From contig OZ038382.1 in NCBI GenBank assembly GCA_964036045.1, positions 74,014,687 to 74,078,686 of the forward strand: DNA of 64,000 nucleotides, in the 5' to 3' direction. Positions 1 to 64,000 of the stretch are shown piece by piece. This stretch comes from Eutreptiella sp. 'Long Island Sound 2002' (lineage: Eukaryota; Euglenozoa; Euglenophyceae; Eutreptiales; Eutreptiaceae). Below the pieces are notes generated by a model that made no database searches, was not told the origin of the DNA, and saw only the letters and a program-made list of their open reading frames with translations. The position numbers were made by a program, and so were the translations under genes. Numbering within the stretch: the stretch's first letter is position 1; the number at the start of each line of letters is the position of its first letter.

Positions 1-1600
1 GCAATGAAGGAGTTCCATTGCCCACTGCCCCCGGGCAGTGCGGTAGCGTATTGCAGGGGATCTAGCTGCCTTCAGGCAGTGAGGCAGTGTATTGGAGGAG
101 ATCCAGTGCCCACTGCCCCCCGGGCAGTGGGGCAGTGTATTGCAGGAGTTCCACTGCCCACTGCCCACCAGGCAGTGAGGCAGTGCGTTACAGGAGTTCC
201 ACTCCCCACTGCCCCTGGGCAGTGAGGCAGTGCATTGCAGGAGTTCCACTGCCCACTGCCCATCAGACAGTGAGGTAGTGCGTACCAACAGTTCCGCTGC
301 CCACTGCCCCCAGGCAGTAAGGCAGTGCATTGCAGGAGTCCCACTGCCCACTTCCCCCGGCCAGTGAAGATTGTGTTGCAGGGTTTTCACCGCCCACCGC
401 CTGACAGTTAGTGAGGCGTTGCCCACTGCCTGCAGGCAGTGAGGCAGTGTATTGCAGGAGTTCCACTGCCTGCTACCCCCAGGCAACGCGGCAGTGCAAT
501 GAAGGGGTTCCACTGCCCACTACGCCCAGGCGGTGCGGCAATGTATTGCAGGATTTCCACGGCCCACATCCCCCAGGCGGTGAGGCGGTGTATTGCAGGA
601 GTTCCACTGCCCACCGCACCCAGGCGGTGAGGCGGTGTATTGCACGAGTTCCACGGCCCACTGCCACCAGGCAGTGAGGCCGTGCGATGTAGGAATTCCA
701 CCGCCCGCTGCCCCGAAGCGGTGAGGCAATGCCTTGCACGAGTTCCATTACCCACTGCCCCCAGGCAGTGCGGCAGTGTATTGCAGGAGTTCCACTGCCC
801 GCTGTCCCCGGGCAGTGAGGGAGTGCGATGCAGGAGTTCCACTGCCCAGTGCCCCCAGGCAGTGCGGTGGTGTATTGCATGGGATCCACTGCCCACTGCC
901 CCCATGCAGTGCGGCAGTGTATTGCAGGAATTCCACTGCCCGCTGTCCCCGGGCAGTGAGGCAGTGCGATGCAGGAGTTCCTCTGCCCACTGCCCCCAAC
1001 AGGGCGGCAATGTATTGCAGGAGATCCACTGCCCACTGCCCCCTGGCAGCGAGGCCGTGCATTGCAGGGGTCACACCGCCCACTGCCCCCCGGGCAGTGG
1101 GGCGGTGTATTGCAGGAGTTCTACTGCCCACTGCCCCCAGGCAGTAAGGCGGTCTATTGCAGGAGTTCCGCTGCCCACTGCCCCCAAGCAGTGGGGCAGT
1201 GCATTGCAGGAGTTCCACTGCCCACTGCCCCCAGGCAGTGCGGCAGTGCATTGCAGGAGTTCTACTACCCACTGCCCCCCGGCAGTGAGGCGGCGTATTG
1301 CAGGAGTTCCACTCCCCGCTGCCCCTAGGCAGCGCGGCAGTGCATTGCACGAGTTGCACTGCCCACTGCCCCCAGGCAGTGAGGCAGTGTATTGCAGAAG
1401 ATCCAGTGCCCGCTGCCCCCAGGCAGTGAGGCAATGTGTTGAAGGGTTTTCACCGCCCACTGCCCCCCAGGTAGTGAGGCGGTGCGTTGCAGGAGTTCCA
1501 CTGCCAGCTGCCCTCAGGCAGTGAGGCAGTGCATTGCAGGAGATCCATTACCCTCTGCCCCCAGGCAGTGAGGCAGCGTGTTGAAGGGGTTTTCACCGCC

Positions 1601-2728
1601 CACTGCCCCTCAGGTAGTGAGGCAGTGCGTTGCAGGAGTTCCACTGCCAGCTGCCCCCAGGCAGTGAGGCAGTGTGTTGCACGAGTAGTACTACCCACTG
1701 CCCTCAGGCAGTGCGGCAGTGCATTGCAGCAGTTCCACTGCCCACTGCCCCAGGCGGTGAGGCGGTGTATTGCACGAGTTCCACTGCCCATTGCCACCAG
1801 GCAGTGAGGCGGTGCGTTGCAGGAGTTCCACTGCCCGGTGTCCCCGGGCAGCCAGGCAGTGCGAACCACGAGTTCCACTGCCCACTGCCCCCAGGAAGTG
1901 CGGCAGTGTATTGCAGGGGATCCACTGCCCACTGCCCCCAGGCCGTTAGGCAGTGTGTTGAAGGGGTTTCACCGCCCACTGCCCCTCAGGTAGTGAGGCA
2001 GTGCGTTGCAGGAGTTCCACTGCCAGCTGCCCCCAGGCAGTGAGGCAGTGTGTTGCACGAGTAGTACTACCCACTGCCCTCAGGCAGTGCGGCAGTGCAT
2101 TGCAGCAGTTCCACTGCCCACTGCCCCAGGCGGTGAGGCGGTGTATTGCACGAGTTCCACTGCCCATTGCCACCAGGCAGTGAGGCGGTGCGTTGCAGGA
2201 GTTCCACTGCCCGGTGTCCCCGGGCAGCCAGGCAGTGCGAACCACGAGTTCCACTGCCCACTGCCCCCAGGAAGTGCGGCAGTGTATTGCAGGGGATCCA
2301 CTGCCCACTGCCCCCAGGCCGTTAGGCAGTGTGTTGAAGGGGTTTCACCGCCCACTGCCCCTCAGGTAGGGAGGCAGTGCGTTGCAGGAGTTCCACTGCC
2401 AGCTGCCCCCAGGCAGTGAGGCAGTGTGTTGCACGAGTAGTACTACCCACTGCCCTCAGGCAGTGCGGCAGTGCATTGCAGCAGTTCCACTGCCCACTGC
2501 CCCAGGCGGTGAGGCGGTGTATTGCACGAGTTCCACTGCCCATTGCCACCAGGCAGTGAGGCGGTGCGTTGCAGGAGTTCCACTGCCCGGTGTCCCCGGG
2601 CAGCCAGGCAGTGCGAACCACGAGTTCCACTGCCCACTGCCCCCAGGAAGTGCGGCAGTGTATTGCAGGGGATCCACTGCCCACTGCCCCCAGGCCGTTA
2701 GGCAGTGTGTTGAAGGGTTTTCACCGCC
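1601..2728. repeat. Higher-order repeat, 376 bp x 3
   Basis: Three nearly identical successive blocks of 376 bp (eight 47-bp units), recognisable by the shared variant GTTGCACGAGTAGTACTACC at about 1677, 2053 and 2429. The blocks differ by only a few bases, so this is a recent amplification inside the older satellite. Confidence 0.85.
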
Positions 2729-4198
2729 CACTGCCCCTCAGGTACTGAGGCGGTGCGTTGCAGGAGTTCCACTACCAGCTGCCCTCAGGCAGTGCGGCAG
2801 TGTATTGAAGGGGATCCACTGCCCACTGCCCCCAGGCCGTGAGGCAGTGTGTTGAAGGGTTTTCACCGCCCACTGCCCCTCAGGTAGTGAGGCGGTGCGT
2901 TGCAGGAGTGCCACTGCCAGGTGCCCCCAAGCAGTGCGGCAGTGCATTGCACGAATTCTACCGCCCACTGTCCCCCGGCAGTGAGGCAGTGTATTGGAGG
3001 AGTTCCGCTGCCCACTGCCCCCCAGGTAGTGCGGCAGTGTATTGCAGGAGTTGCACTGCCCACGGCCCCTAGGCGATGCGGCAGTGCATTGCAGGAGTTC
3101 CGCTGACCACTGCCCCCAGGCAGTGCGGCAGTGTATTGTAGGAGATCCGCTGCCCACTGCCCCTAGGCAGTGCGGCAGCGTATTGCAAGAGTTGCACTGC
3201 CCACTGCCCCCAGGCGGTGCGGCAGTGCATTGCAGGAGGTCCACGGCCCCTTGCCCTCAGGTAGTGGGGCGGTGCATTGCACGAGTTCTACTGCCCACTA
3301 CCCCTAGGCAGTGGGGCAGTGTGTTGCAGGAGTCCCAATGCTCACCGCCCCCAGGCAGTGGGGCGGTGTATAGCAAGAGTTCCGCTGCCCACTTCCCCCA
3401 AGCAGTGAGACGGTGTATTGTAGGAGATCCACTGCCCACTGCCCCTAGGCACTGAGGCCGTGCGTTGCAGGAGTTCCACCGCCCACTGCCCCCAGGCAGT
3501 GAGGCGGTGCGTTGCAGGAGTTCCACTGCCCACTGCCCCCAAGTAAAGAGGCGGTGCGTTGCACGATTTCCATTGCCCACTGCCCCCAGGCACCGAGGCA
3601 GTGTATTGCACGAGATCCGTTGCGCACTGCCCCTAGGCAGTGGAGCAGTGTATAGCAAGACTTCCACTGCCCAGTGCCCCCAGGCAGTGAGGCGGTGCAT
3701 GGCAGGGGTCCCACTGCCCAATGCCCCCATGCAGAGAGGCGGTGCGTTGCTGGAGTTCCACTGCTCGCTGCCCCCAGGCAGCGAGGCAGTGTGTTGCAGG
3801 GATCCCACTGCCCCCTGCCCCCAGGCAGCGAGCCGGTGCGTTGCAGGAGTTCCACTGCCCACTGCCCCCAGGCATTGAGGCAGCGAATTGCAGGGTTTCC
3901 ACCGCCCATTGTCCCCAGGCAGTGAGGCAGTGTGTTGAAGGGGTTTCACCGCCCACTATCCCCAGGGAGTGAGGCGATGTATTGCAGGAGTAGTACTGCC
4001 CACTACCCCCAGGCAGTGGGGTAGTGCATTGCAGGGTTTCCAATGCCCGCTGCCTCCAGGCAGTGAGGCAGTGCGTTGTAGGGGGTCAATTACCCACTGC
4101 CCCTAGGCAGTGCGGCAGTGTATTCCAGGAGTTCCACTGCCCACTGCCCCCGGGCACTGAGGCAATGCGATGCAAGAGTTCCACTGCCCACTGCCCCA

Positions 4199-7100
4199 AG
4201 GCAGTGAGGCCGTGCATTGCAGGGGTCACACTGCCCACTACCCCCCGGGCAGTGGGGCAGTGTATTGCAAGAGTTCCGCTGCCCACTGCCCCCAAACAGT
4301 GAGGCGGTGCGATGCACGCGTTCCACTGCCCACGGCCCCCAGGCAGTAAGGCAGTGCATTGCAGAAGTCCCACTCCCCACGGCCCTGAGGCACGAAGGCG
4401 GTCTATTGCAGGAGTGCCGCTGCCCACTGCCCACAAGCAGTGGGGCAGTGCGTTGCAGGAGTTCCACTTCCCACTGCCCCCCAGCTAGTGAATCAGTGCG
4501 TTACAGGAGTTCCACTGCCCACTGCCCCCGGGCAGTACGGCAGTGTAGTGCAGGAGTTCTACTGCCCACTACCCTCACGCATTGAGGCAGTGTAGTGCAG
4601 GAGTTCTACTGCCCACTACCCTCAGGCAGTGAGGCATTGTAGTGCAGGAGTTCCACTGCCCGTGGCCCCTAGGCAGTGGGGCGGTGTATTGCAGGAGTTG
4701 CAGTGCCCACTGCCCCCAAGCAGTAAGGCAGCGTATTGCAGGAGATCCACTGCCCGCTGCCCCCAGGCAGTGAGGCAGTGTGTCAAAGGGTTTTCACCGC
4801 TCAGTGCCCCCCAAGGCAGAGAGGCGGTGCGTTGCAGGAGTTCCACTGCCCAACGCCCCCAGGCAGAGGGGCAGTGTATTGCACGAGTTACGCTGCCCAC
4901 TGCCCCTCAGACAGTAAGGCAGTGCGTAGCAAGACTTGCGCCGCCCACTGCCCCCAGGCAGTGAGGCGGTGCGATGCAAGAGTTTCACCGCCCACTGCCC
5001 CCGGGCAGTAAGGCAATGCATTGTAGCAGTCCCACTTCCCACTGCCCCGAGGCACGAAGGCGGTGTATTGCAAGAGCTCCGCTACCCACTGCCCCCAAGC
5101 AGTCGGGCGGTGCGTTACAGGAGTTCCACCGCCCACTGCCCCCCGGGCAGTGAGGCCATGCATTGCAGGAGTCCCAATGCCCACCGCCCCCAGGCAGTGC
5201 GGCAGTGCATTGCAGGAGTTCTACTGCCCGTCGCCCCGAGGCAGTGAGGCAGTGTACTGCAGGAGTTCCACTGCCCACTGCCCCTAGGCAGTGAGGCAGT
5301 GTATTGCAGGAGTTTCACTGCCCACTGCCCCTCAGGCAGTAAGGCAGTGTATTGCAGGAGATCCACTGCCCGCTGCCACCAGGCAGAGAGGCAGTGTGTT
5401 GAAGGGTTTTCACCGCCCACTGCCCCCCAGGTAGTGAGGCGGTGCGTTGCAGGAGTTCCACCGCCAGCTGCCCCTAGGCAGTGAGGCAGTGTATTGCATG
5501 AGTACCACTGCCCACTGCCCCCAGGCAGTGCGGCAGTGCATTGCAGGAGTTCTACCGCCCACTGTCCCCATGTAGTGAGGCAGTGTGTTGCAAGAGTTCC
5601 ACTGCCCGCTGCCCCCAGGCAGTGCGGCAGTGCAATGAAGGAGTTCCACTGCCCACTGCCCCCAGGCAGTGCGGCAGTGTATTGCAGAGGTTCTACTGCC
5701 CACTGCCTCCAGGCAGTGAGGCGGTGCGTTGCAGGAGTTCCGCTGCCCACTGCCCCCCAGGCAGTGCGGCGGTGTGTTGCAAGAGTTGCAGGCCCACGGC
5801 CTCTAGGCGGTGCGGCAGTCCGTTGCAGCATTTCCACTGCCCGCTGCCCCCAGGCAGTGAGGCAGTGTATTGGAGGAGATCCGCTGCCCACTGCCCCCCA
5901 GGCAGTGCGGCAGTGTATTGCAGGAGTTGCACGGCCCATCTCCCCCCGGGCAGTAGGGCAGTGCGTTGCAGGAGTCCCAATGCCCACCGCCCCCAGGGGT
6001 GAGGTAGTGCATTGCAAGAGTTCCACTGACCACTGCCCCCAGGCATTAAGGCAGTGCATTGCAGGAATCCCACTGCCCACTGCCCTGAGGCAGGAAGGCG
6101 GTGTATTGCAGGACTTGCACTGCCCACTGCCCCCAGGCAGTGCGGCAGTGTATTGCAGGAGATCCACTGCCCGCTGCCACCAGGCAGAGAGGCAGTGTGT
6201 TGAAGGGTTTTCACCGCCCACTGCCCCCCAGGTAGTGAGGCGGTGCGTTGCAGGAGTTCCACTGCCAGCTACCCCCGGGTAGTGGGGCAGTGCGTTGCAG
6301 GAGTACCACTGCCCACTGCCCCCAGGCAGTGCGGCAGTGCATTGCAGGAGTTCTACCGCCCACTGTCCCCAGGTAGTGAGGCAGTGTATTGAAGGAGTTC
6401 CACTGCCCACTGCCCCCACGCAGTGCAGCAGTGTATTGCAGAAGTTCCGGGGCCCACTGCCTCCAGGCAGTGAGACGGTGCGTTGCAGGAGTTCCGCTGC
6501 CCAGTGCCCCCCAGGCAGTGCGGCGGTGTATTGGAGGGGTTGCACGACCCACAGCCTCTAGGCGGTGCGGCAGTGCGTTGCAGGAGTTCCACTGCCCACT
6601 GCGCCCAGGCAGTGAGGCCGTGCATTGCAGGGGTCACACTGCCCACTACCCCCCGGGCAGTGGGGCAGTGTATTGCAAGAGTTCCGCTGCCCACTGCCCC
6701 CAAACAGTGAGGCGGTGCGATGCACGCGTTCCACTGCCCACGGCCCCCAGGCAGTAAGGCAGTGCATTGCAGAAGTCCCACTCTCCACGGCCCTGAGGCA
6801 CGAAGGCGGTCTATTGCAGGAGTGCCGCTGCCCACTGCCCACAAGCAGTGGGGCAGTGCGTTGCAGGAGTTCCACTTCCCACTGCCCCCCAGCTAGTGAA
6901 TCAGTGCGTTACAGGAGTTCCACTGCCCACTGCCCCCGGGCAGTACGGCAGTGTAGTGCAGGAGTTCTACTGCCCACTACCCTCAGGCATTGAGGCAGTG
7001 TAGTGCAGGAGTTCTACTGCCCACTACCCTCAGGCAGTGAGGCATTGTAGTGCAGGAGTTCCACTGCCCGTGGCCCCTAGGCAGTGGGGCGGTGTATTGC

Positions 7101-9251
7101 AGGAGTTGCAGTGCCCACTGCCCCCAAGCAGTAAGGCAGCGTATTGCAGGAGATCCACTGCCCGCTGCCCCCAGGCAGTGAGGCAGTGTGTCAAAGGGTT
7201 TTCACCGCTCAGTGCCCCCCAAGGCAGAGAGGCGGTGCGTTGCAGGAGTTCCACTGCCCACTGCCCCCAGGCAGAGGGGCAGTGTATTGCACGAGTTACG
7301 CTGCCCACTGCCCCTCAGACAGTAAGGCAGTGCGTAGCAAGACTTGCGCCGCCCACTGCCCCCAGGCAGTGAGGCGGTGCGATGCAAGAGTTTCACCGCC
7401 CACTGCCCCCGGGCAGTAAGGCAATGCATTGTAGCAGTCCCACTTCCCACTGCCCCGAGGCACGAAGACGGTGTATTGCAAGAGCTCCGCTACCCACTGC
7501 CCCCAAGCAGTCGGGCGGTGCGTTACAGGAGTTCCACCGCCCACTGCCCCCCGGGAAAGTGAGGCCATGCATTGCAGGAGTCCCAATGCCCACCGCCCCC
7601 AGGCAGTGCGGCAGTGCATTGCAGGAGTTCTACTGCCCGTCGCCCCGAGGCAGTGAGGCAGTGTACTGCAGGAGTTCCACTGCCCACTGCCCCTAGGCAG
7701 TGAGGCAGTGTATTGCAGGAGTTGCACTGCCCACTGCCCCTCAGGCAGTAAGGCAGTGTATTGCAGGAGATCCACTGCCCGCTGCCACCAGGCAGAGAGG
7801 CAGTGTGTTGAAGGGTTTTCACCGCCCACTGCCCCCCAGGTAGTGAGGCGGTGCGTTGCAGGAGTTCCACCGCCAGCTGCCCCCAGGCAGTGAGGCAGTG
7901 TATTGCATGAGTACCACTGCCCACTGCCCCCAGGCAGTGCGGCAGTGCATTGCAGGAGTTCTACCGCCCACTGTCCCCATGTAGTGAGGCAGTGTGTGCC
8001 AAGAGTTCCACTGCCCGCTGCCCCCAGGCAGTGCGGCAGTGCAATGAAGGAGTTCCACTGCCCACTGCCCCCAGGCAGTGCGGCAGTGTATTGCAGAGGT
8101 TCTACTGCCCACTGCCTCCAGGCAGTGAGGCGGTGCGTTGCAGGAGTTCCGCTGCCCACTGCCCCCCAGGCAGTGCGGCGGTGTGTTGCAAGAGTTGCAG
8201 GCCCACGGCCTCTAGGCGGTGCGGCAGTCCGTTGCAGCATTTCCACTGCCCGCTGCCCCCAGGCAGTGAGGCAGTGTATTGGAGGAGATCCGCTGCCCAC
8301 TGCCCCCCAGGCAGTGCGGCAGTGTATTGCAGGAGTTGCACGGCCCATCTCCCCCCGGGCAGTAGGGCAGTGCGTTGCAGGAGTCCCAATGCCCACCGCC
8401 CCCAGGGGGTGAGGTAGTGCATTGCAAGAGTTCCACTGACCACTGCCCCCAGGCATTAAGGCAGTGCATTGCAGGAATCCCACTGCCCACTGCCCTGAGG
8501 CAGGAAGGCGGTGTATTGCAGGACTTGCACTGCCCACTGCCCCCAGGCAGTGCGGCAGTGTATTGCAGGAGATCCACGGCCCGCTGCCACCAGGCAGAGA
8601 GGCAGTGTGTTGAAGGGTTTTCACCGCCCACTGCCCCCCAGGTAGTGAGGCGGTGCGTTGCAGGAGTTCCACTGCCAGCTGCCCCCGGGTAGTGAGGCAG
8701 TGCATTGCAGGAGTACCACTGCCCACTGCCCCCAGGCAGTGAGGCACTGTATTGTAGGAGTTCCACTGCCCACTGCCCCCAGGCAGTGCGGCAGTGTATT
8801 GCAGGAGATCCACTGCCCGCTGCCACCAGGCAGAGAGGCAGTGTGTTGAAGGGTTTTCACCGCCCACTGCCCCCCAGGTAGTGAGGCGGTGCGTTGCAGG
8901 AGTTCCACTGCCAGCTGCCCCCGGGTAGTGGGGCAGTGCGTTGCAGGAGTACCACTGCCCACTGCCCCCAGGCAGTGCGGCAGTGCATTGCAGGAGTTCT
9001 ACCGCCCACTGTCCCCAGGTAGTGAGGCAGTGTATTGAAGGAGTTTCACTGCCCACTGCCCCCACGCAGTGCAGCAGTGTATTGCAGAAGTTCCGGGGCC
9101 CACTGCCTCCAGGCAGTTAGACGGTGCGTTGCAGGAGTTCCGCTGCCCAGTGCCCCCCAGGCAGTGCGGCGGTGTATTGGAGGGGTTGCACGACCCATAG
9201 CCTCTAGGCGGTGCGGCAGTGCGTTGCAGGAGTTCCACTGCCCACTGCGCC
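4199..9251. repeat. Tandem segmental duplication of ~2.41 kb within the satellite
   Basis: The stretch from about 4199 to 6606 is repeated from 6607 onward with an offset of about 2408 bp and few differences; matching variants include the pairs near 4217/6625, 4622/7030 and 5299/7708. The second copy carries about five extra units near 8580-8930, a 235-bp local duplication, so it ends near 9251. This shows recent large-scale unequal exchange in the array. Confidence 0.8.
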
Positions 9252-10935
9252 CAGGTAGTGAGGCGGTGCGTTGCAGAAGTTCCACTGCCCACTGCCCCTA
9301 GGAAGTGAGGCAGTGTATTGCAGGAGATCCGCTGCCCACTGCCCCCCAGGCAGTGTGGCAGTGTATTGCAGGAGTTGCACGGCCTACTGCCCCCAGGCAA
9401 TGGGGCAGTGCGTTGCACGAGTCCCAATGCCCTCTGGTGAGGTAGTGCATTGCTGGAGTTCCGGTGCCCACTGCCCCCAGGCAGTGCGGCAGTGTATTGC
9501 AGGAGATACGCTACCCACTTCCCCCAGGCAGGGGGGCGGTGTACAAGAAGAATTCCACTACCCACTGCCCCCAGGCAGTGAGGCCGCGCGTTGCAGGAAT
9601 TCCACTGCCCCCTGCCCCCAGGCAGTGGGGCAGTGCGTTGCAGGAGTCCCACTGCCCACCGTCCCAAGGCAGTGAGGCTGCGCTTTGCAGGAGTTCAGCT
9701 GCCCACTACCCCGAGGCAGTGGGGCGGTGCGTTGCAGTGGTTCCACTGCCCACTGCCCCCAGGCACCGAGGGGGTGTATTGCAGAAGTTCCACTGCCCAC
9801 TGCCCCAAGGCAGTGAGGCAGTGTATTGCAGGAGATCCGCTGCCCAGTGCCCTTAGGCAGTGGAGTGGTGTATAGCAAGACTTCCACAGCCCACTGCCCC
9901 CAGGCAGTGAGGCGGTGTATGGCAGCGGTCCCACTGCCCACTGCCCGCAGGCGGGAAGGCTGTGCGTTGCAGAGGTTCCACTGCCCGCTGCCCCTAGGCA
10001 GTTAGGCCATGCATTGCAGAAGTTCCATGGCCCACTGCCCACAGGCACAGAGGCGGTGCGTTGCAAGGGTTCCACTGCCCACTGCCCCCAGGCAGTGAGG
10101 CAGTGCATTGCAGGATTTCCACTGCCCACTGCCCCAAGGCAGTGAGATAGTGTGTTGCAGGGATCCCAATGCCCGCTGCCCCCAGGTAGTGAGGCGGTGC
10201 ATTGCAAGAGTTCCACTGCCCATTGCACCCAGGTAGTCCGGCAGTGAGTTGCAGGATTTCGAGCGCCCACTGTCCCCAGGCAATCAGGCGGTGTGTTGAA
10301 GGGGTTTCACCGCCCACTACCCCCAGACAGTGAGGCAGTGCGTTTCAGGGGTCCCAGTGCCCACTGCTCCCTGGCAGTGACGCAGTGTGTTGCAGGCATC
10401 CAATCGCCCACCGCCCCCAGGCGGTGAGGCGGTGCGTTGCAGGAGTTCCGCTACCCACTGCCCCCAGGCAGTGAGGCGTTGCGTTGCAGGATTCCCACTG
10501 CCCACTACCCCCAGGCAGTGCGACAGTCTGTTGCAGGGATCCCACTGCCCACTGCCCCCCGGCAGCGAGGCAGCGCAATGCAAAGGTTGCGCTGCCCGCT
10601 GCCCCCAGGCAGAGGGGCAGTGCATAACACCAGGAGCGGAAGCTGCAGTGCCCACAGCCCCCGGGCAGAGAGGCGGTGTTGAGCAGGAGTTCCAATGCCC
10701 ACTGCCCCGGGGCGGTGAGGCAATGTGTTGCGGGAGTATGCAATACCCACTGCCTCTAGGCGGTGAGGCAGAGCAAGGCAGGAGATGCCCGGCCCACTGC
10801 CCCAAGGCAGTGAGGCAGTGTGTGGCAGGAGTTCCACTGCCCAATGCCCGCAGGCAATGCGGCAGTGCTAAGCAAGAGTTCCACTGCCCGCAGCCTCCAG
10901 GCGGCGAGGCAGTGCGTTACACTGCCCACTGCCCT

Positions 10936-11134
10936 CTGCGCACAACAACAGTGCAGCAGGGCACACACAGTGCAGTGTAGTGCACAGCACCAAGGAGTGC
11001 GGCACCACACAGAAAGCACTGATGGTGCAGCGCGGCACGCAGGGTGCAGGGGATCAATGAGACCTCGTGTGACTGCGCACATGCGTCGGCAGGGCAGTGT
11101 CGGCCAAGTGCGAGAGTGCGCTGGTCCGGCTATG
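10936..11134. other. Transition from satellite to LINE debris
   Basis: About 200 bp of GC-rich sequence with CAGTGCAG-type words but no regular unit. I see no gene here. It may be decayed satellite or more of the LINE 3' region. Confidence 0.4.
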
Positions 11135-11535
11135 GAACCACACACTTACACACAGCGCGCACACAACCGACACATCCCCGCCCGTTTACCTTTGCCCTTG
11201 GGTAGACATCCCGGCCATTGCCTTCTGGTAACAGCGCCTTCGGCACAACACAACACGACGCAACACAACACAACACAACACAACACACCACAACACAACA
11301 CAACACAACACAACACAACACAACACAACACATCACAACACAACACAACACAACACAACACAACACAACACAACACAACACAACACAACACAACCAACAC
11401 AACACAACACAACACAACACAACACAACACAACACAACACAACACAACACAACACAACAGAACACTACACAACACCACACAACACAACACAACACAACAC
11501 AACACAACACAACACAACACAACACAGCACAACAA
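11135..11535 (+). mobile_element. L1: 5'-truncated LINE copy (3' untranslated end plus tail)
   Basis: The segment from AACCACACACTTAC to the end of the simple-repeat tail matches the 3' end of the long LINE at 43,109-43,336. Shared landmarks are GGGTAGACATCCCGGCCATT and AACAGCGCCTTCGGCACAAC immediately before the tail. Only about 110 bp of non-tail element remains, the usual outcome of abortive reverse transcription of a non-LTR retrotransposon. It is followed without a gap by endonuclease coding sequence of a second copy (L2). Confidence 0.8.
11244..11535. repeat. (ACAAC)n LINE tail
   Basis: About 290 bp of the pentamer ACAAC with scattered single-base variants. It is the 3' tail of L1: the same pentamer follows the same 3' sequence at 43,216. 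The reverse strand gives open frames of Val-Leu-Cys-Cys repeats, which are not genes. Confidence 0.9.
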
Positions 11536-11544
11536 AACACATCG

Positions 11545-12068
11545 CGCCTACTCCTGCCGAGCTGAACCGGGCGCCGGAGGACCCCGGCCTCTCGCCCTCT
11601 CAGAATTGAGGGCACGCCGGAGGACGTCCATGCCGTCAGGTGTGTGTGGCTCACCGTCCGTGGCAGATACCTACCGCAACGCCTGCTGGCGCAGGCCTTG
11701 CACATGGCGGGGCGCCGCCCCACAATCCTCATCCTGGCCGAGGCCCAATCCAAGGCAGGCCCTGAGGATCCCCCTTTACCAGACTACACCCGGCACGTCG
11801 TGCTGCCCGCCCATGGAAAGACGGCGGCACGCCTCGACGTGTATGTCCGCACCGGGACTACCACCCGGGCCACCCTGCTCTGAGGCAAGGAAGACGCGAA
11901 AGCCCTCCTCATGGAGGTGCTGACCCCGTGGGGAAAGCACCACGTGCTAGTGGCCCATGCCCCCCAAATCAACATTGGCGTCGAGCCATATGTGCGATGG
12001 TGGGCGGGCATCTGCCTGGGGGTACGAACCTGGCATCCGAAGGTCTCGGCCTCCACCCGGGATAGGCA
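11545..12068 (+). pseudogene. L2 LINE: N-terminal half of an APE-type endonuclease
   Basis: In the frame of 11,641 the translation reads VWLTVRG, then a helix-like stretch, ILILAEAQ, RLDVYVRTG and VAHAPQ followed by YVRWWAG. These match in order the early blocks of the exonuclease-endonuclease-phosphatase fold of non-LTR retrotransposons: the N-terminal strand, the metal-binding Glu block (usually LQE) and the YAP block. One in-frame TGA follows ATLL at about 11,881. The copy begins directly after the L1 tail and is cut at about 12,068 by sequence starting GTTTCACTGTTG. The second half of the domain lies inverted at 14,343-14,822 and the linker resumes at 15,208. The L2 identification rests on motif order; the inverted continuation is inference. 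Confidence 0.7.
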
Positions 12069-12188
12069 GTTTCACTGTTGCAGAAAAATGACCACAAACC
12101 CCCAACAAATCTTTATATTTCCGAAAATACCAATTTTCAACCAACACCGTTTTGGGGATTCCTCTTGTGACACCCCAAAGTGCCCAGG

Positions 12189-12210
12189 GTTTCACTGTCA
12201 GCACTGAAAC
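12189..12210. repeat. D palindrome copy
   Basis: GTTTCACTGT ... CACTGAAAC, 22 bp, imperfect palindrome of the D family. Confidence 0.8.
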
Positions 12211-12358
12211 CCTAGGGTCAGGACTGTGCTTCACTATCCTCTGGGCTGTATGCAACCCCTTACGCCTGTCTAAATACCCCCCTTGGGATGGTGGTACTGG
12301 TTCATTTTGGGTGGGATGGATTATATGAGCACCTCAGTGTGCTTATTAGTGCAGGGTA

Positions 12359-12380
12359 GTTTCACCGTCAACAGTGAAAC
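12359..12380. repeat. D palindrome copy
   Basis: GTTTCACCGT, 2 nt, ACAGTGAAAC: 22-bp palindrome with one mismatch between the arms. Confidence 0.85.
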
Positions 12381-12454
12381 TTTGCCTGCCGGAGGATATG
12401 ACATAGTATCCACGACTGGAGCACATAGCTGCAGGAACTCCATGACGGGAAATA

Positions 12455-12476
12455 GTTTCACTGTTGACAGTGAAAC
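12455..12476. repeat. D palindrome copy (perfect arms)
   Basis: Arms GTTTCACTGT and ACAGTGAAAC separated by TG. This is the best copy of the family. Confidence 0.9.
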
Positions 12477-12542
12477 TAGTTGTGATACCGTGGTGTGTGT
12501 GTGTGTGTATGTACTGAGAAAACGGTAACAGGCATCAAGCCC

Positions 12543-12562
12543 TTTCACTGTTGACAGTGAAA
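12543..12562. repeat. D palindrome copy
   Basis: TTTCACTGTTGACAGTGAAA, the same core as the copy at 12,455 but with different flanks, so the core is conserved independently of context. Confidence 0.85.
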
Positions 12563-12684
12563 CTATTTCCCACATTGTAGGTCCAGGGGTGAACAGGGAA
12601 ACCGCGTAAAGTGAATTTTATTTTTTTTGGAAGAGGCCTGTAAAAAACGGAACCGGAAATATCGCCGGACCGTCGTCTGGTCCA

Positions 12685-13791
12685 ATGGTGATAACCCTCG
12701 TCTCGTACCACTGTACGGTCCAAATGTGCGGCCCAAATGTGAAGTACACCCTGGCGCGTCTGTTCGAAGAGGCTGCACCACGGCGGGAACGGCGGTACGC
12801 CTGTACCTGGCTGTACACCCCCCGAGAAGACCTGCTGTTCACCAGCAAAAAGCCTGAACAGTTGACGACACGAACCCTGTGTACTATCCTGGAGACACCC
12901 GGAAGAATCGCACAACACCCACCATACACTGCTACAAATTTGGAGTGGAGGTCATCGTGGTTTCGCTGGCTCCTGGGATTGGTGGCTGGAGCACTTGTGG
13001 TACCAAGTGCACCAGAGGTGCCAGCAATTGTGGTGATGTTCAGCGCCCTCCGCAAACGGACACAAGTGTATGGGATGACAACAGCACTGATTGCCTACTT
13101 GCCCTGGTTGTTGAGGCTCTGGGTACCGGATGCATGGGGAGTTGGGACCGACTCAGTCAAGCAAAACCTGCTGTAGGCTGTATAGCAATGTGCACGGGAA
13201 CTAGCAGCAGACTTGCAAGCCGAAGGAGAGTTGTGGTACGCCGGAACGCTGATGAATGCGCAGCAACTGCGCCTGCTTGATAAGAACCTGAAACACGAAG
13301 TCAAAGCGGCAGAGAAACTGGATCACAAGAGGCGGAAGTTGGTTCTGAAGCAACAGTAAAAGGATGAATTGGCGGCGGCAAAAAAGTCACTAAAGGAGAA
13401 CGGTGCAAAGGGTGTTGAACACAGGCAAGGAAGCCAGCATCAGAGGCTCCTCGGCAGCCCATTTGGTGCCACCACCACTCCAGAAAACCGGACTGTCCGA
13501 GGAGGTTTCACGGTTGACAATGCAAGTGTCGGTCCTCAAGCTGCCTCATCCAGTGCCGTCGATCTTGCGGTTCATGTGCCCCCAACTGGCCTGGACCCTG
13601 CGTTCCATGCTGTTAGTGCCAGTGTAAAGCCAGCTTCAAAGCCAGCTCTTCGAACCAGAAGGCGAAGTCCAAGACCACCGCAAAGACACGTGCAAAGCGG
13701 CAGGTTGAGTAGACCACCCTCACTCAGATGGACCTCGAGGCTAGGGTGGATTTACAGAGTATTGACAAGGCCCAGTAGCAGGCAATTGTAG
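12685..13791 (+). pseudogene. Decayed ORF of element D, unknown function
   Basis: One frame stays open over about 1.1 kb apart from stops at about 13,174, 13,183 and 13,357. The first part has two hydrophobic stretches (around WLLGLVAGALVV and LIAYLPWLLRLWV) that could be membrane helices. After the stops comes a charged, coiled-coil-like part (LRLLDKNLKHEVKAAEKL, later AAAKKSLKEN), then a Ser/Pro/Arg-rich tail that contains a partial GTTTCAC motif near 13,504. I recognise no family. The conserved phase across the stops argues for a former gene. Confidence 0.45.
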
Positions 13792-14342
13792 CGTAGATCG
13801 AGGCTGCCAACAATGCGGGTTTTGGTGGACGAGGAGCTCCAGGGCTGAAAGGCAAACCCAAAGCACAAGCCATGACCATCCCCAGTGTGGCTCCGCTTGA
13901 GCAAGCTTCCCAGAGGACCCGCAGTGCAAAGCAGTAGGCTGAATGGGAGGACCTGTGAGTTGCGCTTTTTTGAGAACTGCTTCTGGTTGTACTGTTGTTG
14001 CCCTGATAACACCTGCTGGTTTACTGGGTCATCACACTGTATTTTCCCTGTCAGCTGCGAAACACACTTCCATAATGACACTTGTGCCCAAAATGCCGGA
14101 AACCGGTGTTAGATTTTTTCCTGTCGTTGCGGTGCTCTGTGATGACCTGATGCACGGTTTGGTCCGGAAGTCCACTATGTGCTTTTGTTTTTCAATTGAC
14201 AGGAACAATTATTTCTAAACCATAAATTGTACCCTTCAGCCTCTATTTTGGACTGCATGGACATATGACACAGTCCCTGTGTATTTGCACTGTACTTCAC
14301 TGCAAGAGCCGGGTGCTGTTTATCTTCTATGTTAGTTTCACC

Positions 14343-14822
14343 AACAGGGTCATATATGTGGTGCACAGGGCCTAAGTGGTACTCCGGCGTGCGGGAGACT
14401 GTATGGGGGCTGGGTTTGTCCAGCCGGACCAGCAGATGGGCAACGGTGAACAGGAGGGGGACATGGTGGTACGAGAGGAGAATGCTTCCCCAATAGTGGT
14501 AGGAAGCTATGGTGAATTGCGCCTCGCTGTGACAGGCGAGCGTGTCGGTGTGGCAGCGCGCGGTCCCTTGGAAGCAGGAGTATGTTCCTTGCGGGACGGG
14601 GCGCAGGTCCACCAGGTCCGTGAGGTTGAAAGCCTACATGAACGCGCGGTAGATTGTATCATCGGGGCGCGGAGTTCCCCTGTTTGCCCGTCGGGCCGCC
14701 GAATCGGTGTTAGTCACCACCAGAACGGTCGCCGGGTCCACTATGGAGGTGACTTTGCACCAGATCTTGGTGGTATAATCTTGACATCCCGGGCTGACCG
14801 GGACCCCGAAAACGGGCAAAAA
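14343..14822 (-). pseudogene. L2 LINE: C-terminal half of the endonuclease, inverted
   Basis: On the minus strand from about 14,819 the translation reads VLVVTNTDS (the place of the GDFN block), LTDLVDLRPVP, GTYSCFQGTARCHTDTL (the place of the Tyr-Thr / Arg-Leu-Asp block) and SYHHVPLLFTV (the place of the SDH-P block). This is the order of the second half of an APE-type LINE endonuclease and is exactly what the plus-strand half at 11.6-12.07 kb lacks. One in-frame stop follows IYRAFM. The segment is flanked on both sides by GTTTCAC sequences (14,335 and 14,823). Inference: the half-domain was flipped by recombination between D copies. Several catalytic positions are changed, so it is dead. 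Confidence 0.6.
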
Positions 14823-14857
14823 GTTTCACTGTTGGGCCGTGTGGCCAACAGTGAAAC
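14823..14857. repeat. D palindrome, extended 35-bp form
   Basis: Arms GTTTCACTGTTGGGCC and GGCCAACAGTGAAAC around a GTGT-type loop. It borders the inverted endonuclease fragment and is the longest hairpin of the family here. Confidence 0.85.
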
Positions 14858-14910
14858 TGACATAAAAATCAATTTCCCAAAACTGCACTGTGGGTGCCAT
14901 ATTTCACAAT

Positions 14911-14932
14911 GTTTCACTGTCAATAGTGAAAC
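14911..14932. repeat. D palindrome copy
   Basis: GTTTCACTGT, 2 nt, ATAGTGAAAC: one mismatch between the arms. Confidence 0.8.
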
Positions 14933-15207
14933 AGCAACTGACATAGAAGCATTGGGGTGTGATGGATTGCATCCCCCGAACCCCCCCCCCCCTCCATTTC
15001 ATCCCATGTGCGGCTATGGACCATGTGCAGCCACGAACAACGTCCCCTTGTGACAAACGAGTGTATGTAAAGGAGCAACACAAAACACAAGTAGGGCACT
15101 TGTGCACACAGTGTACCTGCATGTGTAGAGGCATATCCATAATAAAAAATATTGTCACTGGCAAATAACATCAGCAAGGGAAAGAGTTGCATTGTTAAAA
15201 GTGAAAC

Positions 15208-15359
15208 AGATTTTTGTACTGCACTTCGAGGTGCACAGTGGCTCTGTCCCCGGCGGATACGGGTGATTTCCAGAACTCGGTGCTCCACAGCAAAGACATC
15301 GACCCCCAACCCGCCCCAGCCCGATGGCTGAAAAGCCTGCATCGAGCCATCTATGATTG
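15208..15359 (+). pseudogene. L2 LINE: linker between endonuclease and reverse transcriptase
   Basis: The frame from 15,208 is open to the H insertion and reads ...DTGDFQNSVLHSKD...ARWLKSLHRAIYD. The final GATTG (15,355-15,359) is repeated at 39,465-39,469 on the far side of element H. Joining there gives HRAIYDWAHAAGRVRALRF in one frame. This proves that 15.2 kb and 39.5 kb were adjacent before H inserted. Confidence 0.8.
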
Positions 15360-15381
15360 CTTAGGACGCCTTAATTGCACG
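15360..15381 (+). repeat. H left terminal inverted repeat
   Basis: Begins CTTAGGACGCCTTAATTGC; pairs with 39,443-39,464. Preceded by the TSD GATTG. Confidence 0.9.
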
Positions 15382-15842
15382 CCCTGGTGACCCTCAAGAA
15401 GTCGAATTTGTTACCCCTAACTGGGGTGTTTTTTTAGGGTATGAAATGCAGGGGGGGGGGGTCACTGTTTCAGTTTGTGTTTCAAAAGCCATTTTTTGAA
15501 CCATTCCAATGTTCCAATTCCGAATAGTCAATTTCAACTCCCAAATCAGCCAAATTTCAAAAATGAAGCGAAATGTCGCCACTCCTTTGAAATTGGCCGA
15601 TAACATACACTCTTTTCGTGCATTTTTTCTCTCATGAGACGCGAAATTTCATCACTCCTTCATTATTTGATGAATTCATGCCCGCATTGTGTATTTGTAT
15701 TTGTGTACGTTCATTTGATTTGATTTGTACCGAAATTTGTGCCTTTGATGAATTTTATGAACATTCTGACAATCTTGGTATGTAGTATGTTCCCTGTTCC
15801 GAGGCAAATATGTGCGTATTTGTTGTGAGGTGACCACAGGAC
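15382..15842. other. H left non-coding region
   Basis: AT-richer DNA with a poly-G run near 15,450 and two diverged GCGAAATTTC-type motifs (about 15,565 and 15,640). No gene seen. Probably the subterminal and promoter region of H. Confidence 0.5.
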
Positions 15843-16330
15843 ATGGATCCGGCACTGCTAAGGGTGGTTGTGGCAAGTCGTCAGTTTCAGAACGTTGATG
15901 ACCTCATGACGGATGTTGCCAATGGGGGCTCTGCAAGGTTATTGGCTGTCTGGGCCCTGGCAATGCGAACAAATCGACGCTCACGGAAGGATGTTACACG
16001 GCTGCTGTTTGCCCATGGAATACGGAAGAAGCCCCGTTGGTACACTGTTTTCTCAAATCAATTGATATGCTTGTAGCGACTTCTGATGGCAGCCCCTAAT
16101 GCACAGTCCCAGGATGTACCAATGCCTATTTCATTGAGCCGGAGGACACGCCGATTGTCGGCTCCCACGGGACTTGTGCATGCAGCTATGCCCTCACTTA
16201 CTGCCGATGCACATCAACAAGCAACATGGCTTTGGCAAAGCATGCGAACCACCGGGTGGCGCTCTGGTACGACAACCGGGTGACAAAGAATTATGGGGTA
16301 GACCCGCTGCATCGTGACCACTCCATAAAT
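15843..16330 (+). pseudogene. H gene, N-terminal part (candidate transposase), interrupted by A
   Basis: The translation from ATG 15,843 aligns with the N-terminus of the A protein at 16,904. Shared landmarks include a Leu-rich ALAMRTNRRSRKDV block (A has ALDLRHNRKTRRNV), a following PRW..V..Q block, and in another frame ALWYDNRVTKNYGVDP (A has TLWFDNYHRYINGVDP). A stop at 16,074 and a frameshift between about 16,190 and 16,240 disable it. It ends at codon AAT, part of the TSD TAAAT, where element A begins. The gene continues at 37,767. Function is inferred only from its place in a transposon and from homology to the A ORF. Confidence 0.8.
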
Positions 16331-16356
16331 ATTAGGCCACGCTAACTACCCGCCCC
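16331..16356 (+). repeat. A left terminal inverted repeat
   Basis: ATTAGGCCACGCTAACTACC plus CGCCCC; pairs with 37,736-37,761. Confidence 0.9.
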
Positions 16357-16539
16357 TTGCGACCCAAACATGTGCACTTTGTCGCCTTTTTTGTGTCTTG
16401 TTTTTGTGCCTATGTTTTCCATGTGTCCCCTGTACTGTAATAGGTGGTGAAGAATAATTCTACATTTATTGCGTGTCCTATGCATACACACTTTGCAACT
16501 CAAATTCACTGTCTCTATTTGCCAATTTGCCAAGACCTG

Positions 16540-16800
16540 TGCGAAATTTCCCCAGCCCCCCCGGATAGCAGAAAAGGTATACATATTTTGATGTCTTGAT
16601 GACCCTGGGCGAAATTTCCCCCAGCCCCGCCTCTTCTGCAAAATGTATAGATCAAAAACACCAATCAGTGATCCTGGGCGAAATTTTTTCCAGCCCCCCC
16701 TCCCCCCTGTTGTTTCTTTGCTTCCCCTGTGCCTGGTATGTTGCCCTTTCCCTCACTGTCACTTAGGCCGGGCAGTCGATAAAGTTGAACCTGGGCGAAA
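16540..16800 (+). promoter_or_regulatory. A left subterminal motif cluster, GGGCGAAATTTC
   Basis: Copies at about 16,538, 16,607, 16,676 and 16,791, all in forward orientation; the first reads TGCGAAATTTC. The same motif appears in reverse at the right end (37,285-37,365). Opposed subterminal repeats are typical of transposase-binding sites in several DNA transposon families; that role is inferred here. The cluster also lies just upstream of ORF1 and could act as promoter DNA. Confidence 0.6.
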
Positions 16801-16903
16801 TTTCTTCCTGCTTGCCTTGACACCCTTTACCTACAGGGTGGTACCTCTGTTGGCTTCTGTTCACGGACTCTTAGGGGTGCTTCTACCAATGTGGTTGTGA
16901 GAC

Positions 16904-18262
16904 ATGATTGATGTTCGCTTTCTTCAAACAGCCGTGGGGGGTACTCGCGTTCGTCCCCCGAAGGCTGTCATTCGGGTGGCATTGAACAAAGGAAGGACAC
17001 TCCCGCTGCTGCCGCTAGCACTGGATTTGCGTCACAATAGAAAGACTAGACGTAATGTTGGGCATGTGCGGGCTGCCTGGGATTCTAGTCGTCCACCAAG
17101 ATGGTTGTTGGTCCTGCAGAAGCAAGTTTTCTCACTGTATAACATTGTGCGAGTGCTTACATATCCCCGTGCTGAGAGAGCCACTACGGCCTCATATCGC
17201 GGTACAAGGACCCAGTACATCCGCCAAAAGCTGGCAATGGCAGGGGAATGCACTATCAATACCCCTACTATCTCGGCCCAAGCCTGTGTTCAAGCTTCAT
17301 GCCTTTGGGATTCATTTGAGAGACAGCAAATTACCCTGTGGTTCGACAATTACCATCGCTACATCAATGGGGTGGACCCCCATAGCCCTGATAAGACTTT
17401 GAACGTGACTGTTGTCGGTGTGTTGCACACTACTGAGCTGCCCCAGTACCACTTTCTGCCCGGTCTGGATGCTGTTGCACAATGTATACCCGTGGTTGTT
17501 GACTACCTTGTTCGCTGTGTTGGGTCGCTGTTGCAAAGAAGTACAGTCCCAGATGGGCCTATTCTGCGGACCTGGGTTCGTGCACCTCTGGACTATGCTC
17601 GCAATGCTGTGGTATCCCTCAAGTGGAGGGCCATTCTGTTATCACACTCGAAATGCGGAAGTCATGTTGAGTTATTGGAGTTTGTCAGGGGGCTAGAATG
17701 CTTGCAGGTGAAGACCAGACGGAATGTGTTATTTCTGATTGACATGAAAATCTTTTACGCACTCCTGAAAATGTTGTTTGGAGCAAGCTATGCCCCCTGG
17801 CACGTAGACCAGTTCCTGCTGGGACACCCGTTGCTTTACGGTGTCTGGCACCCATATAAGTATTCTTTGGAAATAACCTATAAGGCATTTGCCCCTATTA
17901 TTAAATTTGTTGAGCAGGGTTGGGACCTGAAGGCAGGAGCTGTGGTGCCCATGAAAGTCAACATGCGTCACATGGAAAAAACCATTGTTGGTTTGTTCCT
18001 GGCTACAGCTGCTAACGAAGAATGGCTTAATACTACCACCCACGTGCTTATGAGTAATCTTGCCGAGTTGTCTAATGCTCAAAGCCTGGGTCTGAAATGT
18101 GTGTTAGCCCTGAAGGCCCTGTTATACTCGTACTGCTCAGTACTTCTGGCACTAGGGGTTCTTGTGCGTGAATGTAACTGGAACGGTCGCTCTCTGCATT
18201 CCAGTGCAGCTGCAAAAGAATGCATTGGAATGAGTACTGTCTTGATGATGAATATCACTTAG
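16904..18262 (+). CDS. ORF1 of element A (candidate transposase), stop supplied by an inserted terminus
   Basis: 452 codons with ATG in the context GAGACATGATTG, conserved in most units. This is the only undamaged copy of the family here. Landmarks: basic N-terminus with RHNRKTRRNV; TLWFDNYHRYINGVDP at about residue 142-160; LIDMKIFYALLKM; PLLYGVWHPYK; VLVRECNW near the end. The paralogue in H keeps the DN, D-K-I and P-L-x-YGVWHP-K positions, so these are likely functional. The GVWHP-K block faintly recalls G-x-x-H blocks in some RNase H-like transposases, but I cannot assign a family. The last residues, ending NIT-stop, come from the adjoining CTTAG terminus. In the original gene the frame continued into 28,765 (IPSEKWLSIEYL). 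Confidence 0.75.
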   Translation: MIDVRFLQTAVGGTRVRPPKAVIRVALNKGRTLPLLPLALDLRHNRKTRRNVGHVRAAWDSSRPPRWLLVLQKQVFSLYNIVRVLTYPRAERATTASYRGTRTQYIRQKLAMAGECTINTPTISAQACVQASCLWDSFERQQITLWFDNYHRYINGVDPHSPDKTLNVTVVGVLHTTELPQYHFLPGLDAVAQCIPVVVDYLVRCVGSLLQRSTVPDGPILRTWVRAPLDYARNAVVSLKWRAILLSHSKCGSHVELLEFVRGLECLQVKTRRNVLFLIDMKIFYALLKMLFGASYAPWHVDQFLLGHPLLYGVWHPYKYSLEITYKAFAPIIKFVEQGWDLKAGAVVPMKVNMRHMEKTIVGLFLATAANEEWLNTTTHVLMSNLAELSNAQSLGLKCVLALKALLYSYCSVLLALGVLVRECNWNGRSLHSSAAAKECIGMSTVLMMNIT

Positions 18263-18829
18263 GCCACGCTAACTACCCGCCCCTTACGACCCAAACATGT
18301 GCACTTTGTCGCCTTTTCTGTGTCTTTTTTTTGTGCCTATGTTTTCCATGTGTCGCCTGTACTGTAATAGGTGGTGATGAATAGCTCTACATTTATTGCG
18401 TGTACTATGCGTACACACTTTGAAACTCAAATTCACTGTCTCTATTTGCCAATTTAGCAAGACTTGGGCGAAATTTCCCCAAGCGCCCCCGGATAGCAAA
18501 AAAGGTATACATATTTTGATGTCTTGATGACCCTGGGCGAAATTTCGCCAAACTCTGCCTTTTCTGGAAAATATATAGCTTAAAAACACCAATCAGTGAT
18601 CCTAGGCGAAATTTCTTCCAGCCCCCCCCCCCCTGTTGTTTATTGCCTTGTGGTGTGCATGATATGTTGCCCTCTGTCTGCCTGTCGCTTAGGCCCACTA
18701 GTCGATAAAGTTGAACCTGGGCGAAATTTCTTCCTGCTTGCCTTGACACCCTTTACCTACAGGGTGGTACCTCTGTTTGGTTCTGTTCATTGACTCTTAG
18801 GGGTGCTTCTGCCAATGTGGTTGTGAGAC

Positions 18830-20182
18830 ATGATTGATGTTCGCTTTCTTCAAACAGCCGTGGGGGGTACTCGCGTTCGTACCCCGAAGGCTGCCATTCG
18901 GGTGGCATTGAAAAAAGGAAGGACACTCCCGCTGCTGCAGCTGGCACTGGATTTGCATCACAATAGAAAGACTAGACGTAATGTTGGGCATGTGCGGGCT
19001 GCCTGGGATTCTAGTCGTCCACCAAGATGGTTGTTGGTCCTGCATAAGCAAGTTTTCTCATTGCATAACATTGTGCGAGTGCTTACATATCCCCGTGCTG
19101 AGAGAGCCGCTGCGGCCTCATATCGCGGTACAATGACCCAGTACATCCGCCGTAAGCTGGCAATGGCAAGGGAATGCACTATCAAGCCCCTACTATCTCG
19201 GCCCAAGCCTGTGTTCAAGCTTCATGCGTGTGGGATTCATTTGAAAGACAGCAAATTACCCTGTGGTTCGACAATTACCATTGCTACATCAATGGGGTGG
19301 ACCCCCATAACCCTGATAAGACTTTGAACGTGACTGCTGTCGGTGTGTTGCACACTACTGAGCTGCTGCAATACAGTACCACTTTCTGCCCGGTATGGAT
19401 GCTGTTGCACAACGTATACCCGGGGTTGTTGACTACCTTGTGCGCTCTGTTGGGTCGCTGTTGCAAAGAAGTACAGTCCCAGATGGGCCTATTCTGCGGA
19501 CCTGGGTTCGTGCACCTCTGGACTATGATCGCAATGCTGTGGTATCCCTCAAGTGGAGGGCCTTTCTGTTATCACACTCGAAATGCGGAAGTCATGTTGA
19601 GTTGTTGGAGTTTGGCAGGGGGCTAGAATGCTTGCAGCTGAATACTTGACGGACTGTGTTATTTCTGATTGACATGAAAATCTTTTACGCACTCTTAAAA
19701 ATGTCGGTTTGAGCAAGCTATGCCCCCTGGCACGTGGACTAGTGCGTGTTGGGACACCCGTTGCTTTACGGTGTGTGGCACCCATATAAGTATTCTGTGG
19801 AAATAACCTATAAGGCATTTGCCCCTATTATTAAATTTGTTGAGCAGGGTTGGGACCTGAAGGCGGGAGCTGTGGTGCCCATGAAAGTCAAACTGCGTCA
19901 CATGGAAAAAACCATTGTTGGTTTGTTTCTGGCTACATCTGCTAACGAAGCACGGCTTAATAGTACCACCCAGGTCCTTATGAGTAATCTTGCCGAGTTG
20001 TCTAATGCTCAAAGCCTGGGTCTGAAATGTGTGTTAGCCCTGAAGGCCCTCTTATACTCGTACTGCTCAGCATTTCTGGCACTAGGGGTTCTTGTGCGTG
20101 AATGTAACTGGAACGGTCGCTCTCTGCATTCCAGTGCAGCTGCAAAAGAATGCATTGGAATGAGTCTTGATGATGAATATCA
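18830..20182 (+). pseudogene. ORF1 copy, unit 2, frameshifted
   Basis: Same start and N-terminus as the copy at 16,904. A 1-2 base deletion near 19,187 (ATCAAGCCCC for ATCAATACCCC) shifts the frame. Further damage is an in-frame TGA after GCTGAATACT (about 19,648) and small indels near 19,370 and 19,710. Ends at the next terminus, as all units do. Confidence 0.85.
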
Positions 20183-20459
20183 CTTAGGCCACACTAACTA
20201 CCCGCCCCTTACGACCCAAACATGTGCACTTTGTCGCCTTTTTTGTGTCTTCTTTTTGTGCCTATGTTTTCCATGTGTCGCTCGTACTGTAAGTAGTGGT
20301 GATGAATAGCTGTACATTTATTGCGTGTACTATGCGTACACACTTCGAAACTCAAATTCACTGTCTCTATTTGCCAATTTAGCAAGACTTGGGCGAAATT
20401 TCCCCAAGCGCCCCCGGATAGCAAAAAAGGTATACGTATTTTGATATCTTGATGACCCT

Positions 20460-20475
20460 GGGCGAAATTTCGCCC
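20460..20475. repeat. 16-bp palindrome GGGCGAAATTTCGCCC
   Basis: Perfect self-complementary copy in the non-coding part of unit 3. Further perfect copies lie at 22,285-22,300 and 26,095-26,110; one-base variants are at 29,620-29,635 and 31,124-31,139. Confidence 0.95.
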
Positions 20476-20755
20476 AACTCTGCCTGTTCAGCAAAATATA
20501 TAACTTAAAAACACCAATCAGTGATCCTAGGCGAAATTTCTTCCAGCCCCCCCCCCCCCTGTTGTTTATTTGCTTGTGGTGTGCATGATATGTTGCCCTC
20601 TGTCTGCCTGTCGCTTAGGCCCACCAGTCGATAAAGTTGAACCTGGGCGAAATTTCTTCCTGCTTGCCTTGACACCCTTTACCTACAGGGTGGTACCTCT
20701 GTTTGGTTCTGTTCATTGACTCTTAGGGGTGCTTCTGCCAATGTGGTTGTGAGAC

Positions 20756-22008
20756 ATGATTGATGTTCGCTTTCTTCAAACAGCCGCGGGGGGTACTTGC
20801 GTTCGTACCCCGAAGGCTGTCATTCGGGTGGCATTGAACAAAGGAAGGACACTCCCGCTGCTGCAGCTGGCACTGGATTTGCGTCACAATAGAAAGACTA
20901 GACGTAACCAAGATGGTTGTTGGTCCTGCAGAAGCAAGTTTTCTCACTGTATAACATTGTGCGAGTGCTTACATATCCCCGTGCTGAGAGAGCCACTGGA
21001 GCCTCATATCGCGGTACAATGACCCAGTCCATCCGCCGTAAGCTGGCAATGGCAGGGGAATGCACTATCAAGCCCCTACTATCTCGGCCCAAGCCTGTGT
21101 TCAAGCTTCATGCGTGTGGGATTCATTTGAGAGACAGCAAATTACCCTATGGTTCGACAATTACCATCGCTACATCAATGGGGTGGACCCCCATAGCCCT
21201 GATAAGACTTTGAACGTGACTGTTGTCGGTGTGTTGCACACTACTGAGCTGCCCCAGTACCACTTTCTACCTCGTCTGGATGCTGTTGCACAACGTATAC
21301 CCGTGGTTGTTGACTACCTTGTTTGCTGTGGTGGGTCGCTTTTGCAAAGAAGTACAGTCCCGGATGGGCCTATTCTGCGGACCTGGGTTCGTGCACCTCT
21401 GGACTATGCTCGCAATGCTGTGGTATCCCTCAAGTGGAGGGCCTTTCTGTTATCACACTCGAAATGCGGAAGTCATGTTGAGTTATTGGAGTTTGTCAGG
21501 GGGCTAGAATGCTTGCAGGTGAAAGCAGGCGGAGCAAGCTATGCCCGTTGGCACGTAGACCAGTTCCTGTTGGGACACCCGTTGCTTTACGGTGTCTGGC
21601 ACCCATATAAGTATTCCGTGGAAATAAACTATAAGGCATTTGCCCCTATTATTAAATTTGTTGAGCAGGGTGGGGACCTGAAGGCAGGAGCTGTGGTGCC
21701 CATGAAAGTCAAACTGCGTCACATGGAAAAAACCATTGTTGGTTTGTTTTTGGCTACATCTGCTAACGAAGCACGGCTTAATACTACCACTCACGTGCTT
21801 ATGAGTAATCTTGCCGAGTTGTCTAATGCTCAAAGCCTGGGTCTGAAATGTCTGTTAGCCCTGAAGGCCATGTTGTACTCGTACTGCCTAGCACTTTTGG
21901 CACTAGGGGTTCTTGTGCGCGAATGTAACTAGAACGGTCGCTCTCTGCATTCCAGTGCAGCTGCAAAGGAATGCATTGGAATGAGTACTGTCTTGATGAT
22001 GAATATCA
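20756..22008 (+). pseudogene. ORF1 copy, unit 3, with internal deletions
   Basis: Lacks about 40 bp after CTAGACGTAA (20,907) and about 75 bp near 21,525, where AAGCAGGCGGAGCAAGC replaces the VLFLIDMKIF block. A frame of 290 codons (21,060-21,932) covers much of the C-terminal half, ending in a TAG after ECN. Non-functional. Confidence 0.85.
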
Positions 22009-22284
22009 CTTAGGCCACGCTATCTACCCGCCCCTTACGACCCAAACATGTGCACTTTGTCGCCTTTTCTGTGTCTTGTTTTTGTGCCTCTGTTTTCCAT
22101 GTGTCGCCTGTACTGTAATAGGTGGTGATGAATAGCTGTACATTTATTGCGTGTACTATGCGTACACACTTTGAAACTCAAATTCACTGTCTCTATTTGC
22201 CAATTTAGCAAGACTTGGCGAAATTTCCCCAAGCGCCCCCGGATAGCAAAAAAGGTATACATATTTTGATGTCTTGATGACCCT

Positions 22285-22300
22285 GGGCGAAATTTCGCCC
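22285..22300. repeat. 16-bp palindrome GGGCGAAATTTCGCCC
   Basis: Perfect copy in unit 4, same relative position as in unit 3. Confidence 0.95.
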
Positions 22301-22578
22301 AACTCTGCCCGTTTTGCAAAATATATAGCTTAAAAACACCAATCAGTGATCCTAGGCGAAATTTCTTCCACCCCCCCCCCCCCGTTGTTTATTGCCTTGT
22401 GGTGTGCATGATATGTTGCCCTCTGTCTGCCTGTCGCTTAGGCCCACCAGTCGATAAAGTTGAACCTGGGCGAAATTTCTTCCTGCTTGCCTTGACACCC
22501 TTTACCTACAGGGTGGTACCTCTGTTTAGTTCTGTTCATTGACTCTTAGGGGTGCTTCTGCCAATGTGGTTGTGAGAC

Positions 22579-23895
22579 ATGATTGATGTTCGCTTTCTTC
22601 AAACAGCCGCGGGGGGTACTTGCGTTCGTACCCCGAAGGCTGTCATTCGGGTGGCATTGAACAAAGGAAGGACACTCCCGCTGCTGCAGCTGGCACTGGA
22701 TTTGCATCACAATAGAAAGACTAGACGTAACCAAGATGGTTGTTGGTCCTGCAGAAGCAAGTTTTCTCACTGTATAACATTGTGCGAGTGCTTACATATC
22801 CCCGTGCTGAGAGAGCCACTGGAGCCTCATATCGCGGTACAATGACCCACTCCATCCGCCGTAAGCTGGCAATGGCAGGGGCACGCACTATCAATGCCCC
22901 TACTATCTCGGCCCAAGCCTGTGTTCAAGCTTCATGCGTGTGGGATTCATTTGAGAGACAGCAAATTACCCTGTGGTTCGACAATTACCATCGCTACATC
23001 AATGGGGTGGACCCCCATAGCCCTGATAAGACTTTGAACGTGACTGCTGTTGGTGTGTTGCACACTACTGAGCTGCCGAAGTACAGTACCACTTTCTGCC
23101 TGGTCTGGATGCTGTTGCACAACGTATACCCGGGGTTGTTGACTACCTTGTTCGCTGTGTTGGTTTGCTGTTGCAAAGAAGTACAGTCCCACATGGGCCT
23201 ATTCTGCGGACCTGGGTTCGTGCACCTCTGGACTATGCTCGCAATGTTGTGGTATCCCTCAAGTGGAGGGCCTTTCTGTTATCACACTCGAAATGCGGAA
23301 GTCATGTTGAGTTATTGGAGTTTAGCAGGGGGCTAGAATGCTTGCAGGTGAAGACCAGACGGACTGTGCTATTTCTGATCGACATGAAGATCTTTTACGC
23401 ACTCTTAAAAATGTCGTTTGGAGCAAGCTATGCCCCCTGGCACGTAGACCAGTTCCTGTTGGGACACCCGTTGCTTTACGGTGTCTGGCACCCATATAAG
23501 TATTCTGTGGAAATAACCTATAAGGCATTTGCCCCTATTATTAAATTTCTTGAGCACGGTTGGGACCTGAAGGCAGGAGCTGTGGTGCCCATGAAAGTCA
23601 AACTGCGTCACATGGAAAAAACCATTGTTGGTTTGTTCCTCTACAGCTGCTAACGAAGCACGGCTTAATAGTACCACCCAGGTCCTTATGAGTAATCTTG
23701 CCGAGTTGTCTAATGCTCAAAGCCTGGGTCTGAAATGTCTGTTAGCCCTGAAGGCCCTGTTATACCCGTACTGCTCAGCACTTCTGGCACTAGGGGTTCT
23801 TGTGCGTGAATGTAACTGGAACGGTCGCTCTCTGCATTCCAGTGCAGCTGCAAAAGAATGCATTGGAATGAGTACTGTCTTGATGATGAATATCC
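22579..23895 (+). pseudogene. ORF1 copy, unit 4, frameshifted
   Basis: Shares the deletion after CTAGACGTAA with unit 3, so units 3 and 4 derive from one another. Another frameshift lies near 23,085 (an extra AGT, as in unit 2) and a short deletion at 23,640 removes part of the LATAAN block. Its 3' junction reads TATCC-C-TTAGG. Confidence 0.85.
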
Positions 23896-24463
23896 CTTAG
23901 GCCACACTAACTACCCGCCCCTTACGACCCAAACATGTGCACTTTGTCGCCTTTCTGTGTCTTGTTTTTGTGCCTATGTTTTCCATGTGTCGCCTGTACT
24001 TGAATAGGTGGTGATGAATAACTGTACATTTATTGCGTGTACTATGCGTACACACTTCGAAACTCAAATTCACTGTCTCTATTTGCCAATTTAGCAAGAC
24101 TTGGGCGAAATTTCCCCAAGCGCCCCCGGATAGCAAAAAAGGTATACATATTTTGATGTCTTGATGACCCTGGGCGAAATTTCCCCCAACTCTGCCTGTT
24201 CAGCAAAATATATAGCTTAAAAACACCAATCAGTGATCCTAGGCGAAATTTCTTTCAGCCCCCCCCTGGTTGTTTATTGCCTTGTGGTGTGCATGATATG
24301 TTGCCCTCTCTCTGCCTGTCGCTTAGGCCCACCAGTCGATAAAGTTGAACCGGGGCGAAATTTCTTCCTGCTTGCCTTGACACCCTTTACCTACAGGGTG
24401 GTACCTCTGTTTGGTTCTGTTCACTAACTCTCAGGGGTGCTTTTGCCAATGTGGTTGTGAGAC

Positions 24464-25817
24464 ATGAATTATTTTCACTTTCTTCAAACAGCCGTGGGGG
24501 GTACTCGCGTTCGTACTCCGAAGGCTCTCACTCGGGTGGCATTGAACAAAGGGAGGACACTCCCGCTGCTGCGGCTGGCACTCGATTTGCGTCATAATAG
24601 AAAGACTAGACGCAATGTTGCGCATGTGCGGGCTGCCTGGGGTTCTACTCGTGTAGCAAGATGGTTGTTGGTCTTGCAGAAGCAAGTTTTCTCACTGTAT
24701 AACATTGTGCGAGTGCTTACATATCCCTGTGCTGAGAGAGCCACTGGAGCCTCATATCGCGGTACAAGGACCGAGTCCATCCGCCGTAAGCTGGCAATGG
24801 CAGGGGAATGCACTATCAATGCCCCTACTATCTTGGCCCAGGCCAGTGATCAAGCTTCATGCGTGTGGGATTGATTGGAGAGACAGCAAATTACCTTGTG
24901 GTTCGACAATTACCGTCGCTACATCAATGGGGTCGACCCCCATAGCCCTGATAAGACTTTGAATGTGACTGTTGTCGGTGTGTTGCACACTACTGAGCTG
25001 CCCCAGTACCACGGTCTGCCCGGTCTGGATGCTGTTGCACAACGTGTACCCGGGGTTGTTGACTACCTTGTTCGCTGTGTTGGGTTGCTGTTGCAAAGAA
25101 GTACAGTCCCAGATGGGCCTATTCTGCGGACCTGGGTTCGTGCACCTCTGGACTATGCTCGCAATGTTGTGGTATTCCTCAGCTGGAGGGCCTTTCTGTT
25201 ATCACACTCGAAATGCGGAAGTCATGTTGAGTTATTGGAGTTTGGCAGGGGGCTAGAATGCTTGCAGCTGAATACTTGACGGACTGTGTTATTTCTGATT
25301 GACATGAAAATCTTTTACGCACTCCTGAAAATGTCGTTTGGAGCAAGCTATGCCCCCTAGCACGTAGACCAGTTCCTGTTGGGACACCCGTTGCTTTACG
25401 GTGTCTGGCACCCATATAAGTATTCTGTGGAAATAACCTATAAGGCATTTGCCCCTATTATTAAATTTCTTGTGCAGGGTTGGGACCTGAAGGCAGGAGC
25501 TGTGGTGCCCATGAAAGTCAAACTGCGTCACATGGAAAAAACCATTGTTGGTTTGTTTCTGGCTACATCTGCTAACGAAGCACGGCTTAATAGTACCACC
25601 CAGGTCCTTATGAGTAATCTTGCCGAGTTGTCTAATGCTCAAAGCCTGGGTCTGAAATGTGTGTTAGCCCTGAAGGCCCTGTTATACCCGTACTGCCCAG
25701 CACTTCTGGCACTAGGGGTTCTTGTGCGTGAATGTAACTGGAACGGTCGCTCTCTGCATTCCAGTGCAGCTGCAAAAGAATGCATTGGAATGAGTACCGT
25801 CTTGATGATGAATATCA
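24464..25817 (+). pseudogene. ORF1 copy, unit 5, with stops
   Basis: The N-terminus differs from the other units (ATGAATTATTTTCAC). In-frame stops occur in GGGATTGATTGG (about 24,868), after GCTGAATACT (about 25,276) and at TAGCACG (about 25,359). Otherwise nearly full length. It directly abuts the left end of element B. Confidence 0.85.
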
Positions 25818-25843
25818 CTTAGGCCACACTAACTACCCGCCCC
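25818..25843 (+). repeat. B left terminal inverted repeat
   Basis: CTTAGGCCACACTAACTACC plus CGCCCC; preceded by the TSD TATCA. Confidence 0.9.
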
Positions 25844-26094
25844 TTACGACCCAAACATGTGCACTTTGTCGCCTTTTCTGTGTCTTTTTTTTGTGCCTAT
25901 GTTTTCCATGTGTCGCCTGTACTTTAATAGGTGGTGATGAATAGCTGTACATTTATTGCGTGTACTATGCGTACACACTTCGAAACTCAAATTCACTGTC
26001 TCTTTTTGCCAATTTAGCAAGACTTGGGCGAAATTTCCCTAAGCGCCCCCGGATAGCAAAAAAGGTATACATATTTTGATGTCTTGATGACCCT

Positions 26095-26110
26095 GGGCGA
26101 AATTTCGCCC
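26095..26110. repeat. 16-bp palindrome GGGCGAAATTTCGCCC
   Basis: Perfect copy in the left non-coding region of B. Confidence 0.95.
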
Positions 26111-26383
26111 AACTCTGCCTGTTCTGCCAAGCTTAAAAACACCAATCAGTGATCCTAGGCGAAATTTCTTCCAGCCCCCCCCCCCCCTGTTGTTTATTTC
26201 CTTGTGGTGTGCATGATATGTTGCCCTCTCTCTGCCTGTCGCTTAGGCCCACCAGTCGATAAAGTTGAACCTGGGCGGAATTTCTTCTAGCTTGCCTTGA
26301 CACCCTTTACCTACAGGGTGGTACCTCTGTTGGGTTCTGTTCGTTGACTCTTAGGGGTGCTTCTGCCAATGTGGTTGTGAGAC

Positions 26384-27118
26384 ATGATTGATGTTCGCTT
26401 TCTTCAGGCGGCCGTGGGGGGTACTCGCGTTCGTACCCCGAAGGCTCTCATCCGGGTGGCATTGAACAAAGGAAGGACACTCCCGCTGCTGCAGTTGGCA
26501 CTGTATTTGCGTCACAATAGAAAGACTAGACGTAATGTTGGGCATGTGCGGGCTGCCTGGGGTTCTAGTCGTGTACCAAGATGGTTGTTGGTCCTGCAGA
26601 AGCAAGTTTTCTCACTGTATAACATTGTCTGAGTGCTTACATATCCCCGTGCTGAGAGAGCCACTGGAGCCTCATATCGCGGTACGATGACCGAGTCCAT
26701 CCGCCGTAAGCTGGCAATGGGAGGGGAATGCACTATCAATGCCCCAACTATCTCGGCCCAGGCCAGTGTTCAAGCTTCACACCTGTGGGATTGATTGGAG
26801 AGACAGCAATATACCCTGTGGTTCGACAATTACCGTCGCTACATCAATGGGGTCGACCCCCATAACCCTGATAAGACTTTGAATGTGACTGTTGTCGGTG
26901 TGTTGCACACTACTGAGCTGCCCCAGTACCACGGTTTGCCCGGTTTGGATGCTGTTACACAACGTATACCCGGGGTTTTTCACTACCTTGTTCGCTGTGT
27001 TGGGTTGCTTTTGCTAGGAAGTACAGTCCCAGATGGGGCTATTGTGCGGGTCTGGGTTCGTGCACCTCTGGACTCTGCTCGCAATGTTGTGGTATCCCTC
27101 AACTGGAGGCCCATTTCC
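26384..27118 (+). pseudogene. ORF1 fragment of element B
   Basis: Covers roughly the first half of the ORF1 family, with stops at TCTGAGTGC (about 26,629) and GGATTGATTGG (about 26,788). It retains LWFDNYRRYINGVDP and ends in VSLNWRP where the internal deletion of B begins. Confidence 0.8.
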
Positions 27119-27520
27119 CTGTTCCTAGCTTTATTAGTGCGCTGCCATTTGTTTGCATCCTGATTGAGGTCCCACATATGTGGACGTTGGCAATATTGTG
27201 GCACAATTTGTGTTGAATGGTATTTTGGTGGCTGTCACTGCTGAGACTGCTGATGTTCGGCCCGTATTAGCAACCTGAAAGCTACCTGTGCCGAGGAATT
27301 TTTCCATGCTGATGTATGTGTGTACAACCTGTCCAAACCATCAGCACTGGACAGCATGGGACATACTACTCTTGCACTGTGTAGTCTGCAGCGGTTTTGA
27401 GCACGCCTACCCCGATATCTTTCTTATATCCATGGCCCCCTGACGACTCCCATTCCTGTGGAAGTGTTCTGTTATTTGCTGTGTGCTTTGGATTTAATTT
27501 AGCAGAATACTACATGGGTA
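27119..27520 (+). pseudogene. B copy of the 31.5-kb ORF, 3' part
   Basis: Matches 31,537-31,940 at nucleotide level (TTAGTGCGCTGCCATTTG, GAGGTCCCA, GTGGACGTTGG). A missing base near 27,270 (CGGCCCGTATTAG) and a TGA in AACCTGAAAG destroy the frame seen in A. Confidence 0.75.
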
Positions 27521-28198
27521 ATGGTCTGCACACAGCAGCCAGATTTTTCTGCAGCCCTGTCCATTCAAAGCATGTTTCCTGTCAACATTGCAGTTGCATC
27601 CCTGTCTGAGGAGACATCTATTCCTGATTCATTTGTTACTGATTTGAGGGCTGCTGTGTCGAACTGCGACACTCTGGCACCAATCCAGTGGGACGCAGTG
27701 TGTGAAGACCTTGCAGATGGGTTTCCAGTAGATTGTACGGGAAGGAGGTATGTAGAGCAAGAAGAGGAGGCCACCCAAACAGAGGAAGAGGACGGTGAAT
27801 CCCAGAAGCCCCCGCCCCCCCAAAAGGCAACCGGCAAGCAAGGGGACGGCACCCCCGCCAAGGCTAAAAAATCAAAGGCCGAAGCAAGCCCCTCACAGCT
27901 GAGCTGCAAGCCTGGTGCAAAGCCTCCACCCAACAAGGCGCTGGGCACGTTTGCAGCCCACTTCACACCATCCCAGCAGACACAGAATGGACGTGGTGCC
28001 ACTGGTAGTGCTAACAGTGAGATGCCTGGTGAACAGGCAGGACAAGCAAATGGTGGCCAGTTTAGTGGTAAGGGTGCCAAACCAAAGGCACGTGGTCTGA
28101 GGAAGTGGCGATGGAGTGACAGTGGTGTGTGCTGTAGCTGCTGTGTTGTATGTTTTCCCTGTTACACGCCAGAATGGCGTTCTGCGCTGTCTCTGTAG
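27521..28198 (+). CDS. C-terminal-region ORF of element B: acidic then basic low-complexity protein
   Basis: 225 codons, open throughout. It starts with a structured-looking part (SIPDSFVTDLRAAVSNCDTL), followed by an acidic run (EQEEEATQTEEEDGE), a Pro/Lys-rich disordered stretch (KPPPPQKATGKQ, AKKSKAEAS) and a Gly/Gln/Lys-rich tail (GQANGGQFSGKGAKPKARG). The copy in A (31,940-32,429 plus 37,044-37,240) is interrupted by element C and has an early TGA, so this is the best copy. The H gene ends in a similar tail (KGLENFANLVSGGTAPATQ against NKALGTFAAHFTPSQQTQ), suggesting that this ORF is the 3' end of the same gene or its partner. No enzyme motif seen. It may begin upstream after splicing. 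Confidence 0.55.
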   Translation: MVCTQQPDFSAALSIQSMFPVNIAVASLSEETSIPDSFVTDLRAAVSNCDTLAPIQWDAVCEDLADGFPVDCTGRRYVEQEEEATQTEEEDGESQKPPPPQKATGKQGDGTPAKAKKSKAEASPSQLSCKPGAKPPPNKALGTFAAHFTPSQQTQNGRGATGSANSEMPGEQAGQANGGQFSGKGAKPKARGLRKWRWSDSGVCCSCCVVCFPCYTPEWRSALSL

Positions 28199-28733
28199 AT
28201 ACCATTGACCTCTTGCGCACTGTTTTTTTGTGTTTTACTAAAGGTGGAAGAAATTTCGCCCACGTTCAGGTATTTCTTGGAATACACGGTTCGTTTGTAC
28301 ATTTTTGCAAATCTGGACTAAATTTCGCCCACAGGTCTCATTAATGGCAAACAGAGACCTTGATTATGATGTATGAATTTGAGTGACTGTCGATTGACAG
28401 TTTTTTGGGCACACACAGGGTGTAGCAACCCTTGCCAAGTGTGTGCCACTCTACTTGTTACATTGCATTGCTTCGCAGGTTGATACATTTGTTTGTCACA
28501 CAGAAAGGTTTGTTCCATTGAAGAAACATGCATTCTCCCCTTGCTTTTCCCGTATGCATACATGCTTATTGTGCTTTGACAACTACGATGTGGTGACACG
28601 ACAATGGCATTTTAGGTAAATAGAGATACTCATTTTTTCCTCTCAAGAGCAAGGGGTCCCCTAGGTGCAAAATTCATACCCTGTTTTGGGGGGGGGGTAC
28701 AGGATGGCCCCGTGGAGCCAGGTAGTGGGTAGG

Positions 28734-28759
28734 GGGGTGGGCAATCAGCGTGGCCTAAG
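28734..28759 (-). repeat. B right terminal inverted repeat
   Basis: Ends AGCGTGGCCTAAG and is followed by the TSD TATCA. The adjoining ~95 bp match 37,665-37,735 at the right end of A. Confidence 0.9.
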
Positions 28760-28764
28760 TATCA

Positions 28765-28964
28765 TACCTTCTGAAAAGTGGCTGAGCATTGAATACCTGC
28801 GTACCAATACTGTAGCACTGCTTTTCTGGTCCGACTGGCACACCCGGGCACTTGGTTGCCTGTTTTTTGAGGAGTACGGCGAAGCAATGCTTAGTTGCCT
28901 ACTCATGAGGTCAAAGGAGGTTGCTAATCCCCAGTCAGTGCAGCAGACAACCGAAATTTTTTAA
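28765..28964 (+). CDS. 3' continuation of A's ORF1 beyond the B insertion
   Basis: Directly after the second TATCA the frame reads IPSEKWLSIEYLRTNTVALLFWSDWHTRALGCLFFEEYGEAMLSCLL and stays open to TAA at 28,962. With B excised it is in frame with the end of ORF1 (TVLMMN-I), so the true ORF1 protein is about 65-70 residues longer than the 452-codon form. A pyrimidine tract and CACTTGCAG at 28,986 look like a 3' splice site, so the exon may end before the TAA. Confidence 0.65.
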
Positions 28965-29015
28965 CTCTCCCCCCCACACTTGCAGGAGTGAAAAAATGCC
29001 AGGGTGTCTTGACGC

Positions 29016-29585
29016 ATGAGGTCTGTGGCCAAGTACACAAAGCACGTGCGTTTGTTCATTCAGAATATATCACATGCCTGGTTCCCCATTGCTGTTCTGG
29101 AAGACGGTAAGTATGTGGTCAAACGTCTTGATGAAGCCTCCCGCATGCAATTTCCGGGAGTGTTGTCGCGTACAAGGGTTACAGAGCAGCATTTTTTGAG
29201 CCTTGTTCGGCATAGCCTGCGTTGTGTGATTGCCAAGACTAAAATACCCAATGGTGTGGGAGATTTTCTGAATGCATGCAGTCAGAAACGCTCCAATGTT
29301 GATCGGAGGCAGCGAAGTGCACACGACCAGAGTATCAACACAGCCGGTGGTAGCGCTCCAAAACCAGCCGCCAAACCCCCGGCGCGCGGTGTGCCGGTGG
29401 TCGCCCCCCCCCCCCCCTCCCACGAGCCCCCCCGCCCTACACCCCATGCCTGCCTACCGGTGGTATATGATTTCAATTATGTTGATAGTGCCAATGAGGG
29501 CCCAGAATTGGTGTGTAGTGACTCGTCCCTGGAAATGCTTGATGAGGAAGACGAGTTGGGACGGAGTACACAGGGTTGGGACTGA
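29016..29585 (+). CDS. Element A ORF2, unknown function, Pro-rich with acidic tail
   Basis: 189 codons from ATG 29,016. Residues 1-90 look folded (VRLFIQNISHAWFPIAVLED, VTEQHFLSLVRHSLRCVIAK). Then come a Pro/Ala-rich linker (APKPAAKPPARGVPVVAPPPP) and an acidic end (SSLEMLDEEDELGRSTQ). A GT at 29,575 (ACACAGG-GTTGGG) can splice to an AG at 29,951, keeping the frame into the next exon (DHLSGCEG). The putative intron holds a GGGCGAAATTTCGCCT palindrome. A TGA lies just upstream of this ATG in frame, so this is either a separate start or an exon entered further in. Confidence 0.55.
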   Translation: MRSVAKYTKHVRLFIQNISHAWFPIAVLEDGKYVVKRLDEASRMQFPGVLSRTRVTEQHFLSLVRHSLRCVIAKTKIPNGVGDFLNACSQKRSNVDRRQRSAHDQSINTAGGSAPKPAAKPPARGVPVVAPPPPSHEPPRPTPHACLPVVYDFNYVDSANEGPELVCSDSSLEMLDEEDELGRSTQGWD

Positions 29586-29619
29586 TTTGACTGTGTTATG
29601 TGCTATTCTGCTTCCAGTT

Positions 29620-29635
29620 GGGCGAAATTTCGCCT
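29620..29635. repeat. Intronic palindrome GGGCGAAATTTCGCCT
   Basis: One base from the perfect 16-bp palindrome. A second, weaker copy (GGGCCAAAATGTCGCCC) lies near 29,693. Both are in the putative intron 29,575-29,951. Confidence 0.85.
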
Positions 29636-29951
29636 AGACGCCCGACTTTCATGATTTTTAGCCTGGTATTATTTGAAAGTGCCAGACCTGGGCCAAAATG
29701 TCGCCCAGCTTTCCAGCCAATGTGAATTTGGTATCCTTCAGCACTGTGTCATCCCTGTTGTACGGCAGTTTCTGTTTTTGAACCTGGGTTCTCCAAATTT
29801 GATCTAATTTGGCTAATATCTCTGTCTGAGCACGTGGATATCGCCATGTCTGCACTCTGCACGTGCTACTTTGTTAGCTTCCAAGCAATGTGTTCTATGG
29901 AAATCTCTTAAAATGTTGGTACACCGCCCTAACACCTGGCCAATGATGAAG

Positions 29952-30224
29952 ATCATCTTAGTGGATGTGAGGGAACTGCTGCTGCTGAAGCCCCCGCACG
30001 ACAACCACAGCCCAAACCAGCCGCCAAACCGAAGCCAAAGCCAAAACCCAAAGGAAAAGCAGAAGTCAATCTGGCAGATTACCTCACCTCCACAAAACGC
30101 ATTCGTGTGCGATGGGATCAGATCCAGATTTATAGAGACCGCTTTGAAGGCCGGGTTCGTGGGCTGAATCCCGACCAAGTCCAAGCCCCCTATGACGATT
30201 TATTAAGGGCACCGCCACCTGATT
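29952..30224 (+). CDS. Element A exon: Lys/Pro-rich linker and start of a possible ParB-like domain
   Basis: Frame from 29,954: HLSGCEGTAAAEAPARQ, then a [11 protein letters not shown] linker, AEVNLADYLTSTKRIRVRWDQ, IYRDRFEGRVRGLNPDQVQAPYDDLLRAPPPD. There is no ATG at its start and a TAA lies 25 bases upstream in frame, so it must be entered by splicing (AG at 29,950-29,951). It leaves at GT 30,225 (GATT-GTATTG) in phase 1. The order of a basic strand, a RGLNPDQV helix and a short loop before GGQH (next exon) resembles the N-terminal part of ParB-type domains. That comparison is weak. Confidence 0.5.
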
Positions 30225-30344
30225 GTATTGATGATTTACTGCTGGTAGCTGGCGTGCATATGTTCCGCCCTATCCTGTTTCGATTGTACTCGATCTTTAG
30301 TGCCATTTGATTTTACTCTGTACTGCCCGTTACCTCATGTACAG

Positions 30345-30671
30345 CTGGGTTTTGGTATGCCATTGGGGGTCAGCACGTCTACACGGTTGCTATGCAACAT
30401 CGCAAGGACAAGGAATCCAAAAATCACCCCCTGCCTACATGGACCCGAGAGTTTGAAGGCTTTGAGGTTAGAAGAGACACTCCTTTGCCCATACGAAAAA
30501 AGCTAGCTGGGCTTCATCAATTAAGTGAAGACCACAAGCAGTAGTGTGTCAACACCCAATGAATGGATGGCACTCCTAGTAGAGCATGTTGCGGAGGATC
30601 CAGATGCCCCCCTGCTCACCCATACTCAGAACATGTTGGCTGAAATTGGTATTACAGCTGATGAAGGCAAT
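30345..30671 (+). pseudogene. Element A exon with GGQH motif, one-base frameshift
   Basis: 3' splice site CATGTACAG at 30,344. The phase matches the previous exon, giving DSGFWYAIGGQHVYTVAMQHRKD. GGQH sits where ParB/sulfiredoxin-fold proteins carry G-x-H-R (the Arg is absent here). The frame runs through EFEGFEVRRDTPLPIRKKLAGLHQ to TAG at 30,542. Ignoring the single T at 30,542, the frame goes on as SVSTPNEWMALLVEHVAEDP to EGN at 30,671, followed by GTAGTT. So this copy carries a one-base insertion, or a very small unrecognised intron. The ParB comparison is tentative. Confidence 0.5.
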
Positions 30672-30751
30672 GTAGTTTGTTCAACGTTTTGACTGTATCC
30701 ATTACACATTACTGCAAGCCTGTTTTTTTACCTGTCTCTTGCTGTCTGAAG

Positions 30752-31052
30752 GTCACCGTAGCCAAGCGTTGGGCAGGGTTTGGCAAGCTTGTCAAATTCA
30801 TTGGGCAGGCAGCTGTTGACGCAATCTATGGGATGGAGAAGCGAGATGTTGAACCGGCGCTTGGGGTATTCAAAGAGTGCGAAGGATTAATGCCAGACAG
30901 ACTGTCAAGCGTTGTCCTCTACATGTCGGTTACCAAAAGCCCAGTACTAGGAATCAAACGTGAAATACAGTTGGCCAGAGTTCAGCAGTTGTGGGCTTGG
31001 CATGTGCTCCATCCGGATGCAGTCATCGAGGGGTTTGTGCACGAGTCTAGGG
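30752..31052 (+). CDS. Element A exon, unknown function
   Basis: Acceptor TGTCTGAAG at 30,751, donor GG-GTATGG at 31,053. It joins EGN to VTVAKRWAGFGKLVKFIGQA in phase 0 and continues with VDAIYGMEKRDVEPALGVF, PDRLSSVVLYMSVTKS and VQQLWAWHVLHPDAVIEGFV. It is open throughout, with no stop and a mixed helical composition. No family recognised. Consistent phase on both sides supports real splicing. Confidence 0.55.
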
Positions 31053-31123
31053 GTATGGTGCATTATTGTGCACTCTGAGTGGTAGTGATTTCGTGGTCTT
31101 TATTTCGTTGCTGACGATGAGCT

Positions 31124-31139
31124 GGGCGAAATGTCGCCC
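31124..31139. repeat. Intronic palindrome GGGCGAAATGTCGCCC
   Basis: One mismatch to the 16-bp palindrome, inside the putative 162-bp intron 31,053-31,214. Confidence 0.85.
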
Positions 31140-31214
31140 AGGTCTCTCGATTTTCCTTCATAAGCATACCATTTTTCAACTGCCTCATTTGTGTCCTGTG
31201 TATACACTCTGCAG

Positions 31215-31927
31215 CAAATCTGGGTACTGTGACCATGTGCAAAGAACGATGTCGTATTATGGCCCATATCCGGGTCTTGTATGGCAGCTGGGTGTGGAGT
31301 CCCGAGTCACCTTGCCCACCGTGGGCTTCTGTTGTCAAGGCAGTCTTTTGGACCTCCGACCTTTACCAAGGGTTACGTGACAGGCTTCGCAAGCCCCGTG
31401 TGACACCAAGTATTGAAAAGGCTGACGGTGGGCATCTGAGTCTTAACTTGGGTGATACCATTATTGAGATAGACACAGGGAAAGTTTTGAAGGAGGAGGG
31501 TAGAGTTGAGCTACTCCCTTTGTGGGCAAGCTGCCCTGTTCCCAGCTATATTAGTGCACTGCCATTTGTCCACATCCTGATCGAGGTCCCATGTATGTGG
31601 ACGTTGGCCGTGCACAATCTTGTGGCACAATTTGTATTGAATGGTATTTTGGTGGCAGTCACTGCTGAGACTGCTGATGTTCGGGCATATATTAGCAACC
31701 CGAAAGCTGCCTGTGCTGAGGAATTTTTCCATGCCGATGTATGTGCGTACAACCTGTCCAAGCCATCAGCACTGGACAGCATGGGACAGAGTGCTCTTGC
31801 ACTATGTAGTCTTCACCAGTTTTCTGCACGCCTACCCCGATATCTTTCTTATATCCATGGCCCCCTGACGACTGCCGTATCTGTTGAAGTGTTCTGTTAT
31901 TTGCTGTGTGCTTTGGCTTTAATTTAG
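31215..31927 (+). CDS. Element A last large exon, unknown function
   Basis: Acceptor CACTCTGCAG at 31,214. With the previous exon (phase 1) the frame reads ANLGTVTMCKERCRIMAHIRVLYG and stays open to TAG at 31,925. Notable blocks: two pairs of Trp (GSWVW, PPWASV), LNLGDTIIEIDTGKV, ALPFVHILIEVPCMWTLAVHNLVAQF, AEEFFHADVCAYNLSKPSALD and a hydrophobic end. The last third is duplicated, broken, in element B. No recognised domain. The protein encoded by these exons would exceed 400 residues and is the second large product of A. Confidence 0.6.
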
Positions 31928-31939
31928 CAGAATAGTACA

Positions 31940-32429
31940 TGGGTAATGGTCTGCACACAGCAGCCAGATTTTTCTGCAGCCCTGTCCATTCAAAGCATGT
32001 TGCCTGTGAACATTGCAGCTGCCTACTTGTGTGAGGAGAAGTCTATTCCTGATTCATTTGTTACTGATTTGAGGGCCGTTGTGTCGAACTGCGACACTCT
32101 GGCACCAATCCAGTGGGACTGAATGTGTGAGGACCTTGCAGATGGGCTTCTAGTAGATTGTACGGGAAGGAGGTATGTAGAGCAAGAAGAGGAGGCCACC
32201 CAACTAGAGGAAGAGGACGGTGAGCCCCAGAAACGCCCACCCCCCCCCAAGTGAACCGGCAAGCAGGGGGACGGCACCCCCGCCAAGGCCAAAAAATCAA
32301 AGGCGGGAGCAAGCCCCTCACAGCAGAGCCCCAAGCCTTAATCAAAGCCTCCACCCAACAAGGCGCTGGGCACGTTTGCAGCACACTTCACACCGTCCCA
32401 GCAGACACAGAATGGACGTGGTGCCAGTG
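31940..32429 (+). pseudogene. Element A copy of the acidic/basic tail ORF, 5' part, cut by C
   Basis: Matches 27,520-28,000 of B. A TGA in CAGTGGGACTGAATG (about 32,120), a TAG in GGCTTCTAGTAG and another near CCTTAATCAAAGCC break the frame. It ends at GGACGTGGTGCCAGTG, where element C begins, and resumes at 37,044. Confidence 0.85.
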
Positions 32430-32463
32430 CCCTTGTTACGCTTTTGAACGCCAAGGTTGTTCC
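32430..32463 (+). repeat. C left terminal inverted repeat
   Basis: Starts CCCTTGTTACGC; pairs with 37,010-37,043. Followed by a cluster of GGAAC words (TTCCCAACGGGAACAATTCC). Confidence 0.85.
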
Positions 32464-32940
32464 CGACCAGAATGTTCCCAACGGGAACAATTCCCGCCGG
32501 AACAATTTCTTTGGGAACACCACTGGAACAAGTGGCGCAGGCCAGATAACCAGATCCATCACCATGAGTTTTCAAGTTCGTAAATGATGTTTTTTGTCTC
32601 CTTCTTGCATGTGTAACGCGTCCAAGGCTTGTCTTTCCCATCGGGGCCATGTTGACATATTGTGGGCCGTTGGTGCCACCTTCCACTAGGTGTACACATT
32701 TCGAACTTTTCGTATCCATTTGCAAGCTTGCTGTTCCTTGTAGTCGAGACGCACCGTTGTATGACTTTTCAACGTTGGCGTACCCGTTTTCCCGGTTGAT
32801 TTGTGCATTGTGGCCATGCCTAGGGTCCCATTTTGGTATTTGTTCCTTGCCTGAATGCTCGGTGGGTCTACGGGCATCTTCCCCTAGAGGTATGGATTGC
32901 CAAATTTCGCTTCGTAGGCCATTGTTGTAGCTTCGGCATG

Positions 32941-33190
32941 CCTGCGACACAGACCCGGGTTCAGCAACTAACCACCTACCTCGTCCATTTGGCTAGTGCT
33001 GTTAGCCTCCAGGACGGGGATCTTGTTGGGGAGCTCATAGCGAAATGGGCCATCTCCTCTCCACTCACCCACTGCCAATTTGCGGTGGCCGTGCGCTGGG
33101 CCCAACCGAGCTGTGTCCGAGAGATACAGCAGGGCTTTCCAGCAGCGCTGGCAAGATCTACTAGCCCCCTTGGAGCTTGCCCCCCCCGGT
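32941..33190 (+). pseudogene. Possible captured gene fragment inside C
   Basis: From ATG 32,939 the frame reads MPATQTRVQQLTTYLVHLAS, then DGDLVGELIAKWAI, and stays open to about 33,192, where CCCCGGTGAGCAC could be a splice donor. A second open stretch ([20 protein letters not shown]) at 33,622-33,695 is bounded by TTTCTTAG and CTAGGTTTGG. The L-x-x-A-x-x-x-x-DGD-x-x-x-L pattern is loosely like the start of PCI-domain proteins of the TREX-2 type, a weak resemblance. Exon-like pieces separated by satellite-filled introns suggest host exons captured by C. Confidence 0.3.
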
Positions 33191-33696
33191 GAGCACATTG
33201 GATCCCAAGGCCACGGGCATCAGTTGGCCATAGGCATCGTGGCTGCGCCACGTTGCCAGCCAACTGCCGTTGTGCCGCATGATCGATTGGTCGTTACCCC
33301 TGACATGCATTGTTAGGGGGGATGGCTACCCATGCGCAGATGGGGAGTGGTCCCAATTGTCCGTGTCCATCGCTTGCATGGGCCTTTGGGGACGCATTCG
33401 CGCCTGCGTGTGGGTCATCGGCCTCACAATTTGCAGGGAGAAAGGGATGGCGACTTTGGCAACCTCTAGGAAGCCAATATTAAGGTGTGCCCCATACACA
33501 CCATGTTGTTCCGGTGACGTTCCGATAACTTGTTCCGGCGACGGTCCGGCGACGTTCAAGTGTTTTGTTGGAACCGTCACCGGAACAATTTGGTTCCAAC
33601 AAAATTGATGTTGTTTTCTTAGGCCATCCAGGAGGTTGTGGACACCCATTGGGTGGTCTACAACTCCCGCGAGCGAGCGGCCGATGCCTGGCTAGG

Positions 33697-34400
33697 TTTG
33701 GGTGCGGGTTTGGGCTTGGGTTTGGGTTTGGGCTTTGGTTTGGGTTTGGGTTTGGGTTTGGGTTGCGGGTTTTGGCTTGGGCTTGGGTTTGGGTTTGGGT
33801 TTGGGTTTGGGTTGCGGGTTTGGGCTTGGGTTTGGGTTTGGGTTTGGGTGTGGGTTGCGGGTTTGGGCTGGGGTGTGGGTTTGGGTTTGGGTTTGGGTTT
33901 GGGTTGCGGGTTTTGGCTTGGGCTTGGTTTTGGGTTTGGGTTTGGGTTGCGGGTTTGGGCTTGGGTTTGGGTTTTGGTTTGGGTTTGGGTTGCGGGTTTG
34001 GGCTGGGGTGTGGGTTTGGGTTTGGGTTTGGGTTTGGGCTTGGGCTTGGGTTTGGGCTTGGGTGTGTGCATTGTGTTGGTGTGTGTTGTGTGTTACCTTG
34101 CCCCCCCCCCCCCGTGTCCCTTTCGGGGTTCGGGTTTGGGCTTGGGTTTGGGCTTGGGTTTGGGCTCGGGTGTGGGTTTGGGTTTGGGTTTGGGCTTGGG
34201 ACTGGGTTTGGGTTGCGGGTTTGGGCTTGGGCTTGGGTTTGGGTTTGGGTTTGGGTTGCGGGTTTGGGCTTGGGCTTGGGTTTGGGTTTGGGTTGCGGGT
34301 TTGGGCTTGGGCTTGGGTTTGGGTTTGGGTTGCGGGTGTGGGCTTGGGTGTGGGTGTGGGTTTGGGTTTGGGTTTGGGTTTGCGCTTGGGTGTGTGCATT
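33697..34400. repeat. GGGTTT/GGGCTT hexamer array
   Basis: About 700 bp of a 6-bp G-rich repeat with GGGTTGCGGG interruptions at roughly 60-70 bp spacing and one C-rich break near 34,100. It resembles telomeric DNA in being G-rich on one strand, but the unit varies and the array is embedded in element C, so it is not a telomere. Confidence 0.9.
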
Positions 34401-34956
34401 GTGTTGGTGTGTTTTGTCTGTTACCCTGCCCCCCCCCCCCCCGTGTCCCTTTCGCTCCTTGCAGCCTTGCCCCCCTTTGTCCCTTTCCCTCTTTGCACCC
34501 CGTTGTCTGTCTTTGAATGACGATTTTGATTTTGATTTTGATAGAAATATTGAAAAAAAAAAGAAGAAAGGTTGTGCCTTCCCTTCAAAACCCTAGGCAG
34601 TCGACCTGGGGCCCAGCCACTGCGTGGCAGGTAGTTGGGTTTCACTCTCCCTTCCAAACCCCAGGCAGATGACCTGGGGCCCAGCCACCGCAGTGGCGGG
34701 TAATTGATCTGCTTACCACGGTTCCCTAGGGTCCGCCCCCCCCAGGGCTGTAGTGCGCGCAGTGCGCCTTGTGCGCGCCCAGAACTGTGTGTATTTTCCA
34801 CTCTTCTGGTGACGTTCCAACAACACGTTGTGGCGACGTTCTGGCGACGTTCCAACGTTCCAACGGTCACTGGAACGTCGCCAGAACTTCGCCAGAACAA
34901 GTTACCGGAACGTCGCCGGAACAAGGTGTGCAGTGTGCGGTACCACACACACACAC
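34401..34956. other. Element C spacer with GGAACGTCGCC motifs
   Basis: C-rich runs, a tandem pair of CCAGGCAG...GACCTGGGGCCCAGCCAC (about 34,595-34,690), then a dense block of GTTCCAACG / GGAACGTCGCC words at 34,800-34,925 in both orientations. No gene seen. Confidence 0.6.
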
Positions 34957-36225
34957 ACACACACACCACACACCACACACCACAAACCAACCACAGACCA
35001 ACCACAGACCACCAACCGCGGACCACCAACCACAGACCACAGACCACGGACCACAGACCAACCACAAACCACAGGCCACAGACCACCAACCACACACCAC
35101 AGACCACATACCACAGACCAACCACAGACCACCAACCATAGACCACCAACCAAAGACCACCAGCCACAGGCCACAAACCAAAGACCACAAACCAGAGACC
35201 AAAGGCCACAGACCACAGACCACAAACCACCAACCACACACCACAGACCACACACCACAGACCAACCACAGACCACCAACCGCAGGCCACCAACCACAGA
35301 CCGCGGACCACATACCACAGACCAACCACAGACCACCAACCTCAGACCACCAACCACAGACCATCAACCACAGACCACAGACCAAAGACCACAAACCAAA
35401 GACCACAAACCAGAGACTAAAGACCGCAGACCTCAGACCACAGATCACCAACCACACACCACAGACAACAGACCACAGGACACAAACCACACACCACACA
35501 CCACAGACCACTCACCACAGGCCACCGACCACACACCACAGACCACAGACCACAGACCACAAACCACAGACCACAGACCACCAACTACGTACGATAGACC
35601 GCAGACCATAGACCACAGACCACAGACCAGTTTCCTCCATGTCATACGGGCCACTCGGGCCAGAAAAACTTCTTCCTGGGAAGGTGTTCCAGCGACGTTC
35701 CATTAAATGGTTCTGGCGGTGTTCAAATCTTGAACACCTAAAAACACCGGAACGTCGCCGGAACGTCGCCGGAACAACTTGCTGGAACGTCGCCAGCAAA
35801 ACTTTTATTGCCCCCTCCTTTGCAACCACAGACCACAGACCACAGACCACAGACCACAGACCACAGAGCACCAACCACAGCCCACAGACCACAGACCACA
35901 GACCACACACCACACACCACACACCACAGACCACATACCACTGAGCACCAACCACAGCCCACAAACCATAGACCGCACACCACGCACCACACACCACAGA
36001 CCACAGACCACAGACCACAGAGCACCAACCACAGCCCATAGACCACAGACCACAGACCACACACCACAGACCATAGACCATGGACAACCAACCACAGACC
36101 GCACACCACACACCACAGACCACAGACCCACAGACCACAGACCACCAAACACAGACCACACACCACAGACCACAGACCACCAACCACAGACCACAGACCA
36201 CACACCATGGACCACACACCAGATC
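34957..36225. repeat. ACCACAG heptamer satellite in two blocks
   Basis: Blocks at about 34,957-35,630 and 35,825-36,225 of a 7-bp unit, ACCACAG/ACCACAA, separated by about 190 bp rich in GGAACGTCGCCGGAAC motifs. All frames are open on both strands and give low-complexity peptides, so no gene is called. Confidence 0.9.
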
Positions 36226-37009
36226 ATCTACTGTGGGGTTCTCAGGTTCGCCCCAGCCCTTCAATTCAACGTGACAATATAAACTCCTACCCCCTTTATT
36301 GGCGCTGGGCATGCACACATGCTATGAGATTGCATGCAAACATACCGTACAAAAATATTTTTCATGATACCTGCACAGTGAAGCAAGCACGGGGGGAAGC
36401 AGGAGAGAAGGGGGACAGACTCAACAGACTCAACTGACCCACAACCCCCACAAGGGCCTACCCTCCCCCCGGGGGGGGGGGGGAGGTTGGAGACTGACAA
36501 CACCCGAGACTCCGCTAGACCCCCCCCCCCCCTAGGGTAGGACGGAACCTAAGCAAAGGCCTGGGCTAGGCCCTAGGTCGGGAGCCTAGGTTTTGGAAGG
36601 GAGAGTGAAAGAAAACCAAAAACCATTGCTAATCACCCGCCACTCGAAAAGGGGTCCACAAAGAGAATACCCCGATGCGCCCTCACGGGCACCTTGCACA
36701 ACAATGTATGTTACCATTTTACCCTTCCTCGTGCTTTGCTCTTAATGTAGGTTGCTTGTTCCGGCGACGTTCAAATAACTTGTTCCAGCGGTGTTCCAAT
36801 GGTGTTCTAACAAAAACTGTTTTTGAAAACAAGTTTTTTTCACGTGGCAACGCGGCAGACAACAAATATAAGCATACCAGCGGGGACCCCCAAGGCTAGC
36901 AAACAACATATTTTGCTATCATGTACGGGTAGGCTTGGTTGGGGGGTAAGCAAATTTCGAACTTTTTTTGTTCCGGCCATATAGCCTAGAACACCGGAAC
37001 AATTTGGCT
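36226..37009. other. Right part of element C, no gene seen
   Basis: Poly-G/C runs near 36,470-36,530, an AGGCCTGGGCTAGGCCCTAGG stretch and GTTCCGGCGACGTTC repeats near 36,760. The right TIR of C begins at 37,010. Confidence 0.5.
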
Positions 37010-37043
37010 GGAGCAACCTTGGGGTTCAAACGCGCACCAAGGG
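37010..37043 (-). repeat. C right terminal inverted repeat
   Basis: Ends GTTCAAACGCGCACCAAGGG; inverse of 32,430-32,463 with five mismatches. Confidence 0.85.
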
Positions 37044-37240
37044 TGGTCGTGCTAACAGTGAGATGCCTGGTGACCAGGCAGGACAAGCAAATGGAGGGCA
37101 GTTTAGTGGTAAGGGTGCCAAACCAAAGGCACGTGGTCTGAGGTACCGGCGATAGAGTGACAGTGGTGTGTGGTCTGACTGATGTGTTGTATGTTTTCCC
37201 TGTTACACGTGAGAATGGCATTCTGCGCTGTCTCTGCAGA
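37044..37240 (+). pseudogene. Element A tail ORF, 3' part, right of C
   Basis: Continues exactly where 32,429 stops: GTGCTAACAGTGAGATGCCTGG matches 28,010 in B. It encodes the same GQANGGQFSGKGAKPKARG tail, but with a TAG in GGCGATAGAGTG where B has RWRWSD. Confidence 0.85.
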
Positions 37241-37284
37241 TGCTATTGACGTTTTGCGCACTGTGGTTTTGTGTTTTACTAAAG

Positions 37285-37370
37285 CCGGAAGAAATTTCGC
37301 CCAGGTTTAGGTATTTCCCGGAATACACGTTTCGTTTTTACATTTTTGTAAAGCTGGAAGAAATTTCGCC
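37285..37370 (-). promoter_or_regulatory. A right subterminal motifs, GAAATTTCGCCC
   Basis: Two copies, at about 37,293 and 37,358, in reverse orientation relative to the left cluster. Equivalent copies in B lie at 28,249 and 28,320. The arrangement makes A and B symmetrical at both ends. Confidence 0.6.
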
Positions 37371-37735
37371 CACAGGTCTCATTAATGGCAAATAGAGACC
37401 TTGATTATGATGCATGAATTTGAGTGACTGTCAATTGACAGTTTTTTGGGCACACACAGGGTGCGGCAACCCTTGCCAAGTGTGTGCTGCCCTACTTCTT
37501 GCAGTGCATCGCCTCGCAGGATGATACATTTGTGTGTAACACTGGAAAGGTTTGTTGTTGCATGCATGCTTATTGTGTTTTCACAACTGGGGTGTGGTTA
37601 CATGAGAATGGCATTTTAGGTAAATAGAGATACTCATTTTTTCCTACCACGTGCAAGGGGTCCCCTAGGTGCAATATTCATACCCTGTTTTGGGGGGGGT
37701 ACAGGATGGCCCCGTGGAGCCAGGTAGTGGGTAGG

Positions 37736-37761
37736 GGGGTGGGCAGTTAGCGTGGCCTAAG
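37736..37761 (-). repeat. A right terminal inverted repeat
   Basis: Ends TTAGCGTGGCCTAAG, followed by the TSD TAAAT (37,762-37,766). Confidence 0.9.
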
Positions 37762-37766
37762 TAAAT

Positions 37767-38567
37767 TGTACAGCTGTGGCCGTGTTACATTTGCCAGCGC
37801 TACCACCATTTCCGGGTCATGTCTCACTAATTCATGCCGTCCAGACAATTGGGGCACGTGTTGATGCTTTGCAACTACGTCATGCGGATCTGTATCGGCT
37901 GGTTTATGCTCTTCCCGACATGATTCAGCGTACCTTTGTTAGAGTTCCCCCGGACGTTGTGCAGCAGAATGTGCTATCTCTCCGTTGGCAACCAATGATG
38001 CTGTCTCAACTGCGGTGTGGAACCAAAGTGGATCACTTGAAACTTCTAAATACAATTCGGCGTGTGCAGCAGGCAAACCGGCATGATTTGCCTCTGTGTG
38101 TGGATACGAAGATTCACTATGAGCTCTTTAAATACCTGAATGCGCAGACTTACACTTCATGGAACTTCCAGTTGCTATGGTCAAGCCTCCCCCTCATCTA
38201 CGGGGTTTGGCACCCGTGCAAGCATATGATCACTATGCTTTACCGCAACTTTATGCCCATTATCTGTTTGATCCAGAGAGTACACACCAATTTCAAGGAA
38301 GGGGACGACGTACCAACAAAGGTGAAGCTCCTTCGTATGGAGAAGACAATATTGGCGCTTTGTCTAAATGCTGGCACTTACTTACCAAGAGTTGAGGCAA
38401 AACTTGATGCATTTGCTCTGGCGGCGCAGAATGGACCACTGACGGACATGCAGTCTAAAAGCAAGGAGCTACTTTTGGGGTTGCAGGTGTTGTTGAAGGA
38501 GTATTGCCCTTCTGCATTTAGGATTGGTGTCCTCGTGAGGGATTGCATTTGGGCTGGCGCAGGATGA
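37767..38567 (+). pseudogene. H gene, C-terminal part (candidate transposase)
   Basis: Starts in frame at TGT after the second TAAAT and runs 263-266 codons to TGA at 38,565. It aligns end to end with residues ~167-430 of ORF1: LHLPALPPFPG (LHTTELPQYHF), LSLRWQPMMLSQLRCGTKVD (VSLKWRAILLSHSKCGSHVE), LCVDTKIHYELFK (FLIDMKIFYALLK), LPLIYGVWHPCK (HPLLYGVWHPYK), KVKLLRMEKTILALCL (KVNMRHMEKTIVGLFL), RIGVLVRDCIW (ALGVLVRECNW). The conserved D-x-K-I, YGVWHP-x-K and MEKTI blocks across this divergence mark likely functional residues. The half itself is intact; the gene is broken by A and by lesions in its first half. Confidence 0.85.
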
Positions 38568-38739
38568 TGAGGAGCAGACACAACATCAGAGTCAGCAGTC
38601 GGTCACGCCACACAAAGCAAATACGCATCCACTGTTTGAGCCGAAAGGACAGTCACCGTCACCAAAGGGATTGGAGAACTTTGCGAATTTGGTGAGTGGT
38701 GGGACTGCACCAGCAACCCAGCCACAACAGCAACCTTAG
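38563..38739 (+). pseudogene. H gene tail, Gln/Pro-rich, shifted frame
   Basis: Overlapping the TGA in the +1 direction, GATGATGAGGAGCAG opens a frame reading DDEEQTQHQSQQSVTPHK, EPKGQSPSPKGLENFANLVS and TQPQQQP to TAG at 38,737. Its composition and the KGLENFA block match the tail ORF of A/B (NKALGTFA). Either a frameshift or a short intron separates it from the preceding part. Confidence 0.6.
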
Positions 38740-39442
38740 AAAGCAACGTGTTTGGGGAACAAACGACGACGGTGATTTAGTGTTATGATGACTGCTATGA
38801 TGAGTCATTGGTGACTGCAGAACCACCATCCTCTGAGCAGCTGACTTGAATTTTAATTTGTGTCCGATTTTATTTGATTTGTTATTCAGACTCACACTTT
38901 GTGGGTGTTGGCACATGGAATTGCCTTTTGTAGGCAACATTTGGTATTTTTTGTGATGCATGTTTGTGTATTGATTGATTGTAAAGAGTTCTTTATGGTT
39001 CGAATCGTATGTCTTTGATATTATGTATCAATCTGGTACTGTGGCAAGCAGCCAATCGACCGACAATATTTTATACCTCATTGTCCTTCATTTTGCCAAA
39101 TGTGGCAAAATTTTGCGTCTCATTGAAATTCCCTAAAAACGGGGGTCTGCTTCACCATGCATCAGTGTACTGTTTCACAAAGTGTCACCTATACACAACA
39201 GAAACCCTTCAGTGGAGATTGCAATTTGTCCTTCGGTGTTGTTTCTTTGAATTCAGATACTTGTTTTGGCTGGTTTACAAGTGTGCTCAATTGCAGGCAA
39301 AAAGGGCAAAGTGGACAATATGGGGCATGATTTCAGTCAAAGACCTCACTCGTTGTGCGCCGTGTGCAATTCGGGGGTAGTAATTCACCATTTTTTTCAC
39401 CCCATGAATGGCCTTCATTTCGCAGACCCCCCCCCCCGTCCC
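38740..39442. other. H right non-coding region
   Basis: AT-rich, with GCAAAATTTTGCGTCTCATTG near 39,100 and a poly-C run before the right TIR. No gene supported. Confidence 0.5.
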
Positions 39443-39464
39443 CGGGCAATTAAGGCCTCCTAAG
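39443..39464 (-). repeat. H right terminal inverted repeat
   Basis: GGGCAATTAAGGCCTCCTAAG, followed by the TSD GATTG (39,465-39,469). Confidence 0.9.
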
Positions 39465-40431
39465 GATTGGGCCCACGCCGCGGGCAGGGTCCGGGCTCTC
39501 CGCTTCCGGCACTACTGCCGCCGGGCACGCCCCGCGGAGCAAGCCCCTGCCTCGAAGTCCCCCCCGCCGCCTTTCCCGTCGCGCAGTATGCTCCCCTCCG
39601 TGGAACGTTTTACGGCGACAGCCCACAACATGCTGGGCAACTCCGTGGCGGTGGGGCACGCCTTCAAAAGGAGCCTTGTGGCGCTGGGGGAGGCCCAGCG
39701 CCAGCAAAGCCTCCGGGATCTCAAGCGCCGGGCCCTCCGGTGTACACAGGACACCCGCAACCTCCGGCGCACCCCGGAGCAGCGGCGGGAGGTGCAACGG
39801 CGCAGCCGGGCCCCCCCGCGGGATATCTCCGAAATCCCCTTGGACAACAAGGCGCTCCAGAACTCCAGGGAGACTTTGTCTGCCCTATATGCGAGCCGCA
39901 TGCGGCTTTAGGGCCACAGCTACCGAATCCGGGACGACCCCAAACGGTGGGCCCCTTTCAAGCTTTACCTGGAGCTCCTGCCATAGCATGCCCCACCAGC
40001 CCGGGAATCCTATGTCCATCCTTGCCAGCTCTGGGAGGTGCAATCCGGCAAGGCCCGCGGCCCAGACCTCCACCTGCCTGAGGCGGACGTTGGCATCGAC
40101 ATATCCTGGTACCGGCACCTGACGGACGCGGGCCAGGTGACCTTGTGCGCCGTCGTGCGCAGCCCCCCAGTATGCCGCACAGTGGGCAGGCGTGGACGGG
40201 TCACCCTGCTCCTCAAAAACCCGGACCAGCTCATCCAGGAGGCAAACCTCCGGGGCATGACCATCTCCTCCCACGTCTCAAAGCTGGAGGCCACAGCTTT
40301 CTACGCCCTAGCGACGGCTATCTACGAGCGGGCCCTGGGGGGCCCTTGCCTCGTAGGAGGCATGCGAGGAGTGTCCCTCAAGGAAGTGGTCCGCACGGTG
40401 CACATGAAGTTCGACCTTGCCAGGCTTTAGC
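39465..40431 (+). pseudogene. L2 reverse transcriptase, linker and finger region
   Basis: The linker frame runs from GATTGG through HNMLGNSVAVGHAFKRSL to a TAG at 39,909, followed by RDDPKRWAPF and another stop. In the frame of 40,038 come ADVGIDISWYRHLTDAGQ, GRVTLLLKNPDQ, NLRGMTISSHVSKLEATAF, IYERALGGPCLVGGMRGVS and EVVRTVHMKFDLARL. The K-N-P, N-x-RG-x-x-I-SSH-x-SKL and GG-x-RGVS blocks are those of the fingers of LINE reverse transcriptases, ahead of the first catalytic Asp. A stop at 40,429 ends the frame. Confidence 0.75.
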
Positions 40432-41160
40432 ACCGGGTGGTGGACGTCTTGATCACGGACGTTGAAAATTCTTCGACGTTATCGCCCAGGACGTCCACCC
40501 CATCGTGGGGGCCCGGTGGGCCTAGGAGAGGCTGACCACGTCGCCACCCACAGTGAAGGTTCTCGTATACCCTGCCCTTGGGCCCTTGGCAGTCGAGTAC
40601 CGTGACCCAGCTCTTGGGTACTCCCTAGGGCACTATCCAAGGGGTCCATGCGGGCGCCACGACAGCTCTCCCGTTCCTACGCTTCATGGACATCGCATGC
40701 AGGGCCTTTGCGGTAGAGCCGTTTCGCTTCACAAGGCTCATGCGGGTGGGCGACGCGATCGTCCTCCTGGAACGGGGCGACACCCGCCCTATACAGGGGG
40801 TCCTACTGGATCAGCGGACGTACTACCAGGGAATCCCGCGAGTAGATGTCCCGGACCGCAAAATCCAGCACGGGTCGACTTCAGACCCCCGGCCCCTACA
40901 ATCACCCACTCCGGCAGCCGTGGCCCGACACGTGGGCCACGCGTGGGCGACGGATAGCCCGGAGCAATGGGCTTTGGCCGGAGCCCCGGAGATCCTACCC
41001 TCCTGGGTTCTTTGATATATCCGGACGGCCCCCGGGTACCACCACCTGGGAGACGTGTACATGGAAGACCACCGCGTCAAAGGGGAGCGCACTCTTAAGG
41101 AGCGGGCGCCAGCCCGCAAGGGTATCCCCGGCCTTAGGGCGTGGCTAGCCCGCCACGGCG
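40432..41160 (+). pseudogene. L2 reverse transcriptase, palm remnants
   Basis: Spread over three frames: LITDVEN-FFDVIAQDV (motif A with D-x-x-x-x-FD, one base lost at about 40,467), TIQGVHAGATTALPFLRFMD (motif B, QG) and MRVGDAIVLLERGD at 40,740, which occupies the YADD position but reads VGDA. Next come YYQGIPRVDVPDRK and WATDSPEQW. If VGDA is truly motif C, one catalytic Asp is gone. Sequence decay makes the exact alignment uncertain. Confidence 0.55.
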
Positions 41161-42307
41161 CCCTTGCTGAGGGTGCCCCCGCCGTGCTGGCAGACTGCGC
41201 CCAAGGACTGGATCCCGGGCGCCGTGCCCGCACACCCGGCGGAAGTGGTCATTGGAGGCCGGGTGGCCAAGACCACCCGGATGGAAACTGTGCACCACGG
41301 GGGCTATCCAATCAAGGTGACAACAGCCATGAAGGATACCATGGAGGCCAATGAATGGGCGCCGGAACTCAGGGTGTGCTGCCAGCCCCCAGACGCGCTG
41401 CCGAGCGACATCAGGCTACACCGCCTCTTGGTGGCCCTTCTGGGCGTTCAAGTGCAGGTCAACGCGCCCCTGCGTGCCCAACTATGGGACGACCATCACC
41501 ATGTGTCCCTGGACCATCTGCAGAGCGCGGGGGTGTGGGCGCCCACCATCGTATGGATGTCTGCGCCCCCGACAGACGCCTACTGGCAATGGGCCCGGGC
41601 GTCGCCGGACCCCCTGGTCACTGTCACCGCGGCACTGCCACCGTGGCCATGGATAGCCATAGCCCCGGCTGCAGTGGCAAAATTCAAGTACCCTGCGGAG
41701 TGTGTAGCGCACAGGTGCCCATGGCACCCGAACAAAGGGCCCCTTCTACTACTCGCTCAGTACAGCGGGCACAGTACCGGCAGAGCTCGGCCATGCCCTA
41801 CGAACCCACCTCCGAGAGCACCATGGGGACCTGGGCCTCCTGGCGCCGCTCCGCCTGGCTACTGACCCCCCGCGGGTGCTAGCCCCCGAGGTCAAGCCGG
41901 GCATTTGGTTCCATGACCTGCCGGCGCTAGCCACTCTCTGCGGCACCGTGGCCGCAGTGGATGCCGGGACCACGCAGGCAGGCATGGCTATGGCAGGAGT
42001 CGCCCAGAGCGGGCCCGAGGCCTACCGGACCCATGTGGCCTCTGGGGTGGGCACCTCCCAGGAGGGGGAGGCCATGATACTCCTCTCGTACATCCGCAGG
42101 CTGGCGCAACATCCGGGGGTATTTTGGCTGGTACTGGACTCCGAGGCGGCGGTGGGGGACCTCCGGACGTACCAGGAAGGAGGCCATTGTGGAGATGGCA
42201 TACACCACCTCTACGCCTCTCCCCGACCTCGGCCATCAACGTGGTTACCACGCCGTTCCATGCATTGGATAACGGACCTAAATGTCCGTGTTGATGCAGC
42301 GACGTAG
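41161..42307 (+). pseudogene. L2 thumb/connection region and RNase H
   Basis: 41,164-41,865 encodes a connection region (RVAKTTRMETVHHGGYPIKV, AGVWAPTIVWMS) ending in a stop. From 41,876 the frame gives TVAAVDAGTTQAGMAMAG, SQEGEAMILLSYIRRL and VFWLVLDSEAAVGDLRTY. These are the first three acidic blocks of RNase H (D-x-G, E, L-D-S), which degrades RNA in RNA-DNA hybrids. The last block is lost in a frame change near 42,200. RNase H after RT occurs in several LINE clades of plants, algae and other eukaryotes. Confidence 0.75.
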
Positions 42308-42330
42308 GAGCCGCCAGAAGTAGACCTAAC

Positions 42331-42789
42331 ATGGCTCCTCCGGCGCCCTTTCTCCTTCCTCCCCCAGTAACCTACCGGGACCAGTGTCAGCTCTCCCCAA
42401 CAGCGCTGGGCGACTGGTTGCAAGATCGGGCCTCCATACCGGCACGGGCCGGATATGAGGCCCGGTGGGGAGTGAACTACACATCGGGGAGTGGACTCCC
42501 CCTCGACTGGTTCGATAGTGACCAGCAACGCCACATAACGGCGCACCGCATGGAGAACATCCCTACGATGGCTGTCCTGGCACACCTGTCCTCCCACCGA
42601 GACACGGTGCTGGACACCACGTGTCTCCTCTATGGAGCGCACCCCGAAACGGCTCCCCACCTCTGGGCCTGCTCGGCCCAGTCCCACGAGTGGGAGCCAG
42701 CCCGCCGACGGCTCGCGGAGTGGCTCGACCAGAAGGTGGGAAACGAGCGGCCTCGGTGCGCCACCAGCCGTGGGAACCGGCAGTACTGA
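42331..42789 (+). pseudogene. L2 C-terminal zinc-knuckle region
   Basis: Contains DTTCLLYGAHPETAPHLWAC followed by HEWEPARRRLAEWLDQKVG. This is the C-x-x-C...HPET-x-x-HL-x-x-C layout of the knuckle at the end of many LINE polyproteins, with the second Cys replaced by Tyr. A second frame (42,621-43,049) continues to the end of the coding region (ELRLHQQAEREGVQQELLG). Confidence 0.65.
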
Positions 42790-43215
42790 AGCAGCGGGCA
42801 GCAGCCTTGCGGACCCCCTCCATGCAGCGAGCCAACATGGAATGCACAGGGCCCCACACGCTGGGGACAGAGTTCATACGACACGTCATCAAAGACTCCA
42901 TTAGAGTCCGGTACGCCCACGCCAAGGCACGTGCCACGTTGCTCAAAGCCCGCCTGGGCCCAAGCAGCACGATGGCGTGGGTGTTGCAGGAGCTACGCCT
43001 GCACCAACAGGCGGAGAGAGAGGGAGTACAGCAGGAGCTCCTGGGATGACGACTGTCGCCAAGGGGATGACGTCTAGGTTCCCCCGACTCCCCCTCCTTC
43101 CGCCCAAAACCACACACTTACGCACGGAGTGCGCGCTACACACACAGCCCTCCCGTTTACCTGTACCCGTGGGTAGACATCCCGGCCATTGCATTCTGGT
43201 AACAGCGCCTTCGGC

Positions 43216-43336
43216 ACAACACAACACAACACAACACAACACAACACAACACAACACAACACAACACAACACAACACAACACAACACAACACAACACAAC
43301 ACAACACAACACAGCACAGCACAACACAACGCAACA
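43216..43336. repeat. (ACAAC)n tail of L2
   Basis: About 120 bp of the ACAAC pentamer directly after TAACAGCGCCTTCGGC, as in L1. It marks the 3' end of the LINE. Confidence 0.9.
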
Positions 43337-43435
43337 AATTCCACGTAATTCGGCTTCACGGGTGGATGTCTGTACAACCGTCCAGCAAGTGCGTCCTCAG
43401 GCACGTGGTGGCCCCGAGCTGCCTGTCATTTTCAG

Positions 43436-44149
43436 GTATTCCAGCGTGAGCTCGCGTGGCCACGCCACTCAAGCCACCACAATATCCGCAACCCGACGTG
43501 GCCCACAGAATGGCGGCAAACCATGAGCCTGATGGCGCATGCCGATTACATGCGGACAGGATCCCCTGCGGTGGCGGAGGAGCTGTGGGAGACACTGCTG
43601 CGGAACACGATGATCGGCTGCGTGAGCAACGAGACGCAGCTGGTTGATTTCCGCCGATGCGTGCGGCCGGACGCCACGCACGACATCATCGACTGGCCGG
43701 CGACCTCACGCGACGGGTACGTGATGTCCAACGTCAGCACCGTCATCAATTCTTATTTCGTCGGGGCTGTTCGGGCCCTGGCGGCGCTGGCGAGCGCCAT
43801 GGGGCGCGCGGAGGAGCAGCGGCGCTTGGCCCTCCAAGCCAACAAAACCGCGGCAGCGATGCGGCGGCTGCTTGTCAGCCCGCGCACGGGGCTGTTCGTG
43901 GACGCGCTCGGCAGTAACCACACCTCTTGGCACGCCTCAGCCTTTGCGTTATGGCACGGGGTTGCCGATTTTGGCCGCGGCATCGCCCGTGTGCGCGACT
44001 GGCTGCGGCGGCGCCGCATGGTGGGCAGCGTTTATGCCGCCTATGGCTACCTCTTGGTGCTGTACGACGCAGATGACGACCACGGCGCGGCGGCACTGGA
44101 CGTGCTCACAAACTGCGATGTGCACAGCTGGTGTCACATGCTGCACCAG
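43436..44149 (+). CDS. Six-hairpin glycosidase (alpha-L-rhamnosidase GH78-like), catalytic-domain exon
   Basis: Acceptor GTCATTTTCAG at 43,435 opens a frame VFQRELAWPRHSSHHNIRNP, TWPTEWRQTMSLMAHADYM, DIIDWPATSRDGYVMSNVST, VINSYFVGAVRALAALASAM, RTGLFVDALGSNHTSWHASA and NCDVHSWCHMLHQ. These are blocks of the (alpha/alpha)6 barrel of GH78-like enzymes, which release rhamnose from glycans or glycosides. The exon leaves at CACCAG-GTGTCG (44,150) in phase 0, and the next exon at 44,941 continues with GATATMEAWT. The N-terminal part is outside or beyond the LINE stack. The family call is from recalled motif style; substrate unknown. Confidence 0.7.
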
Positions 44150-44940
44150 GTGTCGTCAATGCCCCACACTTTGTCGGCCCCATGGCTGATAGCTCCCTCT
44201 CGAAGGAGCTCTGGTGACAGGGAAGACCTGGGGTCGCGCTTAGTGCGCGCTGGGGCTTATGATCTCGCAAGTGTTGGCACCATGTGACGTGGTGTGGCCC
44301 GGGAAGTCAGAGTTCCTACTTTTCGGGGCTGGGGGCGACTAAATTGAGCCACCTCAAGCTGCGGGGAGGGCCATTGACCAGTCACAAAAACATTTTGGGG
44401 GGGGGCTTCGGAACGATCTTCCTTTGGCTCAAAAATTTTGAGCTGCAGGCTTTCGTGGCTCCAACTGCACACTGCACTGTAGCCGGAGAGGCCGGGGAGC
44501 AGTGTGCTCATCAGCACGCATACCACGACTGTTGGCGCCACGGGCCTTCCGTTCGCCGCTGACGAGGAAGCGACCGCCGGGAACCGACCGAGACGGGAGA
44601 GGCGACACGGACAAAAGCGCAAGTAGACCCGACGTCGTTCGGGGCCATGAAGGTGGGTGGGGGTCCCAGAGCCGCCTCCCCCCCCCCTCCCCCCAAGTGA
44701 TCGGGGAAAATTTTTTCTGGGCCTTTCGGCCGACGCAAATTTTGCTCCGGCGCCTTCGGCGCAGGTCCATTGAGAGCCAAACTTTTCTTCGGCGCCGACC
44801 AAGACTCAGGACCAGAGGCTGGGGAGGCCCAGTACCCCCTTTAAGTGAAGCTCTGCGTGCAGCGCCCCCTCTGCACGTGCTTCGGGCTGGTGTCGGGGCT
44901 TTTTTGTGTTGGTCCGGGCGATCGCGGTGCGCCGTTGCAG
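44150..44940 (+). other. Intron of the glycosidase gene
   Basis: 791 bp, GT...TTGCAG. Contains poly-G/C runs and CTTCGGCGCC / GCGCCTTCGGCGC words that recur, more diverged, near 62,590-62,640, hinting at a dispersed repeat. No ORF supported inside. Confidence 0.65.
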
Positions 44941-45390
44941 GGCGCGACAGCGACGATGGAGGCCTGGACCCGCGACGAGAAGCCCAACCTCAGCTGGTCC
45001 CACCCCTGGGCCACCGCCCCCGCCACGGCCATTGCTCGTGGATTCATGGGAATTGTGCCCACAGCGCCGGCGTACCAGCGCTTCGACGTTAAACCACAGC
45101 CCGGCAACGTCTCAGCGGCAGAAATCACGCTCCCGACGCTGAGCGGCGCCATCTGGGTCAGCTTCAAGCAAGTGCCTGGCCTCTCGTTCCTGTTGGCGAT
45201 CCGGCCCCCGCCCAATACCTTGAGCCGCGTGTGCCTGCCAAGGCTGGGGCTGGCCTCGTCTGCTTTGGTATTGGATGGGAACCAAGTGGCGGGAGTAGAG
45301 CAGGGCGACTACGTTTGTGTGGGCGGGATTGGGTCCACTGGAGGCGCGGCACGACAAATCTCGCGTGCCCGGGGGGTCGTGCTGTCTTGA
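44941..45390 (+). CDS. Six-hairpin glycosidase, C-terminal exon
   Basis: Begins GATATMEAWTRDEKPNLSWS, HPWATAPATAIARGFMGIVP, TAPAYQRFDVKPQPGN. This is the end of the barrel followed by the C-terminal beta-domain (LSGAIWVSFKQV, LDGNQVAGVEQGDY, VGGIGSTGGA), the usual order in GH78. The T-M-E-x-W and SHPW blocks are strongly conserved in the family. The frame closes with TGA at 45,388, giving a plausible natural end, or may splice again to a short exon after GTTGCAG at 45,413. Confidence 0.7.
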   Translation, partial: GATATMEAWTRDEKPNLSWSHPWATAPATAIARGFMGIVPTAPAYQRFDVKPQPGNVSAAEITLPTLSGAIWVSFKQVPGLSFLLAIRPPPNTLSRVCLPRLGLASSALVLDGNQVAGVEQGDYVCVGGIGSTGGAARQISRARGVVLS

Positions 45391-45413
45391 GTTCTTTGTG
45401 TTATGCGTTGCAG

Positions 45414-45662
45414 CTGCAGTCGAGTGGCTGTCCGGGAGGATTGCCCGTGCACTGCCTTCTTGATATCTGTGCCGATGTTGGATGTCTTCGCTGCCGGAGG
45501 CGAAGCGCTGGCATCGACAAAGTTCTGGCAAACACTCCGTCCGAGACTTCGGTCGCGATTGACTTAGTCAGGGAGCTAGTTGCGCCACGCGCGCATGTGC
45601 ATTCTGCAGGAGTGGCTGCCACCCCTTCAGTGGTCTTTGCAATCAGTCATACAGGGAATTAA
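45414..45662 (+). CDS. Possible additional exon or small ORF, unknown
   Basis: After TTATGCGTTGCAG the frame reads LQSSGCPGGLPVHCLLDICA and then SETSVAIDLVRELVAPRA to TAA at 45,660. It could be an alternative 3' exon of the glycosidase gene. No domain recognised; low support. Confidence 0.3.
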   Translation: MQSSGCPGGLPVHCLLDICADVGCLRCRRRSAGIDKVLANTPSETSVAIDLVRELVAPRAHVHSAGVAATPSVVFAISHTGN

Positions 45663-46450
45663 ATGCACCACTGACCCCACAATTACTACCCCACAAGTAA
45701 AGAGTGTCAGCTCCTTGACGCGGTTGTAGTTTTGGCGCTATTGGTGTCGGTTTGTGGGGGTTGATCAAGTGGAGGTGGAGTGTCCAGCAGGATCCTCGAT
45801 CAATTTTTCTCGCTTCTTTGACAGGACCGCCTTTAATGACCGCATTGAAGGACCTCTGTGGTTGTCACTTGAGCAACATTGGCCAACCTACGGCGTTTGG
45901 TGGTGAACCGACTGCAGTTGATGTCTAACCGACAGTGGTAGGGCCTAAAATGACGGCGATTGTTGCTGAAACAATGATTTGCAATGTTAACGATTGACCA
46001 TAGCAGTTGGTGTGTAACCGACTGCAGGTGTTGCTTCACCGACGGCATTTGGTGGCGTTTCAGTGCGAGCACGTTGTGGCCGCGCTTCAAGCCGAAGGGC
46101 AGTGAGTGCAGTACCCTAAACCCGACAGTCCTGTACTCCACCATCGAAACTGACCAATTCCAGCCGGATTTCGCCCCGACCGACCAGCTGCTCTTTGGAG
46201 CGTCGGGGCAAGGGCCGTTGCTCTGGTGCCGAAGATTCGGAAGACTCTTTCCTGCAGGGCCGAGGGTGCGTGCTCACAATTGACCCCCCACCTGATTTAG
46301 GCTGTATATCCTTTGGCAAATCAAGTGTGGGTGCAAACACCTGCTCGTGATTCAAGTGCGTTCATGACTGACTGAAGTCGAATCAGAGCCTCAGATGTGC
46401 CTACCCGCTTTCTTCGAAGCTCAATGACCCCCGCGAACCGCACCTCCGTG
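45663..46450. other. Intergenic, degenerate CCGACTGCAG-type repeat
   Basis: Between 45,880 and 46,060 a loose repeat (GGTGGTGAACCGACTGCAGTTG, GTGTAACCGACTGCAGGTG) recurs about five times at ~45-bp spacing. Nothing else is clear. Confidence 0.4.
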
Positions 46451-46811
46451 TTTAGGTTCTGTTGACAACCATACACGGGATCAAAGACACTGGTTCCACT
46501 GCAGCTGTTGGGCAAAAACTGCTCTTCATTGTGGATATGTACTGTGTTGTATTGCCTGGGATTGGCCACCCCGAAGGGGTCACGCCCTCTAACGCCCTCT
46601 GCATCCTGCCTGCATCCTCGCTCTGGAAGGGAATGCCTCGCACAACAAGGTGCATTTCTTGTATTGTGCAATACACCTGGGGTCCCCTGGAGTTGCATGA
46701 CAGGTCACAATGGCTGAAGTCATTCGTAGCCACACAGGGCGCCAAAAGTACTGCACTTCTTATCTCTGAACAGCAAACTGTCGATAGAAAGATATCCCTT
46801 TTGTGAAGCAT
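46321..46811 (-). CDS. Possible minus-strand exons, unknown function
   Basis: Two overlapping minus-strand frames look protein-like: one with VYCTIQEMHLVVRGIPFQSE and WPIPGNTTQYISTMKSSF, the other with EVRFAGVIELRRKRVGTSEA and LIRLQSVMNALESRAG. The plus strand (46,462-46,806) is also open, so strand is not settled. No family recognised. Confidence 0.25.
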
Positions 46812-47580
46812 GGCACAAAATTTTGGGAAAAAAGCGGTGGATATGGAACGACTGAAACGACTGAAAATAGCAGGTCAGCCCTGCAAAAGCCCTGCATTTC
46901 AGGCCTCTCCCCGTCAGAAGGAGGGTTTCTGCGAACAAAAGGCAACGGAGGTGTCAAAAACCTCCCAGACAGTGGGAGGGGTTGACTGTTGTAAGACAAT
47001 GGGCCTGCAAAGGTGTGTTTCTGAGCCCCAGACAGATAGAGGGCTTCTGCGTAAGGGCTTGAAAGGGATTTCTTATTGATGGCATGAGATGCACTGTTTG
47101 GAGCCAAGTATGGTCTGGCACTGGCCAATCTTCTGGCGGACCTTTCCGGCTACTTTGGGGAGGAAAACGGTGCAGGGGGGTTCAGTGGGGTGGTCGGAAC
47201 TTTTTATGCCAAAATTGCTAGTTATTATCATCAGGGATTTGGAAAGCATCCCTGGACTGGGTGGTTTCAGTCTGCAATATTGCTTCCCATGACCATAACA
47301 GAAGCTCTCTGTTTTGTCTCTCTAAATTACTGGGTTGTGTGCTTATCACCACATCACCCAATGAATTTAATTTCTTGTTCACCTTCCCAAACAGGCAGTG
47401 CGGCATCACCAGTTTCCCTGTACTTTGCCCTTGCAAATGGTGATAGTCCTGTTGCATGCAATTGAACTCCTCAACGTGCTCCACGGCTTCATTGTCCAAC
47501 GCTTTACACCGCTTCAAGACACAACCAGTTGATTTCTTCTGTGCATGCCCCCAGTTTTTATCATTTGGGGCAGCCACAAA
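46812..47580. other. No confident gene
   Basis: Short ORFs only; the longest, at 46,810-47,079 plus, has an unremarkable Lys/Ser/Gln-rich composition. No domain or repeat seen. Confidence 0.3.
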
Positions 47581-48880
47581 TGGTAGCAGTCGCACTTAGC
47601 TGCAGCCACGAATGGCAACTCCATGTAGTGGTAGCCACCAGCTCCAAGCAAAGATTGCCACAGGAGGTAGCAGGCCTGGGAAACAGCTGCTATAAGGTGT
47701 AGCAACCCCAACGGTGGTACCAGCGTTGGTCCCCAATAGGCAGTAGCAACCACAACTGGGAACAGCTATAGACAACACGAGCCATCAGTAATCCCAAGGA
47801 GCAGCAACCGCGAACGGTAGTGACTCCAAGTTGCTGCAGCCAAACTAGCAGCGGCCCCAAGCAACAGAGGCCATGAGAGCAGCAGCTCTCGCAATAGCGG
47901 CCATGCGCAGCAACCGCCCTAATGGCAACCATGAAAGTAGTCCTCGGCAACACCTGCAAGATGCAATTGGCCCCAGGTAGCAACGCACTAGGCATGGCGA
48001 CCAGATACAAAGGCCGCCATCAATGACAGTATATAATAAATAATAATAGCCTCATATAACACTATGCTTTTGCCAACAGTCAATCCTTACTGCACCTTGA
48101 TGAGTGTGCGGCGCAGTTATGGGGCATCCTAAACCACTGTCAATGGTTGCCTTGCATTGCTCTGCGCTCTGCACTCTACGGAGCGTATGGGGGAGCTTTA
48201 GCGCGCCGGGCGCGCGCCGGGCACGCGCCTGACATCTTTTTTTGACCATTCCCCACTCATGCCTGTTTTTGCCCCAACTTACCAAACAATTTGGAGTACC
48301 TTCTCGCTGTGTCTAAGAATCTGGCCCATCCTTTGCACCCAGTTTATGATGATGGCAAGGGTGGTGGTTGGAAGTGGTGGGAGTGACATTTTGTGTTGTT
48401 GAATTCTCATATTTCGGCTTATACAAGGTGCCTTGCAGAGAAGGTTTGCGGTCTAGTGTGGTCTACTAGGGGGGCTCCCCAAGGTGAGGATAAACTTGGG
48501 GCTAGAGCCAGGATGCTTAATACAAAGGTAGCGCGCCCGGCGCGCGCCGGGCAAACATTCCCCCTATGTAGTGATGGGACATCTTGTGCCACTGCCAATA
48601 GCTGCAGTGCAGGGTTCATCTTTCACTGTTCTAATGGTGCTGTAGCAAGTTTGCTTCACAAGCGAACGGTTTGTTAGTATGGTGAGCCATGGCTGCTGGT
48701 ACCCACTGAAGCCACCAACGGCAGCAGCCAAAGGGGGCTGTAACCACTTGTAGCAGTTGCCCCAGATAGTAGCAACCCTTAGCTACATGAGCTCCAAGTG
48801 GTCACAATGCAACAAAGGCCGTGGGCAGCAGTGGTCCCCCGCATCGGCAGCCCCAAACAGCAGCACTCAATGGAACCAGC
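47581..48880. repeat. Two blocks of degenerate GTAGCAACC-type repeat around a GC palindrome pair
   Basis: 47,590-47,960 and 48,690-48,870 share a loose purine/pyrimidine pattern (GTAGCAACCCCAA, GCAGCAACCGC). Between them GCGCGCCGGGCGCGCGCCGGG (48,205) and a similar GC string (48,530) form an inverted pair about 300 bp apart. No gene supported. Confidence 0.45.
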
Positions 48881-48960
48881 ATCCCAGATGTATTTATGAT
48901 GTATTTGCAAAATCAGCACCAGCGAAAAGATTCATCGAATGATGAAGCATGAAACAAAAA

Positions 48961-48995
48961 TGAAATGAAATGAAATGAAATGAAATGAAATGAAA
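48961..48995. repeat. (GAAAT)n microsatellite
   Basis: Seven units of TGAAA/ATGAA, 35 bp. Confidence 0.95.
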
Positions 48996-49101
48996 GGGGT
49001 GTGCATGAAATGAATTGGGACCCACAAACACATTTGTATTTCAGGCTGCTGTGGCAGGTCATTGCGTCTGCTGCATTGCGTCAGGTGGCTCTTGACGTCT
49101 C

Positions 49102-49659
49102 ATGCGCCGCCGGCCGGTGCAGCTCTTGCTGGCCATTGTGTGCGGATTCATTGTGGCTAGTTCTATCGCTGGACTCCGCTCCAATTACATGCAAATAATG
49201 AACCTTACCGGTGTCCGCATCACAAAAGCCGCTGCCATCGTCCGAAGTCCCACTGCGGCTACTGCCCGCGAGAGACGTGCGCTGGAACGCCAGGCAGCAA
49301 CCGCTTTTGGTGGTCCCAGTAGTAATGCCTCCGCGTGTTTGGACACTCGTTGGGCAGCACACGATGCACAACAAGGCCTGTCAGCCTTGTTGCGCCGCCG
49401 TCATGTCAGCCGCGTGCTGGAGATTGGATGCTATGTTGGATATGCGTGCGTAGAGCTGGCGCACTTCGTGGGGCCTGGGGGGGCATGGTACCAAGTGGTG
49501 GACCACGAGACGCCCCACCTCTACATCGACCACGTGCGGCAAAGCCTTCGTGTGGCGGGCCTTGAGCGAACTGTGTCGTTACTCGTCGGCACACTGGAGA
49601 CGGCGGCGGCCTCGCTTATCGGCTCACCGTTTGACGTAATCCTGCTCAATCACTGGGAG
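49102..49659 (+). CDS. Membrane-anchored SAM-dependent O-methyltransferase (COMT/CCoAMT-like), first exon
   Basis: ATG at 49,102 gives a type II signal anchor (RRRPVQLLLAIVCGFIVASS). A luminal-type stem follows, then RVLEIGCYVGYACVELAHFV (SAM-binding motif I), YQVVDHETPHLYIDHVRQSL, and SPFDVILLNHWE, the FD-x-x-x-x-DHW block of catechol/caffeoyl-CoA type O-methyltransferases. The family's metal-binding Asp in DHW is Asn here. The exon leaves at GAG-GTGTGA (49,660). The continuation after GGAGTTGCAG (49,815) soon hits a stop (AHKRTPGPR), so the gene may be truncated or use another exon. Substrate unknown. Confidence 0.65.
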
Positions 49660-49815
49660 GTGTGAGGGACTGGGGAAGAGATTGTGGGTGAATGAGGAGG
49701 GTCACATTTCGGGTTAGATGTGAGCTTTGATGTTTTTGTCTCTTTGGTGGGAGGAAGGGCTTTCTCCCTGTTTCTCAGTGCCCCCCCCCCCTCCTCTTCA
49801 ATTTTGGAGTTGCAG

Positions 49816-50320
49816 GCGCACAAGCGCACCCCAGGCCCTCGTTGAGACATAGCAACAGTGGCACACGAGACTGTCCGCCTATGCTAGCACATGACCCACA
49901 GAAAAGAGCCGCAAAGCACCTCACGCCCATTTCACACTTTGGAAGATTCCCTCTAGCCCGCCCCGGTCTAAAACTGTTGACAGGTTGCCGTCAGGGACCC
50001 CCTCTGCTGGATGATGGTGGACATCCATTCCTTGTTCTTTTGGTGTACGCCCCCCCCCCCCCCGGCTCCTGAGGGAACATTCCCCGTGGGGACTTGCTGT
50101 ATTTTTCATTCCGGCAGGGGGGGGGGCTTCCCCCTGGACGCCCTCCCCCCTTCTCCCTTCCCCCCCTCCCCCTTATCACCCCTTCCCTCTAAATCAGCTG
50201 AAAACCTGGGTTTTGGGAAGTTTTTTTCAGTGACCCAACAAAAATCTTTTCTGTGCCTTTGGCGCGTATCATAATGTTGACTTGTTGTTCCATGTGGACT
50301 CTATGTTCATTGTCTTCCAG
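49816..50320. other. Intron-like C/T- and G-rich DNA
   Basis: Long poly-C and poly-G runs (49,780; 50,050; 50,115-50,190). No coding sequence supported apart from the short open stretch after 49,816. Confidence 0.4.
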
Positions 50321-50664
50321 GTTACCATGACCCAGTGCTTGTTGTCTGCGTATTTCCGCTCCCTGGCCCAACCCTGCCTGAAATGCGAAGATGTAATGGA
50401 ATTGCTACTTTATGATAGGTTTCATGACAGGTTCACTGGATGGAAGAGACAAGAAGCATACAACAACGCACAAAAATCATGTATCACACTGTTTTTGAGC
50501 GTGCCAATGGCAACACTGTGCAAGTCTATCACTGTTGCAGGGGAAATGGCAGACTGCAGAGTGCGTTCCCAACCATTTAGACCCAGTTCAGGGGGATTCC
50601 GATTGATAGCGGAGATCACTGTGAGGGCTGGCAATGTGCAATGTCCCGCTTGTGTGTTGGTTAG
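50321..50664 (+). CDS. Exon a of a multi-exon gene of unknown function
   Basis: Acceptor TTGTCTTCCAG at 50,320, donor GTTAG-GTGAAAG at 50,665, phase 2 out. It reads VTMTQCLLSAYFRSLAQPC, LKCEDVMELLLYDRFHDRF, FLSVPMATLCKSITVAGEMA and FRLIAEITVRAGNVQCPACV. Two C-x-x-C pairs (CLKC, CPAC) could bind zinc. Joins exon b at 51,642 in phase. No family recognised. Confidence 0.5.
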
Positions 50665-51557
50665 GTGAAAGAACTCTGAATTGGCCCATAATGATGATTT
50701 TGCTTTGTTTTCTATGACATTTGCATGGGCTGACTGGATCATTGTCTACCAATTTTTCTATTTGCTGGGTATTGGGTACGTTCCATCAAGGGACGGGGGG
50801 GAGTCTCCTCCCTGGACCCCCTCCCCTCCTCTCCTGGACCCCCTTCCCCCCTCCACTCCCACGCCCAAGTAAATCCTGGGGCCGGTGACTTTGCCGTGGT
50901 GTCGGGGCCCGAATGGTACCTGGCCATCGCGAACAGACCAGGGAAGGGGGTTCTTTCAGCCGGAGGGGGCTCCGACTGCTTAAAGTTGCCTGAGAGATGG
51001 TGTGTGTGGGGGCCTTGGTCATTGCCCAACAGACGGTATCCATGGTGGGCCTTGGTCGCCTCCAGTTGCCCGCCCCCTCCTCTCCTCCCCCTCTCATCTC
51101 TGCACCCTGGTGCCTTATTTGCCCTGCAGCACCCATAGTGCGCCTAGTTGAGTTGCCCCCTAGTTGAGTTGCTCTTATGGGAGTAGCCTGGGGGAGTAGC
51201 TTGGGGTGCTGCGGAGCAAGTGAGGCACCCAAACAGGGAGCGTGTACATTAGTGGATCCCTCCCTCTTTTCCTCTCCGCCTCCCTCTTATTGTGCCTGTT
51301 GGCATCCGGGGGGGAGGGGCTGAGTGCTTGTAGTTGCCCGTCGTTCTATGGCAGTCCAGGGGCCCGGGCTGCCTAAAGTTGCCCACCATAAGCTGACGGG
51401 TCACGTGCTCTATCTCACAAGAGCCTAAATCCCATGGGTTCCCATGGGTCAGCTAAGCCCGAATTCAAGAAGCTTGCTGGCAGGGACCATAAGCAATCAG
51501 AGCCTCAGCGCCTGTGTCTCAGGGAGCTGCCCCCCGCAAGCTTACACCAAGCATCCG

Positions 51558-51602
51558 TCCATCCATCCATGCATCCATCCATCTATCCATCCATCCATCC
51601 CC
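51558..51602. repeat. (CCAT)n microsatellite
   Basis: CATCCATCCATCCATG-type tetramers, about 45 bp, upstream of exon b. Confidence 0.95.
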
Positions 51603-51641
51603 CTCCCCAATCCGCTCAAGCAAGTACCTCTACCTGCCCAG

Positions 51642-51838
51642 GTTTAGGGCTGGACTTGCTGTTGACATGCACATGGACGAGGGAGTGCCTGCATTGTTGT
51701 GCACATGGTTTGCAGGATCACGCAACCCACTCATTCCTCTGTGTATAATGACTTCACTTCGTAGAAGCTCTACCAAGTGCCGAAAGGGCTGGCCACACCT
51801 TGTTTACTGTGATTTGAGGCTACGACAAGCTGTGGGAG
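51642..51838 (+). CDS. Exon b of the unknown gene
   Basis: Acceptor CTGCCCAG at 51,641, donor GGGAG-GTCAAC at 51,839. With exon a it gives R-FRAGLAVDMHMDEGVPALL, CTWFAGSRNPLIPLCIMTSL and GWPHLVYCDLRLRQAVG; phase 1 out. Open throughout, in phase on both sides. Confidence 0.5.
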
Positions 51839-51996
51839 GTCAACACCAGCCTCCAAGTTCGCATTTTGTCCCTCCCTTCCACTGCTGGGTACCCCACAGT
51901 TTCAAAGAAAACCTTTTCAATTCTTGGGGGGCGAAACCTTTTCGATTCCTTGGGGGTGTTGAGGTCCTGAGGTTATCGTCAATACATAGGTTACAG

Positions 51997-52250
51997 GAGT
52001 GCCAGCCTTTTTCCCCTCCCTGTATGGCAGGTTGTGTGTATGGTTGCAACCCCGACTTCTCAAGGCGCTGGGGGGTGCAGTTCACCGCCCACTGCCTTCA
52101 GTGCACTGGTTTCATGGCAACATTTCTTATCAGGACACAGCTGGCACAAAAACGAAACCTGTCTCAAGAGGTCAGATTCCTTATTGGGGATTGAACCTGG
52201 GGTTGCACAACAATGTTGAAACACCGGATTTTGCATGTCATTATCTCATG
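51997..52250 (+). CDS. Exon c of the unknown gene
   Basis: Acceptor GGTTACAG at 51,996, donor CTCATG-GTACCT at 52,251, phase 0 out. It reads VPAFFPSLYGRLCVWLQPRL, LPSVHWFHGNISYQDTAG and IPYWGLNLGLHNNVETPDFA. Completes the Gly codon left by exon b. Confidence 0.5.
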
Positions 52251-52503
52251 GTACCTGTGAGGAATGCTTGTGCTTGCAGTGCAGAGTTTTGCCTTTGGCA
52301 ACGACCCAAATCCTTGTTTTGGGCCGTTTCCACAAGGTCCCGAGTTTCTCGTGTGGAAAGTGAATGGAATTGTGTTGATGCCATCCATAACATAAGAATT
52401 TGTTTACAGGGTGACTATGCGAAGGGTGTTGATGCTTGTTGAGGGGGGATGGTTGACAGCAAGACACAATGAAGTGCAAACAGTACCAACTCAGACATTA
52501 AAG

Positions 52504-52580
52504 CGTTGGAACCACAGCTCTCTGCTTGCCTGATGCATGCAAAGGAAGTCATTCCCACCTGCCTGAGAAGCAAACCGCCA
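52504..52580 (+). CDS. Exon of the unknown gene
   Basis: Acceptor ATTAAAG at 52,503, strong donor CCA-GTAAGC at 52,581. It reads LEPQLSACLMHAKEVIPTCL and RSKPP, phase 0 out, and so joins directly to 52,901. The link back to exon c needs a further short exon (a candidate follows TTTACAG at about 52,409). Confidence 0.4.
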
Positions 52581-52900
52581 GTAAGCATAGTGGGTGATGC
52601 GGAGGACCGTCCTGCGAAGCAATGCCTGCACACAAGGGCCCAGCTTCGGTTGTCTTGGTCATGCCGTTTTAGAATCAAACCCCAACACGGACACTTTTCA
52701 AACCCCAACACGGACACTTTTGGACCGTGCGGCACCCCCCACCCCCTATGCACCCTCCACTCACTAAAGAGAATGTAGCTTGACCAATTTCTCCACAACA
52801 GTCCACATTTTTTCTCACTTTCACGAAGTCCAACATCTGCCCTTGCTCTTGCCTGAAGCTGCCTGAAGCTGGGTAGCTATCAGTGTATGTGCTCTTTTAG

Positions 52901-53107
52901 GATGAACAGGATGCCCTGGCGTGGCTGGAGGAGCACAACGCCCTCCAAAATGGGTCATTGATCGTCGCCGATGCGGTGGACAATGCATTTGAGCAGTTTG
53001 CAGAGAACTACCTCACACAAACACGCGATGAAGAGAAATACAAGCCCCAGGACATGAATGTGCAGGGGGCAGAGGTTTACATGCGGGTTGTATCAGATGA
53101 CACATAA
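52901..53107 (+). CDS. Last recognised exon of the unknown gene
   Basis: Acceptor GCTCTTTTAG at 52,900. The frame reads DEQDALAWLEEHNALQNGSL, IVADAVDNAFEQFAENYLTQ and YKPQDMNVQGAEVYMRVVS to TAA at 53,105. Acidic, helical. It has no ATG, so it depends on splicing. Confidence 0.5.
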   Translation, partial: DEQDALAWLEEHNALQNGSLIVADAVDNAFEQFAENYLTQTRDEEKYKPQDMNVQGAEVYMRVVSDDT

Positions 53108-53939
53108 GTCACCTGCACCGCATGATGCGCAACAGTGTGCGGCCAGGCAGGCAGGCATGGTTGCGTGTGTCATCTCTCTGATCATTGGAATCGTGCCTGA
53201 GCAGCGGGAACACCCCTGCGCTATTGGCGAGTCACTGTGCTCGTTGTGCTTGTTGCTGACCCAAAATCGAAGTCCATTGGAGAAGCCGTGCGTCGCTTTT
53301 GTTGGTGTGTTTTTTTGTTCCGCGTGACACAGGCTGATCCAGGTTCAAACAACATGAATACAAAAAATGCAAGCGGGGACAACATGTGCCATGGATTGCG
53401 AGCAGGGATGGCAGGCCTTTGGTGTGTGCATTAGTGTCGTCATCCTCTGCAGCCTCTTCCATGGTATTTCACAATGTAAGCCCCACCTCAGCGGCAGCTG
53501 ATTCTCCGTCTAAGGCCTCCATGTTGGGGCATTCTGGCACACCCGTTTGTTGACATCCCACTCCTTCATTGTTTGCTAATGTTTGAGAAGCTGGCAAGTG
53601 CTCAGCACGGGAAACAGAAGTGTTCTTCTCCCGGAGGTCCTCCCCTGCAGTGCGCCCTGCAGCATGCCTACGGCGCGCGTTTGGAATAAGCCAACCAGGA
53701 GAATGGATGTGCCACGCTTCGCACATTGAGCTGGGGCCGTAGCCTCTCCTTTGTAGAGACTGATAGCTGTCAACAGATCAGCCCCTGTGGGTACCATTTT
53801 TGTGGACAAGTACCCCAAATGGCCGTTGAATAGTGGTTTTTATCTTCTTCTTGTAGGCTTTGGAGTTTTTTTTTGTTGCAGGAGAATTATTCCCAGCCGG
53901 TGTCACGTGTGGCGTGCGACAGTACCGTGTATGTTGTAA
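53108..53939. other. No confident gene
   Basis: Short ORFs on both strands. The minus-strand stretch 53,469-53,726 (REKNTSVSRAEHLPASQTLA) is the most protein-like but lacks support. Confidence 0.3.
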
Positions 53940-54215
53940 TTCGTGTAAATTTTTTTTTTTGCGGTAAATGCATGTAACAAAAAAATCGTCTAGTCGTGTA
54001 ATTTTTTTTTGCGGTAAGTCGTGTAAGCCGGCTTACACGACCTACCGCAAAAAAAAAATTACACGATTAGACGATTTTTTTGTTACACGCATTTACCGCA
54101 AAAAAGAAAATTACACGACTTACCGCAAAAAAAAAATTACACGATGTGACAATTTTTTCCTACACACGTTTACCGCAAAACTCAAAAAATTACACGACCT
54201 TACCGCAAAGAAGCA
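53940..54215. repeat. AT-rich TTACACGACTTACCGC repeat, with ~180-bp palindrome
   Basis: A near-perfect inverted repeat is centred on GCCGGC at 54,027-54,032. The arms, about 90 bp each, contain TTACACGA, poly-A and TTACCGCAAAA words, including the GTCTAG/TTAGAC pair. Right of it the same words continue as a direct repeat to about 54,215. The same family recurs at 61,420-61,570. Confidence 0.85.
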
Positions 54216-54929
54216 ATTACTAATTTTAATGAAAATGCATGCATGTAGGCGATGTGCCCACCTGTGGCCACGCCGTGGCCGCTAGGCCTATGTAGCCTGT
54301 GCCATGGGCCCTCCGGGCGCCCCAAAATTGTTGTTGTGTAGGCTATTTCGTGGCACCTGAAAAATTTTTCACATTTCGACTTTTTCCGAAACCCTTCCGT
54401 TGCCCCTAGGTTGGGTTTGGGTGATCATTTGGTGACAATAGGGGTACTTGAGCGCCCATGGGGACCCACGTAGTGGCCACTGGGCCCATCTAGCCCGAGC
54501 CATGGGCCCCCCAAAAGCTTCGAAATTGCTGTGTGTAGGTGGTTCAGTGGCATTTGGTGTGTGCACAAGCAGTTTTCCACCCTCTACAGGTCAAAAATGG
54601 AAAAATTTTGTAAAACATTTTTTTGATATTGTGACCACTCACAATGATGAAATATGCTGTGTAAAGCATGTTTTAGGCCCATTTTTATGTGTTTTTCACC
54701 CTATTTGGGTGTTGGGGGGGGGGGGGGGGGCTCCCCAAGGGGTCTAGGGCACATCCTGCTTATGTAGTTTACCAGCCTCGGCAGCTCAAAAATGGAAATT
54801 TCCAAACTGATTTTTTTATATTCTTAGGGGGAGCCTTAAGTGCAGTGCGCGCGCAGTGCGCGCGCAGTGCAACTATTTGGGCGTCTGGCCGTACTAGAGA
54901 CCCATACTTTGAGATACTAGGGGCCCCTA
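54216..54929. other. Spacer with paired GGGGCCCATGG-type segments, no gene
   Basis: Two diverged copies of a segment containing GGCCACTGGGCC/GTGGCCGCTAGGCC, GCCATGGGCCC and TTTCGTGGCAC/TTCAGTGGCAT (about 54,270-54,360 and 54,470-54,560), a poly-G run near 54,713 and a CAGTGCGCGCG triplet at 54,840. Confidence 0.45.
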
Positions 54930-55385
54930 GGGGCATCATGGTGACCCGTAGCGTAGGTTTTGACTTCTGATTTTGACCCCCTTTGTTGGGGACCCCCGAG
55001 AATGCAAGGGTGACGTAGCATTTCCGCCCTCTTTTGGCCCCCAACCTTCCGGTGCTATTGAGGAAACCGGGACAATCTTTGAATCCACGCTTTGTCCGTG
55101 GTGCATCATGGTGACCCTTGGCGTAGGTTTTGACTTCTGATTTTGTTCCCCTTCTTTTGGGGACCCCCGAGAATGCAGGGGTGACGTAGCATTTCCGCCC
55201 TCTTTTGGGCCCCAACCTTCCGGTGCTATTGAGGAAACCGGGACAATCTTTGAATCCACGCTTTGTTGCGTGGTGCATCATGGTGACCCTTGGCGTAGGT
55301 TTTGACTTCTGATTTTGTTCCCCTTCTTTTGGGGACCCCCGAGAATGCAGGGGTGACGTAGCATTTCCGCCCTCTTTTGGGCCCA
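54930..55385. repeat. ~171-bp tandem repeat, about 2.7 copies
   Basis: CATCATGGTGACCC recurs at 54,933, 55,103 and 55,276, each followed by GTAGGTTTTGACTTCTGATTTT, GGGGACCCCCGAGAATGCA and GACGTAGCATTTCCGCCCTC. Copies 2 and 3 are nearly identical. Confidence 0.9.
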
Positions 55386-55794
55386 GGGACCAATGCGCTG
55401 TTCATGGCCTTTCCAGATGTGCATGATGTGTGTTATGTTCAGGGAAGGTGGTTTGCAACTTTCTTGAGCTGGGGCAGTTTGGGTCACCTAATTCTAAGGG
55501 CGTTTCCAAGGGGTGTGCTTGGGGGCTCTTCCGGGGGAACATAGTCTAAAAGTAGCGCGCAGTGCAAAGATTCCCCCTTACCATCCAAAATGATCAAATA
55601 TCCTATGTGAAGCATGTTTTGGCCCCTCTTTATGTGTTTTTCACCCTATTTGGGTGTTTTGGGGTGAGGGGGGGCTCCCAAGGGGGCCGGGGCACAACCT
55701 GCTTATGTAGCCTTCCTGCCTCGGCGGCTCCAAAATGGTCGCTCCTCTCCCCTCTTCGAGGTGCTGATCGTGCTGTGCGGGCCGTTGAAGCGCC
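55386..55794. other. Spacer before the 10-bp minisatellite
   Basis: Contains AGTAGCGCGCAGTGCAAAG and a second copy of the AAGCATGTTTT...TATGTGTTTTTCACCC segment seen at 54,668. No gene supported. Confidence 0.5.
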
Positions 55795-58700
55795 CTATGG
55801 ACCTATGGGGGCCTGTGGGGACCTATGGGGACATATGGGGACCCGTGGGGACCTATGGGGGCCTTTGGGGTCCTGTGGGGACCTATGGGGACCTATGGGG
55901 ACCTATGGGGGCCTTTGGGGACCTCTGGGAACCTATGGGGCCTATGGGGGCCTAACTGGACCGATGGGGGCCTATGGCGGCCTATGGGGACCTATGAGGA
56001 CCTATGGGGACCTATCGGGGCCTATGGGGACCTGTGGGGGCCTATGGGGACCTATGGGGACCGATGGGGACCTATGGGGGCCAATGCAGATTTGTGGGGG
56101 CTATGGGGACCTATGGGGACCTATCGGGGCCTATGGGGACCTATGGGGGCCTATGGGGACCTATGGGGGCCTACGGGGACCTATGGGGACCTATTGGGGC
56201 TAATGGGGCCTATGGGGACCTATGGGGACCTATGGGGACCTATGGGGACCTATCGGGGCCTATGGGGACCTATGGGGGCCTATGGGGACCTATGGGGGCC
56301 TACAAGGATCTATTGGGACCTATTCGGGCTAATGGGGCCTATGGGGACCTATGGGGAATTATGGGGGCCTATGGGGACCTATGTGGACCTATGGGGACCT
56401 ATGGGGCCCATGGGGGCCTATGGGGACCTATGGGGACCTATGGGGGCCTATGTGACCTATGGGGACCTATGGGGGCCAATGCAGACTTGTGGGGGCCTAT
56501 GGGGACCTATGGGGACCTGTCGGGGCCTATGGGGACCTATGGGGGCCTGTGGGGACCTAAGGGGACCTGTGGGGGCCTATGGGGACCTATGGGGACCTAT
56601 CGGGGCCCATGGGAACCTTTGGGGCCCTATCGGGGCCTATGGGGGCCAATGCATACTTGTGGGGCCTATGGGGACCTATGGGGACCTATCAGGGCCTATG
56701 GGGACCTATGGGGGCCTATGGGGACCTATGGGGACCTATGGGGACCTGTGGGGACTTATCGGGGCCTATGGGGACCTATGGGGACCAATGGGGACCTATG
56801 TGGGCATATGGGGACCTATGGGGACCTATCGGGGCCTATGGGGACCTATGGGGGCCTGTGGGGACCTAAGGGGACCTGTGGGGGCCTATGGGGACCTATG
56901 GGGACCTATCGGGGCCCATGGGGACCTATGGGGACCTATGGGGGCCCATGGGGGCCAATGCATACTTGTGGGGCCTATGGGGACCTGTGGGGACCTATCA
57001 GGGCCTATGGGGACCTATGGGGGCCTATGGGGACCTATGGGGACCTATGGGGACCTATGGGGACTTATCGGGGCCTATGGGGACCTATGGGGACCAATGG
57101 GGACCTATGTGGGCATATGGGGACCTATGGGGACCTATCGGGGCCTATGGGGACCTATGGGGGCCTGTGGGGACCTAAGGGGACCTGTGGGGGCCTATGG
57201 GGACCTATGGGGACCTATCGGGGCCCATGGGGACCTATGGGGACCTATGGGGGCCCATGGGGGCCAATGCATACTTGTGGGGCCTATGGGGACCTGTGGG
57301 GACCTATCAGGGCCTATGGGGACCTATGGGGGCCTATGGGGACCTATGGGGACCTATGGGGACCTATGGGGACTTATCGGGGCCTATGGGGACCTATGGG
57401 GACCAATGGGGACCTATGTGGGCATATGGGGACCTATGGGGACCTATCGGGGCCAATGCACACTTGTGGGGGCCTATGGGGACCTATGCGGACCTATCGG
57501 GGCCTATGGGGACCTATGGGGGCCTGTGGGGACCTAAGGGGACCTGTGGGGGCCTATGGGGACCTATCAGGGCCTGTGGGGGCCTATGGGGACCTATGGG
57601 GACCTATCGGGGCCCATGGGGACCTATGGGGGCCTATGGGGGCCACTGCAGACTTGTGGGGCCTATGGGGACCTAAGGGGACCTGTGGGGGCCTATGGGG
57701 ACCTATGGGGACCTATCCGGGCCCATGGGAACCTTTGGGGCCCTATCGGGGCCTATGGGGGCCAATGCATACTTGTGGGGCCTATGGGGACCTATGGGGA
57801 CCTATCACGGCCTATGGGGACCTATGGGGGCCTATGGGGACCTATGGGGACCTATGGGGACCTGTGGGGACTTATCGGGGCCTATGGGGACCTATGGGGA
57901 CCAATGGGGACCTATGTGGGCATATGGGGACCTATGGGGACCTATCGGGGCCTATGGGGACCTATGGGGGCCTGTGGGGACCTAAGGGGACCTGTGGGGG
58001 CCTATGGGGACCTATGGGGACCTATCGGGGCCCATGGGGACCTATGGGGACCTATGGGGACCTATGGGGGCCCATGGGGGCCAATGCATACTTGTGGGGC
58101 CTATGGGGACCTGTGGGGACCTATCAGGGCCTATGGGGACCTATGGGGGCCTATGGGGACCTATGGGGACCTATGGGGACCTATGGGGACTTATCGGGGC
58201 CTATGGGGACCTATGGGGACCAATGGGGACCTATGTGGGCATATGGGGACCTATGGGGACCTATCGGGGCCAATGCACACTTGTGGGGGCCTATGGGGAC
58301 CTATGCGGACCTATCGGGGCCTATGGGGACCTATGGGGGCCTGTGGGGACCTAAGGGGACCTGTGGGGGCCTATGGGGACCTATCAGGGCCTGTGGGGGC
58401 CTATGGGGACCTATGGGGACCTATCGGGGCCCATGGGGACCTATGGGGACCTATGGGGGCCTATGGGGGCCACTGCAGACTTGTGGGGCCTATGGGGACC
58501 TATGGGGACCTATCAGGGCCCATGGGGACCTATGGGGGCCTATGGGGACCTATGGGGACCTATGGGGACCTATGGGGACTTATCGGGGCCTATGGGGACC
58601 TATGGGGACCTATGGCGACCTATGCGGGCTTATGGGGACCTATGGGGACCTATCGGGGCCAATGCAGACTTGTGGGGGCCTATGGGGACCTATGGGGACC

Positions 58701-61135
58701 TATCGGGGCCTATGGGGACCTATGGGGGTCCGTGGGGACCTAAGGGGACCCGTGGGGGGCTATGGGGACCTATCGGGGCCCGTGGGGACCTATGGGGACC
58801 TATGTGGACTTATGGGGACCTATGGGGACCTGTGGGGACCTATGGGGGCCTATGGGGACCTCTGGAGGCCTATGGGGACCTATGGGGGCCTGTGGGGACC
58901 TATGGGGACCTATGGGGGCTTGTGGGGACTTATGGGGCCTATGGGGACCTATGGGGGCCTATGGGGACCTATGGGGACCTATCGGGGCCAATGCAGACTT
59001 GTCGGGGCCTATGGGGACCCTATGGGGACCTATCGGGGCCTGTGGGGGCCTATGGGGACCTATGGGGACCTATGGGGACCTATGGGGACCTATCGGGGCC
59101 CATGTGTTAACCACCACATAGACCTATGGGGACCTATCGGGGCCCATGGGGACCTATGGGGACCTATGGGGGCCTATGGGCGCCAATGCAGACTTGTGGG
59201 GCCTATGGGGACCTATGGGGACCTATGAGGGCCTATGGGGACCAATAAGGGGCCTATGGGGACCTGTGGGGACCTATGGGGACCTATGGGGGCCTATGAG
59301 GACCTATGGGGACCTATCGGGGCCAATGCAGACTTGTGGGGACCTATGGGGACCTATCGGGGCCTATGGGGACCTATGGGGGCCTATGGGGACCTAAGGG
59401 GACCTCTGGGGGCCTATGGGGACCTATCGGGGCCTGTGGGGACCTATGTGGACCTATGGGGACCTGTGGGGACCTATGGGGCCCTATGGGGACCTCTAGC
59501 GGCTTATGGGGACCTACGGGGGCCTGTGGGGACCTATGGGGACCTATGGGGACCTATCGGGGCCCATGTGTTAACCACCACATAGACCTATGGGGACCTA
59601 TCGGGGCCCATGGGGACCTATGGGGACCTATGGGGGCCTATGGGCGCCAATGCAGACTTGTGGGGCCTATGGGGACCTATGGGGACCTATGAGGGCCTAT
59701 GGGGACCAATAAGGGGCCTATGGGGACCTGTGGGGACCTATGGGGACCTATGGGGGCCTATGAGGACCTATGGGGACCTATCGGGGCCAATGCAGACTTG
59801 TGGGGACCTATGGGGACCTATCGGGGCCTATGGGGGCCTATGGGGACCTAAGGGGACCTCTGGGGGCCTATGGGGACCTATCGGGGCCTGTGGGGACCTA
59901 TGTGGACCTATGGGGACCTGTGGGGACCTATGGGGCCCTATGGGGACCTCTAGCGGCTTATGGGGACCTACGGGGGCCTGTGGGGACCTATGGGGACCTA
60001 TGGGGACCTATGGGGACCTATCGGGGCCTATGGGGACCTATGGGGGCTTGTGGGGACTTATGGGGGCCTATGGGGACCTATGGGGACCGGTTGCCACCTA
60101 TGGGCACCTATGGGGACCTACGGGGGCCTATGGGGACTCATTGGCATCTATGGGAACATTTGGGGACCCATTGGCACCTACGGGGACTTCCCGGGGCCTA
60201 TGGGGACCTATGGGGGCCTATGGGGACCTTTGGGGAGCATTGGCACCTATGGGGACCTATGGGGACCTATCGAGGCCTATGGAGACCTATGGGGGCCTAA
60301 GGGGACCTATGGGGACCTCTGGGAACCTATGGGGACCTATGGGGACCTATGCGGACCTATGGGGACCTATCGAGGCCTGTGGGGACCTATGGGGGCCTAA
60401 GGGGGCATGCGGGGACATATGGCGACCTATGGGCACCTATGGGGCCCTTTGGGGACCTCTGGGAACCTATGGGGACCTATGGGGGCCTAAGGGTACCTAT
60501 GGGGGCCTATGGGGGCCTATGGGGACCTATGGGGACCTATGGAGACCTATCGGGGCCCATGGGGACCTATGGGGACCTATGGGGGCCTATGGGGGCCAAT
60601 GCAGACTTGTGGGGCGTATGGGGACCTATGGGGACCTATCGGGGCCTACGGGGACCTATGGGGGCCTATGGGGACCTAAGGGGACCTGTGGTGGCCTATG
60701 GGGACCTATCGGGTCCTGTGGGGACCTATGGGGGCCTATGGGGGCCTGTGGGGACCTATGCGGACCTATCGGGGCCTATGGGGACCTATGGGGGCCTGTG
60801 GGGACCTAAGGGGACCTGTGGGGGCCTATGGGGACCTATAGGGACCTATGGGGACCTATCGGGGCCCATGGGGACCTATGGGGACCCATGGGGACATGTT
60901 GCCACCTATGGGCACCTATGGGCACCTATGGCGACCTATGGGGGCCTATGGGGACTCATTGCCATCTATGGGAACATTTGGGGACCCATTGGCACCTACG
61001 GGGACTTCTGGGGGCCTATGGGCACCTATGGGGGCCTATGGGGACCTATGGGGGCCTATGGGGACCTTTGGGGACCCATTGGCACCTATGGGGACCTATG
61101 GGGACCTATTGAGGCCTATGGGGATCTATGGGGTG
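55795..61135. repeat. 10-bp minisatellite CTATGGGGAC, 5.3 kb, with 309-bp higher-order units
   Basis: Tandem CTATGGGGAC with CTATCGGGGC, CTGTGGGGAC and CAATGCA-ACTTGTGG variants. Ten bases times three gives a 10-residue period, and all three forward frames yield the same peptide cycle (MGTYGDLWGP), which explains very long open frames without any gene. Higher-order copies are offset by 309 bp (blocks near 56,579, 56,888 and 57,197; again 57,695 and 58,004). A 464-bp duplication carries GTGTTAACCACCACATAGACC at 59,104 and 59,568. The array degenerates after about 60,080, where CACCTATGGGCACC and CATTGGCA variants appear. Confidence 0.95.
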
Positions 61136-61414
61136 GGGGGGCATCAACTTTTGGCACACCCATTTGGATACCCCCCCCCCCCTTCCTCCAAGCATCAGAT
61201 CTATATCAGACATATCACACATCTTGTTGTATATACTGCAAAAACAACATGCCACATCAGACATCAGGCTTTACACACAATCCTGCCATGGCCCTGTTAG
61301 CATGGACCCGGCGTCCCATCGTTAAGGTCGCTATGGGGTGCCATACGGAACCGGTAGCTGTACATATTGCGCACGTATTGCAAAGGTTGCATTTCTTTCA
61401 ATTTTTCAATTTTT

Positions 61415-61575
61415 TTTTATAATTTACACGACTTACCGCAAAAAAAAATTACACTCCCTTACCGCAAAAAAAATAATTCAACTTTTTTTTTATTCATTTA
61501 CACACATTTACGGCCAAAAAAATTACACAACTAGACGCTTTTTTCGTACACGACTTACATTTTTCACGACAGTAC
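61415..61575. repeat. Second AT-rich TTACACGACTTACCGC block
   Basis: Diverged copy of the repeat at 53,940-54,215 (ACACGACTTACCGCAAAA, CAACTAGACGC). With the first block it brackets the 54.2-61.4 kb repeat-rich segment. Confidence 0.8.
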
Positions 61576-63489
61576 CTCCCTCTGTTGCAACGTCAAGGAT
61601 AAACAGGTTGACGGTGAGCACAAAGGGTATGTACAAAGAACTGTGTCGCTAAAGATCGGCCTGAACCATGGCCTTGGCTATAAGCAACATTGAAATGGGA
61701 TCGATTGCTGACATTTAGCACATTGCATCGAACATCGCATTGCACATTGTGCATGACGCGCCATGTGTACTGTGCACATGGAACCATGCACGCTGCACAC
61801 TTTGTACGGCGCACTTTGCAACACAGGTCTTGCGGATCGGGGGGCTCAGCCGTTGTATGCAACCCCCCTCCCCTCCACCTGGGGCATAAAAGATAGGGTC
61901 ACAGTGCAAACGGCGCAAGAAGGTTTTTTGTGCCAAGCTCAAGGACTAAATACTTGGTTTTGCCCAATATGTTTGTGCTCAAAATGCGTAGAGTTTAATG
62001 CAGAAAACTGTTGTCTGCGACACCTCCTAAGAAATGGCAGTTGATGGCGTAGGATGTGCAATTCAATTAAATGCCAACACGATGTGCTCAAGTGTGATAT
62101 CCCTTGCTATATCAAGGTCCCCCAGAGTGGAGAGAAGCAAGAATGGCCATGTCATCCTTTGCTGTATCGGGTCTTCCAGAGCGAAGAACCAAGAAAGGCT
62201 GCAGCACCCCTGCCAAATTGGGGAGAAGAGTAGTGGTGTAAAAAGAATTCTCATGATCACTCTGGTTTTGGCATGGGTTTCATCCCTTGAGGGTGTATGA
62301 GTCCCATTCCATCCAATGCGCTGCAGGTTCCAATAGCTCCGTGACCCCAACCTTTACCTTATTTTCCTTCAGCATCTAAATCTAATCTGTAGGAACAGAA
62401 CCCCAACCTATCACAAGAAACATGCTCCACACAGATCTAGGTATGGCGGTACCATGGTTTCTATGGGAGGGACCGTTTTGCCTTCAAAGGAGCGATCCCC
62501 CCCCCCCCATGTAATCCCCCCCTATCCCGCAACCCCCCCCCCCTCGGGGGGGCGAATGATTACTTGGCCCAAAAAGCATAGAAAATACTAGGCACCGAAG
62601 GCGCCAAAGAAAAGTTTTACAAGGTGTTGAAGGCGCCGAAGCTGATTTACACTGTGATATTATGGTATAGTATTGTGGTGCAATACCCCCGCCCCCCACT
62701 CAAGGGGACCGTCACTTCGTGACCCCCCCCCCCCCCCCCCACCCCGCGGTGCGGGCGAACCGGTACGGACATTGGTGGGGAGATTCCAAGGGCGGGAGGT
62801 AAGGTTGGGGCACATGCCGCTATTTATTGCACCATGACCAGAATCTAGTGATTCCTTGCGCCCCCCCCCCGTATCAACTCACCTACGGGACCCCCCCCCC
62901 CACCTTGTGGATTTCACGGAATGGTCACCAGCGCCCCCCGAATTACACAGGTAGTAGCACCACCCCAAATCATCTTGCCTTGGTAGGTCCCGGGGCATGG
63001 TGGCACTCTGCGCACCTAGGTCCCCTCCAACTGCCTGAGGTACTTCATTGTGAGTGTGAGGGCCTCGCCAACTTGCAGCACCACTTGTGCCAAGAAGCAA
63101 TCAAGGAGTGTGTGCCCTATTCCATCTAGTGTTGTGCCTAAGACATACCCGTGCCCACGTAGTCGTGGGATGGCTTTGCAGCATGTCCGTGAGATTTGGA
63201 GATAGTGCGCCTAGGCCCATATCTCCCCCCACGGGCTTAGCCTTACCATGTCTCCCCACTAAGGCACAGAGCACTAGGCAATAACACAATCACCGACCCA
63301 CAATGGAGCAACCGAGTGTGCATGCAGATCCCTAGCAGCCAACCCCCAACCTCCATAGCATACAACCATGGGCACATGAGCGGCGAAGGGGAGTAGGATC
63401 CGTCGATACCCTGCATAGGCGGTCCTCCCTTCCCATGACACGCAGAGTACCACCACCGGGTTTGGGAATGATTAGCAGTCTAGCAACCC
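61576..63489. other. No confident gene
   Basis: A CATTGCACATTG-rich stretch near 61,720-61,800, CGAAGGCGCC words at 62,590-62,640 like those in the glycosidase intron, and long poly-C runs at 62,500-62,740 and 62,865-62,900. Short ORFs on both strands show no recognised domain. Confidence 0.4.
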
Positions 63490-63930
63490 TTGTCACCGGA
63501 CAGCTGGGATTGCCCAACCGAGGCTAACATTTCCCACATGTTAGGGGCCCTGTCGCAGTTGACGGAGCCCAGTGTTGTGGGTGTCCCACCATCTTATCAC
63601 GACATGAAGTCGGCCGCAACCAAGGCTCCTTGGCGATGTCGCTCGGTCGGTCTGCTACCCGTTGCCGGGGGCACTACCGTGCATTTCCCTAGCAAGGTCC
63701 CCACACTAATCCTGCAGGCATGGGCCGATGGAGTGCCTAGCAAGCTCTTGGGGCCGGTCCTCAACTTGGCCAAGAAGCAACCAATGGGGTTGGTCCGCAA
63801 TAGCTCCCTTGTCATGCCATACCTCCGCCGCGTCAAGACGGGCCACATGCAAGCGTGTAAGCTAGCGTGTAGCATGAGTGTAGGTGGGCAATGCCCCTGG
63901 AGGTGTTCACGTGTCGTCGCTAGCTGTTAG
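63490..63930 (+). CDS. Possible ORF, unknown
   Basis: 146 codons, GC-richer than its surroundings: TVHFPSKVPTLILQAWADGV, KLLGPVLNLAKKQPMG and LVMPYLRRVKTGHMQACK. The reverse strand is also partly open. No family recognised; it may be part of another element. Confidence 0.25.
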   Translation: MSPDSWDCPTEANISHMLGALSQLTEPSVVGVPPSYHDMKSAATKAPWRCRSVGLLPVAGGTTVHFPSKVPTLILQAWADGVPSKLLGPVLNLAKKQPMGLVRNSSLVMPYLRRVKTGHMQACKLACSMSVGGQCPWRCSRVVASC

Positions 63931-64000
63931 GTCAAATGGCTGTGGTGTGTTTTTGGTTTCTCGTGGGTTGGGTGCTATAGCACGGGGAATTCTGATGTAA

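Follow-up and report, generated by a model that had tools for sequence, protein, structure and literature searches.

CTTAGG-ended DNA transposons of an apparently undescribed superfamily in Eutreptiella sp. 'Long Island Sound 2002'

The 64,000-nucleotide stretch of Eutreptiella sp. 'Long Island Sound 2002' DNA analysed here (the window) contains three nested elements, H, A and B. We consider them probable DNA transposons of one superfamily, apparently undescribed, with ORF1 as a DDE-type transposase and ORF2 as a helper. What was read from the sequence comprises inverted ends, a 5-bp target duplication, a symmetric target, phased palindromes, a conserved ORF1 and deleted copies. The fuller reading, towards which we lean slightly, is that of a new two-gene eukaryotic DNA transposon superfamily: its transposases would form a lineage of their own, its elements would carry CTTAGG ends and duplicate strictly 5 bp at CC-NNNNN-GG, palindromic binding sites would recur every 69-70 bp from ~211 bp inside the left end, and its third family would be young enough for recent movement. 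Its distribution so far is one euglenoid genome plus three unplaced distant proteins.

Nested insertions and tandem amplification in the window

H, A and B lie one within another and have CTTAGG...CCTAAG inverted ends in common, except that A starts with ATTAGG (Table 1). The first base of this copy is A; it is C in all 26 A-family copies aligned elsewhere. A preliminary description of the window had claimed that related elements inserted here three times in succession, leaving six ends and three exact 5-bp duplications (GATTG, TAAAT and TATCA), and we confirmed all of these, coordinate for coordinate. With equal base use assumed, the calculated chance of an exact 5-mer match at all three fixed borders is ~1 in 10^9. 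The same description held that excision of each element restores an open frame, which proved true for B and A: with B removed, a 218-codon frame of ORF1 of A ran on through the junction, and removal of A left a 343-codon H frame open across its own junction. Removal of H likewise gave a 198-codon frame spanning the junction, but other reading frames of this G+C-rich stretch also cross it, and the ORFs flanking H (14376-15050, 39408-39908 and 39467-40078) had no Pfam match at E <= 0.1; the frame at the H junction is therefore weak evidence. Without A, H is ~2.67 kb long, a deleted non-autonomous copy and the oldest insertion of the three, and B is an A-family copy with an internal deletion.

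The left 1.92 kb of A, as far as the B insertion site, is present five times in tandem, with units starting at 16331, 18258, 20183, 22009 and 23896. We rejected several independent B insertions as the source of this array on the evidence of its five internal junctions, all of which have TATCA (TATCC once) immediately 5' of CTTAGG. The array probably arose when the left end of A recombined unequally with that of B. This would be the last step in an order of events in which H inserted first, A then entered the ORF1 of H and B the ORF1 of A, before recombination of the matching left ends multiplied the 1.92-kb segment fivefold. So read, the A/B locus would be a clear natural example of transposons inserting into one another, after which the stretch between their ends was amplified in tandem. 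A also holds a 4,614-bp insert that is missing in B and in copy L035; since this 4.6-kb segment is foreign, the true length of A is ~6.3 kb. The tandem amplification and the insert were both overlooked in the preliminary description.

Table 1. Features of the nested elements, in window coordinates
Feature	Position	Strand	Basis or remark
Element H	15360..39464	+	ends and GATTG duplication read directly
GATTG target duplication, left of H	15355..15359		read directly
GATTG target duplication, right of H	39465..39469		read directly
H ORF1, left of A	16100..16330	+	343-codon frame after A removal
H ORF1, right of A	37767..38567	+	frame after A removal; genome matches
Element A, inside ORF1 of H	16331..37761	+	ends, TAAAT duplication; H frame open after removal
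TAAAT target duplication, left of A	16326..16330		read directly
TAAAT target duplication, right of A	37762..37766		read directly
Five tandem units, each from A left end to B insertion site	16331..25817	+	1,826-1,927 bp; unit identity 92.9-96.3%
Subterminal GCGAAATTT repeats	16538..16820	+	211, 279, 348 and 465 bp from A left end
ORF1 N-terminal part (putative transposase), unit 1	16904..18262	+	452 codons; candidate D148, D280, H316
Element B, inside ORF1 of A	25818..28759	+	ends, TATCA duplication; ~90% identical to A blocks
TATCA target duplication, left of B	25813..25817		read directly
TATCA target duplication, right of B	28760..28764		read directly
ORF1 continuation right of B	28765..29585	+	two frames (29016-29585 is one); FEEYGEA motif with candidate catalytic E
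ORF2 region, second gene	29890..32429	+	apparently several exons (limits as we read them), broken in this copy
Insert in A	32430..37043		4,614 bp; own ~48-bp inverted ends CCCTTG...CAAGGG, minisatellites
Subterminal repeats, A right end	37282..37373	+	69 bp apart

Related families across the genome

Beside the families of A and H, the 2.28-Gb genome houses a third, younger one. Bare CTTAGG and CCTAAG hexamers side by side occurred at 74 places per strand, compared with 168 in a reversed control; as they are commoner in the control, they are uninformative, and 21-bp ends were used afterwards. Exact 21-bp ends of the third family numbered 1,341 (672 on the + strand, 669 on the - strand, none in the reversed control), which corresponds to ~670 copies if all are paired. 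The A-family ends numbered 71 and 61 genome-wide (control, 0), and an H ORF piece gave 148 match rows.

Terminal inverted repeats with sharp borders were found at many genomic sites. Copies with other ends would speak against the termini proposed in the preliminary description; the left borders instead coincided in 26 of the 28 A-family loci outside the window, which align from this point (L018 and L028, the two excluded, have no left end). Among these 26, of which L025, L032 and L034 have a common flank and are not independent, the hexamer was exactly CTTAGG in 18 and had one or two mismatches in 8. On the right side, 32 A-family ends were compared, those of A and B among them, and 30 have the CCTAAG terminus (L038 and L064 deviate; L043 and L050 have a common flank).

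An exact 5-bp duplication flanked 10 of 12 A-family pairs, A and B counted, as compared with 0/132 in a mispaired control (8/132 at 4 of 5 bases); pairs L069/L044 and L071/L055, which have no recognisable left end, and the remaining, unpaired right ends fall outside the 12. One A-family pair reads better as a 6-bp repeat, CCTAGG, a point against a constant 5 bp. In the third family, 19 of 20 pairs were exact (control, 4/380), the sample being the first 20 of 37 +/- pairs chosen by eye among 100 listed places, all on C1. Ends and duplications could also be read in other H copies: five of ten pairs, H counted, were exact (control, 0/90 exact and 2/90 at 4 of 5), with pair L088/L089, which has no left end, outside the ten. 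The other five matched at only 4 of 5 bases, which we count against our explanation. The genome-wide checks proposed in the preliminary description were favourable to it. The targets were symmetric, CC-NNNNN-GG, with C at -2/-1 and G at +1/+2 in 47/80 positions, a value reached in 0 of 10,000 shuffles for a motif picked after the sites were seen.

Subterminal palindromes were found at ~211, 280, 349 and 464 bp in 17, 23, 21 and 16 of the 26 A-family copies, respectively, and at 210, 281, 351, 424 and 491 bp in two third-family copies. The left side of H has only two, at 282 and 371 bp, and its right end had no palindrome match nearby; both points count against our explanation. Two third-family copies had 98.3% identity across the 1,640 bp compared, at most an indirect sign of mobility. 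In this family, ORF1 frames are long and open, and deleted partners are numerous. Internally deleted copies, which keep intact ends, include B, L036 (without everything between ORF1 and the right end), 639-bp and 1,532-bp copies and a 3.9-kb class.

The two genes and their relatives

A D...D...H...E pattern marks ORF1, a frame of ~720 aa that is conserved from family to family. Its relatives are the three aligned families, a fourth lineage found in this genome by tblastn and three distant proteins, P0073, P0122 and P0165, on contigs of 4,070, 2,608 and 1,735 bp; conserved D, GxWH and SEExxEA motifs are common to them. The candidate catalytic residues in P0052, assigned by conservation only, are D150, D282, E489/490/493 and H318. 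The D...D...E spacing is ~132 and 207-250 residues, and the ORF1 model is predicted to be mostly helical after the second D. Three acidic residues are conserved, and ORF1 is probably a DDE-type transposase. Such a protein would bind the inverted ends and the subterminal palindromes, excise the element and insert it between target cuts offset by 5 bp, while ORF2 would act as a helper protein and deleted copies would be mobilised in trans. Stops in 75 of 95 A-family ORF1 match rows count against this explanation.

Searches with ORF1 gave neither a Pfam or NCBIfam hit that reached the family cut-off nor a matching PDB sequence, and no transposase domain was among the Pfam matches of 16 aligned ORF1 proteins at E <= 10. 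One stretch of ORF2 is conserved between families; ORF2 matched no Pfam family at its cut-off. RNA-mediated movement and a viral interpretation were considered and set aside; a scan of the element ORFs found no Pfam family above cut-off. The sub-threshold Pfam matches were set down to chance, both in the ORF1 set (Trefoil, E 0.19; PIR2-like, 0.076; Tht1, 0.079; TPR_MLP1_2, 8.7) and in other element ORFs (SRP-alpha_N, 0.79; DUF5382_C, 0.052), as was an EBV-NA1 match in P0203 (E 0.0062, 16.8 bits against a cut-off of 25). AlphaFold models from alignments of 16 and 35 ORF1 proteins were of low confidence (mean pLDDT 45.5 and 53.8), and a Foldseek search with them against PDB and BFVD found nothing at E <= 0.001, the best value being 0.012 in BFVD. 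Neither result supports an RNase-H fold for ORF1, a point against our explanation. VIA-align rows, ISCro4 and TasH entries included, were set aside because they cover mostly the helical stretch 360-443. Viral contigs contained no relatives of P0052 or P0122, and an ORF1 search of GTDB contigs found no relative of A3 (10 pattern matches, 0 confirmed). The suggestion of the preliminary description that the superfamily may be undescribed withstood the Pfam, NCBIfam, PDB and GTDB tests, which do not prove it.

Alternative explanations and known systems

ORF1 could instead be a transposase that has diverged far within a named superfamily (hAT5, Transib or other CMCT, Ginger2, KDZ), so that there is no new superfamily; we regard this as unlikely, if worth serious attention. 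The D...D...E spacing and helical prediction resemble hAT and P transposases, a divergent lineage of a named superfamily may escape Pfam and NCBIfam, and the 5-bp duplications fall within the lengths reported in the excerpts cited below for hAT5, CMCT, Ginger2 and Cryptococcus KDZ2/KDZ3. However, even at E <= 10 Pfam returned no transposase domain for the 16 proteins, PDB sequences gave no match, and the ends are CTTAGG, not CA..TG. Moreover, C2C between the second D and the last E was found in 0/5 ORF1 proteins with D2 and the SEE/FEE motif located, and H3-4H was absent in three of the five (P0003, P0052 and P0075) and occurred once each in P0122 and P0165. We think it very improbable that ORF1 is another nuclease or recombinase, or a DNA-binding partner, with catalysis supplied by ORF2. 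The low-confidence fold models of ORF1 and the conserved ORF2 stretch with no Pfam family at cut-off would suit such a division of labour, but target duplications of a constant 5 bp at symmetric sites are the signature of DDE strand transfer, and the ORF1 acidic residues are kept across very distant relatives.

It is also doubtful that the elements are already named in Repbase/Dfam or another repeat library, such as a Euglena repeat annotation. Excerpts of two Euglena studies lend this some substance: the E. gracilis assembly was annotated with RepeatModeler plus Repbase, giving DNA elements and 32.7% unclassified repeats (PMC11252322), and transposase/recombinase genes are described as abundant across the Euglena genome, with family names absent from the excerpt (PMC12455990). 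Among the matches listed in the literature on CTTAGG transposons and Euglena DNA transposons, however, there was no such family, and Merlin (PMC8101967) is the only DNA transposon named for E. gracilis in the excerpts. If ORF1 does found a new transposase lineage, annotators would gain a handle on part of the unnamed Euglena repeat (that same 32.7% of the E. gracilis assembly), and a superfamily with an unusual end architecture would be added. The young third family could suit a direct transposition assay.

P elements have 8-bp duplications, internal repeats beside TIRs and a long D2-E distance. They resemble our elements in the last two features and differ in the first, and ORF1 had no THAP or P-element Pfam match. 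According to the excerpt of PMC12730594, hAT5 elements are, like ours, TIR DNA transposons with 5-bp target duplications; our elements differ in their CTTAGG ends and in the lack of a hAT Pfam domain in ORF1 (16 proteins, E <= 10; a very divergent domain would escape). For Transib and the CMCT clade (EnSpm, Mirage, Chapaev, Plavaka, ESTA, Lanisha), the same excerpt gives duplications of 2-5 bp, a range that includes 5 bp, but mostly CA..TG ends and C(2)C and H(3-4)H motifs, compared with CTTAGG..CCTAAG and no C2C here. KDZ elements are likewise large and have TIRs, and duplications in Cryptococcus KDZ2/KDZ3 measure 4-8 bp (PMC12810828, in excerpt); those of Zisupton and KDZ1 measure 8 bp (excerpts of PMC12730594 and PMC12810828) as opposed to 5 bp here, and ORF1 had no KDZ Pfam match. 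Ginger2 has an integrase-like transposase, whereas ORF1 had no integrase Pfam match; its duplications of 4 or 5 bp (PMC10045372, in excerpt) resemble ours.

Nested elements and a tandem array at the locus

The preliminary description had reported three nested CTTAGG...CCTAAG transposons, H, A (within H) and B (within A), and direct reading of the sequence matched all of their ends and 5-bp duplications exactly. Two features of A had escaped that description, a foreign insert and an array of five successive copies of its leftmost 1.92 kb, the segment that stops at the site of B insertion; a sixth A-type left end is that of B itself. Tandem units are 92.9–96.3% identical to one another, and the left part of B is 90.8–93.9% identical to them. 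At each internal junction CTTAGG comes immediately after TATCA (TATCC in one case), from which we infer that B inserted once and that its left end and that of A then recombined unequally to give the array. Independent B insertions, the other source considered for the tandem units, do not account for these TATCA-CTTAGG junctions.

Reduced to a single unit, and without B and the later insert, A measures about 6.3 kb. Its full length is the sum of 6,305 bp, 7,565 bp for four extra tandem units, 2,947 bp for B with one duplication, and 4,614 bp for the insert, giving 21,431 bp. On another contig, a further A-family copy agrees with insert-less A across the part read. The insert is missing from both B and this copy, and is probably another transposon, unrelated to A. 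Its inverted ends are 82% complementary, it is apparently flanked by a 2-bp (TG) duplication, and it holds (GGTTTG)n and (ACCACAG)n arrays.

Location of the elements and of other features in the window and elsewhere in the genome (C numbers are contigs)
Feature	Location	Size or copies	Remarks
47-bp satellite	420-10914	~223 copies	
(CACAA)n arrays	11244-11541; 43215-43336		93% and 96% unit matches; flank H on both sides
H	15360-39464		
A	16331-37761	21,431 bp	in H
B	25818-28759		in A
Foreign insert	32430-37043	4,614 bp	in A; ~48-bp inverted ends CCCTTG...CAAGGG and minisatellites
Two ORFs	43523-44287; 49102-49665		rhamnosidase-like glycosidase domain (E 3e-10) and methyltransferase domain just under cut-off; likely pieces of host genes
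10-bp minisatellite (GGACCTATGG)	55799-61133	~534 copies	open frames of up to 1,074 codons inside
Separate A-family copy	C6:61814662-61820971	6,310 bp	
A-family ORF1 match	C7:41328471-41329706 (-)		inside a 2,138-codon open frame
Tandem multi-domain light-harvesting frames	C5:109275285-109282430; C9:43682069-43694992; C23:19070551-19075362		others also present

Families, targets and subterminal palindromes across the genome

The genome comprises 2.28 Gb in 2,205 contigs. Searching it with ORF1 of A, the putative transposase gene, returned at least 95 matches, four of them within the window. A piece of H ORF1 returned at least 148, one within the window and two at a mere 39% identity; the latter two come from a third family; its ORF1 protein (P0052, 722 aa) has 267 database members. 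Two copies of this third family are 98.3% identical across the 1,640 bp examined from the CTTAGG border, and one flanking base beyond the border also matches. The 21-bp end of the family occurs 672 times in forward and 669 times in reverse orientation (reversed control, 0), and the A-family end 71 and 61 times (control, 0). Among 37 inward-facing third-family end pairs, taken from the places listed, 10 are spaced 6,511–6,539 bp apart and 11 are spaced 3,898–3,948 bp apart; judged from these spacings, they are a full-length class and a deleted class. A fourth ORF1 lineage (locus L097:4-1313), 28.8% and 39.7% identical to P0052 in two pieces, lies directly left of a third-family copy, which suggests another nested or adjacent pair. 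Flanking sequence is shared within two groups of A-family loci (L025/L032/L034 and L043/L050), probably copies duplicated along with their surroundings.

The preliminary description had proposed looking genome-wide for paired ends with matching 5-bp flanks, and many such copies were found. In the first 20 third-family pairs, the 5-bp duplication was exact in 19 and longer in none, with four of five bases matching in the remaining pair (mispaired control, 4/380 exact). For the A family, including A and B, 10 of 12 were exact, one pair matched at four of five bases, and for one a 6-bp repeat (CCTAGG) fits in place of a 5-bp one (control, 0/132 exact). H-family pairs, including H, divided equally between exact and four-of-five matches (5/10 each; control, 0/90 and 2/90). 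Symmetry is seen in the 20 third-family targets, with C favoured at both of the bases that precede the duplication and G at both of those that follow it; this preference, picked only after the sites had been inspected, holds at 47 of 80 positions, a value reached by 0 of 10,000 shuffles. Within the duplication itself, G is absent from the first base and C from the last in all 20.

Moreover, a palindrome with the core CGAAATTTCG recurs at set distances from the left end. Two third-family copies have it at 210, 281, 351, 424 and 491 bp. Of 26 A-family copies, 17, 23, 21 and 16 have it at about 211, 280, 349 and 464 bp, respectively, and five sites fall off these positions. In H, palindrome matches lie 282 and 371 bp in from the left, with none near the right end. 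The right ends of A and B also have palindromic sites nearby, 69 bp apart. Within the window, GAAATTTC occurs 27 times in H (24.1 kb), a count inflated by the six left-end copies, compared with once in the remaining 39.9 kb.

Encoded proteins, decay and host genome

Third-family ORF1 is one long frame of about 720 residues. Wherever each sequence reaches, and with single-copy exceptions, the A, H and third families and three distant ORF1 proteins (P0122, P0165 and P0073) share the points W-F/M-D-N, L-V/I/M-D, G-V/L-W-H, C-x-W and S-E-E-x-x-E-A, which include D150, D282, H318 and E489/490/493 of P0052. B interrupts ORF1 of A upstream of the last of these points. ORF2, the second gene, has 95 homologous proteins, the window's own among them, and appears to be split by introns; a 70-residue stretch is common to the A and third families at 44% identity. 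Pfam gave no family at its cut-off for the ORF1 and ORF2 proteins scanned, NCBIfam gave none for eight proteins, two ORF1 profiles matched no PDB sequence, and structure prediction for ORF1 yielded no usable model.

Across 30 A-family ORF1 segments, two of them from the window, C-to-T changes affect 5.6% of CG, 6.4% of CHG and 1.9% of CHH sites, and G-to-A changes 4.2%, 4.1% and 1.0%, respectively. TAG makes up 29 of 43 new stops, arising mainly from CAG (15) and TGG (10). This pattern would fit CG and CHG methylation followed by deamination, a plant-like signature.

Light-harvesting polyproteins with multiple domains are known in euglenoids and dinoflagellates. Chlorophyll a/b-binding domains gave 150 scored matches in this genome. 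Many lie in extended frames that encode several domains, the longest reaching 6,122 codons, and when one domain was compared with the PDB its top hit was a 620-residue LHCI-2 chain of 9vfj, matched in two stretches. Such frames, together with the chlorophyll a/b type of the matches, lead us to regard the host as probably a photosynthetic euglenoid. A published Euglena gracilis assembly measures 2.37 Gb, and its unclassified repeats amount to 32.7% (PMC11252322).

Placement among DNA transposons

These elements have DNA-transposon ends and a duplication of constant length, insert at a symmetric target, carry phased subterminal sites and a conserved ORF1, and include deleted copies. In the mechanism we propose, ORF1 would be a DDE-type transposase binding the element ends and palindromes, movement would be by cut-and-paste, and ORF2 would assist it, our guess being a helper protein. 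The best-ranked results of a literature search included no CTTAGG family. hAT5, the CMCT clade, Ginger2 and some KDZ elements are likewise able to make 5-bp duplications, but as far as Pfam profiles and simple motif searches can tell, the CTTAGG elements depart from each of these groups in at least one of the defining features examined. We regard them as a probable new superfamily.
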